Below are positions 1 to 64,000 of a DNA stretch of 64,000 nt, in pieces. The stretch's first letter is position 1; each line of letters starts with the position of its first letter. Below the pieces are notes generated by a model, which saw nothing but the letters and a program-made list of their open reading frames with translations, was not told the origin of the DNA and searched no databases. Position numbers and translations under genes: made by a program. The DNA comes from Rubrivirga sp. SAORIC476 (GTDB lineage: Bacteria; Bacteroidota; Rhodothermia; Rhodothermales; Rubricoccaceae): positions 576,040-640,039 of the forward strand of contig NZ_MVOI01000006.1 in assembly GCF_002283555.1 (NCBI RefSeq), read 5' to 3'.

Positions 1-1
1 G

Positions 2-283
2 CTGGCCGTGCGGGGCGAGGCGCCCGTGGTGGTGCCGGGGACGGTCGCCGCCAGCGGCACCATCGTGGCGGGAAACCTGCTCGCGGCCTCCGCCCTGGGG
101 ATCGAGTTCGTGGCCGACCCGGCGGGCACGATCCGCGGGGTGTACGAGGTGGCTGTGGAGGACTCGGTGCGGGCGACCGTCGCGGGCACGGTCGCGGGCA
201 CCTTCACGCGCGAACGGTTCGACCTGACCCTCGTCGAGCCCGAGGCCGGCGGGGTGCGCGTCGAGGTGCGGACGGTCCGGTAG
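2..283 (+). CDS. C-terminal fragment of an unrecognised protein (5' end outside window)
   Basis: An open frame enters from the left edge and stops at TAG 281-283. The visible part is about 93 residues, rich in V, A, G and T, with short alternating beta-like stretches (GTVAASGTIVAG, ATVAGTVAGTFTRERFDLTL). That pattern would fit a small beta-sandwich or envelope protein, but I recognise no family. An internal GTG at 8 could be a start. The frame is open to the edge, so a truncated longer gene is more likely. It reads in the same direction as the next gene. Confidence 0.4.
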   Translation: MAVRGEAPVVVPGTVAASGTIVAGNLLAASALGIEFVADPAGTIRGVYEVAVEDSVRATVAGTVAGTFTRERFDLTLVEPEAGGVRVEVRTVR

Positions 284-408
284 CGGGGCGTGCTGGTCGG
301 GTGGCGCGTCCCGTCGAGCAACCATCGGGGCCATTCGGACTCTCTGTAGGACGTGGCCTGCCCGTAGGGCTATGCTGCACGCCGACTCCGTCTCTGCTGC
401 TCTGTCCC

Positions 409-1050
409 ATGCGCGCCGTCCTGCTCCTGCTCGTCCTCTGGCCCTCGGCGGTGGTCGCCCAGGGAGAACTCGCGCTCGACTCGCTCGACGCCACGGACTA
501 CGAGGACGCCGTGCGTCGCCTGCACGACGGTGATCTGGACGTGGACTTCCAGACCATGCGGTTCGCCTCCGCACTGACCGACGCCTACGACCCGTACGAC
601 ACCGAGCCGCGGGAGCAGCGCCAGCGCCTCAACGAACACCTGTACCAGCACGACGCCCCCGAGGCGGCGCTGCTCGTCGCCGACTCCCTGCTGGCGGTCA
701 ACTACGTCGACATGGACGCTCACTACGGGGCCGGCGTCGCGCATGACCGACTCGGCCACGCCGACGAGGCGGCGTTCCACTTCGAGGTGTTCGAGGGGCT
801 GCTGGACTCGCTCCTTCGCACAGCGACCGGGACCGAGGACGACCCGTTCGTCGTGGTCCGCGTGGACGAGGAGTACGTGCTGATCGCCGTCCTCCGGCTG
901 GAACTGCGCGGTCAGTCCCTGGTGGACTGCGCCAACACGCAGTGTGACCGGATGGAACTCCACGACCCGAGCGACGGCGGCGACGTGGACCTCTTCTTCG
1001 ACGTATCGCTCCCGTTCGGGCACATGCGCCGGACGATGGCGGGGCGGTAG
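409..1050 (+). CDS. secreted DUF4919-like protein
   Basis: 213 residues. The start at ATG 409 is chosen because it opens directly into a signal peptide (MRAVLLLLVLWPSAVVAQ, cleavage after AVVAQ); the frame itself is open further upstream. The mature part has the layout I associate with DUF4919 proteins of Bacteroidota: an early FQTMRFASALTDAYDPYD segment, a TPR-like helical middle (HYGAGVAHDRLGHADEA), then VVRVDEEYVLIAVLRLELRGQSLVDC and a final FFDVSLPFG strand. The molecular function of the family is unknown. The protein is probably periplasmic or outer-membrane associated. The assignment is from remembered motif layout, not a search. Confidence 0.7.
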   Translation: MRAVLLLLVLWPSAVVAQGELALDSLDATDYEDAVRRLHDGDLDVDFQTMRFASALTDAYDPYDTEPREQRQRLNEHLYQHDAPEAALLVADSLLAVNYVDMDAHYGAGVAHDRLGHADEAAFHFEVFEGLLDSLLRTATGTEDDPFVVVRVDEEYVLIAVLRLELRGQSLVDCANTQCDRMELHDPSDGGDVDLFFDVSLPFGHMRRTMAGR

Positions 1051-1065
1051 CGGCGCCGGACCCGT

Positions 1066-1464
1066 CTAGGGGTTCGTGTCTGTCGCCGTGGGCAGGGGCC
1101 GCTCAGCGAACCGGTAGGCTTCCACGATGCGCCCGCCGATCAGGTGCTCCTGGATGATCTGCTCCAGCACCTCCGGCGTGCACGAGTGGTACCACGTACC
1201 CTCGGGGTAGACGACGGCGATCGGTCCGCGCAGGCACACCCGGAGGCAGTTCGCCTTGGTGCGGTAGATGCCGCCGTCCTCGGACAGACCCAGTTCCTTG
1301 AGGCGGCCCTTTAGGAACGTCCACGACGCGAGCCCGAGGTCGGTGGCGCAGCACTTGGGCTTGGTCGGCTCGGCGCAGAGCAGGATGTGGCGGCGGATCG
1401 CCGGGATGCCGAGGGTCTGGACCTGCTTCTGGAGTGCGAGGTCGGCGCGCGGGTCGTCGGACAT
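1066..1464 (-). CDS. thioredoxin-like [2Fe-2S] ferredoxin family protein
   Basis: 132 residues. Cysteines fall in the spacing of small thioredoxin-fold 2Fe-2S proteins: [15 protein letters not shown] near residue 30, then [10 protein letters not shown] near residue 75, followed by a conserved VVYPEGTWY and a C-terminal helix. In the family these cysteines ligate a 2Fe-2S cluster; redox partners are not known here. It reads leftward, convergent with the DUF4919-like gene (15 bp gap), and lies 27 bp beyond the cutC stop in the same direction, so the two may be co-transcribed. Confidence 0.8.
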
Positions 1465-1491
1465 GAGGAAGCCGTGGGGGAGGGCGTCAGC

Positions 1492-2181
1492 CTACGCGCG
1501 GAGCGCGTCCAGGACTGCGCGGAGTCGGCGGACTTCGATGGCGTCCACGTGGCCTGAGCCCGGCAGGGACGCGCCGCTGTGGACCTCCCGTGCGCCCGTC
1601 CGTGGCACCACCTCAGCCACGTTCGACGCACGGACGCCGCCGCCCGGCATCACGGCCAGGTCGGCCCCGAGTCGCTCGATGAGGTGTGCCAGCCGGTCGG
1701 CCCCGGCGAGGGCATTCGCCGTCCCGCCGCTCGTCAGCACCCGGCGCGCGCCGCAGGCGACGAGCGCGTCCATCGCCTCGTCCAGGTCGCGCGCCGCGTC
1801 GACGGCGCGGTGGACGATCACCGGGGAAGGGCCCGCGGTCTCGACCAGGGCCCGGAGCGCGTCGCTGGCGATCCGTCCGGTCCGGTCCAGCGCGCCCCAG
1901 ACGATGCCCGCTGCGCCGGCGTCCAGCACACGTCGGGCGTCCTCGCGCATGGCCGCGTGCTCCGTCGGCGAGAAGGTCCACCCGTCCGCGTGCGCGCGCA
2001 CCATCACCACGACCGGCAGGTCGGTCGCCTCGGTGACCTCGCGGACCCAGTCGAGCGGCGGCGTCAGGCCGCCCGCCGCGGCGTCGCGGCAGAGCTCGAT
2101 GCGGTCGGCCCCGGACCGGGCCGCCACGAGTGCCGAGGCGGGGTCGAAGGCGGCGATCTCCAGGAGGACGCGGTCGGTCAT
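1492..2181 (-). CDS. cutC: CutC family protein (copper homeostasis TIM barrel)
   Basis: 229 residues from ATG 2181; an upstream in-frame ATG at 2211 would add ten charged residues and is less likely. CutC features are clear: the N-terminal LLEIAAFDPASALVAARSGADRIELC, then GGLTPPLDWV, VVVMVRAHADGWTFS, HRAVDAARDLDEAMDAL, RVLTSGG and MPGGGVRASN. The family is a TIM barrel linked to copper handling, although its exact biochemical role is disputed. Length matches the family. It is followed 27 bp downstream by the ferredoxin-like gene. Confidence 0.9.
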   Translation of the reverse strand: MTDRVLLEIAAFDPASALVAARSGADRIELCRDAAAGGLTPPLDWVREVTEATDLPVVVMVRAHADGWTFSPTEHAAMREDARRVLDAGAAGIVWGALDRTGRIASDALRALVETAGPSPVIVHRAVDAARDLDEAMDALVACGARRVLTSGGTANALAGADRLAHLIERLGADLAVMPGGGVRASNVAEVVPRTGAREVHSGASLPGSGHVDAIEVRRLRAVLDALRA

Positions 2182-2412
2182 CGACCGGCGCGGTTCCGAG
2201 CGGTCGTCCATCGGCCCCCCGCAGGCGTTTGCCGGAGCGGGACGGGGAGGAGAGGAGTGGGCATGGGGATGGAAAGCCGGGAGACGAAATGTAGGCGGCT
2301 GCGCGCGGGGTCTGCAGAGAGACCGTGGGGGCTCACGTAAGGCGCCCGGACACTCGGGCGTCCCCGGTCACGGCGCGGTCTATTTTGACCGTTCCCCTCT
2401 GGCACCCCTCGT

Positions 2413-3765
2413 ATGGATCGGCAGGCCCTCCAGGAACGGTTCGGCATCCTCGGCGACAGCCCCGCGCTGCGGCGGGTGCTGGAGCGCGTCCGCCAGGTGG
2501 CGCCACCCGACATCACGGTGCTGCTCGAAGGCGAGAGCGGCGTCGGCAAGGAACTGGTGGCGACGGCCATCCACGGGCTCTCGAAGCGTCGCCACAAGCG
2601 GCTGGTGGTCGTCAACTGCGGGGCGATCCCGGAGGGGCTGATCGAGAGCGAGCTGTTTGGGGCGGAGAAGGGCGCCTACACCGGCGCGACCGACCGCCGG
2701 ACGGGCTACTTCGAGGAGGCAGACGGCGGGACGCTCTTCCTCGACGAGATCGGCGAGATGCCGCTCCAGGCGCAGGTTCGGCTCCTGCGGGTGCTCGAGA
2801 CGGGCCAGTTCAGCCGGGTCGGCGGGACGGTCTCGCAGACCTCCGACGCCCGCGTGGTCGCGGCGACCAACAAGGACCTGGGCGAGGAAGTCCGCGCGGG
2901 GCGCTTCCGAGAGGACCTCTACTACCGACTGAGCACGGTCGTCCTCAAGATCCCGTCGCTGCGGCAGCGCCGGGAGGACATCGTACCGCTGTTCGAGGCC
3001 TTCCTGGCCCGCTTCTCTCGCCAGTACGAGGCCCCCTACCTTCGCCTCGCGCCCGACGCGGCGGACCTGCTGCAGCGCTACAACTGGCCCGGCAACGTGC
3101 GCGAGCTTCGCAACGTGGCTGAGCAGGCGACCGTGATGGTCCGTCAGAACCCGCTCTCCGCCGATGTCGTCCGGCCGTTGCTGCGCGGCGTCTCGGCGTC
3201 GGCCGGGCTGACGCTGGCGCCGCGGCCCGGCGTGGGCGACGAGGTCAGCGAGCGGGGCATCCTGTACCGCGCGCTCCTGGAGATCCGTGCCGAACTGCGC
3301 ACCCTCCGCGGCGAGGTGGCGACGTTGCGCACCGGCGCGGCGGCAGCGCCCTCCGAGGGGGCGATGGTCCACGTCCCCCGCCCCGCCTTCGCGGACCTGT
3401 CTCCCTACGGCGACCTCGGCGAGGTCGAGCAGGAGGTGGCCTACGAGCCTCCCGCGCCCGCACCCACCGACGCGGCCGACACGCTCTTCGAGGTCGAGGA
3501 GGACAGCGTGCGCTTCGACCCCGCCCCCGGCTTCGACCGCGGGGACTCCTTCGAGGCGGCCCCCGCGTTTCACGGCGGCCAGCCGGCGTTACCGGAGTCG
3601 TTCGAGGCCGCGCTCGCCGACGGGCTCCCGCTGCCGACGATGGAGGAGGCCGAGGCTGCGCTCATCGCCGAGGCGCTCCGCCGCTTCGACGGCAACCGCC
3701 GCCAGTCCGCCGAGGCCCTCGGCATCTCCGAGCGGACGCTGTACCGCAAGCTGAAGGAGGAATGA
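2413..3765 (+). CDS. sigma-54-dependent activator lacking a receiver domain
   Basis: 450 residues. An AAA+ domain starts almost at the N terminus: Walker A GESGVGKE (residues 40-47), sigma-54 contact loop GAYTGA (87-92), Walker [12 protein letters not shown] (about 105-115) and WPGNVREL. A long acidic/proline linker of about 160 residues follows, then a Fis-type HTH ([21 protein letters not shown]) at the end. No REC, GAF or PAS input domain is present, so activity is probably set by expression or a partner (inference). The loop has Y where GAFTGA has F, a tolerated variant. Its stop overlaps the lptE start by 4 bp. A TATTTTG box at 2381-2387 lies 25 bp upstream and resembles a Bacteroidota -7 element (weak). 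Confidence 0.93.
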
Positions 3766-4325
3766 GGCATCCTGCATCCGGCATCCAGGGGGGGGCTCGG
3801 CGGGCGCGGCGCGCGGTCGCCCTGTGCGCAGCCCTGCTCGCCGCGTCCTGCTCGCCGATGCTGCTCCAGGGCTGCGGCGTGTACTCCTTCTCCGGCGCCA
3901 CCATCCCGGCGCAACTGCAAACCGTCGCGGTGCCGCTGGCCGAGGACCGTTCGACGGGCGGCCCGCCCGGCCTGGACCGTCTCATGACGGATGCGCTCAT
4001 CGACCGCTTCGTCGACCGCTCCCGGCTGGCCCTCGAGCCGGACGAGGGCGAGGCCGACGCCGTCGTCCGGGCGACCATCGAGCGGTACAGCATCGCGCCG
4101 GTGGCCGTGACCGACCAGAACGTGGCGGCGCTCAACCGGGTCACGCTATCGGTCCGCGTCGTGGTGGAGGACCGGGTCGAGTCTGCCGAGCTGCTCTCGC
4201 GCTCGTTCTCGGCCACCGAGGACTTCGCCCCCGCCGATGGCCTCCAGGGCGAGGCCGACGCCTCGGCGACGGCGCTCGACCAGATCGCCCGCGACGCCTT
4301 CACTGCGGCCACCTCGGACTGGTGA
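3762..4325 (+). CDS. lptE: LptE-like LPS-assembly lipoprotein
   Basis: 187 residues. After a hydrophobic N terminus with candidate lipoprotein cysteines (LLAASC and LLQGC) comes CGVYSFSGATIPAQLQTVAVPL, the hallmark opening of Bacteroidota LptE. A SecD/TonB-like alpha-beta fold with RSFSATEDF and a helical C terminus follows. In the family LptE plugs the LptD beta-barrel that inserts LPS into the outer membrane. The start is fixed by the ATGA overlap with the preceding activator gene, and the stop overlaps the following glycosyltransferase by four bases. The three genes therefore look translationally coupled. Confidence 0.85.
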   Translation: MRHPASGIQGGARRARRAVALCAALLAASCSPMLLQGCGVYSFSGATIPAQLQTVAVPLAEDRSTGGPPGLDRLMTDALIDRFVDRSRLALEPDEGEADAVVRATIERYSIAPVAVTDQNVAALNRVTLSVRVVVEDRVESAELLSRSFSATEDFAPADGLQGEADASATALDQIARDAFTAATSDW

Positions 4326-5758
4326 CGGCCGGGCTCACCGCCCTGGCCGGGGCCGTCTACGGCGCCGCCGGGCTCCTCCTGGCCGTCCTCGGCCTCCACG
4401 CGCTCGTGCTGGCGACCGTGCGGACGCTCCTGCCGAGGCGGGACCTCCCGGCCGCGCCCGGCCCGTGGCCCGCGGTCGTCGTCCAACTGCCGGTCTACGA
4501 GGAGCCGCCCGCGCTCATCGCCCGCGTCCTCGACGCCGCCCTCGCGTCCGACTACCCCGGCCGGGTCGAGATCCAACTCCTGGATGACTCGTCGGTCGCA
4601 TCGCGACGGGTGAACGCGGCGCTCTGTGCCGAGCGGCGTCCGGGCGTCCGCCACCTGCCTCGCGACGCGCGGGAGGGTTACAAGGCCGGGGCCCTCGCTT
4701 ACGGACTGGCGCAGACCGACGCCCCGCTGGCGGCCGTCTTCGATGTCGACTTCCGGCCCTCGCCGCCCACGCTCCGCGCCCTCGTCGGTCCGCTCCTGGC
4801 AGACGAGGGGCTGGCGTTCGTGCAGGGGCGCTGGACGCATCCGGGCGCTGACCGAACGTGGCTCGGGCGGGCGCAGGCGGCCGTCCTGGACCTCCATTTC
4901 GCCGTCGAGCAGACAGCGCGCGACCGCGCTGGGCTGCCGCTGCCCTTCAACGGCACGGCGGGCGTCTGGCGCCGCGCCGCCATCGACGATGCCGGCGGGT
5001 GGAAGGCCGACACCCTCGCGGAGGACGCCGACCTCGCGCTCCGCGCGCAGGCACGCGGGTGGCGCGCGCGCCTGGCGGAGGACGTGGCCGTCCCGGCAGA
5101 CTTCCCCGAGACGGTCGGTGCGTGGCGGCGTCAGCAGGCACGGTGGGCGAAGGGCCTCGCCGAGGTCGCGCGCCTCCGCCTCGGAACGCTCTGGCGTGCG
5201 CCGCTCCCGATGCGCGCGAAGCTCGCCTTCACGGGGCACCTCGCGTTGTCCCTGAGCCTGCCCTCGCTGCTGGTGCTCCTGCTGCTCCACCCGGTGGTCT
5301 CCGCGCTGGGCGGGATGGGCGCCGCAGCCGTGCTGGCGGGGCTGGGCCCGGTGGCGCTGGTGGGGCTCATCGGGGCACACGTCGTCGCGCTCCAGGCGCT
5401 GCACCCGGCATCGTGGCGCGGGCGCCTGCTGAGGATCCCCGCGGCGCTGGCGGCGCCCATCGTGCTCGTCGTCCCCGTCGCGCGGGCCTTCGGCGAGGCC
5501 GTCGTCGGGCGCCGGACGCCCTTCGCGCGGACACCCAAGGGGGCGTCGGGCGGGGGCGAGGGGGGAGGGACCGAGGTCGCGCTGGCGGTGTACTCGGCTG
5601 CCGGATTGGCCGTCCTCGTGGCACTCGGCGCCTGGGGGGCAGTCCCGTTTCAGACGCTGCTGGCTGTCGCGACCGCCGCCGCCGCGTGGGCCATCCGCCG
5701 GACCCCGCCAGTGGCGCGTGCCGAACCGGTGCCGTCGCTCACCCGCGCGGCGGCGTGA
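4322..5758 (+). CDS. family-2 glycosyltransferase, membrane-bound, processive type
   Basis: 478 residues from GTG 4322, chosen for the GTGA overlap with lptE. One N-terminal membrane helix (LTALAGAVYGAAGLLLAVLGLHALVLA) precedes a GT-A domain with QLPVYEE, LLDDSS, the DxD-like AVFDVDF, EDADLALRAQARGW and QQARWAKG (a QxxRW-type motif). Several C-terminal helices follow. This is the layout of cellulose synthase/CslA-like GT2 enzymes that polymerise and export a polysaccharide, mannan-like in the closest families I recall. Sugar specificity cannot be read from sequence. Coupling to lptE suggests an envelope polysaccharide role. Confidence 0.88.
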   Translation: MTAGLTALAGAVYGAAGLLLAVLGLHALVLATVRTLLPRRDLPAAPGPWPAVVVQLPVYEEPPALIARVLDAALASDYPGRVEIQLLDDSSVASRRVNAALCAERRPGVRHLPRDAREGYKAGALAYGLAQTDAPLAAVFDVDFRPSPPTLRALVGPLLADEGLAFVQGRWTHPGADRTWLGRAQAAVLDLHFAVEQTARDRAGLPLPFNGTAGVWRRAAIDDAGGWKADTLAEDADLALRAQARGWRARLAEDVAVPADFPETVGAWRRQQARWAKGLAEVARLRLGTLWRAPLPMRAKLAFTGHLALSLSLPSLLVLLLLHPVVSALGGMGAAAVLAGLGPVALVGLIGAHVVALQALHPASWRGRLLRIPAALAAPIVLVVPVARAFGEAVVGRRTPFARTPKGASGGGEGGGTEVALAVYSAAGLAVLVALGAWGAVPFQTLLAVATAAAAWAIRRTPPVARAEPVPSLTRAAA

Positions 5759-5895
5759 GCCAACCGGCGGCATGGGTGCGGCCGAAGAAGGCGACCCCGC
5801 GGCGGGCTCTGGGTCGACCGTCCCCCCCGACTTCACGACGCGTCCCGAACCCTGCGACCGGACCGGCGTGGACCAGGACACGATTCCGTAACGCC

Positions 5896-6945
5896 GTGTC
5901 CGCCCTCGCCCGTTCGACGCCCGCCCCGCTCCAGGTCCTCGATGCTCGCCGCGTCCGTGCCGGGGGCGTGCCGGGCACGCGGTACCGACTCCGCCGGGAG
6001 CACCCGGTCACCGGTCACGCCGACCTCGATCTCGCCCTGGGCACCTTCGAGGCCATCGTCCTCCCGCCGACCGACGGCCGGACCGGTGCGCCTGCGGTGA
6101 CGCTCCTGAACGGCATCACGAAGGGGATGGACCGAAGCCTCCCCGCCGCGACGGCGCTCGCGCGGGCGGGCCTCGGCGCTGTGCTGATCGACACCCCGCT
6201 CGGCGGCTCGCGGCGGATCGCCGAGGGGCACCCCGGCCTCGACCTCGCCGAGCTGGCCCGTCGCGGCGTCGACCTGGACGTGCCGTTCGCGACGCGGCTG
6301 TTCGACGGGGTCGCGGCCGACCTCGCAGCGGCGTTCGCGTTCGCCGAGGCCGAGCACGGGCTCGGCGCCGATCGCCGGGCGCTCTTCGGCGTCAGCTTCG
6401 GGTGCCTTCTGTCGAGCCTCGCATTCGCCCGCGACGGCGTGGGCGACCGCCTCTTCGGCGCCATTGGCCACCCGGACCTTCCCGCGATGGCGCGTGGACT
6501 CGTCGACAGCTTCGCGCAGTTCTCCGGCCTGCCGCCCGCCGTGGTGGCCGGAGGTCTCCGCCTCGGCCCCGTCGCCGACGTGGCCGCGCGGCGCATGGGC
6601 GGCGAGCCTGCCGTGGGCCTGCTCCGCTTCGCCCGCCTGCTCGCGGCGCTCGGTCGGGGCGGACGCGCGCTTGACGGTCTCGACCCGGTCCGCTTCGCGC
6701 CCGAGGTCGGGGCTCCCGCTGGCGGGGGGGACCGACCGGCGCACTTCCTGGCGGGTGCCCTCGACCCTGTCGCGCCGCCGGAGGTCGTCCGCGCGGCGGC
6801 GGCGGCGTTCTCCACCTCGACCGTCGAAGTGCTGCCGGGGCTCGGGCACGGGTGGTACGTCGGCGCCCGTCCCGCCGGCGCCGAGTCGTTCGAGCGGTCG
6901 TGCGGCGCGTGGCTCGTCCGCCACCTCGCCGACTGGACAGAGTGA
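5896..6945 (+). CDS. alpha/beta hydrolase
   Basis: 349 residues from GTG 5896. The frame is open upstream inside the glycosyltransferase gene, but that part is low-complexity shadow. The catalytic triad is visible: nucleophile serine in ALFGVSFGCLLSS, acid in FLAGALDPVAPP and histidine in LPGLGHGWYVG. An oxyanion-hole-like segment LLNGITKGMD lies before the nucleophile. No signal peptide is seen, so it is probably cytoplasmic. The substrate is unknown. It lies 137 bp after the glycosyltransferase in the same direction and may have its own promoter. Confidence 0.8.
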   Translation: MSALARSTPAPLQVLDARRVRAGGVPGTRYRLRREHPVTGHADLDLALGTFEAIVLPPTDGRTGAPAVTLLNGITKGMDRSLPAATALARAGLGAVLIDTPLGGSRRIAEGHPGLDLAELARRGVDLDVPFATRLFDGVAADLAAAFAFAEAEHGLGADRRALFGVSFGCLLSSLAFARDGVGDRLFGAIGHPDLPAMARGLVDSFAQFSGLPPAVVAGGLRLGPVADVAARRMGGEPAVGLLRFARLLAALGRGGRALDGLDPVRFAPEVGAPAGGGDRPAHFLAGALDPVAPPEVVRAAAAAFSTSTVEVLPGLGHGWYVGARPAGAESFERSCGAWLVRHLADWTE

Positions 6946-7032
6946 GCGTCTCCGCCCCGGGACCGAGACGCCCTGACGGTTAAGCGCGAGGGGAGGAGCG
7001 GCGATACCTCGGTCCCATCCTGTGGACGTTCT

Positions 7033-9336
7033 ATGCAGCCCTCCGCAAGCCCCGACGCCGACGCGCCGTCGACGGACCGACCGATGTCGATGGTCCTCCG
7101 CTGGACCCGACGTGCCGTCGGCCGCATCTCTGGGGAGCGAGAGGCGGCCCCCATGCCCGCGGAGGCGCCGGACACGTCGCTGCTGGACGCCCTGCCCGAC
7201 CCCGTCGTCCTGGTGGATGCCGAGGACCGGATTCACGCCGTCAGTCAGGCCGTCGTGGAGGTCTTCGGCGTGGATGCAGAGGAACTCGTCGGAGCGGCCC
7301 TCGCCGAGCGGCTCATCGAATTCCCTGGCCGGGAGGCCTATCACGCCTGCCTCGGGCGGGCCGCAGACGACGTCGACAGCCGCGAGGAGCCTGCGCTGCT
7401 GGCTGCCGTTCGCGCCGACGGAACGGAGGTCCCCGTCGCCCTCACCATTCGGGCGGTCCGCGACAGCGCGCTGTTCGCCGTCACGCTCCGCCACGCCAAG
7501 GCCGCCCGCGCCGACGCCATCGACGACCGGCGCCGCACCCTCCGCACGATCCTCGACGCGCTGCCCGAGGCGGTCGTCGCCGTGGACCCTCAGGGGCGCG
7601 TCCTCTTCCGCAACCGGGCCAGCGTGGGCGGGCGCTCGCGCAGCGACGCGACGCAGCGCGCCCTCCCCGACGCCGAGTGGCGCGCCGCCGAGGCTGTCAT
7701 GCGCGCGGGCCAACCCGCCGTGGGCGAGGAGCCGGCCGGCCCCGCGGGCGGCATCCGGCTGACGACGCGGATCCCCGTCCGCAGCGCCTCCGGCGCCATC
7801 GTCGGGCTCGTGGCGCTCTCGCGCGACGTGACGGCCGAGAAGGCCGACGCCGCCCGGCTGCTGGACGACAAGCGTGCCGCCGAAGCCGCCGCCCGCGCCA
7901 ACAGCGAGATCCTCGCCACCACCAGCCACGAGGTCCGCACGCTCATGAGCGGCGTGACGGGCATGACCCAACTCCTCCTCTCCACCGACCTCGAAGGGGA
8001 CCAGCGCGACTACGCCGAGACGATCCGCACGCAGAGCGCCACGCTCCTCCGCATCGTCAACGATGTCCTGGACCTCTCGAAGATGGACGCCGGGATGCTG
8101 ACGCTGGAGCGCGAGCCGTTCCAGGTGGCGAGCGTGGTCGACGGCGCGCTGGCGGTCGTGGTGGTGCAGGCCGGGGCGAAGGGCCTCGCGCTGTCGAGCG
8201 AGGTCGCCGAGGCCGTGCCCGCCTCCGTCGTCGGCGACGGGGGGCGGATCCAGCAGGTGCTCGCCAACTTGCTCACGAACGCCGTCAAGTTCACCGACGA
8301 GGGCGCCGTTCGGCTCCGCGTCGGGCTGACCGGAGGCGGCCGTGCGCTGGGCTTCGCCGTCGAGGACACCGGCGTGGGCATCGCCCCGGACCGCCTCGAC
8401 GCGGTGTTCGAGGAGTTCGTCCAGGCCGACGCCTCGACCGCGCGGACGCACGGCGGCACCGGTCTGGGACTCGCCATCTGCCGTCGGCTCGTGGAGCAGA
8501 TGGGAGGCGAGCTGACCGCCGCCTCGTCCCCGAGCGGCGGCTCCGTGTTCCGGTTTACCATTCCGCTGGAGGCCGCCACCGCCGTGCCCGAGGCCGACGA
8601 CGTGGCCGCTGCGCCCGTCTCCGTCTCGCCCGACCCGGCCTCGCCCGCTCCGGCTCCGCCTGCATCCGCCTCGCCCGCCCCGGTCTTGCCCGCCCCGGCG
8701 TCGACCCCGATGGCGGCGACGTTCGACGCGGAGCCGGAGTCAGAGCCGGTGCCAGCCGCCGCCGACGCGCCTGTGACGAGCGCGCCTCTGGCCCCGCCGC
8801 CCCCCTCTTCAGTCGCCCCCACGCCCCCCACGCCCCCCCCGGCTGCCCCCCCGGCGAAGCCCCCGGTCGCCCCGCGCCCGCTGAAGTCGGCGGTGATGGA
8901 CACCGCCTCAATCCTGCCCGCCGCGCGCGTGCTCCTGGTCGAGGACGACCCGGTGATGCAGAAGGTCACCTCGCACACGCTCCTCCGCCTCGGCTACCGC
9001 CCGACGGTGGTCAGCAACGGCGCGCAGGGCGTGATGGCCGCCCGCGGCAAGCCGTACGACGTGATCCTGATGGACATCATGATGCCCGTCATGGACGGGC
9101 TCGACGCGACCCGCAAGATCCGCGAGGACTCTGGTCCGCACCCACAGCCTGCCATCGTCATGCTGACGGCGAACGCCATGAAGAACGACCGCGTGGCGGG
9201 CATGGAGGCGGGCGCTGACGCCTACCTCACCAAGCCGGTCGAGCCCCGCGAACTGGCGGCCACCATCGAGCAGGCCATCCGCACGCGCACCCAGCCGTCC
9301 GAGGACGGCCCCGAGGCGGAGGTCACTTCCGCTTGA
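7033..9336 (+). CDS. hybrid sensor histidine kinase with PAS domains and C-terminal receiver
   Basis: 767 residues, soluble. Order: PAS (about 50-150), PAS (about 170-270), HisKA with phospho-acceptor His299 in TTSHEVRTLMSG, HATPase_c (LANLLTNAVKFTDEGAV, DTGVGIAPDRLDAVFEEF, GGTGLGLAICRRL), a 110-residue linker of A/P/S/V runs, and a REC domain with phospho-Asp681 in VILMDIMMPVMDG. No membrane helix is present, so it senses a cytoplasmic cue or a PAS-bound ligand. No dedicated response regulator is adjacent. Its 3' end overlaps the convergent der gene by 14 bp. Confidence 0.93.
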   Translation: MQPSASPDADAPSTDRPMSMVLRWTRRAVGRISGEREAAPMPAEAPDTSLLDALPDPVVLVDAEDRIHAVSQAVVEVFGVDAEELVGAALAERLIEFPGREAYHACLGRAADDVDSREEPALLAAVRADGTEVPVALTIRAVRDSALFAVTLRHAKAARADAIDDRRRTLRTILDALPEAVVAVDPQGRVLFRNRASVGGRSRSDATQRALPDAEWRAAEAVMRAGQPAVGEEPAGPAGGIRLTTRIPVRSASGAIVGLVALSRDVTAEKADAARLLDDKRAAEAAARANSEILATTSHEVRTLMSGVTGMTQLLLSTDLEGDQRDYAETIRTQSATLLRIVNDVLDLSKMDAGMLTLEREPFQVASVVDGALAVVVVQAGAKGLALSSEVAEAVPASVVGDGGRIQQVLANLLTNAVKFTDEGAVRLRVGLTGGGRALGFAVEDTGVGIAPDRLDAVFEEFVQADASTARTHGGTGLGLAICRRLVEQMGGELTAASSPSGGSVFRFTIPLEAATAVPEADDVAAAPVSVSPDPASPAPAPPASASPAPVLPAPASTPMAATFDAEPESEPVPAAADAPVTSAPLAPPPPSSVAPTPPTPPPAAPPAKPPVAPRPLKSAVMDTASILPAARVLLVEDDPVMQKVTSHTLLRLGYRPTVVSNGAQGVMAARGKPYDVILMDIMMPVMDGLDATRKIREDSGPHPQPAIVMLTANAMKNDRVAGMEAGADAYLTKPVEPRELAATIEQAIRTRTQPSEDGPEAEVTSA

Positions 9337-10642
9337 ACGACAGCGTCAGCGGGACGCCCTCGAACCCGAATGCTTCCCGGAGGCGGTTCTCGAGGTAGCG
9401 CCGGTAGCTCTCCTTGACGCCCTCCGGGTGGTTGCAGAAGAACGCGAACACCGGCGGCTCGTCGCGCACCTGGCTGGCGTACTTGATCTTGACGTACTGG
9501 CCGCGCCACGACGGCGGCGACTGCCGCTGGACGGCCTTCTCGACGACCTCGTTGAGCCGCGCCGTCTGGACGCGCTTGCGCCGCTCGTCGAACACCGCGA
9601 GCGCGACCTCCAGCACCTTCTCGGCCCGCTGGCCCGTCAGGGCGGAGGCGAACACGACCGGCACGAAGTCCAGCAGGCCCAGCCGCTCGCGCATCTCGCG
9701 CTCGATGTCACGCGCCGTGTTGGTCTCCTTGTCCGCGACGAGGTCCCACTTGTTGACGACGATCACGAGGCCCTTCTTGAGCTGGTCGGCCTCGCGGAGC
9801 ACGCGGGCGTCCTGGCTCTCCAGGCCGCGCTCGCCGTCGATCAGGATGACGGCCACGTCGCAGGACTGGAGCGCGCGCTCGGTGCGGAGCGTCGAGTAGA
9901 ACTCGACGTTCTCGGTGATGCGCGCCTTCTTGCGGAGGCCCGCCGTGTCCACGAGGACCACCTCGCGGGCGTCCTCGCCCTCGCCGAGCGTCAGCCGGGC
10001 GTCGATGGCGTCGCGGGTGGTCCCGGCCACCTCGGTCACGATGGAGCGCGTGCGGCCGAGCAGCTTGTTGGCGAGCGAGCTCTTGCCCACGTTGGGGCGC
10101 CCGAGGAAGGCGATGCGCGGGGCGGTGTCCTCCTCGTCGATCTCCGGCTCGTCCGGGAGGGCGGCCACGACGGCGTCGAGGAAGTCGCCCGTGCCGGTGC
10201 CGTTGACGGCGCTGAGCGGGTACATGTGCTCGAAGCCGAGGCTCCAGAACTCGGCCGCGTCGAGCGCGCGGGTCGTGTTGTCGGCCTTGTTGGCGACCAC
10301 GAACACGGGCTGCTCGGCGCGGCGCAGCATGGCGGCCACCTCGGCGTCGAGGTCCGAGATGCCCGTCAGCGTGTCGACCACGAACAGGATCACGTCGGCC
10401 TCCTCGACCGTGAGCATGACCTGCTCGCGGATGGCGGCGTCGAAGCGTTCGGCCGAGCGCGGCACCAGCCCGCCAGTGTCGACGAGGTCGAACGTGCGCC
10501 CGCCCCACTCGACCTCGCCGAACAGGCGGTCGCGCGTGACGCCCGGCTGGTCGTCCACGATGGCTTTGCGCTCTTCGGTGAGGCGGTTGAACAGGGTCGA
10601 CTTGCCCACGTTGGGGCGGCCGACGATCGCGACGAGGGCCAT
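9323..10642 (-). CDS. der: ribosome biogenesis GTPase Der (EngA)
   Basis: 439 residues. The start at ATG 10642 is set by MALVAIVGRPNVGKST, the universal Der N terminus; a longer upstream frame is spurious. There are two G domains in tandem: GRPNVGKST, DTGGL and NKAD, then GRPNVGKSS, DTAGLRKKA and NKWD. A KH-like C-terminal domain ends in EGVPLTLSFKRK. Der acts in 50S subunit assembly. The length is normal. Downstream it converges with the hybrid kinase, and upstream it diverges from msrA across a 242-bp gap carrying a perfect palindrome. Confidence 0.97.
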   Translation of the reverse strand: MALVAIVGRPNVGKSTLFNRLTEERKAIVDDQPGVTRDRLFGEVEWGGRTFDLVDTGGLVPRSAERFDAAIREQVMLTVEEADVILFVVDTLTGISDLDAEVAAMLRRAEQPVFVVANKADNTTRALDAAEFWSLGFEHMYPLSAVNGTGTGDFLDAVVAALPDEPEIDEEDTAPRIAFLGRPNVGKSSLANKLLGRTRSIVTEVAGTTRDAIDARLTLGEGEDAREVVLVDTAGLRKKARITENVEFYSTLRTERALQSCDVAVILIDGERGLESQDARVLREADQLKKGLVIVVNKWDLVADKETNTARDIEREMRERLGLLDFVPVVFASALTGQRAEKVLEVALAVFDERRKRVQTARLNEVVEKAVQRQSPPSWRGQYVKIKYASQVRDEPPVFAFFCNHPEGVKESYRRYLENRLREAFGFEGVPLTLSFKRK

Positions 10643-10758
10643 CGGAGAGGAGGGGAGGGGGAAGGTCGAAGCTAGGCGGGGCGGACGCGTCGGAGGGCGA
10701 GGAGGGGGGGAAGATGGCGGGCGAAGGGTGTGGAGAGCCGGCGCCCGTCCACCCCGCC

Positions 10759-10776
10759 CGCCTCGGCGCCGAGGCG
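10759..10776. repeat. intergenic palindrome CGCCTCGGCGCCGAGGCG
   Basis: Perfect 18-bp palindrome in the divergent gap between der and msrA. It is a member of the dispersed GCCTCGG/CCGAGGC family seen at about nine intergenic places in this window. It has no T-run, and its position between divergent starts argues against a simple terminator role for this copy. Confidence 0.7.
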
Positions 10777-10884
10777 GAGGGGGTGATCCTGTCAGACGAC
10801 CTCTCACGGAACGGTAACATTCTGTGAGCGAGGGAATACGGAGCGCCTCCGCGTCGTCTAGAGGGCACACCCGTCCGCCCTGCC

Positions 10885-11553
10885 ATGCGCCGTCTCCTGT
10901 TCCTCCTCGCCCTGCCCGCCGTCGTGCTGGCGACTGTCGCCGCCGGGTGCGGCACGTCCGAGCCGCTGCCGCCCGCCGGGCCGAGCGTCGGGATGGCGCT
11001 CGACCCCGCGCTCGCCGACACCGTCGTGTTCGCGGGCGGCTGCTTCTGGTGCATGGAGAAGCCGTTCGAGGAGCTGGACGGCGTCGCCTCAGTCGTCTCC
11101 GGGTTCTCTGGCGGCACGGTCGCCAACCCGACCTACGACGAGGTCTCCCGCAAGACGACCGGCCACTACGAGGTCGTGGAGGTGATCTACAACCCGCAGG
11201 TGGTCCCGTTCGACACGCTGCTGCAGGTCTACTGGCACAACGTCGACCCGTTCGACGACGGCGGCCAGTTCTGCGATCGCGGCAGCCCGTATCGCCCGGC
11301 CATCTTCGTGCGCACGCCCGCTGAGCGCGCCGCGGCCTCCGCCACGGTGGCGCAGGTGCAGGAGAAGTTCGGCCTGCCGGTCCTCGTGCCCGTCCTGGAC
11401 GCGGCCCCGTTCTACGCCGCCGAGGACTACCACCAGGACTTCTACCGCACCAACCCGGCCCACTACAACCGGTACCGCACCGGCTGCCGCCGCGACGCGC
11501 GCCTCGACCAGCTCTGGGGCGACGCTGCCGGCCACCTCGGCCCCGCGCTCTAG
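10885..11553 (+). CDS. msrA: peptide-methionine (S)-S-oxide reductase, lipoprotein form
   Basis: 222 residues. The N terminus is a lipoprotein signal (LATVAAGC, lipidated Cys22), so the enzyme is probably anchored in the periplasm or outer membrane. MsrA landmarks: [16 protein letters not shown] with catalytic Cys53, [50 protein letters not shown] and EDYHQDFY. It reduces the S-epimer of methionine sulfoxide. Two MsrB genes follow in the same direction at 44 and 84 bp spacing, forming a probable operon for repair of oxidised envelope proteins. Confidence 0.96.
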
Positions 11554-11597
11554 CCCTGCCCGCCCCGTTCGCGGGGCGGACCGACCCCGTCGACCCC

Positions 11598-12122
11598 ATG
11601 AAAACCGTCGTTCTCTCCCTCCTGGCCGTCACGGCGCTGGTCGCCGTCGCCGGCTTCGTTCTCTTCCGACCCTCAGCCATCGATCCCATGTCCGACGCCG
11701 CTCTCAAGGACCGCCTCACGCGGATGCAGTACTACGTCACCCAGAAGGACGGCACCGAGCCGCCCTACGCGAACGAGTACTGGAACAACACCGAGCCCGG
11801 CCTCTACGTCGACGTCGTCGACGGGACGCCGCTCTTCGCCTCGACCACCAAGTACAAGTCCGGCACCGGCTGGCCGAGCTTCTGGCAGCCGCTCGACGGC
11901 GCGCCGGTCGAGACCAAGGTCGACAAGTCGCTCTTCATGACGCGGACGGAGGTCCGCTCCGGCTCCAGCGACTCGCACCTCGGCCACGTGTTCGAGGACG
12001 GCCCCGAGCCGACCGGCCTGCGCTACTGCCTCAACTCGGCCGCGCTCCGCTTCGTCCCCGTGGCGGACCTGGAGGCGGAGGGTCTGGGCGAGTACGCGGC
12101 GCTGTTCGAGAGCGGGGACTAG
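11598..12122 (+). CDS. msrB: peptide-methionine (R)-S-oxide reductase, single-cysteine zinc-less type
   Basis: 174 residues with an N-terminal membrane/signal segment ([20 protein letters not shown]). MsrB core: [68 protein letters not shown]. Cys144 is the only cysteine. The two CxxC zinc pairs of canonical MsrB and the usual resolving cysteine (GCGWPSF) are all replaced. By family knowledge it should reduce methionine-R-sulfoxide through a one-cysteine mechanism. It is anchored or exported and lies between msrA and a second msrB. Confidence 0.93.
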
Positions 12123-12206
12123 GGACGGGGTGTTGGGGATGTCCATTGTGGCATCTCCTTCCCCTGACACCACTCCCAGTCTCTAACACCTAATCTCCAT
12201 CGTCCG

Positions 12207-12710
12207 ATGACTCGCCTCTTCTCCCTGCTCCTCCTCGCGGCCGTGGCCGCGCCCGCGTTCGCCCAGTCGTCCGGCTGGACGAAGCCGTCGGACGCCGAGC
12301 TTCGGCGCCAGCTCTCGCCCATCGCCTATCAGGTCACGCAGCGCGACGCGACCGAGCGCGCCGGCACGAGCCCGCTCAACGACGAGCACCGCGCGGGCAT
12401 CTACGTGGACGTGGTCTCGGGCGAGCCGCTCTTCTCGTCGCGCGACAAGTTCGAGAGCGGCACCGGCTGGCCCAGCTTCACGCGGCCCATCCGCCCTAAC
12501 GCCGTCGCCGAGCGCATCGACCGCTCGCTGGGCATGCCGCGGACGGAGATCCGGTCGGTGCGCGCCGACAGCCACCTCGGCCACGTCTTCGCCGACGGCC
12601 CCCGCCCGACCGGCCTGCGCTACTGCATGAACGGCGCCGCGCTCCGCTTCGTCCCGCTGGACCGGATGCGGATCGAGGGCTACGCCGCATACGTCGGCGA
12701 CGTCCGGTAG
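12207..12710 (+). CDS. msrB: second peptide-methionine (R)-S-oxide reductase, exported, zinc-less
   Basis: 167 residues with a cleavable signal peptide ([14 protein letters not shown]). Core motifs: [78 protein letters not shown]. As in the preceding gene there is only one cysteine (in LRYCMNG) and both zinc-binding CxxC pairs are missing. The two MsrBs are clearly diverged in the segment before the GIYVDVV/GLYVDVV strand. It may be a soluble periplasmic counterpart to the anchored copy. Confidence 0.93.
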
Positions 12711-12712
12711 CT

Positions 12713-12732
12713 CCGCCTCGGCGCCGACGCGG
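12713..12732. repeat. imperfect copy of the CCGCCTCGG palindrome after msrB
   Basis: CCGCCTCGGCGCCGACGCGG starts 3 bp after the second msrB stop. It is the dispersed palindrome with one arm mismatch. Its position directly downstream of the operon suits an mRNA 3'-end hairpin, but there is no strong T-run. Confidence 0.5.
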
Positions 12733-12734
12733 GT

Positions 12735-12956
12735 CTACTCCTCGACGCGGGTCAGCGTCATCTCGAAAAAAGGGCGCCACGTGGCGCCGTCGTCGAACGT
12801 CATGCGGCCGGTCTCGACCCACCGGTCCGTATATGCCGGACGGAGACGGCGTCGAAGTCGGCGGGTGTAGCGTGGCGAAGTGCGAGCCCGCCTCCTTGAT
12901 TCTGGCGGCTGCCGGAGCCACGGGTCGGCGTAGGCGAACGTGCCCACCGTCAGCAC
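12735..12956 (-). pseudogene. frameshifted 3' remnant of an unknown gene, perhaps DUF1579-like
   Basis: A 73-codon frame ends in YTDRWVETGRMTFDDGATW followed by RPFFEMTLTRVEE, which looks like the natural C terminus of a conserved protein (DUF1579-type by memory). The residues just upstream in this frame are arginine-rich nonsense. At about 12,833 a neighbouring frame reads DFDAVSVR, which would join naturally to YTDRW, so at least one frameshift is implied. No good start or complete upstream domain remains. The rest of the gap to 13,126 shows nothing recognisable. Confidence 0.45.
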
Positions 12957-13126
12957 GGGCAGGCTAGGCCCGAGAGCGCGGCCACGGTCTGCAAGAAGAC
13001 GCCGATACCCGCCCAGCAGGGGAGACCGAGTCTACCCGGACCACAGGATCGGGAGGGTCCCCACTCTCGGCGGGGCCGGACCTCCCCAGGCCGGCTCTGG
13101 TTCGACCGTCCCCTCTCCCGACTGTG

Positions 13127-14677
13127 ATGCAGACCGCGCTCTGGTGGATCAAGAAGGACGTTCGGCTGGCCGACAACCCGGCGCTGACCGCCGCGCTGGC
13201 GAACGCCGAGACCGTCGTCCCAGTGTTTCTGTTCGAGCCTGCCGTGCTGGAGGCCGAGGAGACGAGTGCGTTCCACGTCGCCGCGTGGTGCGAGGCGCTG
13301 GCCGACCTCTCGGAGCGGCTGGGCGGCCACGTCCTCCCGCTCCGTGGCGACGCCATCGAGACGTTCGCGAGGCTCCGCGCCGTGCTCCCGTTCGACGCGA
13401 TCCACAGCCACGAGGAGATCGGGTCCGAGGTGACGTTCGCGCGCGATCGCACCGTCGCCGACTGGTGTGCTTCCGAGGGCGTCACGTGGCATGAGCACCA
13501 GCAGACGGGCGTGTTTCGGGGCGGCGTCGACCGCGACAAGCGGGCCAAAGAGTGGACGGCGTTCATGCGCGGCGGTCCGCTCCCGGCCCCGTCCGCTGCC
13601 GACCTCGCCCGGGTCCGCGTCCCGCCCGAGGCGGCCGGCCTCGCGATGCCCGTCGTCAGCCCCGACGCGGTCGGGCACCCGCTCACGGAGGCCCAGCGCG
13701 ACCTGCGCCAGCCGGTTTCCGAGACCGCGGCTGTGGCCACGCTGGACGACTTCTTGACCGACCGTGGGGCGTGCTACTCGGGCGGCATCTCGTCGCCCAA
13801 CCTCGCCTTCACCTGTGGCTCGCGGCTGTCGGTCCACCTCGCGTGGGGGACCCTCACCGGGCGGGCGGCCTACGCGGCCACCGAGGCCCGGCAGGCGGAG
13901 GTCCGCGCCCAGACCGGCGACGCAGCCCGGCAGTGGGGGCGCTCGCTGAATGCGTTTAAGAGCCGACTCCACTGGCGCGACCACTTTATCCAGCGGCTGG
14001 AGTCGGAGCCACGGATGGAGTTCGAGCCCCTCAACGCGGCCTACGAAGCCCTGCCGACGCCTGGCGACCACCACCTGGACGCGTGGCTCGCGGGCGAGAC
14101 CGGCTGGCCCCTCGTCGACGCCTCCATGCGGTGCGCGGCGCAGACCGGCTTCCTCAACTTCCGGATGCGGGCGATGGTGACGAGCGTCGCCGTCCACACG
14201 CTCCGCATCGACTGGCGCAAGACCCTCTACCCCACGGCCCGCCTCTGGGCGGACTACGAGCCAGGCATCCACATCGCGCAGACGCAGATGCAGGCGGGCG
14301 TCGTAGGCATCAATCAACTCCGCGTCTACTCGCCCGACAAGCAACTCGCCGACCACGATCCCGAGGCGACGTTCGTCAGGCAGTGGGTCCCGGAACTGGC
14401 GGACGTGCCGCCCGAGGCGATCCTGAAGCACCACGTCCGCCCTGTGCCTGGCTACCGCGAGCCGCTCGTCGACCGGCTGGTGTGGTCGAAGGGGTTCAAG
14501 GACGACTACTACGCCATCAAGGGCCTGCCGGAAACGAAGGCGCTGGCGGACGCCGTCTACCAGCGCCACGGCTCCCGCCGCCCCCGCAGTGCGCGGACGT
14601 GGAAGAGCAACGCGCCGCGAGCGGGCGAACGGCGCATCGTCAAGGCGGTGGGGGCGCAGACCGAACTCGGCCTGTGA
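13127..14677 (+). CDS. cryptochrome/photolyase family FAD-binding protein
   Basis: 516 residues from ATG 13127; a GTG three bases earlier is possible. An N-terminal Rossmann-type photolyase domain (TALWWIKKDVRLADNPAL, VVPVFLFEP) is followed by the helical FAD-binding domain: QWGRSLNAFKSRLHWRDHF, TGWPLVDASMRCAAQTGFLN, FRMRAMVTS and WADYEPGIHIAQTQMQAG. The overall layout is closest to bacterial cryptochrome-like members rather than to the class II enzyme that follows. Whether it repairs DNA or senses blue light cannot be told. Its stop overlaps the GTG of the next photolyase by 4 bp. Confidence 0.88.
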   Translation: MQTALWWIKKDVRLADNPALTAALANAETVVPVFLFEPAVLEAEETSAFHVAAWCEALADLSERLGGHVLPLRGDAIETFARLRAVLPFDAIHSHEEIGSEVTFARDRTVADWCASEGVTWHEHQQTGVFRGGVDRDKRAKEWTAFMRGGPLPAPSAADLARVRVPPEAAGLAMPVVSPDAVGHPLTEAQRDLRQPVSETAAVATLDDFLTDRGACYSGGISSPNLAFTCGSRLSVHLAWGTLTGRAAYAATEARQAEVRAQTGDAARQWGRSLNAFKSRLHWRDHFIQRLESEPRMEFEPLNAAYEALPTPGDHHLDAWLAGETGWPLVDASMRCAAQTGFLNFRMRAMVTSVAVHTLRIDWRKTLYPTARLWADYEPGIHIAQTQMQAGVVGINQLRVYSPDKQLADHDPEATFVRQWVPELADVPPEAILKHHVRPVPGYREPLVDRLVWSKGFKDDYYAIKGLPETKALADAVYQRHGSRRPRSARTWKSNAPRAGERRIVKAVGAQTELGL

Positions 14678-16161
14678 CCGCTCTCGACGCCCTCCGTCTT
14701 CGCACGCGCCGCCTCTCCGACCACCCGGTCGCCGAGGACGCCGACTACGTGCTGTGCTGGCTCGGGCAGGCGCTCCGGGCCGAGGAGAACCCGGTCATCG
14801 ACGCGTCGCTCGCGCTGGGCGACCGGCTCGGCCTGCCGGTGGTGGTGCTCCACACGCTGGAGAACCGGTACCCGTACGCCTCGCACCGCATCCACCGGTT
14901 CATGCTGGAGGCGAGCCAGGAACTGGGGCCCGGCGTCGAGGCGCGGGGCCTGCGGTTCGTGCGCTACGTCCGCCAGGGCGCGGCCGACGGCGACGCACCC
15001 GGTGCGGTCGACGTGGCGGCCCGGCTGGCCCGGCGTGCCGCCGCCGTGCTCACGAACGACGTGCCGACGTTCGTCGCCGGAGAGTACGCGGAGCGGCTGG
15101 CCACGGCGCTCGACGGCCGCGCCGTGTTCGCCGTGGACGCCTGCTGTGCCGTCCCGATGAACGCGTTCGACGCGCACCACACGGTGACGAAGGCCTTCCG
15201 CGCCGCCCACACCCCGCGCCGCGCCGACCACCTCGGGCTCGACCTCCGCCAGCCGAGCACGGGCCGGTTCGAGGGCGACCTCGACGTGCCGGTGACGCCC
15301 GACCTCACCGACTGGGACGACGACGCGCTCGACGCCTTCATCGCCGGGTGCGGCGTCGACATGAGCGTGCCCCCGGCGCCCGGCTGGAGCGGGCGCCGGA
15401 GCGCGGCGCTGGACCGACTGGCGTTTGCCGTCGAGCACGTCGTGCCGCGCTACAAGTGGACGCGCAACAACCCGGCGCTGGACGACGCGACGACCATGCT
15501 GTCGCCCTGGATGCACTTTGGGGTGCTCTCGCCGCGCGAGGTTGCGGCCGCCGTGCTCGACGCCGAGGCGGAGGGGCACGTCCACGCGGCGGCGCGGTGG
15601 AAATTCCTCGACGAACTGCTCACGTGGCGCGAGCTCTACCACCACCGCAGCCGCTGGGAGCCCGACTGGGCGCACTGGGACGGCCTTCCCGCATGGGCTC
15701 GCGAGACCCTCCTCAACCACGCCGACGACCCGCGGCCGCACCTCTACTCGCTGGACGCCCTCGCTCACGGCGAGACCGACGACGAGGTCTGGAACGCCGC
15801 CCAGAAGCAGTTCGCCATCGACGGCTGGATGAACAACAACCTCCGCATGTACTGGGGCCGCCAACTCCTGACGTGGCGCCCCGACCCGCGCGACGCCTTC
15901 GCCGCGACGTGCTATCTGAACGACCGCTTCAGTCTCGACGGCCGCAACGCGTCCACGTACGGCGGCATCCGGTCGGGCTTCGGGGAGGTCCGGCCGTGGA
16001 AGGAGCGGCCGGTCTACGGGACCGTCGCGGGCAAGACGAGCGGGGCGCTGATGAAGCGCGACGGCGTGCCCGCGTGGCTCGCCGAGCAGGCCGCCCGCGA
16101 GGTGCCGTTCCGCGCCGCCATCGCGTCCGACCCGCCGCCGGAGTTCGACCGCTACCGCTGA
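14674..16161 (+). CDS. class II-like deoxyribodipyrimidine photolyase
   Basis: 495 residues from GTG 14674, chosen for the GTGA overlap with the preceding gene. Photolyase landmarks: DYVLCWLGQALRAEENPVIDA, YKWTRNNPALDDATTMLSPW, MHFGVLSPREV, LDELLTWRELYHHR, QKQFAIDGWMNNNLRMYWGR, FAATCYLNDRFSLDGRNAST and YGGIRSGFGE. The arrangement and the RNNPALD/W-MNN-RMYWG segments resemble class II CPD photolyases. It is expected to split UV-induced cyclobutane pyrimidine dimers using FAD and light. Translational coupling to another family member is unusual. Confidence 0.9.
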   Translation: MTALDALRLRTRRLSDHPVAEDADYVLCWLGQALRAEENPVIDASLALGDRLGLPVVVLHTLENRYPYASHRIHRFMLEASQELGPGVEARGLRFVRYVRQGAADGDAPGAVDVAARLARRAAAVLTNDVPTFVAGEYAERLATALDGRAVFAVDACCAVPMNAFDAHHTVTKAFRAAHTPRRADHLGLDLRQPSTGRFEGDLDVPVTPDLTDWDDDALDAFIAGCGVDMSVPPAPGWSGRRSAALDRLAFAVEHVVPRYKWTRNNPALDDATTMLSPWMHFGVLSPREVAAAVLDAEAEGHVHAAARWKFLDELLTWRELYHHRSRWEPDWAHWDGLPAWARETLLNHADDPRPHLYSLDALAHGETDDEVWNAAQKQFAIDGWMNNNLRMYWGRQLLTWRPDPRDAFAATCYLNDRFSLDGRNASTYGGIRSGFGEVRPWKERPVYGTVAGKTSGALMKRDGVPAWLAEQAAREVPFRAAIASDPPPEFDRYR

Positions 16162-16163
16162 CG

Positions 16164-16179
16164 GCCTCGGGGCCGAGGC
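16164..16179. repeat. intergenic palindrome GCCTCGGGGCCGAGGC
   Basis: Palindromic element (7-bp arms, GG loop) 2 bp after the class II photolyase stop, in the 42-bp gap before the convergent lytic transglycosylase. In this convergent gap it is well placed to act as a bidirectional 3'-end hairpin. Confidence 0.65.
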
Positions 16180-16203
16180 GGGCGAGGCTGGCCGGTGGCT
16201 CGG

Positions 16204-18504
16204 TCAGTCCGCAGCCTCCCCGAGGCGGGCCGAGTCGGTGCCGTAGAGGCCCTGGTAGATCGCCCGATTGCGGGTCAGGATCTTGACGTAGTCGCGCGTC
16301 TCGCGGAACGGGATCCGCTCGGTGAACAGCGCGGCGCGGCCGAACTCGGGGAAGGCACGCCACGCGTCGACCTGGTGCGGGCCTGCGTTGTAGGCGCCGA
16401 AGACGGCCGGGAGCGACCCGCCGTAGGCCTCGACCTGCTGCCCGACGTAGCGCGTGCCGAGGTGGACGTTGACCTCGGGGAGGTAGAGCAGGGCCGGGTC
16501 CCAGTCGTCGATCCCGACCTCGGTGGCTAGCGTCCGTCCGGTCGCGGGCATGAGTTGCATCAGCCCCCGCGCGCCGACGTACGACGTGGCGCGGGCCGAG
16601 AACTGCGACTCCTGACGGATGAGGGCGGCGGCCGTGAACGGGTCGACGCCGCTCGCCCTGGCCTCGGCCTCGATCATGCGGCGGAACGGGAACGGGTAGA
16701 GGATGCGGAGGCGGCGCGCGTTCGTCCCCCCGCCCAGGCCCTGCCCCAGGAGGATGGCGCGACGGCCGTAGCCTCGCGCGATGAGCGCCTCGGCGAGCGC
16801 GTAGCGGTCGGCCTGCTCGCGCCCCGCGCCCGCGATCACGCGGTCCGCCTCGGCCTCGGCGACCTCGGGGAAGCCCGCCTCGCGGAGCACGTCGACGCCG
16901 CGCAGCGCCTCGGCCACGCGAGCGTCGGCGGCGGCATCCGCCGGGGGCGACGGGCTCAGGGGGAGTGGCCAGAACGGCTCGCCGAGTGCTTCGCTCGCGA
17001 GCAGGGCGTAGTACGAGTCGCGCTCCCGCCGCAGGACCTCCCGGAAGCGGTCGGCGGCGGCGGCCGAGTCTCCGGCCGCGGCGTGGGCGCGGCCCGCCCA
17101 GTAGCGCGCGCGCAAGGCGTCGGTGCCGCGGTAGCCGTCCCAGAGGGCGGCGGCTTCGGCGTAGTCCTCCGCCAGGAACGCCTGTCCGGCGCGCCGGAGG
17201 ACGGCCAGCCCGGCCCACGCGGAGCCCGGCGCCTCCTGCTCGACGCGCCGGTAGAGCGGGAGGGCGCGGTCCAGGTCGCCGCCCTGGTGGAGCACGTCGG
17301 CGGCGAAGTAGAGGTGTCTGACGTCGTCCTCCGCCAGCTCGAGGTAGATCGCCGCGGCCTGGTCGGTGCGGCCCATCCGGCCGTACGCGCCCGCCATCAG
17401 CGCGCGCACCCGGGCGGGGCGAGAGACGGCGACATTCGGGCCCTTGAGCATGGCCAGGGCATCGTCGTAGCGCTGGGCGTCGAAGAGCGCGTCGGCCGCT
17501 TCGAAGCGGATGTCCTCGCGCTGGGCGGGCGTGCCCACGCTGGCGCCGCGCCACTCGGAGTCGATCCACTGACCGAAGGCGTCGGCCGCCTCCGCGTTGA
17601 GGCCGAGCGCGCGGTCGGTGCGCGCCAGCGCGAGCCAGTCGTCGGCCGTGGGCGTGCCCTGTCGGAGGCGCTGGGCCGCGTCGCGGGCCGCCGGGCTGGC
17701 GGGGGCCTCGTCGATGGCGTCACGGAAGAGCGCGCGGGCCTCGGCGTCGCCCATCGCCTCCGCCAGCCGTCCGGCAGTGAGGGCGAACGCGGCGCGGGCG
17801 GCGTCAGAGTCGGCGCGGGACCGGGCGCGGTCGGCCAGCCGGCGGGCGGCGGCGAGGTCCCCGGAGCGTTGCGCGGCCTCGATGCGGGCGGCGTCCATCC
17901 GTCGGCCTCGCTCGCCGCCGGATACGGACCCAGCGAGCGCCTCGACCCGGTCGGTCCGGCCGTCGCGGGCGAGCGCCTCGGCCGCCAGCACGGCCCGCCA
18001 CTCGGGAGAGACCTCGGTGATGGCGTCGAGGGCGCGGTCGCCCGTCTCGGCGTCGAGGCGGGCCAGCACGAGCGCACGGCGGAGGCGGGCCGCGCCGCGC
18101 TCGACGGCCTGTGTCGTATCGGCTACACTCAGAAAGGCGTCGTACCCAGCCCGCGCGGCGTCGAGGTCGTCGGCGTTGTCGTAGGCCCGGGCCAAAAGGT
18201 AGCGGCCCCGGCCGCCCTCCAACGAATCCAGCCCCTCCGCCCCGTCGAGGAGGGCGCGGACGCGGGGCCAGTCGCGCGCACCCGCCTCTGCGCGGGCCGC
18301 CAGCAGGCGCGCCTCGGCCGAGAGATCGTCGTCGCCGATCTGGCGAAGGAGCCGCGCCGCGCTCCACGGACGGTCGGTGTCGAGTAGCATTCGCGCCTCC
18401 ACCAGTGCGTCGGAGGCGTCGGTCGGGGAGTCGGGGGCGCCCGGCTTGGGGCCGCACCCTCCCAGGAGGACGGCCAGAAAGAGGGGGAGGAGGGGGAGAC
18501 GCAT
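16204..18504 (-). CDS. soluble lytic murein transglycosylase (Slt70-like lipoprotein)
   Basis: 766 residues from ATG 18504, giving a lipoprotein signal (LFLAVLLGGC). A long alpha-superhelical region of TPR-like repeats (about 40-600) leads to a C-terminal SLT domain: VDPFTAAALIRQESQFSARA with the catalytic Glu, SYVGARGLMQLMPATGR, VHLGTRYVGQ, VFGAYNAGPHQVD and ETRDYVKILTRNRAIYQGLYG. It cleaves peptidoglycan glycan strands with formation of 1,6-anhydro-muramyl ends, acting in the periplasm on murein turnover. Length and architecture match Slt70, with a lipid anchor in place of a plain signal peptide. Confidence 0.93.
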   Translation of the reverse strand: MRLPLLPLFLAVLLGGCGPKPGAPDSPTDASDALVEARMLLDTDRPWSAARLLRQIGDDDLSAEARLLAARAEAGARDWPRVRALLDGAEGLDSLEGGRGRYLLARAYDNADDLDAARAGYDAFLSVADTTQAVERGAARLRRALVLARLDAETGDRALDAITEVSPEWRAVLAAEALARDGRTDRVEALAGSVSGGERGRRMDAARIEAAQRSGDLAAARRLADRARSRADSDAARAAFALTAGRLAEAMGDAEARALFRDAIDEAPASPAARDAAQRLRQGTPTADDWLALARTDRALGLNAEAADAFGQWIDSEWRGASVGTPAQREDIRFEAADALFDAQRYDDALAMLKGPNVAVSRPARVRALMAGAYGRMGRTDQAAAIYLELAEDDVRHLYFAADVLHQGGDLDRALPLYRRVEQEAPGSAWAGLAVLRRAGQAFLAEDYAEAAALWDGYRGTDALRARYWAGRAHAAAGDSAAAADRFREVLRRERDSYYALLASEALGEPFWPLPLSPSPPADAAADARVAEALRGVDVLREAGFPEVAEAEADRVIAGAGREQADRYALAEALIARGYGRRAILLGQGLGGGTNARRLRILYPFPFRRMIEAEARASGVDPFTAAALIRQESQFSARATSYVGARGLMQLMPATGRTLATEVGIDDWDPALLYLPEVNVHLGTRYVGQQVEAYGGSLPAVFGAYNAGPHQVDAWRAFPEFGRAALFTERIPFRETRDYVKILTRNRAIYQGLYGTDSARLGEAAD

Positions 18505-18607
18505 GTGGGAACGAGAAGCGGCCTCTCCCACTAGCGCCCACTACCGGAGGTTGCACCAAGCACCATGCCGCCTCCCCCTGCTTACCTAAGCGCCGAGGCG
18601 GAGGTCG

Positions 18608-19483
18608 CTAGGGTATGCTGTTCGCTGCCTCGTACCGCTGGCGATGCTCCCGCAGGAACAGGAGGTCGAGGGGATGGGCAGGGTGAACCCGGAGCGTCCC
18701 GGTCCCCCCAGCGAGCGACAGGTCGTCGGCCACAGTGAAGACGTACAGATCGAACGCTACATGATGCGTGGGGCAGAGGCACAGGACGTTGGCGAGCACG
18801 TCCGGTCCGTCATGGGGCCTTCCCAGCGGCCGGATGTGCGCCGCCTCGGCATAGGGCCCGGTCGGGGTCTCGATGCGCTCGCCGCAGACCTGGCAGCGAA
18901 AGTCGTAGAGTCGTTTGACGTCTCGGGTGACGGCAGAGTCGCGCACGATCCTGGAGACGATGGTGTCTCGTCGCTCGGGCGGTCGAGACGCGCCGAACAG
19001 GCCGGGCTCCTCCGCGACCCGACCTCGTGAGGGCGCGTCGGGTTCGAGTCGTTCGAGCCGGAAGCGCCACACCCGGTACCCATCCCGGCCGGGCTCGGCC
19101 CAGTAGTCGGCCACGCGGTAGAGGCCGTCATAGCGGTAGCCAGCGGCGGGGCCGTCGTGCACGTCCGCGTGCGACCCGCGGATGACACGGACCGGGAGGC
19201 CGGTGCGGAGATTGTCCACCAGCGCCCGATTGGTCCGCGTGAGCGTCTGGTCTGCGACCTGTCGCCCGGACGACCGGTCGTTCCCTCCAGCGCCGGTGTA
19301 GATCACGACGTCCCCGAAGTCCTCGTCGTCCACGTAGCCACCGTTCAGGACGACCGATTCCGCACCCTCGCCGGCTCGACCACAGATACCAGCTTGTGTC
19401 GGACGATGAAGGCCGGCCTCCCGCAGGGCCTGGCGGTTTTCGAGAATCGCGCCGACCTCGATTCCTGGAATGTGTCCGAACAT
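18608..19483 (-). CDS. SRA-HNH modification-dependent restriction endonuclease
   Basis: 291 residues. The N-terminal SRA/YDG domain (1-150) is textbook: MFGHIPGIEVGAILENRQAL, HRPTQAGICG, GAESVVLNGGYVDDEDFGDV, VIYTGAGGND, ADQTLTRTNRALVDN, GLPVRVIRGSH and YDGLYRVADYW. The C-terminal HNH nuclease has CQVCG, AAHIRPLGRPHDGPDVLANV, LCLCPTHHVAFD. SRA domains flip and read 5-methyl- or 5-hydroxymethyl-cytosine in DNA, so this is predicted to be a type IV-like enzyme attacking cytosine-modified phage DNA. No partner methylase is adjacent. It lies between two family palindromes (about 18,590 and 19,499). Confidence 0.9.
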   Translation of the reverse strand: MFGHIPGIEVGAILENRQALREAGLHRPTQAGICGRAGEGAESVVLNGGYVDDEDFGDVVIYTGAGGNDRSSGRQVADQTLTRTNRALVDNLRTGLPVRVIRGSHADVHDGPAAGYRYDGLYRVADYWAEPGRDGYRVWRFRLERLEPDAPSRGRVAEEPGLFGASRPPERRDTIVSRIVRDSAVTRDVKRLYDFRCQVCGERIETPTGPYAEAAHIRPLGRPHDGPDVLANVLCLCPTHHVAFDLYVFTVADDLSLAGGTGTLRVHPAHPLDLLFLREHRQRYEAANSIP

Positions 19484-19498
19484 AGACGTTTGCCCTCA

Positions 19499-19518
19499 CC
19501 GCCTCGATGCCGAGGCGG
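19499..19518. repeat. intergenic palindrome CCGCCTCG-ATGC-CGAGGCGG
   Basis: Perfect 8-bp stem with a 4-base loop, in the 62-bp gap upstream of the SRA-HNH gene and downstream of the EcsC gene, both reading leftward. It is the same palindrome family as at 10,759, 24,374 and 56,957, and may end the EcsC transcript. Confidence 0.7.
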
Positions 19519-19545
19519 GCCGTGGCAGGAGAGGGTCTCCGAGCG

Positions 19546-20358
19546 CTACAGCCGCTCCTTCCGCTCCAGGTACAGCGCCCGCGACAGCATCACCGCCGCC
19601 TGCGCCGTCTGGTCGGTGAACCAGTAGTTGACGCCCGCGCCGACGGCCGCGCCCGCGATCGGGATCATCTGGGCCAGCTTCTGGGCGCCCAGGTTCTTGG
19701 CGATCTCGCGCGGCACGTGGCCCATTTGCTCGCGCAGCGTGCCCTGCGCCTTGCGCCCGCGGTAGCCGCCCCCGTCGATGGCCGCCGCCGCGACCGCCAG
19801 TTCGCGGAGCGCGTCCGACTTGGCCTCGCGGCTGCCCGAGGCGGCCACGTTGAAGATGGACACCACCAGCGGCGTGTAGCCGGGACCCTTGAGCGGGAAG
19901 CCGTAGGCCGCCGCGATCTGCTGGATGAGCCGGAAGTTGATCGTGAACAGGACCGGGATGTCGGCCGCGAGCAGGAGCGCGCCGCCGAGGCCCGCGCCGC
20001 CGCCGGAGAGCGCCGCGAGGACCGAGTTCTGCGAGGCGTACTGCTTGGCGAGCGCGTCGAGTTCGTCGAGCGGCCGGTCGCGCAGCTCGCCGACCGTCTC
20101 CACCTCGATGCCCACGGCGGCGGCCTTCGCGATCACGTCGTCGGCGTCGTAGGTCCAGGCGCTGGCGTCGTTGAGCGTCGAGAGCGCCTGTGTGAGCGCG
20201 TCGGTGAGCGTGTCCGTGACCGACTCCGGGACGAACTGGTCGAAGGCCCAGTCGACGGGCTTCATCGCGAAGCCGAGCGCCTGCTGAAGGAAGGTCTCGC
20301 CGCGTTCCCAGCGGTCGATTTCGCGCTGGGCGGTGCGTTCGTACTCAGAGAGGCGCAT
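19546..20358 (-). CDS. EcsC family protein
   Basis: 270 residues from ATG 20358 (MRLSEYERTAQREIDRWERG); the frame continues upstream without support. EcsC-family features: the N-terminal helix ending in ERGETFLQQALGFAMKPVDW, a glycine-rich hydrophobic segment (LAALSGGGAGLGGALLLAADIPVLFTINFRLIQQIAAAYG in the middle) and the C-terminal LAQMIPIAGAAVGAGVNYWF. These proteins are predicted membrane-associated helical proteins; EcsC of Bacillus is linked to an ABC exporter, but no transporter is adjacent here. The function is therefore open. Confidence 0.85.
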   Translation of the reverse strand: MRLSEYERTAQREIDRWERGETFLQQALGFAMKPVDWAFDQFVPESVTDTLTDALTQALSTLNDASAWTYDADDVIAKAAAVGIEVETVGELRDRPLDELDALAKQYASQNSVLAALSGGGAGLGGALLLAADIPVLFTINFRLIQQIAAAYGFPLKGPGYTPLVVSIFNVAASGSREAKSDALRELAVAAAAIDGGGYRGRKAQGTLREQMGHVPREIAKNLGAQKLAQMIPIAGAAVGAGVNYWFTDQTAQAAVMLSRALYLERKERL

Positions 20359-20408
20359 GGAGGAGGGTGGGGGACGGGGGCTAAGACGATGCCACGGCGA
20401 CAATAGAT

Positions 20409-20460
20409 GCGTGATCCGCGAGGCGGGCTCTCGAGGGAGGGCCCGACTCACGGATCACGC
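20409..20460 (-). terminator. inverted repeat downstream of the sigma-54 response regulator
   Basis: GCGTGATCCG and CGGATCACGC form a perfect 10-bp stem around a 32-base GC-rich interior that itself can pair (GGGCTCTCGAGGGAGGGCCC). It starts 37 bp after the regulator stop on the minus strand. The placement fits a transcription-ending or mRNA-stabilising hairpin, but there is no uridine tract. Confidence 0.5.
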
Positions 20461-20496
20461 AGCCGCTCGGACGAGCGGGCGGAGCGGGCGCGAGCC

Positions 20497-22110
20497 CTAC
20501 TCCGTGCTAATGTCGTACTTCTTGAGCAGCCGGTACATCGTCGCCCGGCCGATGCCGAGGTCGGCGGCGGCTCGCTCGACGTTGCCCTCCTGAAGCGTGT
20601 ACGCCCGCTCCACGGCGCGCCGCTTGAGCTCCTCCAGCGGGACGATCAGGTCGTCCGGGGCGAGGCCTGCGATTCCGTCGCCCGACGCCTCCGGCGCGGC
20701 TCCGCTCGGTGCGCTCCCGCTCGGCGCGGGAGTCGCGACCGGCAGCGGGGGGAGGTCGTCCCAGGACTGCGGCGCGGACGCCGAGGTGGCCGCTGGCGCA
20801 GCCTCGGGCACCACGGAGGCGGGGCTGGCAGCGCCGTCGCCTGACGAGCCGCGTCCCGAGGCCCCATCGCCGCCGTGCGGCGCGGTCCCCATGCGCTCGG
20901 CCCACGGGCGGATCGCCTGCGGCCCGCCGATCAGCAGGTCGGCCGGGGCGATCTCGTCGTCGTCGGCGATCAGGATGGCGCGCTCGATGGTCGACTTCAA
21001 CTCGCGGACGTTGCCCGGCCACGCGTAGTCGAGCACCGTGCGGACGGCGTCGCCGGAGAGGCGGCGGCCCTTGAACTGCGGGTGCGCCGCGACGTAGGCC
21101 TCCAGGAAGCCCTGCGCCAGCAGCAGCACGTCGTTGCCGCGCTCGCGCAGCGGCGGCAGCGCGATCGGGAACTGGAAGAGGCGGTAGTAGAGGTCCTCCC
21201 GGAACGTCCCCTCGCGGACCATCTGGAGCACGCTCTTGTTGGTCGCCGAGATCACCCGGCACTCGAACTTGATGGTGCCCGTCCCGCCGACGCGCGTGAC
21301 CTCCCGCGTCTGGAGCGCCCGCAGCAGCTTCGCTTGCAGCCCGAGGTCCAGCTCGCCGACCTCGTCGAGGAACAGCGTCCCGCCGTCGGCCTGCTCGAAC
21401 TTGCCGATGTGGCGCGCGTGGGCGCCCGTGAACGAGCCTTTCTCGTGGCCGAAGAACTCGCTCTCCATGAGCTCCTTCGGGATCGCCGCGCAGTTGACGA
21501 CCACGAACGGCCCGACCTCCGGCTCGCCGGGCGGCGGCGTCGAGTTGAAGTGGATGGCGCGCGCCACGAGCTCCTTGCCCGTCCCGGACTCGCCCTCGAT
21601 GGCGACCGTCAGGTTGCCGCGCAGCGTCTTCTGGACGAGCTGGTAGACGCGCTCCATGGCCGGGCTGTCGCCGACGATCTCCTCCATGCCGTACTTCTGC
21701 GCCACCTCGGCACGGAGCTGCTCCACCTCGCGGGCCAGCTTGACGCGCCCCTTGAGGCGCTCCACGACCATGTCGAGCTTGACGAGGTCGTCCTGGCCCT
21801 TCGTGATGTAGTCCGTCGCGCCGCCCTTCATGGCCTCCACGGCGACCTCGGCGGTGCCCTGGGCCGAGATCATCACGATGGGCAGGTCGGGCGCGAAGAG
21901 CTGAAGCCGCCGCAGCGTCTCCATGCCGCCGATGCCCGGCATCATGATGTCGAGGAAGACGAGGTCTGGCTTGAGGCGGTCGAGCGCGTCGAGCGCGTCC
22001 TCGCCGGAATGGAACACCGACACCTCGTGGTCCTTCGGCTTGTCGAGCCGGTACGAGAGGAGGCGGGCGTAGTGCTTGTCGTCGTCGACGACGAAGATGC
22101 GCGTGGTCAC
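20497..22110 (-). CDS. NtrC-type sigma-54 response regulator
   Basis: 537 residues from GTG 22110, which gives the canonical start [13 protein letters not shown] domain (1-120) with phospho-Asp54 in [14 protein letters not shown]+ domain with Walker A GESGTGKE (173-180), loop GSFTGA (225-230), [31 protein letters not shown] and WPGNVREL, then a 120-residue A/P/S-rich linker and a Fis HTH ([20 protein letters not shown]). The loop has S where GAFTGA has A. No histidine kinase is adjacent, so its signal is unknown. It activates sigma-54 promoters on phosphorylation. Confidence 0.94.
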
Positions 22111-22331
22111 GGGGTAGGAGGGGGAGGAGGGGGACAGGTATCGCACATCCCCGGCCACGCTTGACCCCGCGCCGTTCACGCCGGACGCCGGACGCGGACC
22201 GGCTCCGTTTGTCGCCGTTGTTTTCTCACAATGAGACGGCGCGGAGGTCGCTGGCCCGAGCCCCGGCACCGGCCGGGGGCGAGGTGGGGGCACGGCTACA
22301 TTCGTGGCCTCCCCATCCCGCCACCTGCTCG

Positions 22332-23405
22332 ATGCGAATCGCGCTCCTCGCCCTGCTGCTCTGCCCCCTCGCGTCGGCCCAGCCCCTCCGTGTCGACCTC
22401 GTCCCGGGGGAGGCGGACCTCGGCCTCAGCTACAGCCGCGCGTCGCTGGGGGAAGACGGCACCGCGTCGCTGACCTGGCGGGACCGCGATGCGCCCGTGG
22501 AGGTCACGGTAGCCGATGGGACCCTCCGGCACGCCGATCGGTCCGTCCCACTGGAGCCGCTGAACGACCAGGTGTCGTCCGCCTCGATGGCCATCGAGGG
22601 CCTGGGGACGCTGGCCGTGCTCGTGCGCGAGGGAAGCACGGGCCTGCTCTACACCCTCTCCGACCTCCGCGTGGGGACCGCCGTCGTCGGGGAGCACCGT
22701 ACCGGGGTGGCGATCCGGCGGCAGGCCGGGCAGTCGAGCTTCGACGGGGCCCACCTCTTCGTGGACCTCGACGGCGACGGCGCCCTCCGAGGGGCGACCG
22801 AGGTGGACAGCCTCGGCGTGTTGCACCAGCGCGAGCGGGCCGCCCCGGGGGAGCCGTTCTCGCTCGACGGTCGTGCGCTCGTCCTCGATGCGGTGTCGCC
22901 CGACGGGACGGCCCTGTGGCTCGACGCTCCGGCATCGGACGTGGCTGCCGCGCCGGGCTTCGTCGGGCCGGACATCCGGCTCACGTCCCTCGCCGACGCG
23001 GCCCCGCGTGCGGTGTCCGACTTTCGCGGGCGGACCGTCGTGCTGCTCTGGTGGTCCACCACCTGCACGTTCTGCGAGCAGGCACGGCCGGAGATGAACG
23101 AGGTGGCGGCGCGCTACGCCGACGACGAGGAGGTCGTCTGGCTCGCCCCTGCAGGCCACGCCGATGTCGACCGCGACGTGCAGGCGGGCGAGGTCACGGC
23201 CTTCCTGCAGGAGCGGCCGTACACCGCCGAGGTGCTGCTGGCCCCGGCCGACGCCCTCGGGGCCTACGCCGTCGACGGCTACCCACACTACGTCGTGCTC
23301 GCGCCGGACGGTCGTGTGGTGCTGGACGAGAGCGCCGCCTCCGAGGAGCGGGGCGCCCAGATCGAGGCCGCCATCGCGCTCGCGCGGGCGGCCTCTGCGG
23401 ACTAG
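22332..23405 (+). CDS. exported thioredoxin-fold (TlpA-like) protein
   Basis: 357 residues from ATG 22332 with a short signal peptide (IALLALLLCPLASAQ). The first 210 residues form an unrecognised beta-rich region with an EF-hand-like FVDLDGDGAL. The C-terminal 140 residues are a TlpA/ResA-type redoxin: SDFRGRTVVLLWWSTTCTFC with active site CTFC, EVAARYADDEEVVWLAPAG, VDGYPHYVVLAPDGRVV (cis-Pro loop). It probably reduces or exchanges disulfides outside the cytoplasm. The stop overlaps the convergent uppP stop by 4 bp. Confidence 0.82.
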   Translation: MRIALLALLLCPLASAQPLRVDLVPGEADLGLSYSRASLGEDGTASLTWRDRDAPVEVTVADGTLRHADRSVPLEPLNDQVSSASMAIEGLGTLAVLVREGSTGLLYTLSDLRVGTAVVGEHRTGVAIRRQAGQSSFDGAHLFVDLDGDGALRGATEVDSLGVLHQRERAAPGEPFSLDGRALVLDAVSPDGTALWLDAPASDVAAAPGFVGPDIRLTSLADAAPRAVSDFRGRTVVLLWWSTTCTFCEQARPEMNEVAARYADDEEVVWLAPAGHADVDRDVQAGEVTAFLQERPYTAEVLLAPADALGAYAVDGYPHYVVLAPDGRVVLDESAASEERGAQIEAAIALARAASAD

Positions 23406-24280
23406 ATCCAGATCAGCCCCGCGATGCCGATCGCGAAGCAGTAGTAGGCGAAGTACTGGAGCGAGTGCCGCTGCACCAGCACCCGCACCGCGCGGATGGC
23501 GAACACGCCCGAGGCGAACGCCACCACGGTGCCCACGAGCAGCGGCAGCCAGCCGGTCGTCATGCCGACCTCCAGCATGTCGAGCGTCTTGAGCAGCGTC
23601 GCGCCGAGGACGACCGGCAGCAGCATCAGGAACGAGAAGTCGGCCGCGTCCTTCCGGTCCACGTTGAGGTAGATGGCCGTGCAGATCGTCGAGCCCGAGC
23701 GGCTGATGCCCGGGATGAGGGCGCACGTCTGGGCGATGCCGATGAGGACCGACTTCAGCGGCGAGAGCTCGCCGTCGGGGTCCGGGCGGAGGCGCGTCAG
23801 CAGGAGCAGGACGCCCGTCACGATGAGAGCGCCGCAGACGAAGCGCGGGTCGCCGAAGAGCGCCTCCAGCCGCTCCTCGAAGAGGATGTAGCCGAGGAAG
23901 GTCGGCACCATCGTGATGAGGATGAACAGCGCCAGCCGCAGCGACGGCACGCGCCCGCCCGACGGCTGCGGCTGGTAGTGGATCTCCGAGCCGGGCGTCC
24001 GCTCAATCGGCCCTGGCCGAATGGCCTGCGCCCAGGCGCTCGGCGTGGTCAGCGCGCCGAACGCGTCGGCGAGGATGCGGCCGATGCGCTCGCGGTAGAC
24101 CACCAGGATCGAGAGCGCGGTCCCGAAGTGGACGAAGACCTCGAAGGTGACGTCGTTGGCGTTCGACGTGTCCAGGCCGAGCAGGTACTCACCGAGCACG
24201 AGGTGCCCGGAGGACGAGATCGGAAGGAACTCGGCGAGGCCCTGGACGAGGCCCAGGAGCGCGGCTTGCCACCACGTCAT
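23402..24280 (-). CDS. uppP: undecaprenyl-diphosphatase (BacA/UppP type)
   Basis: 292 residues, polytopic membrane protein. Diagnostic motifs: GLVQGLAEFLPISSSGHLVL near the N terminus and LIPGISRSGSTICTAI in the second half. These form the two inverted-topology active-site repeats with (E/Q)XXXE and PGXSRSXXT. It dephosphorylates undecaprenyl diphosphate to recycle the lipid carrier for peptidoglycan and surface polysaccharides. The loop between helices 3 and 4 (residues about 85-115) is longer than in E. coli as I recall it. Confidence 0.96.
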   Translation of the reverse strand: MTWWQAALLGLVQGLAEFLPISSSGHLVLGEYLLGLDTSNANDVTFEVFVHFGTALSILVVYRERIGRILADAFGALTTPSAWAQAIRPGPIERTPGSEIHYQPQPSGGRVPSLRLALFILITMVPTFLGYILFEERLEALFGDPRFVCGALIVTGVLLLLTRLRPDPDGELSPLKSVLIGIAQTCALIPGISRSGSTICTAIYLNVDRKDAADFSFLMLLPVVLGATLLKTLDMLEVGMTTGWLPLLVGTVVAFASGVFAIRAVRVLVQRHSLQYFAYYCFAIGIAGLIWI

Positions 24281-24373
24281 GTGCGGAGGGGGAGAGGGGG
24301 CGCCAACCTACGCCGGGGCTGCGGCGGCCGTCCGTGGAGCCTCGGCGATGCATGCCGGCGCTCGGCAGCCGGT

Positions 24374-24395
24374 CCCGCCTCGGCTCCGAGGCGGG
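24374..24395. repeat. intergenic palindrome, 10-bp perfect arms
   Basis: CCCGCCTCGG, loop CT, CCGAGGCGGG: the longest perfect arms of the palindrome family in this window. It lies between divergent start codons (uppP and the M36 peptidase), so it cannot be a conventional terminator for either neighbour. Confidence 0.75.
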
Positions 24396-24459
24396 TAGGG
24401 GAGGGCGTTCAGACGCGCAGTGTGGAACGATCCCGTGTTTTCCCCTAGGTGTGAAGGGA

Positions 24460-24487
24460 TTGACAAGTCTTGGAACGGCGGTAGATA
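24460..24487 (+). promoter_or_regulatory. candidate sigma70-like promoter for the M36 peptidase
   Basis: TTGACA (24,460-24,465), 16-bp spacer, TAGATA (24,482-24,487), about 170 bp upstream of the start codon in an otherwise GC-rich gap. It is plausible by consensus only. Confidence 0.35.
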
Positions 24488-24660
24488 GCGCTCCCGACTG
24501 GGGCTCGACCTCCGCTGGCAGGGAGGTCTCCCAGGGAGGCCCACGGCGCGACTGCGCCATGCGCACTCGTGCGCGGACTCGCCTGATCCCTGTCGGAGTC
24601 CGCGGCACGCACCGCGAGACGGGAGGAGGCGAGGCGACCCCCCAGCCACCCTCTCCCTAC

Positions 24661-27633
24661 ATGGCTCGTTTTGCTTCCCGTGCCGTTCTCGGCCTCCTCG
24701 TCCTCCTGAGTGCGCCCGCGGTGCTCGCCCAGTCCGCGGTGGACTCGGCCACCGACTACCTCCGCCAAAACGCGACGGCCGTCGGGCTCGCCCCGGCGGA
24801 TCTCGCCGACCTCGTCGTGGCCGACCAGAACGTCAGCCGCGTCTCGGGCATCACGCACATCTACTACCAGCAGGCGATCGACGGCATCCCCGTCTACGAC
24901 GCCATCGTCAACGTCGCCGTGGGGCGCACCGGCGCCGTGCTGGCGGCCGGCAGCCGCGCCGTCCCGAACCTCCGCCGCGCCGTCCGCAGCGACGCGCGCG
25001 GCCTCGGCGCGGCCGAGGCGGTCCAGGCCGCCGGGCGGGCGCTCGGCATCCCCGTGTCGCTCAGCGGCTCGCCGGAGCCCCTGACCGGCCTCGGGGAGGG
25101 CGTCGCCTTCACGGACGCTGTCTCGGGCGAATCCGTCCAGGCGCGGCTGATGTACGTGCCGGTGTTCCGGGGCGGCGTCGAACTCGCCTGGGTCGTCACG
25201 ATCTCCTCGACCGACGGCGCGCACCTCTGGCAGGCGGCCGTCCACGCGGGCAGCGGCGCCATCATCCACCAGGACGACCTCGCCAACGAGGAGCAGTGGG
25301 CCGCAGACGACCACCTGCCCGCGGGCTGGGCCGTCGTCGCGCCGACGGCGCCGGAAGCCTCGCCCTCGACGCTGATGGACCTCGCGCGCCTGACCGACAC
25401 CGCCCCCGTGGGCGCCACCCCGGGCGCTGTCAGCATGTACCGCGTCTATGGCGGCAACATCGAGAGCCCGAGCCACGCGGGAAACGCGACCCAGGACTTC
25501 CGGACGCGCATCTTCACGGCGGGCAACCCGGAGGCCTCGCCGCTGGGCTGGCACAACACCGGTGCGGCCTCCTACACGATCACGCGCGGCAACAACGTCC
25601 ACGCGGGCGTGGACCTCGTCTCGCCCAACGGGATCGACGAGGGCACCGAGCCCGACGGCACGTCGCGCCTCTGGTTCAACTTCCCGTTCTCGCCGTCCAC
25701 CCAGCCCGCAGCGGAGTACCGACCCGCCGCGGTGACGAACACGTTCTTCTGGAACAACATCGTCCACGACGTGACGTGGTTCTACGGCTTCGATGAGGAG
25801 GCCGGCAACTTCCAGACGGTCAACTTCTCGGGCCTCGCCGACGGCAACGACGCCGTCCGTGCCGAGAGCCAGGACTACAGCGGCACCAACAACGCCAACT
25901 TCTCGACGCCGCCGGACGGCTTCGCGCCGCGGATGCAGATGTACGTCTGGACCAACCCGCTGCCCAACGAACTCACCTACAACGGCCAGACGGTCGTGAT
26001 GACGGGCGCTGCGTTCGGTCCCAAGTTCCCGCTCTCCGGCCTCACGGCGGCAGGCGTCCTCGTCACGGACGGCACGGCGCTGCCGAACGAGGGGTGCAAC
26101 CCGCTCGTCAACGGCGCCCAGGTCGCGGGCAAGGTGGCCATCGTGTACCGCGGCTCGTGCGCCTTCACCATCAAGGTCAAGAACGCCCAGGACGCAGGCG
26201 CCGTCGGCGTCATCGTGGTCAACAACGCGGGCGGCAACCCGGGCACGCTCGGCGGTGCCGATGCGACCGTGACCATCCCCGCGGGCATGGTATCGGACGT
26301 GAACGGCGCGGCCCTCATCAGTGCGCTCCCGACCACCGTGACGGTCCGCAACCTCGGCGCGGCCGTGCTCGACCGCGACAGCGACTTCGACAACGGCATC
26401 ATCGTCCACGAGTACGGTCACGGCATCTCGAACCGCCTCACGGGCGGGCGCCTCACCACGAGCTGCCTCGCGACCACCTACTCGGGCGGTGGCATGACGT
26501 TCGAGAGTGAGCAGATGGGCGAGGGCTGGAGCGACTACTACGCGCTCCTGCTCACCGACACCAACACGGACGGGCGCGGCATCGGCACGTACGCCGTCTA
26601 CCAGCCGACGGACGGTCAGGGCATCCGCCCGTACCGCTACAGCACGGACATGAGCGTCAACCCGATGACGTACGACTACATCAAGACGGCCGTCGCCCCG
26701 CACGGCGTCGGCACGGTGTGGGCGACGATGGCGTGGGACATGACGCGCAACCTCGTCGGCCGGTACGGCTTCGACCCCGACATCTACACCGGCACGGGCG
26801 GCAACAACATCGCCCTGCAGCTCGTGACGGAGGGGCTCAAGCTCCAGCCCTGCCGCCCCGGCTTCGTGGACGGCCGCGACGCCATCCTCGCCGCGGACGT
26901 CGCCATCAACGACGGCGCCAACCAGTGCCTCATCTGGGACTCGTTCGCGCGTCGCGGCCTCGGCGCCAGCGCCGACCAGGGCTGGTACTACGACAAGACC
27001 GACGGAACGGAGGCGTTCGACCTCCCGCTTTCCTGCGCGACCTCCTCGATGGGCGTCGACGCGGTCCAGGCGCTCGTGGCGAGCACCGCGCTCACGGCGG
27101 GTCAGGGCGAGCAACTGGTCTCGAAGCTGACCTCGGCGCAGCAGGCCCTCGCCGCGTCGCGCCCGCGGCCGGACATCGCGCTCAACCGCGTCAACGCGTT
27201 CATCGCGAGCGTCCAGACGATCGGCATGCAGCGGCTCACGGATGAGGAGGAGCAGAGGCTCGTCGACATCGGTGCGGGCTACATCAACCGGATCAACGAG
27301 TTCTACCCGGGCACGGCGGCCCTGGCCGCGTTCGGCGGCACGGCCTCGGCCTCGGCCGGTCTGCCGACCGAGTTCGCGCTCGACCAGAACGCGCCCAACC
27401 CGATCGGCGCAGGCTCCGCGACGATCCAGTTCGCGCTGCCGGAGGACGCGCAGGTCCGCCTCGTCGTCTACGACGTGATGGGCCGCGCCGTCGCCGAGGT
27501 CGCCAACGGCGCCTTCCCGGCGGGCTTCCACCGCGTCTCCGTCGACACGGGCGCGCTCGCCAGTGGCACGTACGTCTACCGCATCGAGGCGGGCGACTTC
27601 ACGGCCACGCGCCAGATGACGGTGGTCCGCTAG
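24661..27633 (+). CDS. secreted M36 (fungalysin) metallopeptidase with PA domain and T9SS-type sorting tail
   Basis: 990 residues from ATG 24661, which starts a signal peptide (VLGLLVLLSAPAVLAQ). Order: FTP-type propeptide (about 20-200), M36 catalytic region with a PA insert (about 440-560; GKVAIVYRGSCAFTIKVKNA), zinc motif HEYGHGISNR with a downstream EGWSDYYALLL glutamate ligand, helical tail, then an 85-residue C-terminal domain (FALDQNAPNPIGAGSATIQF, GTYVYRIEAGDF) typical of Por/type IX sorting signals. It is predicted to be an extracellular, surface-released zinc endopeptidase, self-processed from a zymogen. Confidence 0.94.
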   Translation: MARFASRAVLGLLVLLSAPAVLAQSAVDSATDYLRQNATAVGLAPADLADLVVADQNVSRVSGITHIYYQQAIDGIPVYDAIVNVAVGRTGAVLAAGSRAVPNLRRAVRSDARGLGAAEAVQAAGRALGIPVSLSGSPEPLTGLGEGVAFTDAVSGESVQARLMYVPVFRGGVELAWVVTISSTDGAHLWQAAVHAGSGAIIHQDDLANEEQWAADDHLPAGWAVVAPTAPEASPSTLMDLARLTDTAPVGATPGAVSMYRVYGGNIESPSHAGNATQDFRTRIFTAGNPEASPLGWHNTGAASYTITRGNNVHAGVDLVSPNGIDEGTEPDGTSRLWFNFPFSPSTQPAAEYRPAAVTNTFFWNNIVHDVTWFYGFDEEAGNFQTVNFSGLADGNDAVRAESQDYSGTNNANFSTPPDGFAPRMQMYVWTNPLPNELTYNGQTVVMTGAAFGPKFPLSGLTAAGVLVTDGTALPNEGCNPLVNGAQVAGKVAIVYRGSCAFTIKVKNAQDAGAVGVIVVNNAGGNPGTLGGADATVTIPAGMVSDVNGAALISALPTTVTVRNLGAAVLDRDSDFDNGIIVHEYGHGISNRLTGGRLTTSCLATTYSGGGMTFESEQMGEGWSDYYALLLTDTNTDGRGIGTYAVYQPTDGQGIRPYRYSTDMSVNPMTYDYIKTAVAPHGVGTVWATMAWDMTRNLVGRYGFDPDIYTGTGGNNIALQLVTEGLKLQPCRPGFVDGRDAILAADVAINDGANQCLIWDSFARRGLGASADQGWYYDKTDGTEAFDLPLSCATSSMGVDAVQALVASTALTAGQGEQLVSKLTSAQQALAASRPRPDIALNRVNAFIASVQTIGMQRLTDEEEQRLVDIGAGYINRINEFYPGTAALAAFGGTASASAGLPTEFALDQNAPNPIGAGSATIQFALPEDAQVRLVVYDVMGRAVAEVANGAFPAGFHRVSVDTGALASGTYVYRIEAGDFTATRQMTVVR

Positions 27634-27718
27634 CGACCAGACGGATCCGGCGCCCTCCGGGGCGTCTCGGCGGGGCCGGGCGCATGTCGCTCGGCCCCGC
27701 CGTCATGTTCGGCCCTGC

Positions 27719-27738
27719 CCGCCTCGGGCTCGGGGCGG
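27719..27738. repeat. degenerate copy of the CCGCCTCGG palindrome
   Basis: CCGCCTCGGGCTCGGGGCGG, the dispersed palindrome with an A-to-G change in the right arm, about 85 bp after the M36 peptidase stop and just before the tandem array. Confidence 0.5.
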
Positions 27739-27765
27739 ACCAGGGCCGCGCCCCACCGCTCTGCG

Positions 27766-28017
27766 GAGGCTCACCACGCCTTCGCCGAGGCTCACCACGC
27801 CTTCGCCGAGGCTCACCACGCCTTCGCCGAGGCTCACCACGCCTTCGCCGAGGCTCACCACGCCTTCGCCGAGGCTCACCACGCCTTCGCCGGGGCTCCC
27901 CATGCCTTCGCCGAGGCTCCCGATGCCTTCGCCGAGACTCCCCGCGCCTTCGCGGAGGCTCCCCATGCCTTCGCCGGGGCTCGCCACCGCTCCGCCGGGT
28001 CTGCCCACGACTCCCCC
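27766..28017. repeat. 21-bp tandem repeat, about 12 copies
   Basis: Six identical 21-bp units run head to tail from 27,766 to 27,891 (core GGCTCACCACGCCTTCG). Six diverged units follow at the same period to 28,017, changing mostly at the CACCACGCC positions (to CCCCATGCC, CCCGATGCC, CGCCACCGC). Copies are homogeneous at the left end and decay to the right, as expected for replication-slippage arrays. There are no spacers, so this is not a CRISPR. Confidence 0.95.
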
Positions 28018-28031
28018 CGAGGCGGACCGGG

Positions 28032-29663
28032 TCAAGGGGCCTCCGGCACCACGTCCAGCACGTCCTCGCGGTCTACCCGCACCAGCCCCGGCGCGCCTCC
28101 CTTGATCGGGCGGACGTACTTCTTCTCGGTCACCGTCACCGGCACCACCGACTGCGTCTTGGCCGTCGAGAACCACGCCGCCAGCCGGGCCGCCTCGGCG
28201 ACGGTCTCAGGCGGGACCACCGTCGACCGCCCGGCGCGCTTCACCACGACGTGGCTGCCGGGCACCCCGCGGGCGTGCAGCCACAGGTCGTGCGGGCTCG
28301 CGACGCGCGTCGTCAGGTGGGCGTTGCCCTTCCCGTGCTTGCCGACCAGTGCCTCGAAGCCGCCCGGTAGCGGGTACCGTCGGAACGGCTCCTGCGGCCC
28401 GTCGTCGGCGCGCGAGCCGAGGAAGCGGGCGAGGGCGTCGGCCTCGGTTTCCTTGAGGGTGCGGAGCTCCGTGACGGTCGTCGTCGCGCGGACGCGCGCC
28501 AGCAGGTCGGCGGCGGCCTCCGCGGTCGCGTTCACGTCCTCCCAGCGCGCCTCGGCCGACGCCCGCGCCCGGCGTGTCTTCCGCGCCTTGTCGTAGTACC
28601 GCTCGGCGTTCTCGATGGCCGTCTTGGCCGGGTCGAGCGGGATCTCGACCGGCGCCCCGTCGCCCAGGATGTCGGGTAGCGTAATCGCCTCGTGCCCCGG
28701 CCCTTGGCCCCCGGCGGACGCCATCAGCAGGTGTCCCCACGTCTCGTATCGGTCGGCCCGCGACGGTTGGGACAGCTCCTCCAGCATCGCCTCGGCCGAG
28801 CGGGCGCGGCGGGCGGCGGCGGCGGCCAGCGGCTTTTCGAGCGGACCGTAGACCTCCCGGTACGCGCGCTGCGCGAGCGACCGCTTCGACCACACGCCGA
28901 ACGCGGCGTCGACGCTCTCGAACGGCTCGGCCCGCCAGTCGGCCTGGGGCGCCGCCTGGGGGACGAGGGCGAACGCCTCGGCCAGCGGACCGCGCCAGTA
29001 GACGACCGGCTCGGGCTGCTCCAGCGCGGCCTGGAAGGCGCGGACGGCCTGGAACAGCGCGGCCTGGTCGGCTCCTGCGGGCGACGCGTCCGGGTCCCAC
29101 CCGGCGCGGCGGACGGCCTCGGTGGCCAGCCCGCGCGGGAACAGCGGCACAGCCGAGGCCACACTCTGCGCCAGCGTCTTCCGCTCCTTCCACCGGTCCG
29201 CGAACGCCTCCAGCGTCTCCACCTCGGGCGCCGGGCGGACGGCGGGCGCGGGCTCGCCGAGGTGCGTGTCCTCGTCCAGGAAGGCGGCGCGGACGATGCC
29301 GTCGGCGTCGGTCCAGAGCGCGTTGGGGCGCGACCCGAACAAGACGATCTGGAGGCGGCTGCCGTCGGTCAGGTCGAGGAACAGGTGTCGGTCCCGCTCG
29401 GCCACACGCACGCGGGAGATCCTCCGCCCGACGACCCGCGCCAGCACGTCGGCCGTGTTGCGCCGCTGGCGGCCCGCGCCGTCGGTGCGGAAGACGAGCG
29501 TGAGGGCGGGGTCGCAGATGACGCGGAGGGTCGTCGGCCCGGCGTCCGAGTCGAGGCCGAGCGACAGCTCGCGCGGGCTCTGCGTCCACGCCTCCGTGAC
29601 GACGGCGCCGCCGAGGCGGGCGTCCCACTCACGGGCGAGGGCGCGCAGGGTGTAGACATCCAT
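28032..29663 (-). CDS. rqcH: NFACT-family RqcH (bacterial Rqc2 homologue)
   Basis: 543 residues. NFACT-N at the N terminus (VYTLRALAREWDARLGGAVV, DPALTLVFRT, LQIVLFGSRPNALW), a coiled-coil middle (about 250-400), and the NFACT-R domain at the C terminus (GKHGKGNAHLTTRVASPHDL, WLHARGVPGSHVVVKRAG, VTEKKYVRPIKGGAPGLVRV). In ribosome quality control RqcH binds the obstructed 50S subunit with peptidyl-tRNA and directs C-terminal alanine tailing. Length and domains are complete. It converges on the M36 gene across the repeat array. Confidence 0.92.
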   Translation of the reverse strand: MDVYTLRALAREWDARLGGAVVTEAWTQSPRELSLGLDSDAGPTTLRVICDPALTLVFRTDGAGRQRRNTADVLARVVGRRISRVRVAERDRHLFLDLTDGSRLQIVLFGSRPNALWTDADGIVRAAFLDEDTHLGEPAPAVRPAPEVETLEAFADRWKERKTLAQSVASAVPLFPRGLATEAVRRAGWDPDASPAGADQAALFQAVRAFQAALEQPEPVVYWRGPLAEAFALVPQAAPQADWRAEPFESVDAAFGVWSKRSLAQRAYREVYGPLEKPLAAAAARRARSAEAMLEELSQPSRADRYETWGHLLMASAGGQGPGHEAITLPDILGDGAPVEIPLDPAKTAIENAERYYDKARKTRRARASAEARWEDVNATAEAAADLLARVRATTTVTELRTLKETEADALARFLGSRADDGPQEPFRRYPLPGGFEALVGKHGKGNAHLTTRVASPHDLWLHARGVPGSHVVVKRAGRSTVVPPETVAEAARLAAWFSTAKTQSVVPVTVTEKKYVRPIKGGAPGLVRVDREDVLDVVPEAP

Positions 29664-29684
29664 GCCCCAAGGTCGCCCCGTTAC

Positions 29685-30149
29685 TCAGAAAGAGACCGTG
29701 TATCGGTACTCGGGATCCGGGTAGCACACGTTGGGTTGCCTCACATGTGCAACAACCCGTGCGGAGTAGATGCCAGTCTGGATCATCGAATAGTCCCAGG
29801 GGGCGTGACACATATAGACGGGCCCTGGGTAACCATTCACTAAGGCCACAGGCAGCGGAGTGGTCGCTCTCCTGCCTACTTGGACGTGGTCTCGAACGTC
29901 TTCGTATCCCGGATAGCTGATCTGGACGTCATGCGATCCCGCCGGCACGCCGAGGATGGTGTAGGAGCCGTAGACATCTGTAGCGGCCCCTCGCTGAAGG
30001 CCGGGGAGGTACACATTGGCCCCGATGAGCGGGTGGCCCGTCTCCGCGTCCGTCACCACGCCCGCGATCGTGCCCGCCTCGGTCGAGTCGGCGGCCGACT
30101 GCGCCGAGGCGGACGCAGTGAGGAGGAGGGCGAAAAGGACGAAGCGCAT
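29685..30149 (-). CDS. small secreted protein with carboxypeptidase-regulatory-like domain
   Basis: 154 residues from ATG 30149, chosen for its signal peptide (FVLFALLLTASASAQ). Residues about 27-100 match the CarboxypepD_reg-like beta-sandwich common in Bacteroidota: AGTIAGVVTDAETGHPLIGA, NVYLPGLQRGAATDVYGSYT, VPAGSHDVQISYPGYEDVRD. The last 50 residues (two cysteines, many Tyr/Pro) are unrecognised. This domain is usually the N-terminal plug extension of TonB-dependent receptors, but here it stands alone. It follows the ABC-F gene in the same direction and ends 21 bp before rqcH starts. Confidence 0.8.
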   Translation of the reverse strand: MRFVLFALLLTASASAQSAADSTEAGTIAGVVTDAETGHPLIGANVYLPGLQRGAATDVYGSYTILGVPAGSHDVQISYPGYEDVRDHVQVGRRATTPLPVALVNGYPGPVYMCHAPWDYSMIQTGIYSARVVAHVRQPNVCYPDPEYRYTVSF

Positions 30150-30219
30150 GGGGGAGGACGGGAGGCGACGCACTGGGAAAAGGAAGCGACCACGCCGAGT
30201 GCGCACAAGGGCAGGCGCG

Positions 30220-32154
<1,935 letters not shown>

Positions 32155-32308
32155 GGGAGCAGCGAGGCGGGCGGAGTCGCAAGATCCGCCCGCGCGACGC
32201 GCGTCTCGTGTCGGGGCGACGGTTCACAGGGTTTTCGGCCGGGCCCATCTTGGCGCTCCCCGTCCGTCCGTCGTAGGTTTCCCATCCGCTGGCGCTCGCG
32301 CCAGTGAC

Positions 32309-32380
32309 GCCAACGTAGCTCAGGGGTAGAGCAGCTCACTCGTAATGAGCAGGTCGACGGTTCAAATCCGTCCGTTGGCT
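32309..32380 (+). tRNA. tRNA-Thr (anticodon CGT), island integration site
   Basis: A 72-nt cloverleaf: acceptor GCCAACG/CGTTGGC with discriminator T, D-arm GCTC/GAGC, anticodon stem GCTCA/TGAGC, loop CTCGTAA with anticodon CGT at 32,341-32,343, variable AGGTC, T-arm GACGG-TTCAAAT-CCGTC. CCA is not encoded. It reads ACG codons. The 3' half from the anticodon loop is repeated at 47,476-47,521, so the present 3' half lies inside the left attachment site of the island. It is followed at once by a strong terminator. Confidence 0.95.
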
Positions 32381-32382
32381 CT
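32337..32382. other. attL, left attachment site in the 3' half of tRNA-Thr
   Basis: The 20-bp core CACTCGTAATGAGCAGGTCG is identical to 47,476-47,495 and covers the anticodon loop and the right anticodon stem. Similarity continues for 26 more bases to the tRNA end with four differences (T-stem only). This is the classic arrangement of a tyrosine-integrase element inserted in a tRNA gene, with exchange probably in the anticodon-loop core. Confidence 0.9.
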
Positions 32383-32385
32383 CTC

Positions 32386-32423
32386 GGAAAACGCCCCTCA
32401 CGGTATCGTGGGGGGCGTTTTCC
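32386..32423 (+). terminator. intrinsic terminator after tRNA-Thr
   Basis: GGAAAACGCCCC-t-CAC / GTG-g-GGGGCGTTTTCC hairpin with a T-run built into the right arm, 5 bp after the tRNA. Because it lies inside attL, this terminator belongs to the island side. A second, different terminator follows attR. Confidence 0.85.
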
Positions 32424-32462
32424 GTTAGTATCGGCTTGGCGCTCCGAGAGGTCGATTTTGGT

Positions 32463-32486
32463 AAGTACGGCATATGTACGGCAAAT
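32463..32486. repeat. left arm-type motif pair (GTACGGCA direct repeats)
   Basis: AAGTACGGCATAT followed by GTACGGCAAAT: two copies of GTACGGCA at 11-bp spacing, about 105 bp inside attL. The same doubled motif occurs in the same orientation 105 bp inside attR (47,351-47,374). The position and duplication suit integrase arm-binding sites (inference). Confidence 0.7.
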
Positions 32487-32576
32487 CCGCGCGCCAACGT
32501 GCCCCTGCGTGCGGTCTACGGACGTCCCTGGCGGGCCTCATGTGGAGGCGTCACGTGACAGTCCTCGTCCCGACTC

Positions 32577-33053
32577 CTACATCCGTAGTGGCGCCCGCCT
32601 GTAACGGCTCGCGTACCACCGAGCCGCCCACCGTACTGGAAATGAGAGGATGAATGCGGGCACGACTGTGATCGCGGCCAGCATGGAGAGGATGAAACTC
32701 AGCGGAGAGTAGTTGATGGAAGCCTCGTACTCGGCGATGTCCTCGGCCGAAGGTGGGGGGCCTATGGTCCCTCCGATGTTGTAGGGCTCGCTCATGCTGA
32801 CTTCCCAATTGTGGACGTAGCGGTTTAGGCTGTGGAAGTCCATGACGTAGTGGCCGCTGGCGCCTACGAGCGCGGCGACGGCAAACCCGAGCACGGCATA
32901 GTCGCGGAGTTGCAACTTCCAACCGGCCGAGCGCCAGCGCTTGATCACGGCCGGGGCGAAGGCGAAGAGCGCAGTTAGCACGACTAGAGTCGCGACCGGG
33001 TACGCAGTAGAGACGGATAGCGCCAGCGGGAGCATAGCTGTTGCGGTACTCAA
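32577..33053 (-). CDS. island membrane protein of unknown function
   Basis: 158 residues. About four hydrophobic helices: LALSVSTAYPVATLVVLTALFAFA (split by P-V), YAVLGFAVAALVGASGHYVM and SFILSMLAAITVVPAFILSF, followed by a basic tail (VRWAARWYASRYRRAPLRM). The loop between helices carries an acidic segment (SAEDIAEYEAS). I recognise no family. It is the leftmost island gene, reads toward attL and ends about 90 bp from the left arm-type repeats. It could be superinfection-exclusion-like cargo, but nothing in the sequence shows this. Confidence 0.6.
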   Translation of the reverse strand: MSTATAMLPLALSVSTAYPVATLVVLTALFAFAPAVIKRWRSAGWKLQLRDYAVLGFAVAALVGASGHYVMDFHSLNRYVHNWEVSMSEPYNIGGTIGPPPSAEDIAEYEASINYSPLSFILSMLAAITVVPAFILSFPVRWAARWYASRYRRAPLRM

Positions 33054-33075
33054 GGGTTCTGACTCAGCCGTTCGA

Positions 33076-34131
33076 CTAGGGTTCGGCCGTCACCTCTTCC
33101 GCCTCGGGCGATGCGTGGGCTTCCCCAGACCGAGACGGCAGAGGCGCGCGGATGGGAAGGTCGGCGTAGACGCTTCGCCGGTCTCCACGGGCGGGGAGAG
33201 TGCGCCGGGCGGCGTCCATCTGGAGGCCGTGCACGTCGGCGCGGCGGCGTTCCTTCGCCTCGACCTCGCGGAGCTTGGCGACGGTGGCCAGGGCGCGGAG
33301 GTAGCGCGTCTGTGCGGCGCTTTGCCGACGCTCCCACATGGTCGCCGAGTCGTTGTAGAACGTCCCCGTGAGGGCGGACACGTAGCCCCGTCGAACGCCG
33401 TCGAGGATCAGGCGGGCGTCAGCGGCGTGCCGACACGCGGCGCGGACGAGCGGGCCGTCTGTCTCCTCCCGTAGATCGGCCTCCATCGAGGCGGCTTCGG
33501 TCTCAATGATTGTGCGGACGGCAACATCATCTCCCCCGGCGGCGAAGCGCGCGGCGTACTGCCGGGCTTGCTTTGCCGAGAGCCCGTAGGCGATGCGTGG
33601 GCCTTCGAGTAGGATGCGCCGCAAGTCCTCCACGGCGCCGGGAGGCGGATCGGCGCCCCGGCACTTCCCGATGGCCTCGGCGAGTCCGTCGAGAGCGTCG
33701 GGGTCGGTCTCCACAAGGGTGCCCCCCACGAACATCTCGGAGTCGGGCGCGGGAGTCTTCTTCTTTGGCATCGGGGCGGGCCTTTCGGCCGGGTGAGAGT
33801 CGAGGGTGAAGGGGGGCAGTGTGAGGCCACGGCGACGCCTCCACTGGCCACGGTGGGAGCGGTGCCCGGTGGCCACGAGGTAGGCATCCCTCCAGAGCCG
33901 TAGGCGGGCCTCAGAGGCGCGGAGGGCGTTGAGGGCGGCGTCGATGGGGCCGAAGGTGCAGGCCAACTCTCGGCGGCGTAGAGACGCCTCCAGGCGTCGC
34001 CCTTCCGCGTACTCGGCGATACACTCGGACACCGGGCCGGTACCGAGGTAGACGGACCGCACGCGCCCGTCCTCGGTGCGCTCCTTGCCGTAGTAGTAGC
34101 GTCGGCCGTTGCGGCGTGTCTCCCATCCCAT
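33076..34131 (-). CDS. uncharacterised island protein with MGW..RRYYYGK N terminus
   Basis: 351 residues. The first 45 residues (MGWETRRNGRRYYYGKERTE, VRSVYLGTGPVSECIAEYAE) match a motif I remember from uncharacterised proteins scattered through bacterial mobile elements (MGWERR..RYYYRKRR..GRV). The rest is a long alpha-helical, Ala/Arg-rich region with a proline/lysine break (PMPKKKTPAPD, about 119) and ends in a disordered acidic tail. A basic N-terminal wing plus coiled helices would suit DNA or DnaA/primase-like partners, but no function is established. It appears to be the last gene of the leftward transcription unit from the divergent control region. Confidence 0.7.
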   Translation of the reverse strand: MGWETRRNGRRYYYGKERTEDGRVRSVYLGTGPVSECIAEYAEGRRLEASLRRRELACTFGPIDAALNALRASEARLRLWRDAYLVATGHRSHRGQWRRRRGLTLPPFTLDSHPAERPAPMPKKKTPAPDSEMFVGGTLVETDPDALDGLAEAIGKCRGADPPPGAVEDLRRILLEGPRIAYGLSAKQARQYAARFAAGGDDVAVRTIIETEAASMEADLREETDGPLVRAACRHAADARLILDGVRRGYVSALTGTFYNDSATMWERRQSAAQTRYLRALATVAKLREVEAKERRRADVHGLQMDAARRTLPARGDRRSVYADLPIRAPLPSRSGEAHASPEAEEVTAEP

Positions 34132-34135
34132 CGGC

Positions 34136-34333
34136 TCACGAGGTCGGGTGTTGTGCTACGCCTCGACTCACCCCCGCTTCGGGGGCGGCTCGTCGGTCGG
34201 CACTGGCCTTCAGCGGACGAATCAGTACCTTGGACATGGTCAATCGGGGTTGAGCCTTCACGGGCTCTGTCACGGTTGGTTTGTGGGCGTTCGGCTCGCG
34301 TCCCTCGCGGGATGCGGGCCGTTCGTCGTTCAT
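34136..34333 (-). CDS. possible small ORF of 65 residues
   Basis: An ATG-started frame fills the space between two better-supported leftward genes, 23 bp after one stop and 4 bp before the next start. It is basic and Pro/Ala/Arg-rich (RPASREGREPNAHKPTVTEP, MSKVLIRPLKASADRR), with no recognisable domain. Operon-like spacing is the only support. The DNA might instead be untranslated leader for the 33,076-34,131 gene. Confidence 0.25.
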   Translation of the reverse strand: MNDERPASREGREPNAHKPTVTEPVKAQPRLTMSKVLIRPLKASADRRAAPEAGVSRGVAQHPTS

Positions 34334-34362
34334 GGGGTTACTCCGCGTTCATGGGGTTACTC
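34327..34362. repeat. 17-bp tandem duplication at a gene end
   Basis: CGTTCATGGGGTTACTC occurs at 34,327-34,343 and again at 34,346-34,362 (19-bp period). The second copy contains the stop codon of the leftward 94-residue gene, and the first contains the possible start of the 65-residue ORF. This looks like a recent slippage duplication. Confidence 0.8.
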
Positions 34363-34641
34363 GACGCGGTAGAGGGGACCGCTGAGGGTGGCCCCGGTCA
34401 ACGCGCCGATGATGTCGAGCTGGAGCGCGGCGACGCTGGGGCCGGTTTCGCGGACGGCGTTCGAGATCGCCGAGACGGTCGGCGGCTTCTTCCGGTCAGG
34501 GTTGAACTCGGCGACGGCAGCGGCGGCTTCCGCCTGTTTGAGCCGGGCGGCCTTGATGGCCTCGGCGGCGGCGTCGCGGAGTCCCTCGTAGTCGAGGTAG
34601 CTCCCCCGCTCTGGAGCGGGGGCAAGAGGACCTGTAGACAT
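34357..34641 (-). CDS. small island protein, possible HTH DNA-binder
   Basis: 94 residues. The central part, IKAARLKQAEAAAAVAEFNP followed by PPTVSAISNAVRETGPSVAA and LQLDIIGALTG, has the rhythm of a five-helix Xre/Cro-like domain (helix, turn around Q-A-E, recognition helix TVSAISNA, then IIGALTG). The similarity is weak and not diagnostic. Lying second in the leftward unit next to three operator dyads, it is a reasonable candidate for the local repressor (inference). Its stop lies in a 17-bp tandem duplication. Confidence 0.55.
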   Translation of the reverse strand: MSTGPLAPAPERGSYLDYEGLRDAAAEAIKAARLKQAEAAAAVAEFNPDRKKPPTVSAISNAVRETGPSVAALQLDIIGALTGATLSGPLYRVE

Positions 34642-34721
34642 GGGAGCGGGGAGGTGTGTGGTCGGGAGAGGTCGCCCGCCAAATCAGGCGAGAGGTCGGC
34701 AGGGTACGCGACGCGAGACAG

Positions 34722-35117
34722 TCAAGCAGCAGCACGGGCGGCCGTCACCGCCTCGGCACTGAGGGCGCGGAGACGGTCGGCCTCGACAGCGGGCGTCTTC
34801 GATACGCGGACGTACCCGGTCGCGGCCGTCACCGTTGCCAGCCCGCGCGAACGCTCGGCGGCGCGGAGGTCAGAGAGGTACTGAGCCGTCTCACGCTCTT
34901 CCTCAGAGTAGGCGTACGTCCGGCGGACGCGAGCCTCCAGCGTGAGACCGCGCACGCAGAACCGGCCGTCGTCTTCGTCCTCCAGGGCGCGGAGGATGAC
35001 GGGAGCGAGGGCGGACAGTTCGGCGTCGATCCGGTCGCGTTCCTCCCGGAGATCGAGGTAGCGGGCGAGGTCGTCGGGATCATCGAGTCCGCGAAGGGAC
35101 GGAGGGCGGGGAGTCAT
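34722..35117 (-). CDS. small helical island protein, unknown function
   Basis: 131 residues from ATG 35117; an upstream in-frame start would lie within the promoter. A charged coiled-coil-like N-terminal half (DLARYLDLREERDRIDAELS, ALAPVILRALEDEDDGRFCV) precedes a basic, Ala-rich C-terminal half with YAYSEEERETAQYLSDLRAA. The layout resembles small phage/plasmid proteins that carry a metabolised analogue of a DNA-binding helix, but no family is recognised. It is the first gene of the leftward unit; its leader shares the CACAAACCAACC sequence with the divergent gene. Confidence 0.55.
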   Translation of the reverse strand: MTPRPPSLRGLDDPDDLARYLDLREERDRIDAELSALAPVILRALEDEDDGRFCVRGLTLEARVRRTYAYSEEERETAQYLSDLRAAERSRGLATVTAATGYVRVSKTPAVEADRLRALSAEAVTAARAAA

Positions 35118-35141
35118 GGGGCGGGGTTGGTTTGTGTAGAG

Positions 35142-35171
35142 AAGGTACAGCGGGGGGCTGTATACAGTCAA
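35142..35171 (-). promoter_or_regulatory. leftward promoter of the divergent island control region
   Basis: On the minus strand TTGACT (35,166-35,171), 18-bp spacer, TACCTT (35,142-35,147), then CACAAACCAACC about six bases further, as in the opposite promoter. Operator dyad O1 fills the spacer and touches the -10 box. Confidence 0.6.
35146..35162. promoter_or_regulatory. operator-like dyad O1
   Basis: TACAGC-GGGGG-GCTGTA, perfect 6-bp arms with 5-bp spacer, inside the leftward promoter. It is the same geometry as O2 and O3. Confidence 0.75.
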
Positions 35172-35190
35172 GCTGTCCGCTCGAATCAGA

Positions 35191-35207
35191 TTCAGCCAAG
35201 GGCTGAA
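35191..35207. promoter_or_regulatory. operator-like dyad O2
   Basis: TTCAGC-CAAGG-GCTGAA, perfect 6-bp arms with 5-bp spacer, midway between the two promoters. One arm position differs from O1 and O3, with the matching change in the other arm. Confidence 0.7.
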
Positions 35208-35225
35208 ATAAATACAGTCATGGGC

Positions 35226-35254
35226 TTGACAAGTACAGCCCAGGGCTGTATATT
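35226..35254 (+). promoter_or_regulatory. rightward promoter of the divergent island control region
   Basis: TTGACA (35,226-35,231), exactly 17-bp spacer, TATATT (35,249-35,254), then CACAAACCAACC in the early leader and the ATG at 35,292. This is near-consensus sigma70, stronger than anything seen upstream of the chromosomal genes. O3 lies between the two boxes. Confidence 0.75.
35234..35250. promoter_or_regulatory. operator-like dyad O3
   Basis: TACAGC-CCAGG-GCTGTA, perfect arms, located between the -35 and -10 boxes of the rightward promoter. A protein bound here would block RNA polymerase. Confidence 0.75.
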
Positions 35255-35291
35255 GGGATCACAAACCAACCGGGTTCACGCCCATCCCCCG

Positions 35292-36242
35292 ATGACCAAC
35301 ACGACCGCCCCCGCCTCCACCCTCAACCTCGACGACCTCCGCGACGAGTTCGCCCGTGACTTCGACCGCGTCAGCGGCGCGATCTGCGACGACGGCGCCC
35401 GCACCGCCGATGCCCTCTGGGTTCGCGTCTGCGACGAGTCCGGCGCCAACGCCGACGATCCCCACGCTTGGGCGGCCGACGACGTGCAGAAGGCCTACAC
35501 GGCCCTCGCGGAGATCGCCGAGAACGTCAGCGCCGACGATCTCGCCCGCGAATGCCGGTACATGGCCGACGATCTCACGGCCTCCCTAGAGGCCGACGCG
35601 ATGGAGGCGGAGGCCTTCACCGTGGACGCCGCGGCCGACCTCGGCGGCGTGACGCCCTTCCAGGCCCGCGCGCTCGCCATCGCAGCCGATGCCGTGGAGG
35701 TCGTCGCTCACATGGAAGCGGTTGGCGTCCGCTTCGACGCTGCCGCGAAGGTGGACGACGCGGAGACCTACACGATGGCCGCGGGCGGCTCGGCGCTCGC
35801 CATCCCGTCGAAGCTCGCGGCGACGACGGTCTTTCAGGACAACCTCGCCACGCTCGCGGAGGTCATCCACCCCCGCGCCTACTACCCGGCGCGCATCCAC
35901 CGCGGCGACAACTGCCTGATGGTCCTCGCGGACATGGTCCCCGGCGACCCCATGACGGCGGAGGTCATCGGGCAGATTCAGCCCAAGCACGAGGCGTGGA
36001 TTCGGCCGATCCTCCGCACCGGGGAGCACAACGTCACGACGGACCGTGTCCCCTCGATCCGCGTCTACGTCACGGCGGTGACCGGCGGCACGCCCGGCAA
36101 GCCGACACACGGGTGCAACATCGTCTTCACCGGGGCGGCTCAGGCCGTCCGGGACGCCCTCCGCGCCGAGGCACGGGACGCGGCGCAGGAGGCCGCGTAC
36201 GGCTCCGGGATCGTCGCCTACATCGACGCCGAGACGGAGTAG
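35292..36242 (+). CDS. acidic island protein of unknown function under operator control
   Basis: 316 residues from ATG 35292, fixed by the strong promoter and leader. The first 130 residues are very rich in Asp/Glu and Ala (LNLDDLRDEFARDFDRV, ADDVQKAYTALAEIAENVSADD, EADAMEAEAF). The rest is a mixed alpha/beta region with PARIHRGDNCLMVLADMVPG and SIRVYVTAVTGGTPGKPTHG. I recognise no domain. High acidity and a tightly controlled strong promoter recall anti-restriction or DNA-mimic proteins, but that is speculation. It is the only gene of the rightward unit and ends at a strong terminator. Confidence 0.7.
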   Translation: MTNTTAPASTLNLDDLRDEFARDFDRVSGAICDDGARTADALWVRVCDESGANADDPHAWAADDVQKAYTALAEIAENVSADDLARECRYMADDLTASLEADAMEAEAFTVDAAADLGGVTPFQARALAIAADAVEVVAHMEAVGVRFDAAAKVDDAETYTMAAGGSALAIPSKLAATTVFQDNLATLAEVIHPRAYYPARIHRGDNCLMVLADMVPGDPMTAEVIGQIQPKHEAWIRPILRTGEHNVTTDRVPSIRVYVTAVTGGTPGKPTHGCNIVFTGAAQAVRDALRAEARDAAQEAAYGSGIVAYIDAETE

Positions 36243-36263
36243 GCGGGAGAGACCGGACACAGG

Positions 36264-36298
36264 GAGGCCCGCCCCGGTTCGGTACCGGGGCGGGCCTC
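36264..36298. terminator. bidirectional terminator with 14-bp stem
   Basis: GAGGCCCGCCCCGG, 7-base loop, CCGGGGCGGGCCTC, then TGTCCTTT. It lies in the gap between the convergent acidic-protein gene and the 134-residue gene. Confidence 0.85.
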
Positions 36299-36321
36299 TG
36301 TCCTTTGGCGAACGGGAGCCG

Positions 36322-36726
36322 CTAGAACGGCACCCCGCCCGGCGGTAGCGTCACCATGCCGCCGGGTGTGTCGCCGATCAACTCGTCTCCGCGGAGCGCG
36401 TCGAGGACCGAAGCGACCGCGTCGGCGTCGAGCTGGAGGTAGGCCCCGGCTTCGACGGCCCGCGCCATGCTGAACCGCTCCCCATCCATCGCCAGGTAGA
36501 ACCGGGCCGCGCCGGGTGCGCTCGCCTCGGCACGCTGGAGGAAGGGGGGACAGGGAGCGCCACCGGGGAGACCGACGCGAGACCGCTCGCGCGTCTTGCG
36601 CTGGATCGAGGCGCCGAGGTCGGCGACGGTCCGGCGCTCCTCCGGTGTCAGCCGCTCATGGCGCTCGGCAGAGAGCGAGTCGAGGGGGTTCCAATCGGGC
36701 GGGATCGGGGACGGACGGCGGGCCAT
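36322..36726 (-). CDS. small unrecognised island protein
   Basis: 134 residues from ATG 36726 (MARRPSPIPPDWNPLDSLSA); upstream in-frame starts overlap the res region poorly. It has a helical RHERLTPEERRTVADLGASI segment and a C-terminal half with FYLAMDGERFSMARAVEAGA and YLQLDADAVASVLDALRG, which looks like a winged-helix or small alpha/beta module. No family is recognised. It lies 76 bp after the res stop in the same direction, so it may be co-transcribed with the restriction genes and may serve or regulate them. Confidence 0.5.
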   Translation of the reverse strand: MARRPSPIPPDWNPLDSLSAERHERLTPEERRTVADLGASIQRKTRERSRVGLPGGAPCPPFLQRAEASAPGAARFYLAMDGERFSMARAVEAGAYLQLDADAVASVLDALRGDELIGDTPGGMVTLPPGGVPF

Positions 36727-36802
36727 GGGAGCGACGGGAGACGGCACAGAGCGGCATCCTACGAAGGGCCGGGTGACGGATGGCCCGTCACTTGGGAAGC
36801 GG

Positions 36803-39799
36803 TCAGGCAAATGCCGTGACGTTGCGAATCCGGTCGAGCAGGATCTGAGGATCCCGGCATTCGATGAACCTCCAGTGTCCGAGTTGACCCCACCGGGAGA
36901 CGGCCCTGCACCATCGCTGCGCAGCCTCGTGCTTCGCCCGGTCCTGTTCGGTCTGACGTCCCTTGGTCTCGATGATGAGCATCGAGCCGTCCGCGAGGCG
37001 GACTAAGAAGTCTGGGAAGTAGGCGTGCGAGGTCCCCAGGAACTCATAGGCGATGCTCATCTCCACGCCGTCGTTCTTGACGTAGCACTGGATGAGCCCT
37101 TCCAGAGCCGCTTGCTCCAGACGGAACGCAGCCGCCTGCTCCCATTGCCGTGTGTCTGCGACGACTTGGTTGACGTGGCTGTGCATCGTCGGATAACACG
37201 GCCTCGTCGTCTTGAAGTTGACGGACGCCGTCGAGCCAGTCGGCCGGTATCTGTTCAAGACCGGGAGGAGAGGGGCCTCTCCTCCGGCGTCGTCGGGCTC
37301 GATGGCGTCGAGGAGCCGCTCGATGACAAGCTGGGTATAGCGTTCGAGGCCTAACTCGCGAGGGTCCACGTCGCGGAAGCGGACCTTCCGTCGTACGTAC
37401 TCCTCCACAAGAGCATAGACCTGAGGGAAGAGTTGATGCCGCGACCGGCCTTTGAGCTTGGGCGCTGCGCCTTCACCGTCGCCCCCCACGTACACCGTGA
37501 GCCGGTCCACGATCTGGCGTGCAATCTCAAACTGGATCGTCTGTAGGTGCGTCGTCTCGTAGTACGCCCGGCGGTCTTGTAACTCGGTCTGGAGTTGGCC
37601 GAGAGCGGCAGGCGTACCCGTCTGGTAGCCCACCTGCGGCTTGACGAACGCAGCTGTCGGGGTGAGGTCTGGAGCGACCACGACCTCCTCCATCGCCCCC
37701 ACGTCGGCTCGGATAAGGTTCTGCTTCAGCGCGAAGGCGTAGCCCTCCACGATGGGGAAGCGGATCTCAAACGCCGAGCGTTCCTCCAGGGCCACGACGT
37801 GTTGCTTCGGCTTGTCCTCGGGCGCCTTCTTCTCTTTCTCACGTCCCCGGAAGGGGATGACTGAGAACGGGATGCCGTACACGTCCACGTATTCCTCAGT
37901 CAGCCGTCCCGTCTCGGGGTCGGGCGTGTAGTCCATGCGGCGGAGGCCCCGACCGACGACCTGCTCGCTGAGGAGTTGGCTGCGGAAGGCGCGGAGGCCG
38001 AGGATGTGGGTGACGTTGTTGGCGTCCCATCCCTCCGTGAGCATCTGGACCGACACCACGCACCGAACCTGCTCGCCGGGCTGACCGACCTCGCCGACCG
38101 TTGCGATGAGGCGGCGGAGTGCTTCGGCCACGTCGCTCTTGCTCTTGGACGGGTCCTCGCTCTCCGCTTCGGCAAGGAGCTTGGAGTCGATTCGAACGGT
38201 ACGGAGTTGGCCGGGTGTGTTGGCGAACTCCGGGCGGACCGCACTCGGGCCGTAGACCGTCTCGCCGTCCTCGACACGCTCGCCGGAGATCTTCTCGTAG
38301 AAGAGCTGCGCGAGGTCGGTGTTGTCGAGGACCACGATCATGACGGGCGGGACGTTCTCCTGCCCCGGTGCTGCCTCAGCATAGTAGTCGAACCGTTCCT
38401 TCCACTGCGAGGCCAGCGTCTGCACGGCGTCCTCGGCTTCGCGCCATGCGGCATCCGGCTTCGGCTTTCCGCCGGGGAGTTTCTCGCCGGGCTGGAGCGC
38501 GTCCATCACGCTGTCCCACAGCGCGAAGTATTTCGGCTCCGGGCGGCCGGTCGTATCGGAGACTGGAAGGCGGGGCACCTTCGTGATCCCGCTCTCGATG
38601 GCGTCCACGAGCCCGAAGTCCGAGACGATCCACGGGAACGGGGTGCCCTGCGCATAGCCGCTCGACTGGAGGTAGAACGGGGTCGCCGAGAGGTCCACGC
38701 AGAAGGCGACCCCGCACGCGGCGTTGATCTGGTCGAGGCCGCTCACCCAGACGGTCGCCTCCTCCCAGTCGTCCTTGCTCTCACCCTTTGCCCGCTCCTC
38801 CATCGACTTCGGCCGGTAGGCGTGGTGGGCCTCGTCGTTGAGGACCATGATGGGGCCTGCGTCAGCGAGATCGCCGAGGCGCTTCTTCGCGAATGCCTCT
38901 GGGCTCTCCTCACCCTTGTTCACCACCCGGTACGTGTTGTCCCCCTCCTTGTGTGGCGACTCTGGGAGGAAGTTGTGCCAGTTGGTCACGAGCACGTCGC
39001 CTGCGTGGAGGCCGTCTCGGAGCGTGCTCGGGACGACATCGAACTCGTCGTAGTAGTTGCTCTCACGGTCGGGGCGGAGAACCTGGAGCCGCTCCTTGAC
39101 CGTGAGGTTCGGGCAGACGATGAGAGCGGCGGCCGGGAATCGCTCGTCCGTGGGGTTCCGGTGCCGGTTACAGAAGGCCCACGAGATGAGCATCGCCATC
39201 ACGACCGTCTTGCCCGAGCCAGTCGCCATCTTGCTTCCGTAGCGGCGGAGGCCGGGGAGCGAACGGTCGGCGGGCTGGTCGAGGACGGTGGGCACGAGCG
39301 ATCCCATCATCTGCTCTGCGAACTGAGGCTTCTTCCCCTCTGTGAGGGCGTCGAAGTCCTCGCGGCTGAGCTGCGGGGTGAACCTCGGCTTCCGGCCCGA
39401 GCCCAGGATCTCCGTCAGGTACACAACGGTCTCGACGGCCTCGCGCTGGCAGAAGAACAGCCGCCGGGGGAGGTCGTCGCGCGACCAGTGCCGGAGGAGT
39501 TGCTTGGTGACGGGCGTGGCCGCCTCGTAGCCGCTCTCTCGCCAGCGGCGAACGTCGGCGCGGAGCCGGTTGACGAGAGGGAGGTCGTCTCGGCTTTCCT
39601 CCGTGAAAAGGGCTGTCTGTGCGGTTCCGGTCTTCTCGGTCTTGTACCAGTAGAATGCGTCGCGGCGGCCGGTCTGCTCGCTCGGGGCACCCGTCTGCTC
39701 ATCGTAGACCCAGTGCGAGGTCGGTTCGTCGTAGGGGTTGTTGAGGATGGGCTGCGCGACCGGCTGGATCGGCAGTTCCTGCTGTCCGTCGTAGGTCAT
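36803..39799 (-). CDS. res: type III-like restriction endonuclease subunit (Res)
   Basis: 998 residues from ATG 39799, fixed by the ATGA overlap with mod. Superfamily-2 helicase core: Walker A SKMATGSGKT (about 245), DEAH-type VLNDEAHHAYRP, SATP (VDLSATPFYL), and motif VI QVVGRGLRRMDY. The C-terminal PD-(D/E)XK nuclease reads YFPDFLVRLADGSMLIIETKG (PD, E and K in place). In type III systems Res uses ATP to move from or communicate between unmethylated sites and cuts nearby, always in complex with Mod. All key motifs are intact, so the system looks functional. Confidence 0.9.
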   Translation of the reverse strand: MTYDGQQELPIQPVAQPILNNPYDEPTSHWVYDEQTGAPSEQTGRRDAFYWYKTEKTGTAQTALFTEESRDDLPLVNRLRADVRRWRESGYEAATPVTKQLLRHWSRDDLPRRLFFCQREAVETVVYLTEILGSGRKPRFTPQLSREDFDALTEGKKPQFAEQMMGSLVPTVLDQPADRSLPGLRRYGSKMATGSGKTVVMAMLISWAFCNRHRNPTDERFPAAALIVCPNLTVKERLQVLRPDRESNYYDEFDVVPSTLRDGLHAGDVLVTNWHNFLPESPHKEGDNTYRVVNKGEESPEAFAKKRLGDLADAGPIMVLNDEAHHAYRPKSMEERAKGESKDDWEEATVWVSGLDQINAACGVAFCVDLSATPFYLQSSGYAQGTPFPWIVSDFGLVDAIESGITKVPRLPVSDTTGRPEPKYFALWDSVMDALQPGEKLPGGKPKPDAAWREAEDAVQTLASQWKERFDYYAEAAPGQENVPPVMIVVLDNTDLAQLFYEKISGERVEDGETVYGPSAVRPEFANTPGQLRTVRIDSKLLAEAESEDPSKSKSDVAEALRRLIATVGEVGQPGEQVRCVVSVQMLTEGWDANNVTHILGLRAFRSQLLSEQVVGRGLRRMDYTPDPETGRLTEEYVDVYGIPFSVIPFRGREKEKKAPEDKPKQHVVALEERSAFEIRFPIVEGYAFALKQNLIRADVGAMEEVVVAPDLTPTAAFVKPQVGYQTGTPAALGQLQTELQDRRAYYETTHLQTIQFEIARQIVDRLTVYVGGDGEGAAPKLKGRSRHQLFPQVYALVEEYVRRKVRFRDVDPRELGLERYTQLVIERLLDAIEPDDAGGEAPLLPVLNRYRPTGSTASVNFKTTRPCYPTMHSHVNQVVADTRQWEQAAAFRLEQAALEGLIQCYVKNDGVEMSIAYEFLGTSHAYFPDFLVRLADGSMLIIETKGRQTEQDRAKHEAAQRWCRAVSRWGQLGHWRFIECRDPQILLDRIRNVTAFA

Positions 39800-42750
39800 C
39801 GCGCGGCCTCGGTCTGGTAGGTAGCGCCCCCGACGGTGTGGACACGGAGGGCCTCGTTTCCGCGCGGGTCGATCACCTTCACGGCGACACGCTTTCCGGG
39901 CTTGAAAGGGAGGCTCTCGGTCCCGCTCAGTCGCGCGAAAGCGTCGGCGTCTACCTGCGTCTTGAGCGCGGCTTTCAGCTTCTTCCACGCGGTCTTGTCA
40001 GGGAAGAAGGCCTGGCTGACGCAGAACGTCCGGCCGTCGTAGTCGTGATCCACGAACCACGCCGCCACCTTCTGAGCCTTCGTGGGCACGAGGGCGTTCT
40101 TGACGGGATCGTACACGTCCATGCCCTCCATCGTTACGCGAACATGGCCGTCCTCGTCTGCCTCGACGCTCGTACGCGGCTGGCCGAAGACGGTGAAGAG
40201 TTGGGACTGCGCTGGCTTCTTCAGCAAGTCGTCCATCACCACGTCCGGCGCGACCGTCGCGAGGTGCGTGCGGACCCGGGGATTGGAGTCCGCTTCGATG
40301 GCGGCCTGGGCGGCGCCGTCGATGTTGAACCCTGCGAAGAGGAGGTGGTCGTAGCCGCCCCGGCTTGCGGCGAACAGGGCTTCCTCGACCTGGACCGCCG
40401 TGATGGGGCCGTGCTCGGGGCCGAACGAGACGGCGATGCGTTGCTCGGTGCCGTCGCCGGAGGTCCATTCGCCCTCGGCGTGGAGGACCGAGTGTGCCAT
40501 TCGGTCGAGCCGGTCGAATCCCTGCGTCGCGTTGCCGAGGAAGCTGGCGCCGTCCTCGCGGAGGAGCCGCGTGAGCTTGTCGAGGTAGGCCTCGGCGTTC
40601 GCAGCGTCAACGACGGCGTCCGCCGATTCGCCGTTGCCGAAGGAGCCATCGAGCGCGTCAGGGGCGCCGCCGATGGGACTCTCGGTCGCATCGGGAAGCG
40701 TGGCTTCGGCCGGGAGTACGGCCTCGACGGTGAAGGGGCCGGACACGCGGACGACCCCCTTCTCTACTTCGGGCTGGTCGTAAAGCGTTTCGTGCGCTGC
40801 ATTCGCGGCGACGGTTTTTTGCACCTCGTCGCGCTTCTTCGCCCACGCCTTCCGGTACGCCGCGACGGCTTCGGCGAGGGCATCAGGGTAGTCCTCGTCG
40901 GCGTCGAAAGGGACAGTCCAATGTTCGAATGTGTCCTCGGGGAGTACCCAGCGTCGCTCGTCTGCGTCGGTTACCGCGCGCTTGCCTTCCTCCTTCTCCT
41001 TCGCTTTGAGCTTGGCCGCCAGCTTCGAACGGAGCGAGCCGTCCACCTCGGCCAGCGCCTCGTCAAGCTGGCCGAGGTGGCCGTCGAGAACCTCACGATG
41101 TTTGTCGAGGGCGGCCCCGAGCGTCGGGTGGTTCGTGATGGCCCCCATTGTGATGTGAGGGACCGTCCGGTGCTTGAACCCTCGCCCTGGGTCGTTGGAT
41201 TCGTCGGCCTTGACGGCGAAGTAGGGGTAGCTCGCTGTGAGAAGCCGCTGGCGTGCGATTGCAACGCCGACGCGGCTCGTGTCGATGGTGATCCACCGAC
41301 GGCCCCACGTCTCCGCGACGTAGGCCGTCGTGCCGCCGCCGCACGTGGGGTCCAACACGAGGTCGCCCGGATCCGTGGTCATGAGCAAGCAGCGTTGCAC
41401 CACCTTCGTGGAGGTCTGGACGACATACTTCTTGCTGGATGCCCCTTGCGTGTCGGTCCACATGTTCGTCATCTCCTGGACGGGATAGTCGTCTAGGCGG
41501 AATACGTAGCGTGGAACGTTGCGTGGCACCTCTATACGGTCTGCGTTTAGCAGCTTTTCGAACCCTTCTGGATTGGTCTTCCAACTCTTTCCGCTTGCGG
41601 GTGTGTAGTCCTCTCCCTTGATCTCGGCATCGAATACGCAACTCTCCGTCCGGCCAGCCGAGACCATGTCTGTCAGCGTGAACGGCTTCGATTCTTTCGG
41701 GAGCGGCGACTGCCGGTCTCGCTCGCGCTTCGTCATCTTCCGCCGCGCGCCGTTCGATAGTTCTAGGTTGGTGAACTGTGTTCCACGGCCGTACTCCCGC
41801 TCTTGGTAGAGCTTGTGGAACTTGACGTGCTCAGCGTCCCGGGCGTACCACACGAGGTAGTCGCCGATTCCAGCGAGGTACTTCGCTCGGAGCGGGATCT
41901 TCGTTCGGAAGGTGATGACAGACATAAAGTTCTCCGCCCCAAATACCTCGTCTAGGATGGCCCGAACGCGGTGGAGGTTCTCGTCGCTGATCTGGACGAA
42001 GACGCTCCCACGCTCGTGGAGCATCTCGCGGGCCATCACGATTCGGTCGCGGAGGTAATCGAGGTAGCTGTGGATGCCGAGCCGCCACGTATCTCGGTAT
42101 GCCTTGACCATCTCGGGCTCGCGCGTCAAGTGGCTCTCGCCGTCCTTTACGTTCTTGTCGCCGACCTTCGGCTGGAAGTTGCTCGCATAATTGATCCCGT
42201 AGGGCGGGTCGATGTAGACCATTTGGACCTTCCCCGCCAGCCCCTCGCGCCGAGCGAGACTCGCCATCACCTGGAGCGAGTCGCCGAGGATGAGACGGTT
42301 GGCCCAGTCCACGTCATGCTCGTAGAACTTGACGGCGTCGCCGAACGGGAGTTGGGGATCGGCGAAGAGGTCGCGCTGCACGTCCTCCCGCTGCGCCGCC
42401 CGAATGACGGCCTGGGCGCTCACCCGCTCGTGGACGTTGAGTGCTACGGGCTCTACCTCGAAGGCGTGCTTCTCTCGCTTGCCCGTCCATTCGAGCCACG
42501 GCCGAGTGTGCTTGAGCAGTAGCCGCGCCTCTTCCTCGGAGAGAGGCCGCTCCATCGCCTCGGCGAGCAGCCCATCCAGGTCGTCGGCCTCGCCGGTCTG
42601 GTCAAAGCGGAGCTTGGGCGGGAGGTGCGGGTCGTAGCGGTGGACGTGCTTTGGCGTCTCCGCCACGCGTCCTTGCGCCGCAAGCCCGGCGGGCGGGAGG
42701 TTCTTGCGGGTGGCGTCATGCCGGTAGTCTTGAACGTCGCGCGAAGCCAT
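39796..42750 (-). CDS. mod: type III-like DNA adenine methyltransferase subunit (Mod)
   Basis: 984 residues. Beta-class order: catalytic motif IV in VQMVYIDPPYGINY (DPPY), then a variable region of about 160 residues (target recognition, about 283-443), then the SAM-binding motif I in LVLDPTCGGGTTAYVAETWG. DPPY indicates N6-adenine methylation. The C-terminal 450 residues are a large additional domain, much longer than in EcoP1I-type Mod as I recall it. Mod gives both modification and sequence specificity to the complex. The putative recognition region is visibly less GC-rich than the rest of the gene. Confidence 0.9.
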   Translation of the reverse strand: MASRDVQDYRHDATRKNLPPAGLAAQGRVAETPKHVHRYDPHLPPKLRFDQTGEADDLDGLLAEAMERPLSEEEARLLLKHTRPWLEWTGKREKHAFEVEPVALNVHERVSAQAVIRAAQREDVQRDLFADPQLPFGDAVKFYEHDVDWANRLILGDSLQVMASLARREGLAGKVQMVYIDPPYGINYASNFQPKVGDKNVKDGESHLTREPEMVKAYRDTWRLGIHSYLDYLRDRIVMAREMLHERGSVFVQISDENLHRVRAILDEVFGAENFMSVITFRTKIPLRAKYLAGIGDYLVWYARDAEHVKFHKLYQEREYGRGTQFTNLELSNGARRKMTKRERDRQSPLPKESKPFTLTDMVSAGRTESCVFDAEIKGEDYTPASGKSWKTNPEGFEKLLNADRIEVPRNVPRYVFRLDDYPVQEMTNMWTDTQGASSKKYVVQTSTKVVQRCLLMTTDPGDLVLDPTCGGGTTAYVAETWGRRWITIDTSRVGVAIARQRLLTASYPYFAVKADESNDPGRGFKHRTVPHITMGAITNHPTLGAALDKHREVLDGHLGQLDEALAEVDGSLRSKLAAKLKAKEKEEGKRAVTDADERRWVLPEDTFEHWTVPFDADEDYPDALAEAVAAYRKAWAKKRDEVQKTVAANAAHETLYDQPEVEKGVVRVSGPFTVEAVLPAEATLPDATESPIGGAPDALDGSFGNGESADAVVDAANAEAYLDKLTRLLREDGASFLGNATQGFDRLDRMAHSVLHAEGEWTSGDGTEQRIAVSFGPEHGPITAVQVEEALFAASRGGYDHLLFAGFNIDGAAQAAIEADSNPRVRTHLATVAPDVVMDDLLKKPAQSQLFTVFGQPRTSVEADEDGHVRVTMEGMDVYDPVKNALVPTKAQKVAAWFVDHDYDGRTFCVSQAFFPDKTAWKKLKAALKTQVDADAFARLSGTESLPFKPGKRVAVKVIDPRGNEALRVHTVGGATYQTEAAR

Positions 42751-42837
42751 AGAATCAAGAAGAGGAGGGCCGCGAAACTACGGGGGCTGTTAGGTGAGTG
42801 TGGGCAGATCTGAGGGGGGCGCTCCGTGCGTGGTGCC

Positions 42838-43722
42838 TCACAGGCACATCCGATGTGCGGCCTCCGCGACTGCATTGTCGAGTTCGGCGAGTAGAGGAGA
42901 GGGACGGGTGAACTTGGGCTCTCGGGTGATCCGAAGCACCTCGTTCCGCCTGTCGCTAGCCCGTTGCCTCGAAATGATGCGTGCCTTGCGATGCGCCGCG
43001 ATCTCAGCCAGCACGTTTCCGACTCCCCGGTGATAGATCTGCTCGACGGCGAGGGCACGAAAGAAGTCTGTAGCACGGAGGTCCGTCCGAAGCTCCCGCC
43101 CCTTCTCCACCTTCCCGTACCAGTCGCTCCACTTCCCAGCGACGTGCAAGCGGAACGCCTCCTCGCAAGTGTTGGAGAGCGTCAGCCCTTTGCCGAGCTG
43201 CTCGGCAACGCCTCCGTTCCGGTAGGACAGCTCTAGCCTCAGCAGTCCCCCAGGCACAGAGCACCCCGACTGCGCTCCCTTGTCGTAGAAGTGGTATGAA
43301 CGGCGATGGGTGATGAACTTGAGCGTCTCGCCTCCTCCGTTTGGGTCTTGCACCGTGAGTCGCTTGTGCCGCCCCAATGCCCACAGGAGAGGGAGGTAGA
43401 CGCATACCGGAGTTGAGAGCGAGAGGTCGGCGTAGATCTCAATGCGAGTGACCTCCGCCGTGCCCATGTCGAAGCCGAGAGCGTCCGACAGCCTCTCGGT
43501 TGCGAGAGTCGCCACTCTCGACGGAACCGCCCCGTCAGCGTATCTGGCGAGACCTCCCCGGAGCCGAAGCGTGTCGTTTCTCAGTGAGTAGCTGAACGGG
43601 CCGAGTGCGCCTCTCCAAATGACCGACCCGTCTGGAAGCGTGACCCTTGACGGAGGCGGTAGCCGATTTAGCACAGCCTCAGCCGAGGGCACGTAGGCTC
43701 GGAGGTTGACGCGATCAATCAT
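42838..43722 (-). CDS. phage/plasmid replication initiator, gene II/X-like
   Basis: 294 residues from ATG 43722 (MIDRVNLRAYVPSAEAVLNR), the typical opening of phage/plasmid replication proteins of the II/X (CRI) family. The frame upstream of it is low-complexity. Other family-like features are VTRIEIYADLSLSTPVCVYL, ITHRRSYHFYDKG and LLRLELSYRN. Such proteins nick a plus-strand origin to start rolling-circle replication. Catalytic tyrosines cannot be assigned with certainty. GC content is lower than in flanking chromosomal genes. It lies downstream of an HTH gene and near 22-bp iteron-like repeats. Confidence 0.65.
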   Translation of the reverse strand: MIDRVNLRAYVPSAEAVLNRLPPPSRVTLPDGSVIWRGALGPFSYSLRNDTLRLRGGLARYADGAVPSRVATLATERLSDALGFDMGTAEVTRIEIYADLSLSTPVCVYLPLLWALGRHKRLTVQDPNGGGETLKFITHRRSYHFYDKGAQSGCSVPGGLLRLELSYRNGGVAEQLGKGLTLSNTCEEAFRLHVAGKWSDWYGKVEKGRELRTDLRATDFFRALAVEQIYHRGVGNVLAEIAAHRKARIISRQRASDRRNEVLRITREPKFTRPSPLLAELDNAVAEAAHRMCL

Positions 43723-43819
43723 CCCGTCTGTCCGGTCTCTTGCCCCCTCGCGCGGGTTCTTAGTGGTGCCACCAGAGCCCGTCCGCCTCGGTGTGCCAGA
43801 GGGGCAAGAGAGAGGGGTC

Positions 43820-44155
43820 TCACAGCGTCCGCGCATTGCGCCGGATGAACGCCTGCAGCGCCGACGGCTCGAACCGGCGCACGCCCCGCCCCGTGCCGAT
43901 CCGCACAACGGGGATCTCCCCCGTGGCGACGAGGGATTCGACGGTCCGCTCGGACACGTTGAGGCGCGCGGCGGCTCCAGCGAGGTCATAGAGGGGCGGC
44001 TCTCCTATCGACGGGCGGTCTCTAGCGGCGGCGAGTTCCTCGCGGACGGCGCGGCGGAATAGGGCCTCTAGATCGGCGAGAGCGTCGGGGGGCGGCGTGT
44101 CAGGGTCCGGGGAGGGCACGGCGGCATCGGCGCGGCGCGTCCGGTACGAACGCAA
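43820..44155 (-). CDS. excisionase-type HTH DNA-binding protein
   Basis: 111 residues if translated from TTG 44155; a GTG near 44,119 (VPSPDPDTPPPDALADLEAL) is an equally good start. The C-terminal 55 residues are a MerR/Xis-like winged HTH (HTH_17): YDLAGAAARLNVSERTVESL, VATGEIPVVRIGTGRGVRRF. An N-terminal helix (ALADLEALFRRAVREELAAA) may dimerise. Lying directly upstream of the replication initiator, it could regulate replication or act as a recombination directionality factor. Confidence 0.75.
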   Translation of the reverse strand: MRSYRTRRADAAVPSPDPDTPPPDALADLEALFRRAVREELAAARDRPSIGEPPLYDLAGAAARLNVSERTVESLVATGEIPVVRIGTGRGVRRFEPSALQAFIRRNARTL

Positions 44156-44156
44156 A

Positions 44157-44195
44157 GCGGGCTCCCCTTCGGTGCCGCCGAGGTGGGGAGCCCGC
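44157..44195. terminator. strong hairpin upstream of the HTH gene
   Basis: GCGGGCTCCCC and GGGGAGCCCGC form a perfect 11-bp stem with a 17-base loop, flanked by CGCAAA and TTGCG that can extend it. It may terminate the leftward 342-residue gene, or form a structured replication-origin hairpin given the nearby initiator and repeats. Confidence 0.6.
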
Positions 44196-44315
44196 TTGCG
44201 CTCGTCCCGGGCGTACCGGGCGGAAGGAAGATCGGGAGGGGCCGGAGGAGTGGGACCTCAGCAGCCGTCCTCGGCGGCGATCACAGGATGCAGGGCCGTC
44301 AGCCGTCATTCCTAG

Positions 44316-44367
44316 GTCATCCTCCCGTCAATTGCCCGTCATCCTCCCGTCAATTGTCCGTCATCCC
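44316..44367. repeat. 22-bp iteron-like direct repeats
   Basis: Two full 22-bp copies (44,316-44,337 and 44,338-44,359; core TCATCCTCCCGTCAATTG, differing by one base, C or T, after it) and the start of a third (GTCATCCC). Directly repeated 22-mers next to a replication initiator gene resemble origin iterons. The array reaches the stop of the 342-residue gene at 44,361. Confidence 0.75.
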
Positions 44368-45389
44368 GGCGGGTCCTCTCCAACGGCGGCGAAGAGTAAC
44401 GCGATGAAGCCCTCGAACCCGTCCGCTCCCTTGTAACCCAACTGTCGTTTGACCGTTCGCAAATTGGCCTCTGTGAGATCCGTGGCGTCCCGCAACGCTT
44501 TGAACGGTGCCCCCCGCTTTCGTCGGAATCGAGAGGGATCCCGCCGAAACGCCTCCCTCAACTGATCGGCATACTCGTCGGCTATGTATCCCGAGACTCC
44601 GGGGGCTGGGGGCGGTGTCGCTCCCTCTCCCTGACGTGCTGTCGAGGGTGCAGTCTCGGCTGTGGGCTTAGGGGGCCGAGGAACAAAGGGCTTCACGACG
44701 CCCGCCCTTACGAGCACGTCGCCAGGCCAGAGCGAATACAGCTTGCCACGGACGATGCCGCGATCTGGGAAATTACTCTCGGCCTTGTAGGTCTCACGGG
44801 TTCCGTCATCCTCATTGTCCGGTAGAGGCGTCTCGATGCGTTGGTTTCGGGCGTTTCCAGGGAATACCGCGTTTCGGTTCGCCTTCAACTGGCTTCGAAC
44901 AAATCTTACGAGATCGGGATAAGTGTCGCCGAACTCGCTTGTCGATGCATACGCGCGGTGAGCCGCCTCCTCATACCGATCCATTCGTTCACGTAGTCCC
45001 GCAAGGTATTCGAGTCTGCGAACCGGAGTCGGGAGGGTGTTGAGCCACTCCTCTACTTCTATCTGTGGTGGAGGCTGTAGTGCCAACGCGGCGGGTAGGG
45101 CAGAGGCGCGCTTCTCCTCAGGTGTTTGGGTGGACGGGAGTCCCGACAGCAGGCTCGGCCCTCTTTGTCTCCAGTCCGGCACCTGTGCTTTCCTCAGTTC
45201 GCCCCGCTCCAATGCACTATTCATTTGGTTACGGAGTGAGGCCGGATCATTCGAGGCGTGCCGTTCGAGATAGGCTTGGTCTGCTTCCACGACCGTTCTC
45301 AGATAGGCGCGCTGGTCACCGACTAGCAGTAGTTGATCCAGCTCCGCAAGGACGGTCCCCCAACTAGGTCGGCGGTACGGAGTGCTCAT
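44361..45389 (-). CDS. uncharacterised island protein, helical
   Basis: 342 residues. Helical N-terminal half (YRRPSWGTVLAELDQLLLVG, RMDRYEEAAHRAYASTSEFG), a proline/threonine-rich disordered stretch near 235-270 (PRPPKPTAETAPSTARQ), and a basic C-terminal 70-residue region (YADQLREAFRRDPSRFRRKR, TEANLRTVKRQLGYKGADGF) that may bind nucleic acid. No family is recognised. GC content is lower than the chromosomal average by eye. It is divergent from the small HTH gene and integrase, with only about 100 bp between. Confidence 0.6.
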   Translation of the reverse strand: MSTPYRRPSWGTVLAELDQLLLVGDQRAYLRTVVEADQAYLERHASNDPASLRNQMNSALERGELRKAQVPDWRQRGPSLLSGLPSTQTPEEKRASALPAALALQPPPQIEVEEWLNTLPTPVRRLEYLAGLRERMDRYEEAAHRAYASTSEFGDTYPDLVRFVRSQLKANRNAVFPGNARNQRIETPLPDNEDDGTRETYKAESNFPDRGIVRGKLYSLWPGDVLVRAGVVKPFVPRPPKPTAETAPSTARQGEGATPPPAPGVSGYIADEYADQLREAFRRDPSRFRRKRGAPFKALRDATDLTEANLRTVKRQLGYKGADGFEGFIALLFAAVGEDPPG

Positions 45390-45487
45390 GTTCTACGGCG
45401 GCGGAATGAGTCGAGAGGATACCGACGAGAGTTGCGACGGCGCAAGACTCTTGTTAGCTTGGAGTCCTCCCGCTTTCCCGCTGACAG

Positions 45488-45715
45488 ATGGCAGGCACAG
45501 ACTTTATCTCTACCGCCGAGGTCGCACGCCGGAAGGGGTGCACCGGGATGGCCGTCCGCAACGCGATCCAACGCGGGGACCTCAACGGCCGGAAGCTTGG
45601 CCCCGTCTGGGCCGTCGCCGACGACGAGTCCCTCGCCGCGTGGCAAGTCAAAGAAACCGGCGGGCGCACGCATCGCCAGAACCGGGATGCTGAGATAGCC
45701 AACGAGGAGGCATAG
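45488..45715 (+). CDS. small HTH protein upstream of integrase (excisionase candidate)
   Basis: 75 residues. FISTAEVARRKGCTGMAVRN followed by AIQRGDLNGRKLGPVWAVAD is a MerR/Xis-like HTH with a short wing. The end of its frame carries GAGGAGG, which lies 7 bp before the integrase ATG and may serve as a ribosome-binding site, unusual for this genome. Stop to integrase start is 2 bp, so the two are coupled. Size and position are typical of recombination directionality factors. Confidence 0.7.
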   Translation: MAGTDFISTAEVARRKGCTGMAVRNAIQRGDLNGRKLGPVWAVADDESLAAWQVKETGGRTHRQNRDAEIANEEA

Positions 45716-45717
45716 CC

Positions 45718-46911
45718 ATGGCACAGACGAGCACCTACCGCGCCGAACTTCCCGACGGCTCCCGTATCGAGCGGTCTTACCGCGTCGAGGAGGGAAAGAA
45801 GGTCCCTCGTGGCAACTGGCAATGGGTCGTGTACGATCCTGACCGGCGGCCGTCTCGGAAGCGGGTGAACCTCCGCACGAAGGACAAGGCAGCGGCCATG
45901 TCCCGTGCCCTCGAACACGCGCGCGACCGCTCCCTCGGGACCTTCGACCCGTGGGGACAGGCCGCCTCGACGGGCGTGTCGGTCACCGAGGCGGCGGCGG
46001 CCTACATCGCCAGTCAGAAGCGCGCAGGCCGGGCCGAGGGCACGGTGAACTCAGCCGAGCGCCTCCTCTCTGCGTTCGAGCGGTCGCTTCCCGCCGGGTG
46101 CAACGTTGCGCACGTCGAGCCCATGCACGTCGAGCGGTTCGTCTCAGCGCCGAAGCCCGGCAAGGAAGGGAAGCCCGGTCCGCCCAAGTCGGCCGGGACC
46201 CGTCGGCGGTATCGCGCGGTGCTCCGTCACTTCTTCGCGTTCTGCCAGCGGCGCGGCTACACCCGCACCGATCCGACGGCCGATCTGGAGGCCCCGACCG
46301 GCCGGGCCAACCGCCGCGATCACGTCACCGAGGCGGAGGCTGCCAAGATGCTTCGCACCCTCGACGCCGCCGAGGTGCTTGACGGACGTTCCTACGGCTG
46401 GCTCCGCGACTGGCTCGTCTTCGGCATGGGCACAGGTCTGCGGCCCGGCGAGCAAGCGGGCCTTCGCTGGAGCGACGTGAGGCTCTCGGAGGGAGCCCTC
46501 CGCGTGCGGGGGACAAAGACCTCGAGCTCCGCTCGCCCGGTCCCCGTTGCGGGCGACGCGCTCGCCGTGCTCCGCCAGCGGTCCGAGGCCCGCGCCGACG
46601 AGAGCGATAGTCTCGTCTTCGTCGGCTCCCGAGGCGGGGCCGTCGAAATGCGCCACCTGTCGAAGCGGTTGAACGCCCTAGCGGAGTCGGCCAAGGTGAA
46701 GAAGAACGTGACGGCCTACAGCCTCCGGCATTCCTACGGGACGCGCATGGCAGCGGCGGGCGTGCCTCTCCTCGACCTCGCTCGGATCATGGGCACGTCG
46801 GTTGCGATGATCGAGCGGCACTACGGGCACTACTGCCCCGAGCGCGGCGCGGCGCACGTCCTCCGCGTGTTCGGCACAGAGGCTATGGCATCCACCTCGA
46901 CTTCCGTCTAG
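45718..46911 (+). CDS. int: tyrosine recombinase/integrase
   Basis: 397 residues. Arm-binding N-terminal region (about 1-85), SAM-like core-binding domain (SVTEAAAAYIASQKRAGRAE to GYTRTDPTADLEAP), and catalytic domain with Arg in GMGTGLRPGEQAGLRW, Lys in RVRGTKTSSSARPVPV, the H-x-x-R box as YSLRHSYGTRMAAAG and nucleophile Tyr in MIERHYGHY. All catalytic positions look intact. It lies about 560 bp from attR and reads toward it, as usual for tRNA-integrating islands. Confidence 0.95.
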   Translation: MAQTSTYRAELPDGSRIERSYRVEEGKKVPRGNWQWVVYDPDRRPSRKRVNLRTKDKAAAMSRALEHARDRSLGTFDPWGQAASTGVSVTEAAAAYIASQKRAGRAEGTVNSAERLLSAFERSLPAGCNVAHVEPMHVERFVSAPKPGKEGKPGPPKSAGTRRRYRAVLRHFFAFCQRRGYTRTDPTADLEAPTGRANRRDHVTEAEAAKMLRTLDAAEVLDGRSYGWLRDWLVFGMGTGLRPGEQAGLRWSDVRLSEGALRVRGTKTSSSARPVPVAGDALAVLRQRSEARADESDSLVFVGSRGGAVEMRHLSKRLNALAESAKVKKNVTAYSLRHSYGTRMAAAGVPLLDLARIMGTSVAMIERHYGHYCPERGAAHVLRVFGTEAMASTSTSV

Positions 46912-46915
46912 CCAG

Positions 46916-47329
46916 ATGCCGACGACGCTTCCCCTCGTCTCTCCCGACCTCCACGTCTTGATCTATGAGGGCTTCGAATGGACAGGGGGGGCGTACGTCG
47001 TCCGGGCAGTGGACGAGGCCGGGCAGCCGTTCCGAGTGTCTCGGCTTCTCGGCACCGACGAGACAGGAGTGCTCTACATCGGGAAGGCGAAGGTCTTTGG
47101 GAGCCGGGTAGTCCACCTGCGGAAATGCGTCCTGCCCAAGTTCAAGACGTCAAACCACGCGGTCGCCTACAAGCTCGATAACCACGACGGGATTCGGTCC
47201 GCCTTCCCACCGGAGTGCATGGTCGTTGACCTGTACGGGGATCAAGACCCGAGGGGGAAGGAGAAGGCCCTCCTCTTGGAGTACTTCTACGCCTTCGGCG
47301 AGTCGCCCCCATTCAACAAGTCCGACTAG
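46916..47329 (+). CDS. GIY-YIG-like nuclease-domain protein
   Basis: 137 residues, starting 4 bp after the integrase stop. Reading order of candidate motifs: GVLYIGKAKVFGSRVVHLRK (Y-I-G with the conserved Arg), SNHAVAYKL (His), KEKALLLEYFYAFGESPPFN (Glu and terminal Asn). This matches a minimal GIY-YIG fold, with the first GIY as the weak GVL. Such nucleases cut DNA with one metal ion. Tight coupling to the integrase suggests a mobility or element-competition role (inference). Confidence 0.6.
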   Translation: MPTTLPLVSPDLHVLIYEGFEWTGGAYVVRAVDEAGQPFRVSRLLGTDETGVLYIGKAKVFGSRVVHLRKCVLPKFKTSNHAVAYKLDNHDGIRSAFPPECMVVDLYGDQDPRGKEKALLLEYFYAFGESPPFNKSD

Positions 47330-47350
47330 CAGAGCCGTCGAGTCCGGCAG

Positions 47351-47374
47351 AAGTACGGCAAATGTACGGCAAGG
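47351..47374. repeat. right arm-type motif pair (GTACGGCA direct repeats)
   Basis: AAGTACGGCAAAT followed by GTACGGCAAGG, in the same orientation and spacing as 32,463-32,486. It is about 105 bp inside attR. Confidence 0.7.
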
Positions 47375-47475
47375 GGCTGCGGATTCTTGCAGATCCTCGC
47401 GGAGGCACTCTGCACAAATCTCCGATTTTAAGGCGGTCGGGCCGGTTTGGATCTGTCGCGACACCCCGCTTGACG

Positions 47476-47521
47476 CACTCGTAATGAGCAGGTCGTCAGT
47501 TCAAATCTGACCGTTGGCTCT
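47476..47521. other. attR with displaced tRNA-Thr 3' half
   Basis: The core CACTCGTAATGAGCAGGTCG is identical to attL. The following 26 bases repeat the T-arm and acceptor end with T-stem GTCAG/CTGAC where the intact gene has GACGG/CCGTC. Both pair perfectly. This is the other end of the island; the chromosomal tRNA terminator follows. Confidence 0.9.
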
Positions 47522-47524
47522 TAG

Positions 47525-47560
47525 ACGCCTCTCCCGATGCCGGCCGGGGGAGGCGTTTTT
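47525..47560 (+). terminator. displaced original tRNA-Thr terminator
   Basis: ACGCCTC-t-CCC, loop, GGG-GAGGCGT followed by TTTT, directly after attR. Before insertion it would have followed the tRNA gene. Confidence 0.8.
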
Positions 47561-47604
47561 CGTGGCGTGTCCTCAGCGGACGACCGCGGTGGTCTGGACA
47601 ATCA

Positions 47605-47620
47605 GCCTCGGGCCCGAGGC
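47605..47620. repeat. intergenic palindrome GCCTCGGGCCCGAGGC
   Basis: Perfect 16-bp member of the dispersed palindrome family, 9 bp from the stop of the leftward 377-residue gene and about 85 bp outside attR. No copy is seen inside the island. Confidence 0.7.
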
Positions 47621-47628
47621 GGGTGAGG

Positions 47629-48762
47629 TCAGACCCCGTAGCCTTGCACGTCGCCCGCTACATCGGCGGCAGTGGCGCCGGAGAGGAGCTTCATCGACGC
47701 GGGCTCGGCGCGCCTCTGAAGCAGTTCCAGCGACAGCCACACCAACTCCCCCATCGTCTGAGCCTCGCGGAAGTCGGAGATGGCGTAGTGCCGGGCAAGG
47801 CTCTCGCCGAGGGCGGTCACCGACGCTTCGGGCGCGATCAGGTCCTCGCGCATGACCGCCATCAGCTCCGCGTAGCGGCCGTGCGTGACGCGCAGGCGCC
47901 CCGCCATGAGCGCCCGCTCCTCGCGCTGGTACTGGTCCACGGTCGGCTCGGTGAGATGCTGCAGGCCGAACTGGATGACCGGGTTGTTGGTCGGGAAGTA
48001 CTGCGGCAGGTAGACCTGGCGGCGGGCGTGGTGGCTCTGCTGGTCGAAGTCGATGGCCCGCATCCGGAAGTGGAGCTTCTCGAAGTCCGGCGTGATGTCC
48101 ACGACCCAGTTGCCCGCGTGCATGTCGCCGAGCAGGCGCACGAAGCAGCGCTCGTTGAACTTGACGAACTCCTTCGACAGGCGGACCTGATCGAACCGGT
48201 TGTCGGGCAACTGGTCGCGCATGAAGGCGTCGCCGGGCAGCCCGATGATGTGTTCCTCGATGATGGTCTGGTCCCGCAGTTCGGTGCCGTCGACGCGGAC
48301 GAGGAAGTTGATCGAGTTGGGCGAGAGGATGTGCTCCAGCTCCAGCCCGTAGACGCGGCTCGCGTCGGCGCGCTTGACGTAGAAGTAGTCGAAGTTCTCG
48401 TTCAGCCGGTTCACGATCCGGACGCGGAACGGAAGGGTGTTGCCGTACAGGCAGAGGTCGATGCGGTCGATGTAGAGGTGCTCGACCGTCGAGCGGTCTC
48501 CGGCCGACTTGAGGAGCGCGTAGGTGGTCCGCAGGGCGTCGTGGATCTCGACCTGCTCGGCGGGCCCGTAGAAGACGCTGCTCCAGAGCGTGTCCTCGCC
48601 CCGCTCGTCGTAGAGCGGGAACTGGCCGACGTGGCGCGCGAGGTCCTCGTAGCGGACGCCGCCGTCAGCGAGGCGCCCGTACCCGGCGAGGTAGTCGGCG
48701 AGGTGGTCGCTGACCGGGTAGGCGGGCTTCTTCTTCGAGATCAGGTTGCGGCGGGCGTCCAC
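47629..48762 (-). CDS. conserved hypothetical protein with kinase-fold-like motif
   Basis: 377 residues from GTG 48762 (VDARRNLISKKKPAYP); no ATG fits better. No signal peptide. The segment CFVRLLGDMHAGNWVVDITP followed by RMRAIDFDQQSH has the spacing of the catalytic H-x-(D/G)-x-x-x-N and DFD pair of aminoglycoside-phosphotransferase-like kinases. An N-terminal beta-rich region could hold the lysine lobe (YFYVKRADASRVYG). I do not recognise a named family. It is divergent from the TPM gene. Confidence 0.7.
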   Translation of the reverse strand: MDARRNLISKKKPAYPVSDHLADYLAGYGRLADGGVRYEDLARHVGQFPLYDERGEDTLWSSVFYGPAEQVEIHDALRTTYALLKSAGDRSTVEHLYIDRIDLCLYGNTLPFRVRIVNRLNENFDYFYVKRADASRVYGLELEHILSPNSINFLVRVDGTELRDQTIIEEHIIGLPGDAFMRDQLPDNRFDQVRLSKEFVKFNERCFVRLLGDMHAGNWVVDITPDFEKLHFRMRAIDFDQQSHHARRQVYLPQYFPTNNPVIQFGLQHLTEPTVDQYQREERALMAGRLRVTHGRYAELMAVMREDLIAPEASVTALGESLARHYAISDFREAQTMGELVWLSLELLQRRAEPASMKLLSGATAADVAGDVQGYGV

Positions 48763-48902
48763 AGTAGGCAGGAGAGGTGGGCCAGATACGCAGGCCCGGC
48801 GGGGACGTTCGAGGCGTCCTGTTCTTCGACGCGGTCGGCCCGGTGATCTTCGAGTCAGTACGCATGAGGTATACTCGTCTTCGATCACGATGCCCTCTGC
48901 GC

Positions 48903-49634
48903 ATGTCTGTTTGTCTTAAGTACCTCGTTTTATTTGCATTCGTGGCGCTGGGTGCTCCAGCGGGCGCACAGCACGGGCCTCCGCCGTCCGCATCCGGATT
49001 CGTCGTCGATGCAGCGGATGTCCTGCCCCTCAGCACCGAGCAGGAACTGAACCGGCAGCTTCAGTCCCTCGACGACTACACCTCGGTGCAGATGAGTGTC
49101 GTCACGGTTGCATCGTTGGGTGGGCTTCCTGCTCGAGCCTACGCGACCCGCTTGATGCGGGAGTGGGGCATCGGGCAGGCGGGACTGAACAACGGCCTGT
49201 TGGTGCTGCTCGCCCCTGCTGAGAGCGAGGTCTACGTCAGTGTCGGGACAGGACTGGAGTGGCAGATCCCGGATGCTGTAGCCGGGAGGGCGGTCGAGAG
49301 CATGGTGTCCCACTTCGCGACCGGCGACTTCGAATCAGGACTCCGGGCTGGGGTTGACATGCTGGCTGAGAGGGCCACGTCGGTGCCGTGGGATGTCCGC
49401 TACACGGGACTCGATGCGTTGCCTGAGAGGAGGACGCGTGCAGTCGGCGCTGTCGTTGAGATGAGGGGCCAGTTGAGCACAGACCGGAACTGGCTGATGA
49501 CTGGAGGCGAGCGTGTAGCGCTCAGGTATCCGCCCTACTGGGAGGATGGGCGAAGGGGTGAGCCTTCGAGCGTCGTCGGAAGGATCGTGATCGCGGAGCC
49601 GCTCACCGTGCAGGTACTGGGCGTGATCGAGTGA
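48903..49634 (+). CDS. exported TPM-domain protein
   Basis: 243 residues from ATG 48903, giving a signal peptide (YLVLFAFVALGAPAGAQ); an ATG at 48,864 would add a poor N terminus. The TPM domain covers about 30-150: VVDAADVLPLSTEQELNRQL, YTSVQMSVVTVASLGG, YATRLMREWGIGQAGLNNGL, LVLLAPAESEVYVSVGTGLE, then a C-terminal region of about 80 unrecognised residues. TPM domains (TLP18.3/Psb32/MOLO-1) occur in membrane-protein maintenance factors, some with phosphatase activity. The 5' part is AT-richer than neighbours. Confidence 0.85.
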   Translation: MSVCLKYLVLFAFVALGAPAGAQHGPPPSASGFVVDAADVLPLSTEQELNRQLQSLDDYTSVQMSVVTVASLGGLPARAYATRLMREWGIGQAGLNNGLLVLLAPAESEVYVSVGTGLEWQIPDAVAGRAVESMVSHFATGDFESGLRAGVDMLAERATSVPWDVRYTGLDALPERRTRAVGAVVEMRGQLSTDRNWLMTGGERVALRYPPYWEDGRRGEPSSVVGRIVIAEPLTVQVLGVIE

Positions 49635-49688
49635 CGCGAGTGGGGGGGCTGCGGGGTATCCTCCGTCACGCCCCCACCCTCCGCCCCG

Positions 49689-51359
49689 ATGCCCGCCCGC
49701 CCCACCTCGGTCGTCCTCTGGACGCTGCTGCTGCTGGCTGCCCCCGTCGTCTCCGCCCAGGCCGCCCCCGAGGCCAGCCGCGGGGCGGACACGCCTGAGG
49801 ACCTGCACGCCCTCTTCGCCGACTGGCGGGCCTTCGAGCGCCCGCCGATGCGCGACGGGGCGCCCGACTACACCGCCGAGACGTTCGACGCGCGGCAGCC
49901 CGCCTTCGAGGCGCTCCGCGCCCGGCTCGCCGCCCTCGACACGACCGGCTGGGCCGTGCCCGACCAGGTCGACTGGCACCTCGTCCGCGCGGAGATGAAC
50001 GGCTACGACTTCAACCGGCGCGTGCTGATGCCGTGGGCCCGCGACCCGGCTTACTACCGGTCCGTCTGGATGGGCCGCAGCGACGTGCCCGCCCACGAGG
50101 GCCCGACGCACCACGCCGTCACCGAGGTCTGGACGTACGACTTCCCGCTCTCGGCCGACGCCGAGCAGCGCCTGATCGCCGACCTGAGCGTCATTCCGCC
50201 GCTGATGCGGCAGGCGCGTCTCAACCTGACCGGCAACGCGCGCGAGCTGTGGGTGGCGGGCATCCGCCCCATGCGGCAGCAGCGCGCCCACCTGGACGCC
50301 CTGCGCGACCGCGTCGCCCCGACGGCCAGCGAGGCGTTGCTGGAGATCATCCAGGAGAGCGCCCTCGCGACCGACGACCTGGTGGCGTGGCTGGAGGCCG
50401 AGGCGCCGGGCAAGACCGGCCCGTCGGGCATCGGGCGGGAGAACTACACGTGGTACCAGCAGAACGTCCACCTCGTGCCGCTGACCTGGGAGGACGAGGT
50501 TCGCCTGCTGCAGCGCGAACTCGACCGCGCGTGGGCGTCGCTGGCACTCGAGGAGCACCGCAACCGCGACCTCCCGCCGCTCGACCTCGCCACGACGCCC
50601 GAGGCGATGGCCGCCAAGTCCGACGAGGCCGTCCGGCGCCTGATGACCTTCCTGGAGGACCGCGACATCCTGACCGTGACCGACTACATGGAGCCGGCGC
50701 TGTTGCCCCACCGGGTCCAGTTCGCGCCCGAGGCGACGCGCAACTTCTTTCTGATCGGTGCCCACTACGATCCGCTGCCGCTCACCACGCACTGGTACCA
50801 CTGGTTCGAGCTGGCGCGGATGGACCTGGAGCCGCACCCGAGCCCGGTCCGCCGAGGCGCGCTGCTCTACAACATCTGGGACAGCCGCAACGAGGGCACG
50901 GCGACGGGCGTCGAGGAGATGTTCATGCACGCCGGGCTCTACGACGACAGCCCCCGCTCGCGCGAGCTGGTCTGGATTCTGCTCGCCCAGCGCGCCGCCC
51001 GCGGCCTGGGCTCGCTCTACGCTCACGCCAACGAGATGACGATGGAGGAGGCCGGGGGCGTCCACATGACCGGCACGCCGCGCGGCTGGATGTCCACCGA
51101 GCCCGACCTGCTGATCTTCGAGCAGCACCTCTACCTCCGCCAGCCGGGCTACGGGACGAGCTACGTCACTGGCAAGTATCTCCTGGAACGGACCCTGGGG
51201 GATGCCACCCGTCTGGCCGCGGCGCGCGGCGAGGCACTCCCCCTCGGCACCTTCTTTGACCGCCTCAACGCCATCGACAGCGTCCCGATCTCGCTTGCGC
51301 GCTGGGAGATGACGGGCCTGGACGACGAGATCCGCGCGCTCTCCGGGGACCGGCCGTAG
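49689..51359 (+). CDS. secreted DUF885 family protein
   Basis: 556 residues with a signal peptide ([17 protein letters not shown]). DUF885 layout: N-terminal helical region ([20 protein letters not shown]), [39 protein letters not shown], and the C-terminal catalytic-looking part [33 protein letters not shown] and [17 protein letters not shown]. Related proteins are thought to be zinc-dependent carboxypeptidase-like, and here the usual HExxH is not evident ([10 protein letters not shown] takes its place). Activity is therefore uncertain. Confidence 0.82.
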
Positions 51360-51403
51360 GAGCGGTCTTCAACTCGCTCTTGCCCGGCACTCCCGCTCCA
51401 GCG

Positions 51404-51925
51404 TTACAGCCGCTCGATGCGCACCCGCGCCGTCCCGGACTGCACCATCCCGATCCGGCGGGCGGCGCCCTTCGACAGGTCGAGGATGCGCGAGCCGTGG
51501 AACGGTCCCCGGTCTGTCACGCGGACGACCACGCTGCGCCCGTTCCGCTCGTTCGTGACCCGAAGGCGCGTGCCGAAGGGGAGCGTCCGGTGGGCAGCGG
51601 TCAGGGCGTCCGGGTCGAAGCGCTCGCCGCTGGCGGTGCGGCGTCCGCGGAAGCGCTCGCCGTAGTAGCTGGCGCGGCCGGTGCCGATGTGCACCCCGCG
51701 GGCTTCCACCTCGGCGAAGCTGTCGGAGGGGTCGGCGGTGGCGAGCGCCACGAGTGCCGTCGAGTCTGCCGCGGCGACCACGATACCGGGCACGGGCGTC
51801 CACACCAGCGCCGCGTCGAGGGGGGTGGCCTCCGAAGACGGCGTCGACGAGGTCGCCTCCTGCGCCGAGGTGGGCAGGGCGAGGGTCAGCAGCGCGGCGA
51901 CGAGCAGGGGACGGACGGGGCGCAC
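51404..51925 (-). CDS. rlpA: RlpA-like double-psi beta-barrel protein
   Basis: 173 residues with a signal peptide (LLVAALLTLALPTSAQ). The C-terminal 100 residues are the RlpA/DPBB domain: GRASYYGERFRGRRTASGER, FDPDALTAAHRTLPFGTRLR, VTNERNGRSVVVRVTDRGPF and GSRILDLSKGAARRIG. The Glu/Asp pattern of septal-ring lytic transglycosylases is present (ASGERFD, TDRGPF). There is no SPOR domain, so septal targeting is not shown. The N-terminal 70 residues are unrecognised. Confidence 0.9.
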   Translation of the reverse strand: MRPVRPLLVAALLTLALPTSAQEATSSTPSSEATPLDAALVWTPVPGIVVAAADSTALVALATADPSDSFAEVEARGVHIGTGRASYYGERFRGRRTASGERFDPDALTAAHRTLPFGTRLRVTNERNGRSVVVRVTDRGPFHGSRILDLSKGAARRIGMVQSGTARVRIERL

Positions 51926-52084
51926 GCCCCAAGTCTACGGCGTCGATCCCGAGGTGCCATCCCTCGTCTGTTCATGCTCTTCGGTCGTCTGCCCGCCGCG
52001 GCATCTGCGCCGGGTGAGACGCGAGCGGTGAGGGGCACGACGGCACATCGCGAGCGTCCACTCGTCGCTGCGGGCGCCTCCACC

Positions 52085-53260
52085 TCACGCCGTGACGGCC
52101 TCCACGACCCGCGCGTAGTGCGCTTCGTACTGCGGCACGATCCGGTCGATGTCGAAGTGTTCGACGGCGCGGCGGCGGGCCGCCTCCGCCATGGTGGCGT
52201 GGAGGTCGGGCCGCGTGAGGATGGTGCGCGCGCCCTCCGTCATGCCCGCGATGTCCCCCACGGGGCGGACGAAGCCCGTCTCGCCGTTGAGGTTGAGCTC
52301 CGGGATGCCACCCACGTCGCTCGACACCACCGGCACGCCGCAGGCCATCGCCTCCAGCGCCGCCAGCCCGAACGTCTCCGACTCAGACGGCATCAGGAAG
52401 AGGTCGGCGATAGACAGGATCTCCTCGACCGGCTCCTGCTTGCCGATGAACCGGACATCGCCCCAGACGCCCGCGTCGCGGGCCGCCTTCTCCGCCTGGG
52501 CGCGGTCCGGGCCGTCGCCCACCATGAGGAGCTTGACGCCGCCGGGCTGGCCGTGGCGCGGGTGGCCCTCCGGCCAGGCGCCGCCCGCGTGGAGCTTGGC
52601 GAACACCTCCACCACGTCCGGGGCGCGCTTGACGCGGCGGAAGTTGGAGACGTGCGCCAGGAGGCGCTCGCCGTCGGGCGCGATGGCGGCCTTGAAGTGA
52701 TCCTTCGGCTGCCGCGCGAAGCGCGCCGTGTCCACGAAGTTGGGGATGACCTCGATGTCGGCCGAGACGTCGAACGAACTGTAGGTCTCGCGCCGGAGGT
52801 AGTCGCTCACCGCCGTGACGCCGTCACTCGCGTCGATGGAGTGCTCCACGACCGGCCGGAAGCTGGCTTCCTTGCCGACGAGCGTGATGTCGGTGCCGTG
52901 CAGCGTCGTCACGATGGGGATCTGGACCCCCTTGCTCCGAAGGATGTCGCGCGCGAGCACGGCGCTCGTCGCGTGCGGAATCGCGTAGTGGACGTGGAGC
53001 AGATCCAGCCCGTCGTGCGTCGCCACGTCGATCATCTTCGACGCCAGCGCGAGGGCGTACGGCGGGTACTCGAAGAGCGGGTACGTGTTGACCCGGACCT
53101 CGTGGAAGAACACGTTCTCGACCATGTGCTCCAGCCGCAGCGGGAGTGCGTAGGCGATGAAGTGGACCGTGTGGCCGCGTGCGGCCAGCGCCTTCCCCAA
53201 CTCGGTCGCGACGACGCCGGAGCCGCCGAAGGTGGGGTAGCAGGTGATGCCGATCGTCAT
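52085..53260 (-). CDS. bshA: BshA-type N-acetyl-alpha-D-glucosaminyl L-malate synthase
   Basis: 391 residues from ATG 53260 (MTIGITCYPTFGGSGVVATE), the distinctive BshA opening. GT4 GT-B fold: LLHVHYAIPHATSAVLARDI, TTLHGTDITLVGKEASF, VSNFRRVKRAPDVVEVF, MVGDGPDRAQAEKAARDAG, and SESETFGLAALEAMACGVPV (the E-x7-E nucleotide-sugar site). It joins GlcNAc to malate, the first step of bacillithiol synthesis. bshB/bshC are not in this window. It is preceded by a terminator in the upstream gap. Confidence 0.93.
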   Translation of the reverse strand: MTIGITCYPTFGGSGVVATELGKALAARGHTVHFIAYALPLRLEHMVENVFFHEVRVNTYPLFEYPPYALALASKMIDVATHDGLDLLHVHYAIPHATSAVLARDILRSKGVQIPIVTTLHGTDITLVGKEASFRPVVEHSIDASDGVTAVSDYLRRETYSSFDVSADIEVIPNFVDTARFARQPKDHFKAAIAPDGERLLAHVSNFRRVKRAPDVVEVFAKLHAGGAWPEGHPRHGQPGGVKLLMVGDGPDRAQAEKAARDAGVWGDVRFIGKQEPVEEILSIADLFLMPSESETFGLAALEAMACGVPVVSSDVGGIPELNLNGETGFVRPVGDIAGMTEGARTILTRPDLHATMAEAARRRAVEHFDIDRIVPQYEAHYARVVEAVTA

Positions 53261-53382
53261 GGGGCGCCGAACGCGGGGAGGCGGGCGGAGGTCCGCCTGC
53301 GAGGAAGGATCACACGCGGACGGCCTCGCCCCCGTCGGCCTTACGGAGGGACAGGGGAAGGGGGCCTCACGCGCGGTCACCA

Positions 53383-53419
53383 GAAGGCCCGCCCCGGCGC
53401 GAACCGGAGCGGGCCTTTC
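53383..53419 (-). terminator. terminator of the small lipoprotein gene
   Basis: GAAGGCCCGC-c-CCGG / CCGG-a-GCGGGCCTTTC stem in the gap between the lipoprotein gene and bshA, both leftward, with pyrimidine-rich tails on both sides. Confidence 0.7.
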
Positions 53420-53484
53420 TGTGGAGACGCCAGAGGGAGAGGACCAGGGACGCCCCGCACCCACCGGCCTCCGAGCTTCGCAGA

Positions 53485-53994
53485 CTACCCGATCTCGCGG
53501 AGTTCGACCCGCACCGTCACGTCGGCGCGGGTGATGCCGCGGTAGTCGTTCGAGACACGCTCCAGGTTCACGGCCTCGCGGAAGATGTCGGCCTTGAGCC
53601 GCTCGTCGCCGCCCTCGAAGTCGATCTCGGAGGGGAGGAAGATCTCCTCGACGGCTCGGCCGTCGTCGAACGACACGCGGACGGTACGCCCGCGGATCTC
53701 GTACGTGCCCCGCGCCATGACCTCGTCGACGCGGTCGCCGCGGAGGCGCTCCAGCCGGACCGTGCCGTCCTCCTGGAGGAACAGCGTCAGGTCTTCCGAG
53801 ACCTCCTCGCCGAGCGCGCGGTAGTCGCGGACGGCATCGGAGACGGGGTCGAGAGTGAAGGTGGTGAACTCGTACCGCCCGGCGACCTCGATGGCCGTCA
53901 GGTCGGGGGCGCCGCCGAACATGCCGAGGGCGCCGCACCCGGACAGGGGGAACGCGAGGAGGGCGACGAGCGCGAAGGAGGCGAGCGTGCGCAT
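53485..53994 (-). CDS. small lipoprotein of unknown function
   Basis: 169 residues from ATG 53994, giving a lipobox (LLAFPLSGC). The mature part is a lipocalin-like beta-rich domain: EVAGRYEFTTFTLDP, LTLFLQEDGTVRLERLRGD, MARGTYEIRGRTVRVSFDDG, ending in ADVTVRVELREIG. It could be an outer-membrane associated binding or stress protein; no named family is recognised. It is divergent from the beta-barrel gene (91 bp). Confidence 0.75.
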   Translation of the reverse strand: MRTLASFALVALLAFPLSGCGALGMFGGAPDLTAIEVAGRYEFTTFTLDPVSDAVRDYRALGEEVSEDLTLFLQEDGTVRLERLRGDRVDEVMARGTYEIRGRTVRVSFDDGRAVEEIFLPSEIDFEGGDERLKADIFREAVNLERVSNDYRGITRADVTVRVELREIG

Positions 53995-54085
53995 GGGGTC
54001 TGAGGAAGAGGTGAGGAGGGGAACACGGTAACACCGGGAGGGTCGTGTGCGCTCTGCTTCTCTTTCCCCCTCCGGTCCCCCCACC

Positions 54086-54655
54086 ATGACCCGTCTCCTC
54101 TCGCTGGCCTGTCTCCTGGCCCTCGTGGCCGCTCCCGCCTCCGCCCAGGTCTCGGTCGGCCTCGGCGTCGCCGGCGGCGCCAACTTCGCCTCGCTGCAGG
54201 ACGCTGGCAGCATCGACCTCGACCGATCCATCGGGTACCACGTCGGCCTCTTCGCCGACATCGGCGTCCCGTTCGTGTCCACGCGGGCGGGCGTCTACTA
54301 CGTCGACGCGGGCTCCTTCGACGGCGTGGCCACCGACGACAACTCGTCCGCCTACGTCGCCATTCCGGTCGACGTCCTCTTCAAGACGCCGACGCCGCTC
54401 GCGCAGGCCTACGCGCTGGTCGGGCCCGAGCTTCGGATCCCGGTCGCCGGGCTGGAGACGTTCCCGGAGTCGGACTACACCGTCGGCGCCAACCTCGGGC
54501 TGGGCGTCCGCGGCGGCGTGCCGCTGATCGGGCCGAGCGGCTTCGTCGAGGCGCGCTACGGCTTCGACCTGACCGGCCTCCGCGACGCGGACGTCGAGGA
54601 GGGGCCGAAGGTCAAGGTCCAGATGATCCAACTCCGCGTGGGCGTCGGGATTTGA
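54086..54655 (+). CDS. outer-membrane beta-barrel protein (OmpA/opacity-like)
   Basis: 189 residues from ATG 54086 with a signal peptide (SLACLLALVAAPASAQ). Alternating strands throughout (VSVGLGVAGGANFASLQ, YHVGLFADIGVPFVSTRAGV, AYVAIPVDVLFKTPTP, VGANLGLGVRGGVPL) and a C-terminal strand ending in VQMIQLRVGVGI without terminal Phe. It matches the PorT/outer-membrane beta-barrel 2 type common in Bacteroidota. It probably has eight strands, and its function is unknown. Confidence 0.85.
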   Translation: MTRLLSLACLLALVAAPASAQVSVGLGVAGGANFASLQDAGSIDLDRSIGYHVGLFADIGVPFVSTRAGVYYVDAGSFDGVATDDNSSAYVAIPVDVLFKTPTPLAQAYALVGPELRIPVAGLETFPESDYTVGANLGLGVRGGVPLIGPSGFVEARYGFDLTGLRDADVEEGPKVKVQMIQLRVGVGI

Positions 54656-54706
54656 GCGTGAGTAGGTAGGGGCTCCCGCTCCTCGCTCCCGCTCGCCGAA
54701 CGAGAA

Positions 54707-54741
54707 GAGGCCCGTCCCGGAGTTGATCCGGGGCGGGCCTC
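54707..54741. terminator. bidirectional terminator with 14-bp stem
   Basis: GAGGCCCGTCCCGG, 7-base loop, CCGGGGCGGGCCTC, in the gap between the convergent beta-barrel and baeRF genes. It is nearly the same sequence as the island terminator at 36,264. Confidence 0.85.
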
Positions 54742-54795
54742 CTTGATGTGAGCGAGCGGCGAAGTCTTGACGCCTCGCCGCTCCTTGCTCTCGGC

Positions 54796-55977
54796 TCAGA
54801 ACCGCAGCAGCGCGGCGGCGGGGCCGTGGGGGGCGAGGGCCTCGCGCCCAGCGTCCGAGTGGACGAGCTCCAGGCTGGCGCCCTGCTCCATGGCCTTGTC
54901 GAGCATGAGCTCCACGAGGTCCGGCACGGCCCGCACGTCGCCGCCGGTGGCCGCGTACGTGCCCTCGGTCTGGGTGGTCAGCATGCCCGAGGTCTGGTCC
55001 ACGCCTCCGGGGATCGTCTGGTCGCCGTCGACGACGAGCGTCATGACGCGCTGCTGGTTGAGCATCTCCAGCGTGTCGTCGAGTCCGACGACGGCGCGGG
55101 ACGAGAGCAGCTCCTGCACCTTGCCGAGCGTCTCGACCTCCTCCTTGGCCTCGACCTCGCGCTGGGCGGCGTCGGCGGCCTCGGCCACCTCGGCCGTCGA
55201 GGCGAGCGTGTCGCAGGGGAAGTTGCCCGCCACCTTCTGCCGGGTCGACTGGTCGAGCTTGTCGAGGAAGTCCGCCTCCATGTCGGCCGGGGCCGAGTAG
55301 AGGACGTGGCGGGCCTCCAGCGTCTTCGTGATCAGGTCGAGGGCATGCGCCGAGCGCTGAGCCTGCTGGCGGCGCAGCTCGGCCTTGCGGTCCTGCTTCT
55401 GGTCCTTCGAGACGAGATCGGTGACGGCGAATTCCTCGCCCTCCAGCTCATAGACCTCCTCGACGAGCCCAATCTGGGCGAAGAAGAAGCGGCTCTTGTG
55501 CATCGAGAGGAGCGCCAGCACGAAGCGGTCGTTCTCGTCACGCACGCGCGCCAGCGGACGGACGTACGGGTTGTCGGAGACGTGGACCATGTTCGGCAGC
55601 GTGACTGCCGTGCCGATCTGCTCGAACAGCCCGATCTCCTCGCACGCGAAGAAGACGACGCCGCGGCCGGTCCGCGGGAGCCCTGCCTCCAGCGCCTCAT
55701 GGATGCGCTCGCACTCGCGCTCGACGGCCTTCTTGTGCTCGCCGGCGTCGGCCAGGGCGCGGTCGCAGAGGTCCTTCAGGTTGGTCTGCCAGGCCGACCC
55801 GATGCGCGACTCGGGCGTCATGTCGAGGTACAGGCTGACGATCGGGGCGCCGTCGGAGCGGCTCTCGTTGAGGCGCGTCAGGTGGTCGGCCGAGAGGAAG
55901 TGGAAGCCGGGTGTGGTGGTCCGGCGACGCAGTTCGGCGAGGAGGGAGTCGCGTTCGGTGGGGGAGAGGGCGGACAT
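54796..55977 (-). CDS. baeRF-type (archaeo-eukaryotic release-factor-like) protein
   Basis: 393 residues from ATG 55977 (MSALSPTERDSLLAELRRRT). Features I associate with the bacterial eRF1-like (baeRF/host attachment) family: VSLYLDMTPESRIG, GRGVVFFACEEIGLFEQIGT, PNPY-like SDNPYVRPLARVRDENDRFV, LLSMHKSRFFFAQIGLVEEV, a charged coiled coil (about 270-300) and a C-terminal ALAPHGPAAALLRF. Family members are proposed to act on ribosomes, but evidence is limited. It follows the sigma-factor-like gene in the same direction. Confidence 0.75.
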   Translation of the reverse strand: MSALSPTERDSLLAELRRRTTTPGFHFLSADHLTRLNESRSDGAPIVSLYLDMTPESRIGSAWQTNLKDLCDRALADAGEHKKAVERECERIHEALEAGLPRTGRGVVFFACEEIGLFEQIGTAVTLPNMVHVSDNPYVRPLARVRDENDRFVLALLSMHKSRFFFAQIGLVEEVYELEGEEFAVTDLVSKDQKQDRKAELRRQQAQRSAHALDLITKTLEARHVLYSAPADMEADFLDKLDQSTRQKVAGNFPCDTLASTAEVAEAADAAQREVEAKEEVETLGKVQELLSSRAVVGLDDTLEMLNQQRVMTLVVDGDQTIPGGVDQTSGMLTTQTEGTYAATGGDVRAVPDLVELMLDKAMEQGASLELVHSDAGREALAPHGPAAALLRF

Positions 55978-56065
55978 AGACGAAGGGAGTGTGGGAGGGA
56001 GAAGGGAGGAGGGCGCGGGGAACGGCGTCTGCCGGTCTGTCCGTGCCACCCTGCGACGCGTTCCG

Positions 56066-56824
56066 TCAGGCGTCCGGCAGTGGGTCGCCGGTGTACGAGT
56101 CGATGGCCGGGTCGTCGTCGTGCGCGTCGTCGGTCGAGCCGAGGCGGGTCAGAAGGCCCTCACGGGCGAGGTTCATCGCGGCGGCGGTGTCCTTGAGCGA
56201 GGCGTCGAGGATCTGAGCGACCTCGGGGAGGCTCACCTCGAACTCGTCGTGCAGGACCACGGCCTGACGGGCCTCGGCCTGGAGCGACGCGTCGGCGAGG
56301 GCGGCCTGATCGTCGGCCGGCAGGTCGTCGACGGTGTCCTGGCGGAGGGTCGGGTCGGCGGGCTCAGAGCCGGCGATGATTTCCTCGTACGTGTCCACGT
56401 CGAACGGCTGGCGGAACTCGTAGAACTGCTCCCCGACGGCGTCCTGGTCCTCGTTCGTGGGCAGCTCCTCGTCGAGCGAGATGGCCTTGCGCTCGGCGTA
56501 GCGCTCCTCGCGGCGGGCGTAGCGAGCCAGCGAGCGCGTCTGGAGGCCGAGGAGCCACGCGCGGAAGGTCATCCGGTCGCCGTCGTAGCGCTCGCGGCGG
56601 TCCCAGGCGCGCAGCAAGGTCTCGCCGACGAGCTCGTCCGGCGTCAGGTCGACGACGGCTGTCGGGTCGACGGGCTCTTCGGAGACCACGTCGCGCTCGA
56701 CGGACAGCTGTCGCTCGGCGGCGTCGTGAAGGGTAGCGATGAAGGGGGCGAGGGCCTCTTCGAAGGCGTCGCGGTCACCGTCGAGGGCGCGGCGCCAGGG
56801 CTCTCGGGCCGGGCGGTCGGTCAT
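56066..56824 (-). CDS. RNA polymerase sigma factor-like (ECF-type) protein
   Basis: 252 residues from ATG 56824. A region-2-like segment (DAFEEALAPFIATLHDAAER, LTPDELVGETLLRAWDRRER, YDGDRMTFRAWLLGLQTRSL) and a region-4-like HTH (RQAVVLHDEFEVSLPEVAQI, LDASLKDTAAAMNLAREG) are separated by a long acidic insert (about 115-180, IISLDEELPTNEDQ-like). The region-4 motif is a looser match than in typical ECFs, so it might instead be an inactive relative. No anti-sigma gene is adjacent. Confidence 0.75.
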   Translation of the reverse strand: MTDRPAREPWRRALDGDRDAFEEALAPFIATLHDAAERQLSVERDVVSEEPVDPTAVVDLTPDELVGETLLRAWDRRERYDGDRMTFRAWLLGLQTRSLARYARREERYAERKAISLDEELPTNEDQDAVGEQFYEFRQPFDVDTYEEIIAGSEPADPTLRQDTVDDLPADDQAALADASLQAEARQAVVLHDEFEVSLPEVAQILDASLKDTAAAMNLAREGLLTRLGSTDDAHDDDPAIDSYTGDPLPDA

Positions 56825-56956
56825 GGGAGGGAGGGGAAAGCGAGAAGGGAGCCCGACCGCTTCGGGGCCGGTGGGTGTCAACCGGGCCGGGGCACGGGAG
56901 GATCCGCCCGGACGGGAGGAACGCGTTCAGGCGCAGTCCATGTCTGCTATGCCCCG

Positions 56957-56976
56957 CCGCCTCGGAGCCGAGGCGG
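56957..56976. repeat. intergenic palindrome CCGCCTCGGAGCCGAGGCGG
   Basis: Perfect 9-bp arms with an AG loop, 2 bp after the stop of the leftward EEP-family gene. It belongs to the dispersed palindrome family. Confidence 0.75.
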
Positions 56977-56978
56977 GC

Positions 56979-57968
56979 CTACTCGGCGAGCGTGACCACA
57001 ATGGGGAAGTGGTCGCTCACCGTGCGCGGGTCGTGGCTGTGGACGTAGCGCACGTCCACCACGCGGCGGTAGAGCGCCGGCGACAGCAGCACGTGGTCGA
57101 TGGCGCTGAACTCGCCCGCGTCGAACTGGCCGTCGCCGTTGCGGTCGTAGAACGATGTGAAGCGCTCGGCCTGCGGCACGTCGCCGATCACGTTGACGAG
57201 GTCGTCCTCGGGGCCCGGCCCGGCGCGCTTGACGGTCGCCAGCACGTCCGTGATGGGACGGTAGCCGCCGCGGTCCTGGACCTGATCGTCGAGGTCGTTG
57301 AAGTCGCCGAGGGCGATCACCTGCCGTCCCGCCTCGATCTCCTGCTGGACCAGCTGGCGGATGACCTCGGCCTGGGCCTCCCGGCGGTCGCGGCGGTCCA
57401 CGTCGTCCGGGCGGGCGAGGAAGTGGACACCGATGACGGTGACGGGCGTCCCGTCAGGCAGCGTGAGGCGCGCCCACAGGTTCTTCGAGACGCCGTACCG
57501 CGCGTCGCTGACGCCGACCGTCGCGCGCTCGTTCGTCCGCCCCTCGGCCTCGACGGGGAAGCGGGACAGCAGCCCCACGTCCTGCCCCGTGAACGAGTCC
57601 AGACCGTCGACCAGCACCGCGTCGTAGCCCAGGTCGGCGAGGCTCTCGTCGGCCATCCGCTGGAGCGTGGCGAGGTTCTCGGTCTCCGGGATCAGAACGA
57701 GGTCGGCGTCGAGGGTGCGAACGACCGCGGCGATGGCGTCGCGGTGGGCGCGGGCCGCGGCGGGGTCGCCCTTCCACGCGAACGTCGCCTCGCCCTCATC
57801 GCCCTCGCCATCGAACAGAAACTCGCCGTTGAAGGTGGCGATGCGGATGCCGTCGGCGCTCCAGACGGGCGGCGCCTCGACCTCGAACGGGCTCGCTGTC
57901 GGGCCGCTGGTGGGCGCGGGGCTGGCGCAGGCGCCGAGGAGGGCGAGGAGAACGAGGAGGCGAGGCAT
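56979..57968 (-). CDS. lipoprotein endonuclease/exonuclease/phosphatase
   Basis: 329 residues from ATG 57968 with a lipobox (LLALLGAC); an ATG two codons upstream is equally possible. EEP fold: IRIATFNGEFLF (N), LDADLVLIPETENLATLQR (E), VGLLSRFPVEAEGRTNERAT, TVIGVHFLARPDDVDRRDRR, VIALGDFNDLDDQVQD (D-x-N) and the final VSDHFPIVVTLAE (S-D-H). All active-site positions are intact. It is probably an extracellular phosphodiesterase acting on nucleic acid or phosphoesters, and the substrate is unknown. Confidence 0.9.
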   Translation of the reverse strand: MPRLLVLLALLGACASPAPTSGPTASPFEVEAPPVWSADGIRIATFNGEFLFDGEGDEGEATFAWKGDPAAARAHRDAIAAVVRTLDADLVLIPETENLATLQRMADESLADLGYDAVLVDGLDSFTGQDVGLLSRFPVEAEGRTNERATVGVSDARYGVSKNLWARLTLPDGTPVTVIGVHFLARPDDVDRRDRREAQAEVIRQLVQQEIEAGRQVIALGDFNDLDDQVQDRGGYRPITDVLATVKRAGPGPEDDLVNVIGDVPQAERFTSFYDRNGDGQFDAGEFSAIDHVLLSPALYRRVVDVRYVHSHDPRTVSDHFPIVVTLAE

Positions 57969-57973
57969 CGGCA

Positions 57974-58006
57974 CAAAAAAAGGGGCGCGCCCGTCGGACG
58001 CGCCCC
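57974..58006 (-). terminator. intrinsic terminator of the cell-wall hydrolase gene
   Basis: GGGGCGCG / CGCGCCCC stem (57,982-58,006) followed on the minus strand by seven U (the A-run 57,975-57,981). It is the most canonical rho-independent terminator in the window, 24 bp after the leftward SleB-like gene. Confidence 0.92.
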
Positions 58007-58029
58007 CTCAGCCGGGGATCCGGAGTCGC

Positions 58030-58647
58030 CTATAGATGCAGCGCCGCCGCGACACCGGAGTAGAACCGGAAGCGGCGCGGGTCGACGCGGTAGCCGGTCG
58101 GGTTGACGGGCGCATGGCCCGTCGACCAGTTCGGGGCGCGGCCTCCCACCATCGAGCGCTCGCTGTAGAAGTGGCGCGTCCGCTTCGGGAAGGGGCGCTC
58201 CGACGCATCGGCGTGGTAGACCGCGTGGGCGACCTCCAGGGCCTGGACGAAGGCGGGCGAATCCGTGGAGGGCGCCAGCGACGTGTACAGGCGCCGCTTC
58301 GGGCTGCCGGGGTTGAAGGCGCTGAACTGGTACGGGTCGAGGACGGTGCCCTCGTACGTCGTGACCCCGCGATAGCCGGTCTCGACACGGTTGCGGATCA
58401 CCCAGGCGACGAGCTCCTGCTCCTCGGCGCGCTTCGTCTCCGAGTAGATGCACCGGGCCAGCCACAGCACGTCGTCGGTGACGGCGTCGAGGTCGAAGGC
58501 CGGCGGCGCGTCAGAGACGAGCATCACCGGCACCGGGGTGGTGTCGGTGGTGGTGGCGTGGATCGTGTAGAAGAGGCCGAGGAGTGGCAGCGAGCCAGCG
58601 ATGACGACCGTGAGTCCCGTGGCAGTCTTCCTGAGAGCAGTGCGCAT
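58030..58647 (-). CDS. SleB-like cell-wall hydrolase
   Basis: 205 residues. One N-terminal membrane/signal segment (LTVVIAGSLPLLGLFYTIHA). Hydrolase_2 (SleB) motifs follow: VLWLARCIYSETKRAEEQEL with the catalytic Glu, VAWVIRNRVETGYRG, VLDPYQFSAFNPGS and AVYHADASERPFPKRTRHFY. The domain cleaves peptidoglycan in spore-cortex and other murein enzymes. This organism is not expected to sporulate, so a role in vegetative wall remodelling is more likely. It ends at a strong terminator. Confidence 0.88.
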   Translation of the reverse strand: MRTALRKTATGLTVVIAGSLPLLGLFYTIHATTTDTTPVPVMLVSDAPPAFDLDAVTDDVLWLARCIYSETKRAEEQELVAWVIRNRVETGYRGVTTYEGTVLDPYQFSAFNPGSPKRRLYTSLAPSTDSPAFVQALEVAHAVYHADASERPFPKRTRHFYSERSMVGGRAPNWSTGHAPVNPTGYRVDPRRFRFYSGVAAALHL

Positions 58648-58925
58648 GCGTGTCCGGTGGGTGAGCCTGAGTCCGACGAGTGGGGTTCAACGCGAGAACC
58701 CGGCCGGAATCGTGAAGGCGTAGCGGAGGCGCAGTAGAGGCGGTGCGAAGTGAGGAGGACACGGGGAATCCAACGTCCTGGCGCGCTCCAAACCGTGTGC
58801 CCAAACGGTCTTTTCACAGGCCCTGGGGGTCTCGGGCGCCCTAGACGCGGTGTTATGGCTACCGCTCGCTGCCGAGTGGCGTCCGCCGTGGACACCGCTC
58901 TGACTCTCTCACTGGACACTCCGCC

Positions 58926-60101
58926 ATGCCGTCCTCCGGTCTCCGCCTCCTCGTCGACGCCAACATCCCGGACGCCGAGACGGCCTTCGGACCTCTGGGA
59001 AGCGTGCGCACGATACCTGGGCACGCCATCACCCGCGACGCCCTGGCCGAGGTGGACGCGCTCGTCGTCCGGAGCGTCACGCGGGTGGACGCGGCGCTGG
59101 TGGAAGGGACGCCCGTGCGGTTCGTCGGCACCGCGACGGCGGGCGTGGACCACGTCGATGAGGACGCCCTCGCGGGGCTCGGCATCGCGTTCGCGTCGGC
59201 GCCGGGCTCCAACGCGGCCTCGGTCGTGGACTACGTGCTGGCCGCGCTGCTCGCCGTCGCGGCACACCGCGGTGAGACGCTGGCCGGGCGGACGCTCGGC
59301 ATCGTCGGCCTCGGGGAGGTCGGAGGGCGGCTGGCACGGCGGGCGGCGGCTCTTGGGCTGGACGTGCTGGCCTGCGACCCGCCCCGCGCGGCAGCGGGGC
59401 ATGCGGACCACGACTACCACTCCCTCGGCGACGTGCTCGACCAGTCGGACATCGTCTCACTCCACACACCGCTGACCACGCCCGCTCAGAGCCCGTGGCC
59501 CACCCTCGGCCTGATCGCCGAGGCGGACCGGCTGCGCCCCCACGCGTGGCTCGTCAACGCCGCCCGCGGGCGCGTCGTCACGCCCGAGGCTGCGTTCGCG
59601 CTGGCCGCCAGCCGCCCGGTCGTCCTCGACGTGTGGCCCAACGAGCCGCAGCCCGACCCGGCGCTGGTCGACGCGGTCGCGCTCGGGACGCCGCACATCG
59701 CGGGCTACGCGCTCGACGGCAAGCACCGCGGCACCGCCATGATCGCCGCCGCGCTGTATGCCTGGGCCGGCCTCGGCCGCCCGGCAGAGCGCCTCGGCGA
59801 CTCTGCCCATCTCGTCGCCGAGGTCACAGATTCTTCCGGGGGGGTGCCGGACCCGACCGCTTGGCTCGACGCCCTCGCTCGCCAGGCCGCCGACATCCGC
59901 GGTGACGACGCCCGCTTCCGGGCTGCGCTGGCCGGGACCACTGGGGACCGCCGCGCCGCCGCCTTCGCCGCATTGCGCAAGACCTACCCCGTCCGCCGCG
60001 AGATGGATCGCTACACGGTCCGCGGCCCGATCCCGGAGGCGGTGCAGACGGCGGTGTCGGAGGGGCTGGGGATGCGCCTCAGCCTAGCAAGCGGGCTTTG
60101 A
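58926..60101 (+). CDS. pdxB: 4-phosphoerythronate dehydrogenase (PdxB)
   Basis: 391 residues. N-terminal substrate domain with the PdxB opening (LRLLVDANIPDAETAFGPLG), VVRSVTRVDAALVEGTPVRF, FVGTATAGVDHVDEDAL, Rossmann NAD-binding GRTLGIVGLGEVGGRLARRA, SDIVSLHTPLTTPAQSPWPT, WLVNAARGRVVTPEA, VVLDVWPNEPQPDPALVDAV and HIAGYALDGKHRGTAM. The C-terminal dimerisation domain is present. It oxidises 4-phosphoerythronate in the DXP-independent route to pyridoxal phosphate. Its 3' end overlaps the convergent LytTR gene by 23 bp. Confidence 0.93.
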   Translation: MPSSGLRLLVDANIPDAETAFGPLGSVRTIPGHAITRDALAEVDALVVRSVTRVDAALVEGTPVRFVGTATAGVDHVDEDALAGLGIAFASAPGSNAASVVDYVLAALLAVAAHRGETLAGRTLGIVGLGEVGGRLARRAAALGLDVLACDPPRAAAGHADHDYHSLGDVLDQSDIVSLHTPLTTPAQSPWPTLGLIAEADRLRPHAWLVNAARGRVVTPEAAFALAASRPVVLDVWPNEPQPDPALVDAVALGTPHIAGYALDGKHRGTAMIAAALYAWAGLGRPAERLGDSAHLVAEVTDSSGGVPDPTAWLDALARQAADIRGDDARFRAALAGTTGDRRAAAFAALRKTYPVRREMDRYTVRGPIPEAVQTAVSEGLGMRLSLASGL

Positions 60102-60777
60102 GCGTCTTGTAGCGCGTTCGTCCCACGGGGATCTCCTCGCCCGATGCAAGGACGGCCGTATACCGGCTCCCCGCGCGGACGGTCAGCCGGACGACCTCGT
60201 CGATGCGGAGGAGGAAGGAGCGGTGGACGCGCTCGAACGCGGGCGGCAGCACGGCGAGCAGTCGGTCGAGCGACTTGTCGTGGACGCGCCGGGTGCCATC
60301 GCGAAGGACGAGCTCGGCGTAGGACCCGGCCGCCTCCACGTAGGCCACGTCCGCGACCGGGATCAGGTCGATCCGCCCCACCCCACGCACGGCCAGGACG
60401 GCCGCGGCGTGCTCGGCGCGCCGCACGCCGCGGAGCCGCTCCAGGGTGGTCCGCAGTCGGTCCACACCGAACGGCTTGCCCACGAAGTCGAGCACGCCGA
60501 TCTCGAAGGCCTGGAGCGCCCGGTCGGTGTGGGCCGACACCACGACCGTGTGGAAGGCACCCGCGACGGACGCCGTCAGCAGGTCGAAGCCATCGCGTCC
60601 GTTGAGGTTGAGATCGAGAAAGACCACGTCGACGTCGGCCTCGGCGAGGTGGGCCTGCGCCGAGGCGAGGTCGCGGCACGCGGTCACCTGGGCGATCTCG
60701 TCGCCCGCCTCCTGACGGAGGAGGCGTTCCAGGCGTCGGGCCACGACGGGCTCGTCTTCGACGATGAGGATGCGCAT
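60079..60777 (-). CDS. LytTR-family response regulator
   Basis: 232 residues. REC domain (1-120) with phospho-Asp55 in VVFLDLNLNGRDG, T/S in VVVSAHTD and Lys in VGKPFGVDRL; then a LytTR DNA-binding domain (VGRIDLIPVADVAYVEAAGS, YAELVLRDGTRRVHDKSL, FERVHRSFLLRIDEVVRL, GEEIPVGRTRYKTLKARLLG). Its start overlaps the kinase stop by one base (TGATG), so the two form a two-component system. LytTR proteins commonly control surface or secretion functions; the targets are unknown. Confidence 0.94.
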   Translation of the reverse strand: MRILIVEDEPVVARRLERLLRQEAGDEIAQVTACRDLASAQAHLAEADVDVVFLDLNLNGRDGFDLLTASVAGAFHTVVVSAHTDRALQAFEIGVLDFVGKPFGVDRLRTTLERLRGVRRAEHAAAVLAVRGVGRIDLIPVADVAYVEAAGSYAELVLRDGTRRVHDKSLDRLLAVLPPAFERVHRSFLLRIDEVVRLTVRAGSRYTAVLASGEEIPVGRTRYKTLKARLLG

Positions 60778-62489
60778 CAGGCCGACAGCGGAGGGAGAAC
60801 CGGAAGGTCGAGCCGCGTGACCCAGGCGTCACCTTCCACCGCCGAAGCCAGCGTCCACGGCCCGGAGACGCTCTCCGCCAGACGCGCGCGGACGTAGCCG
60901 AGACCCCCTCGCTCCGGTCTGGAGGGGGCGTCGAGGTCGGCGAGGGGCGTGGTGAGGGTGTACCGCCGCGTGGTCCCTGCCCGGTCCTCTCGGAGCCGAA
61001 AGCGCACCGTGCCGTCGGCGTAGGCGTTGTGCGTGATGGCGTTCTCGAGCAGCGTGTGGATCACCGCCGGAGGGATCGGCGCGGTGCCGTCCACACTGTC
61101 GGCGTCGAGGTCGAAGCGGACTTCGCGGCGGAAGCCCATCACGTCGAGGTGAGCCCGGCACAGGGCGAGTTCGCGGGCCATCGGGATGAGGGGCTCGCCC
61201 GAGACATCCGCCAGCATCCGGAGTTCGTCGGCCAGCGCCTCCAGCACGCGGACGCCGGTGGCCGGGTCGGTCTCGATCCACTCCATCACCGAGGTCAGCG
61301 TGTTCATCAGGAAGTGGGGCTGGAGGTGCGTCTTGAGGAGCTCGGCCTCCAACCGTGCCGCCTCGGCGCGTGCCACCTCGTAGCGTCGCCGCTCGTCCCG
61401 GGACTGCAACCCGAGCGACGCCAGCAGCCCGGCGAGGAGCACGCCGAAGGCCGGGAAGAAGGCCGTGTCCATGAACCGGTAGCCGGTCGCGAGCAGCGCC
61501 AGCAGGCAGACCGCCACGCCCACCAGACCGAGCCACGCGCCGGGCCGACGGCGTCGGGCGGCCCACGCCGTGATGCCCAGGGCGGACGGGAGCGCGACCC
61601 AGAAGACGAGCAGCGCCTTCGTGTCGTACCCACCCGGAGACAGCAGCGCGAGCCCGACCGCGAGGGCCAGCAGCCCCACGACGCGCCATCGCCGCGGGAC
61701 CTGAAACTGGACGAGAAACACCATCGGCAGGAGCAGGGCGACGATGCTCGTCAGCCCGGTCACGGCCAGCAGGCGCAGCAGGTGGAGGTCGTACGTGTAG
61801 CCGACGACCCAGCGCCAGCTCTCCGCCGCGAGCAGCGCCGCGACCGCCAGGCACAGCACCGCCACCAGCAGGTACGGCGTTCGCCGTCGGTCAACCGCCC
61901 AGAGCACGCCGTAGTAGAGGGCGACGAGCACGAACCCGCCCAGGAACACGAGCGCGAGCAGAGAGCCGCGGGCGGAGAGCGCCGCCAGGGTCGGGAGGTC
62001 GCCCACGGTCATGCCATGGACATACCCGCGAACGCTGGCGGGGCGCCGGAACGTCGACATGCGCAGGGCGAGGGTGTGCGTGCCTGAGCCTGCGAGGGAG
62101 TCGGGCACGGCGTAGACGGCGTCGATCGGCCCCGGCACCTCGCCCGCCCGCGTCGTCCCGACCTGGCCGCTCTGCCCGATCCGGACACCGTCCCAGTACA
62201 CCTCGCGGGCCGCGACGGCATATACCGCGATGCCGAGCGGAGCCGCGCCAGGGTCGAGGGCGACCTGCGTCCGGACCCAGAAGACGGCCTGGGTGTCGGG
62301 AGGGGCAGAAACCGACCGAACGAGCCAGTCGGCGTCGTCCCAGCCGGGCCGCGCCCAACGCGCGTCGTCGCCCAGGCGGACACGCACCTCATGGATTGGG
62401 GTCACCTCTTGCGCGCGGCCCGCACCGGAGAGCAGGGCCAGCACGACGAACGCGGCGAGGCGGAGGGGCACAGAGCGGGGCGACGTCAT
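60777..62489 (-). CDS. LytS-type sensor histidine kinase with 7TM module
   Basis: 570 residues with a signal peptide (LRLAAFVVLALLSGAGRAQ). A periplasmic galactose-binding-like sensor (about 25-165; WVRTQVALDPGAAPLGI, TLALRMSTFRRPASVRG), a seven-helix membrane module (about 180-380) of the 7TMR-DISM kind, then the His_kinase region with HLQPHFLMNTLTSVMEWIET (phospho-His) and an HATPase (IPPAVIHTLLENAITHN, GLGYVRARLAES). It pairs with the following LytTR regulator by stop-start overlap. The ligand is not predictable. Confidence 0.92.
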   Translation of the reverse strand: MTSPRSVPLRLAAFVVLALLSGAGRAQEVTPIHEVRVRLGDDARWARPGWDDADWLVRSVSAPPDTQAVFWVRTQVALDPGAAPLGIAVYAVAAREVYWDGVRIGQSGQVGTTRAGEVPGPIDAVYAVPDSLAGSGTHTLALRMSTFRRPASVRGYVHGMTVGDLPTLAALSARGSLLALVFLGGFVLVALYYGVLWAVDRRRTPYLLVAVLCLAVAALLAAESWRWVVGYTYDLHLLRLLAVTGLTSIVALLLPMVFLVQFQVPRRWRVVGLLALAVGLALLSPGGYDTKALLVFWVALPSALGITAWAARRRRPGAWLGLVGVAVCLLALLATGYRFMDTAFFPAFGVLLAGLLASLGLQSRDERRRYEVARAEAARLEAELLKTHLQPHFLMNTLTSVMEWIETDPATGVRVLEALADELRMLADVSGEPLIPMARELALCRAHLDVMGFRREVRFDLDADSVDGTAPIPPAVIHTLLENAITHNAYADGTVRFRLREDRAGTTRRYTLTTPLADLDAPSRPERGGLGYVRARLAESVSGPWTLASAVEGDAWVTRLDLPVLPPLSA

Positions 62490-62639
62490 GTGTCCATCCT
62501 ACGCCGCGTGTCGAGGTTGTGTGAGTCGTTCACGCGGCAGGCGAGCCGTTCACCCGTGGGCGTGTATCCCATTCGGGCAGGGGGCCGTGAGGCGGGCAGG
62601 CCGATCCAGCCTCCTGTTCACTTCGTCCCCCGCGCTCCC

Positions 62640-64000
62640 ATGCTTCGTTCCTTCCTGCTCCTCACCCTGGCCGTACTCGCGTCCGCGTCGGCCACTGCTC
62701 AGTCCGCCCCGCCCCTCACCGTCGAGCCGTACCTGTTCGAGGCTGGCGACGGGCGGTCCGTCGAGGCCGAACTCGGACGATTCCACGTCCCGGAGAACCG
62801 GGCGCGGGCGGACGGGCGGACCCTCGAACTCACCTTCGTCCGCTTCCCGAGCACGAGCCCGACGCCGGGCCCGCCCATCGTCTACCTCGCGGGCGGCCCC
62901 GGCGGGTCGGGAATCGGGACGGCGCGGGGCACGCGCTTCGACCTCTTCCAGTCGCTCCGCGAGGTCGCCGACGTGATCGCGTTCGACCAGCGGGGCACGG
63001 GCCTTTCAGAAGGCCCCCCCGAGTGCCCGCACCAGGTCACGCTGTCGCTCGACGCGACCCCGCGGGAGGCCGTCGCCGACGCCTATGCCGACGCCACCCG
63101 GGCGTGCCTGGCCCACTGGCGCCGCCTCGGCGTGGACCTGGGCGCCTACAACACCGAGGAGAGTGCCGACGACCTGGACGCGCTGCGAGAGGCGCTGGGC
63201 GCGGACCAGATCTCGCTCTGGGCGATCAGCTATGGCACGCACCTCGCGCTCTCGACGATCCGGCGCCACCCCGAGTTCATCGCGCGGGCCGTGCTCGCAG
63301 GCGTCGAGGGGCCCGATCACACGCTCAAGCTGCCGTCCGACCAGCAGGCCTTACTGGTCGAGATCGACCGCCGCAACCGGGTCCAGAATCCGGAGGCGCC
63401 GTCGCTCCTCGCCGACATGGAGGCCGTCCTCGACCGGCTTCGGACCGACCCCGTGACGGTCGAGACCGAGGTCGAGGGCGAGGCCGTCGCGGTCGGCGTC
63501 GGCGCGTTCGAGGTGCAGTGGCTCGCGGCCAACCTCCTCGGCGGGCCGGAACTCTCGATGCAACTCCCGGCGCTGTTCGCGGCCATGCGGGCGGACGACT
63601 TCTCGGGCGTGGCGCCGTGGCTCGTCTACCTCAAGGCCCCCGCTCCGATCGGCGCGATGTCGTCGGCGATGGACGCGGCCTCCGGGGCCTCGCTCCTGCG
63701 CCGGGCTCGGATCGCGAGCGAGGCGCGGCGGACGGTGCTGGGCGACGCCATCAACGTTCCCGGTCCCATCCTCGGCGCAGTGCTCCGGGTGCCCGACCTC
63801 GGTCCCGCTTTCCGCCAGCCGGTCGTGTCGGACGTGCCGACGCTGTTCATCAGCGGCACGCTGGACGGGCGGACGCCGGCGAGCAACGCCGACGAGGTCC
63901 GCGCCGGGTTCTCGCGCCACGCCCACCTCGTGATCGACGGGGCCGGGCACTCGGACCCGCTCTTCCTCGGCTCGCCCGTCATCCTGGAACGGATGCGGAC
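62640..64000 (+). CDS. exported alpha/beta hydrolase (peptidase family S33-like), 3' end outside window
   Basis: At least 453 residues, open at the right edge. Signal peptide MLRSFLLLTLAVLASASATA. Hydrolase landmarks: PIVYLAGGPGGSGIGTAR (oxyanion region), VIAFDQRGTGLSEGPPEC, nucleophile Ser in LWAISYGTHLALSTIRR, acid in FISGTLDGRTPASN and His in LVIDGAGHSDPLFL. The arrangement fits prolyl-aminopeptidase/tripeptidyl-peptidase-like S33 enzymes acting outside the cytoplasm. The element just before the nucleophile is A-I-S-Y-G, not G-x-S-x-G. The remaining C terminus should be short. Confidence 0.88.
   Translation, partial: MLRSFLLLTLAVLASASATAQSAPPLTVEPYLFEAGDGRSVEAELGRFHVPENRARADGRTLELTFVRFPSTSPTPGPPIVYLAGGPGGSGIGTARGTRFDLFQSLREVADVIAFDQRGTGLSEGPPECPHQVTLSLDATPREAVADAYADATRACLAHWRRLGVDLGAYNTEESADDLDALREALGADQISLWAISYGTHLALSTIRRHPEFIARAVLAGVEGPDHTLKLPSDQQALLVEIDRRNRVQNPEAPSLLADMEAVLDRLRTDPVTVETEVEGEAVAVGVGAFEVQWLAANLLGGPELSMQLPALFAAMRADDFSGVAPWLVYLKAPAPIGAMSSAMDAASGASLLRRARIASEARRTVLGDAINVPGPILGAVLRVPDLGPAFRQPVVSDVPTLFISGTLDGRTPASNADEVRAGFSRHAHLVIDGAGHSDPLFLGSPVILERMR

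Follow-up and report, generated by a model that had tools for sequence, protein, structure and literature searches.

Which kind of element occupies tRNA-Thr(CGT)?

In the 64,000-nt stretch of Rubrivirga sp. SAORIC476 DNA analyzed here (the window), a tRNA-Thr(CGT) gene is paired with a distant copy of its own 3' part, and the original prediction read the DNA in between as an integrative island of a type that it could not name. We therefore asked where this island ends, what it encodes, and to which known class of mobile element, if any, it belongs.

Boundaries of the element

ARAGORN placed an intact tRNA-Thr(CGT), as anticipated, at 32309-32381 (+). The proposed 20-bp core with a near-identical tail 15.1 kb away proved to be a 46-bp direct repeat (91% identity, spacing 15139) with copies at 32337-32382 (attL) and 47476-47521 (attR), both on the forward strand; the identical core (32337-32356 in attL) occurs just twice in the whole window. 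The four mismatches all fall in the T-stem, where pairing is kept (GACGG/CCGTC versus GTCAG/CTGAC). Since they are compensatory, each repeat copy amounts to a working tRNA 3' half, and retention of this compensation in both copies is not a product of chance. The outer copy, attR, is identical at 46 of 46 positions to tRNA-Thr of the congener G002, consistent with a displaced host 3' half. As judged from the T-stem alleles, the 3' part of the present tRNA-Thr, from the core onward, is supplied by the element. The attB site reconstructed by fusing both flanks folds as tRNA-Thr. The direct repeats are set in the anticodon-to-T-arm part of tRNA-Thr(CGT), take in the tRNA 3' end and enclose a tyrosine integrase gene, as in tRNA-targeting elements.

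An inverted repeat at 32385-32424 (+) corresponds to an element-borne hairpin terminator behind the reconstituted tRNA, and a similar hairpin follows attL in G002 and G006. Arm-type sites lie inside both ends, on the left at 32463-32484 (+; GTACGGCA twice, 11 bp apart) and on the right at 47340-47372 (+; three 11-bp repeats, with GTACGGCA in two). Such paired 11-bp sites recur in G002, G003, G006 and G029 as well as in the window's genome (G000), with a sequence that differs by element. The expectation that chromosomal palindromes are missing from the island held in a rough check for the commonest palindromic 8-mer, CGTCGACG: none of its 18 copies in the window lies in the element.

Comparison with relatives, suggested as a check, uncovered further elements of the same family but no syntenic empty tRNA-Thr site, the right-hand neighbors of this gene being different in each relative. 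G004 and G008 carry tRNA-Thr free of a nearby second copy and next to different genes, and the 419-aa gene to the right of the element is located away from tRNA-Thr in relatives. The tRNA-Thr of G003 hosts another island with an integrase of a different group. Collectively, the T-stem compensation of the att repeats, the conserved arm sites, the folding of attB, and the existence of relatives that share the integrase group and occupy this or another tRNA gene strongly support the integrative reading, and leave hardly any doubt that tRNA-Thr(CGT) and position 47521 bound a complete integrative element of 15.1 kb.

Integrase and replication modules

The tyrosine integrase maps at 45718-46911 (+; Phage_integrase, 1.4e-20). 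Its catalytic residues had been described as intact, which is true of R242, K267, R337 and Y369 but not of the HxxR histidine (Y334) or the box-III His/Trp (T360), that is, two of six canonical positions; both substitutions are invariant across four aligned integrases. The tRNA-Ala integrases of G003 and G029 share 71% identity, and 53-59% with the full-length tRNA-Thr integrases, and viral contigs yielded no relatives beyond 25-26% identity. The small HTH-like protein reported to be coupled to the integrase, p75 (45488-45715, +), indeed ends 2 bp ahead of int and is conserved in the G003 and G007 elements. Two neighbors have no assigned function, namely p137 (46916-47329, +; from ORF calling and profile scan) and the p342 ORF (44361-45389, -), which has a low coding score.

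The predicted replication initiator (42838-43722, -) is supported by its fold and by intermediate homologues. The protein itself did not match the Phage_CRI profile directly; two members of its aligned set did (best 2.8e-13), relating it to phage G2P, and its model aligned across 229 residues with a RepDE-like fold of rolling-circle initiators (Z 12.6). No relatives of this Rep were found in viral contigs, phage records or 72,556 plasmid records. Upstream of rep, on the same strand, lies an excisionase-like HTH_17 gene (xis; 43820-44119, -; HTH_17 3.1e-09, phrog_66), preceded by a 13-bp perfect inverted repeat (44155-44197) that, from its sequence, may be a terminator or a candidate replication origin. 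In the G007 and G002 elements the rep slot encodes a DUF3987 or AAA_25 protein. Overall, the element probably replicates by a rolling-circle mechanism.

Control region and backbone proteins

At the left end, a small putative membrane protein (32577-33035, -; start uncertain, supported by ORF and coding score) and p351 (33076-34131, -; no assigned function, homologue in the G004 element) precede p94 (34357-34641, -), which we infer to be a small Cro-like HTH repressor. It is 61% identical in the G003 element and near-identical in a second element of the same genome, C11. The adjacent backbone protein p149, of no assigned function, spans 34722-35117 (-) from an assumed ATG; a longer ORF from TTG extends to 35171. 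Neither protein matched a known family, nor p94 any Pfam entry. An operator array follows (35146-35250), made of palindromes at 35146-35162, 35191-35207 and 35234-35250 plus two degenerate ones starting at 35163 and 35213. One operator falls within the spacer of a sigma-70-like p316 promoter (35226-35254, +; TTGACA-17-TATATT, 11/12). The related C11 and G004 elements also have a palindrome at this place, although the one in G004 differs in sequence. Genome searches, from which all whole-genome statements on the window's genome derive, found the exact palindromes solely here and in C11. SOS control of these operators was rejected, as exact sites are confined to two elements and form no chromosomal regulon. 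Control of the element by a putative p94-type repressor is likely.

The gene behind this promoter, p316 (35292-36242, +), encodes a backbone protein whose C-terminal part (approximately residues 169-282) is a candidate HIRAN-like domain. The HIRAN domain has been studied best in eukaryotic fork-repair enzymes. The top Foldseek match was HLTF HIRAN at an E value of only 0.056, and VIA-align superposed 84-85 residues (Z 8.0, 2.2-2.4 A), with HIRAN accounting for five of the top six entries. Pfam gave no match to p316, and searches of viral contigs, phage records and the 72,556 plasmid records gave no relatives. A further backbone protein of no assigned function, p162 (36322-36726, -), comprises 134 aa from its ATG.

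Defense cargo

The type III-like RM pair of the original prediction was borne out. The endonuclease (36803-39799, -; NF046055, ResIII) scores 922.9 bits against NF046055, above the NCBIfam equivalog cut-off of 800 bits for the BPTD_3080 family, and is paired with an overlapping type III-like methyltransferase gene (39796-42750, -; PDLC03632 2.7e-163, N6_N4_Mtase), as in BPTD_3080-type systems. What differs is the setting: here the pair is cargo, and the tRNA-Leu element has a type IIG enzyme in the corresponding slot. The literature searched contained no paper on BPTD_3080.

A family of elements with swappable slots

As inferred from shared gene content, the element is a member of a previously unnamed family, so far found just in this order, which is why the earlier reader was unable to name its type. 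Members sit in tRNA-Thr, tRNA-Ala and, in the window's own genome, tRNA-Leu. Their backbone comprises the putative HTH repressor, p149, the operator array, the HIRAN-like protein and p162, followed by a swappable defense slot, xis with a swappable replication gene, and the integrase. The window element fills these slots with the RM pair and the rolling-circle initiator, so that the predicted mixture of RM, initiator and operator-controlled genes is a recurring arrangement, which several elements share, including both of those in this genome. The G003 element, which is inserted in tRNA-Ala and has an att repeat of its own, encodes homologues of p149, p316, p162, xis and int; G007 and G004 hold further elements with backbone homologues, and the G006 relative has shrunk to 5.9 kb, its integrase being truncated. 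C11 (12.0 kb, tRNA-Leu) shares 2.54 kb at 92% DNA identity with the window element, that is, a common control module of ~2.5 kb, whereas their tRNAs, integrases and restriction systems differ.

Packaging genes and mode of transfer

Pfam and PHROGs recognized no terS, HNH, capsid-size, structural or lytic gene in the window element. A complete prophage was rejected, given the lack of capsid, tail and TerL. A conjugative element was rejected as well, since neither the element nor the scanned sister proteins included a recognized FtsK, relaxase or T4SS gene. The G003 sister encodes a terminase small subunit (Terminase_4 57 bits, phrog_83 3.7e-25) and an HNH protein, with no recognized TerL, capsid or tail genes; this Terminase_4 is the sole one in the G003 genome, which has no TerL_ATPase match. 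This TerS shares 34% identity with the TerS of a prophage that occupies about 795-832 kb of G000:C6, in the same genome as the window. A neighboring protein of 69 aa matches a second protein from this prophage at 67% identity over 42 aa. DNA comparison of the window element with this resident prophage yielded no shared packaging site, only weak chance-like matches. Because the sister has a packaging module (TerS and HNH) devoid of recognized structural genes, helper-dependent spread is the most likely route, and we put satellite-type transfer at even odds.

Our preferred reading, to which we assign a probability of roughly 60%, is a phage-satellite-like integrative element with rolling-circle replication. 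A p94-type repressor bound to the palindromes, one of them between -35 and -10, would keep the p316 promoter shut; the integrase and the small HTH excisionase would recombine the 20-bp core so that a circle can excise; and upon derepression xis-rep would act and the circle replicate by rolling circle. The tRNA gene would stay working thanks to the 3' half that the element brings, and the RM pair would ride along, protecting the host from phages or making it addicted. Spread would be helper-dependent, in the manner of phage satellites, and the window copy, having no recognized terS, would rely on the helper's own terminase. Variation of replication genes between elements and a gene order unlike that of phage-inducible chromosomal islands (PICIs) count against this reading, as do the lack of a recognized terS, HNH or capsid-size gene in the window copy, the failure to find a packaging site shared with the resident prophage, and the absence of family matches for p94 and p149.

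The initiator fold would also suit an integrative and mobilizable element whose DNA is moved by a conjugative helper, with this protein serving additionally as relaxase or nicking an origin that resembles oriT, and so would the non-autonomous size, the tRNA target and the absence of structural genes. We consider this rather unlikely, since no mating-pair gene, coupling protein or relaxase was recognized among the scanned element proteins, the DUF3987 or AAA_25 proteins of the G007 and G002 rep slots are unfit for a conserved mobilization role, and the G003 element bears a terminase small subunit. The integrase substitutions at two of six canonical positions and the decay of the G006 relative could instead speak for a once-mobile defense island, now fixed, with selection on the RM pair alone; open int, xis, rep and p316 frames, retention of the same substitutions in four aligned elements, and intact arm and att sites make this an improbable account. 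Rolling-circle initiators and RM systems are also common on plasmids, but the idea that a rolling-circle plasmid became integrated here, bringing RM as an addiction module, is more doubtful still, as neither Rep nor p316 has a relative among the plasmid records and all backbones found are accompanied by an adjacent tRNA or an integrase.

Returning to the satellite-like reading, it is possible, though somewhat less likely than not, that these elements form an independent phage-satellite lineage in this Rhodothermales-type order. Its basis would be a HIRAN-like protein controlled by an operator array, along with rolling-circle replication and interchangeable replication and defense modules, and packaging would proceed through a TerS acquired from HK97-like phages, the resident one being an example.

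Comparison with known systems

With these results, an island that defied classification becomes part of a delimited family of elements whose backbone can be tested. The HIRAN-like protein gains a repeatable place in mobile elements, and two same-genome members show how islands exchange defense cargo and replication genes. For this bacterial group, the literature searched, of incomplete coverage, describes no satellite or integrative family. Integrative and mobilizable elements (PMC5704250) are likewise non-conjugative and integrative, but no mobilization gene was recognized in the window element, nor any relaxase family match. Actinobacterial AICEs of the pSAM2 type (PMC3218068) share the xis-rep-int module in a tRNA gene and rolling-circle-type replication, and differ in phylum and in the FtsK/SpoIIIE-type translocase, none being recognized here. 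P4-type and other phage satellites are also small integrative elements with defense genes and no structural genes; however, no P4-type primase was recognized in the window element, and its Rep and p316 are unmatched in phage records. As for PICIs, their order (master repressor and int on one side, divergent xis and replication genes on the other) is not seen: p94 at 34357 lies ~11 kb from int at 45718, which xis-rep (42838-44119) adjoins. For this reason, and because the window copy has no recognized terS, we do not class the element as a PICI. A rolling-circle-type initiator and a HIRAN-like backbone protein further set it apart from PICIs (PMC6092414). Even so, its 15.1 kb and the lack of recognized structural or lytic genes agree with PICIs, which span 12-15 kb and lack such genes, and the resemblance to these islands (~15 kb; PMC6092414) extends to att-bound ends, int, an xis-like gene, a replication gene, a divergent, putatively repressed promoter, absent structural genes, defense cargo and, in one sister (G003), terS.

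Element ends and integrase

The original prediction placed an intact tRNA-Thr(CGT) at the left end of the element, with a repeat of its 3' part at the right. Both were confirmed, the gene mapping to 32309-32381 and the repeat to 32337-32382 (attL) and, as a second 46-bp copy, to 47476-47521 (attR), at a spacing of 15,139 bp. The predicted 20-bp identical core also stood, since the first 20 bases of the repeat are the same in both copies, with no third occurrence within the window. Comparison of the two copies located all four mismatches in the T-stem, where pairing is kept (GACGG/CCGTC vs GTCAG/CTGAC), which argues that both are functional tRNA 3' halves derived from different tRNA-Thr alleles. 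On the reasoning usually applied to integration at tRNA genes, the element would have brought the allele that the gene now carries, and the outer copy would be the displaced host half. All 46 bases of this outer copy agree with the tRNA-Thr of G002, a congener, and joining the flanks in silico rendered a product that ARAGORN folds as tRNA-Thr(CGT). A hairpin follows each att copy, the one at attL being element-borne (32385-32424). A syntenic empty tRNA-Thr site was looked for in relatives and not found. A conserved 419-aa gene right of attR (47629-48888) sits away from tRNA-Thr in relatives, which indicates that the right flank is rearranged.

Inside both ends lie pairs of an 11-bp repeat, GTACGGCA, starting at 32465 and 32476 (left) and at 47353 and 47364 (right), which are its sole plus-strand occurrences in the 64 kb. 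The ends of the four relatives compared exhibit the same layout with sequences of their own, i.e., TCAGGGCA in G002, TTCGGACA/TTCGGACG in G003, GTACGGCA-like in G006, and GTACGGCA in G029. These repeats look like arm-type integrase sites and tie both ends to one element.

Close relatives of the window integrase were found in G002 (63%), G029, G003, G006 and a Bacteroidetes MAG (G007, DUBD01000195.1); two catalytic positions are substituted, and both substitutions are conserved in the four elements aligned. The same tRNA-Thr bounds the G006 relative on one side, with a second copy on the other at a distance of 5.9 kb. This reduced 5.9-kb element (L056:6460-12383) carries a truncated integrase, with a P-type metal ATPase and cation efflux genes as cargo. 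In G002, the two element ends are split over two contigs, and G007 also has a second tRNA-Thr copy. The G003 element resides in tRNA-Ala(GGC), with attR 18.8 kb away, and a tRNA-Ala-like attR is present in G029; the integrases of these two share 71% identity, and 53-59% with the full-length tRNA-Thr ones. Separately, the 3' half of tRNA-Thr in G003 is repeated 72.7 kb away (L051-L054, G003:C1:1844897-1917653), and the stretch between contains a p316 homologue, metal-resistance-like genes and an integrase from a different group.

A shared backbone with variable cargo

Genes in the window were called with a simple codon model. The order p316, p162, xis (excisionase-like) and p75 recurs in the G003 and G007 elements, the former additionally carrying p149 and p94. 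The window's own genome contains a second family member of 12.0 kb (G000:C11:38319-50362, loci L075/L076), flanked by a 40-bp exact repeat at tRNA-Leu(CAG) and equipped with an integrase of a different type (Arm-DNA-bind_5). The two share 2.54 kb at 91.9% DNA identity, encompassing p94, p149, the operators, p316 and p162, and G004 has the same layout. DruF-like and DruM-like genes lie immediately outside the tRNA-Leu element (L075:4848-8143). Relatives of p316 were found in 11 of 114 genomes of the order and, in a 395-genome sample of the phylum, are confined to its members. Distant elements in G019 and G015 (L081:4088-12079; L082:3306-16113) carry an integrase, a toxin-antitoxin-like pair, a lysozyme-like gene and a HIRAN-like protein.

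Of the palindromes between p149 and p316, three are good (TACAGC..GCTGTA class) and two degenerate; a palindrome sits in the spacer of the predicted p316 promoter (TTGACA-17-TATATT). This arrangement is the same in the tRNA-Leu element and in G004, where the palindrome differs; in G003, palindromes judged by eye to be of the same class occupy the same place, with weaker promoter hexamers. Exact palindrome matches in the whole G000 genome are restricted to its two elements. The predicted HTH protein p94, always encoded on the leftward side, is the putative repressor.

The defence cargo comprises a BPTD_3080-family restriction endonuclease and a type III-like methyltransferase in the window, an MmeI-like type IIG enzyme in the tRNA-Leu element, and PD-Lambda-2_C-like and AAA_21 genes in G003. 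The gene after xis also varies, being a rolling-circle-type initiator in the window (Rep, 42838..43722, minus strand), the tRNA-Leu element (24%) and G004 (36%), DUF3987 in G007 and AAA_25 in G002. The window Rep directly matched no family profile; two homologues in its alignment matched Phage_CRI, and its model (pLDDT 83) aligned to RepDE with Z 12.6 over 229 residues. Modelling provides moderate evidence that the p316 C-terminal domain is HIRAN-like (Z 8.0 against HLTF HIRAN; Foldseek E only 0.056).

Packaging genes and comparison with PICIs

Among the proteins scanned from the G003 element are a terminase small subunit (57 bits in Pfam, 3.7e-25 in PHROGs) and, adjoining it, an HNH protein; no TerL, capsid or tail protein was recognised in this set. 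This Terminase_4 is the sole one in the G003 genome, where a TerL_ATPase search gave no match. A candidate helper is an HK97-like prophage at ~795-832 kb of G000:C6 (L103-L105), with portal, protease, TerL, TerS (Terminase_4), HNH and tape measure genes. Its TerS is 34% identical to that of the G003 element, and another prophage protein matches a small neighbouring protein in that element at 67% over 42 residues, a pattern that would fit a satellite taking a packaging gene from a phage. Just upstream of terS, the G003 element (L015:3663-3725) and the prophage (L104:19789-19852) share ~64 bp at 76%, a possible packaging site, although this match is weak (E 0.005) and stands among chance-like ones. 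In the window element, no terS was recognised, and DNA comparison with the G000 prophage found no common packaging site.

Criteria for PICIs, among them size, absence of structural genes and gene order, were taken from PMC6092414. The window element resembles them in the first two but differs in gene order; it is therefore not filed as one. It may work like a PICI.
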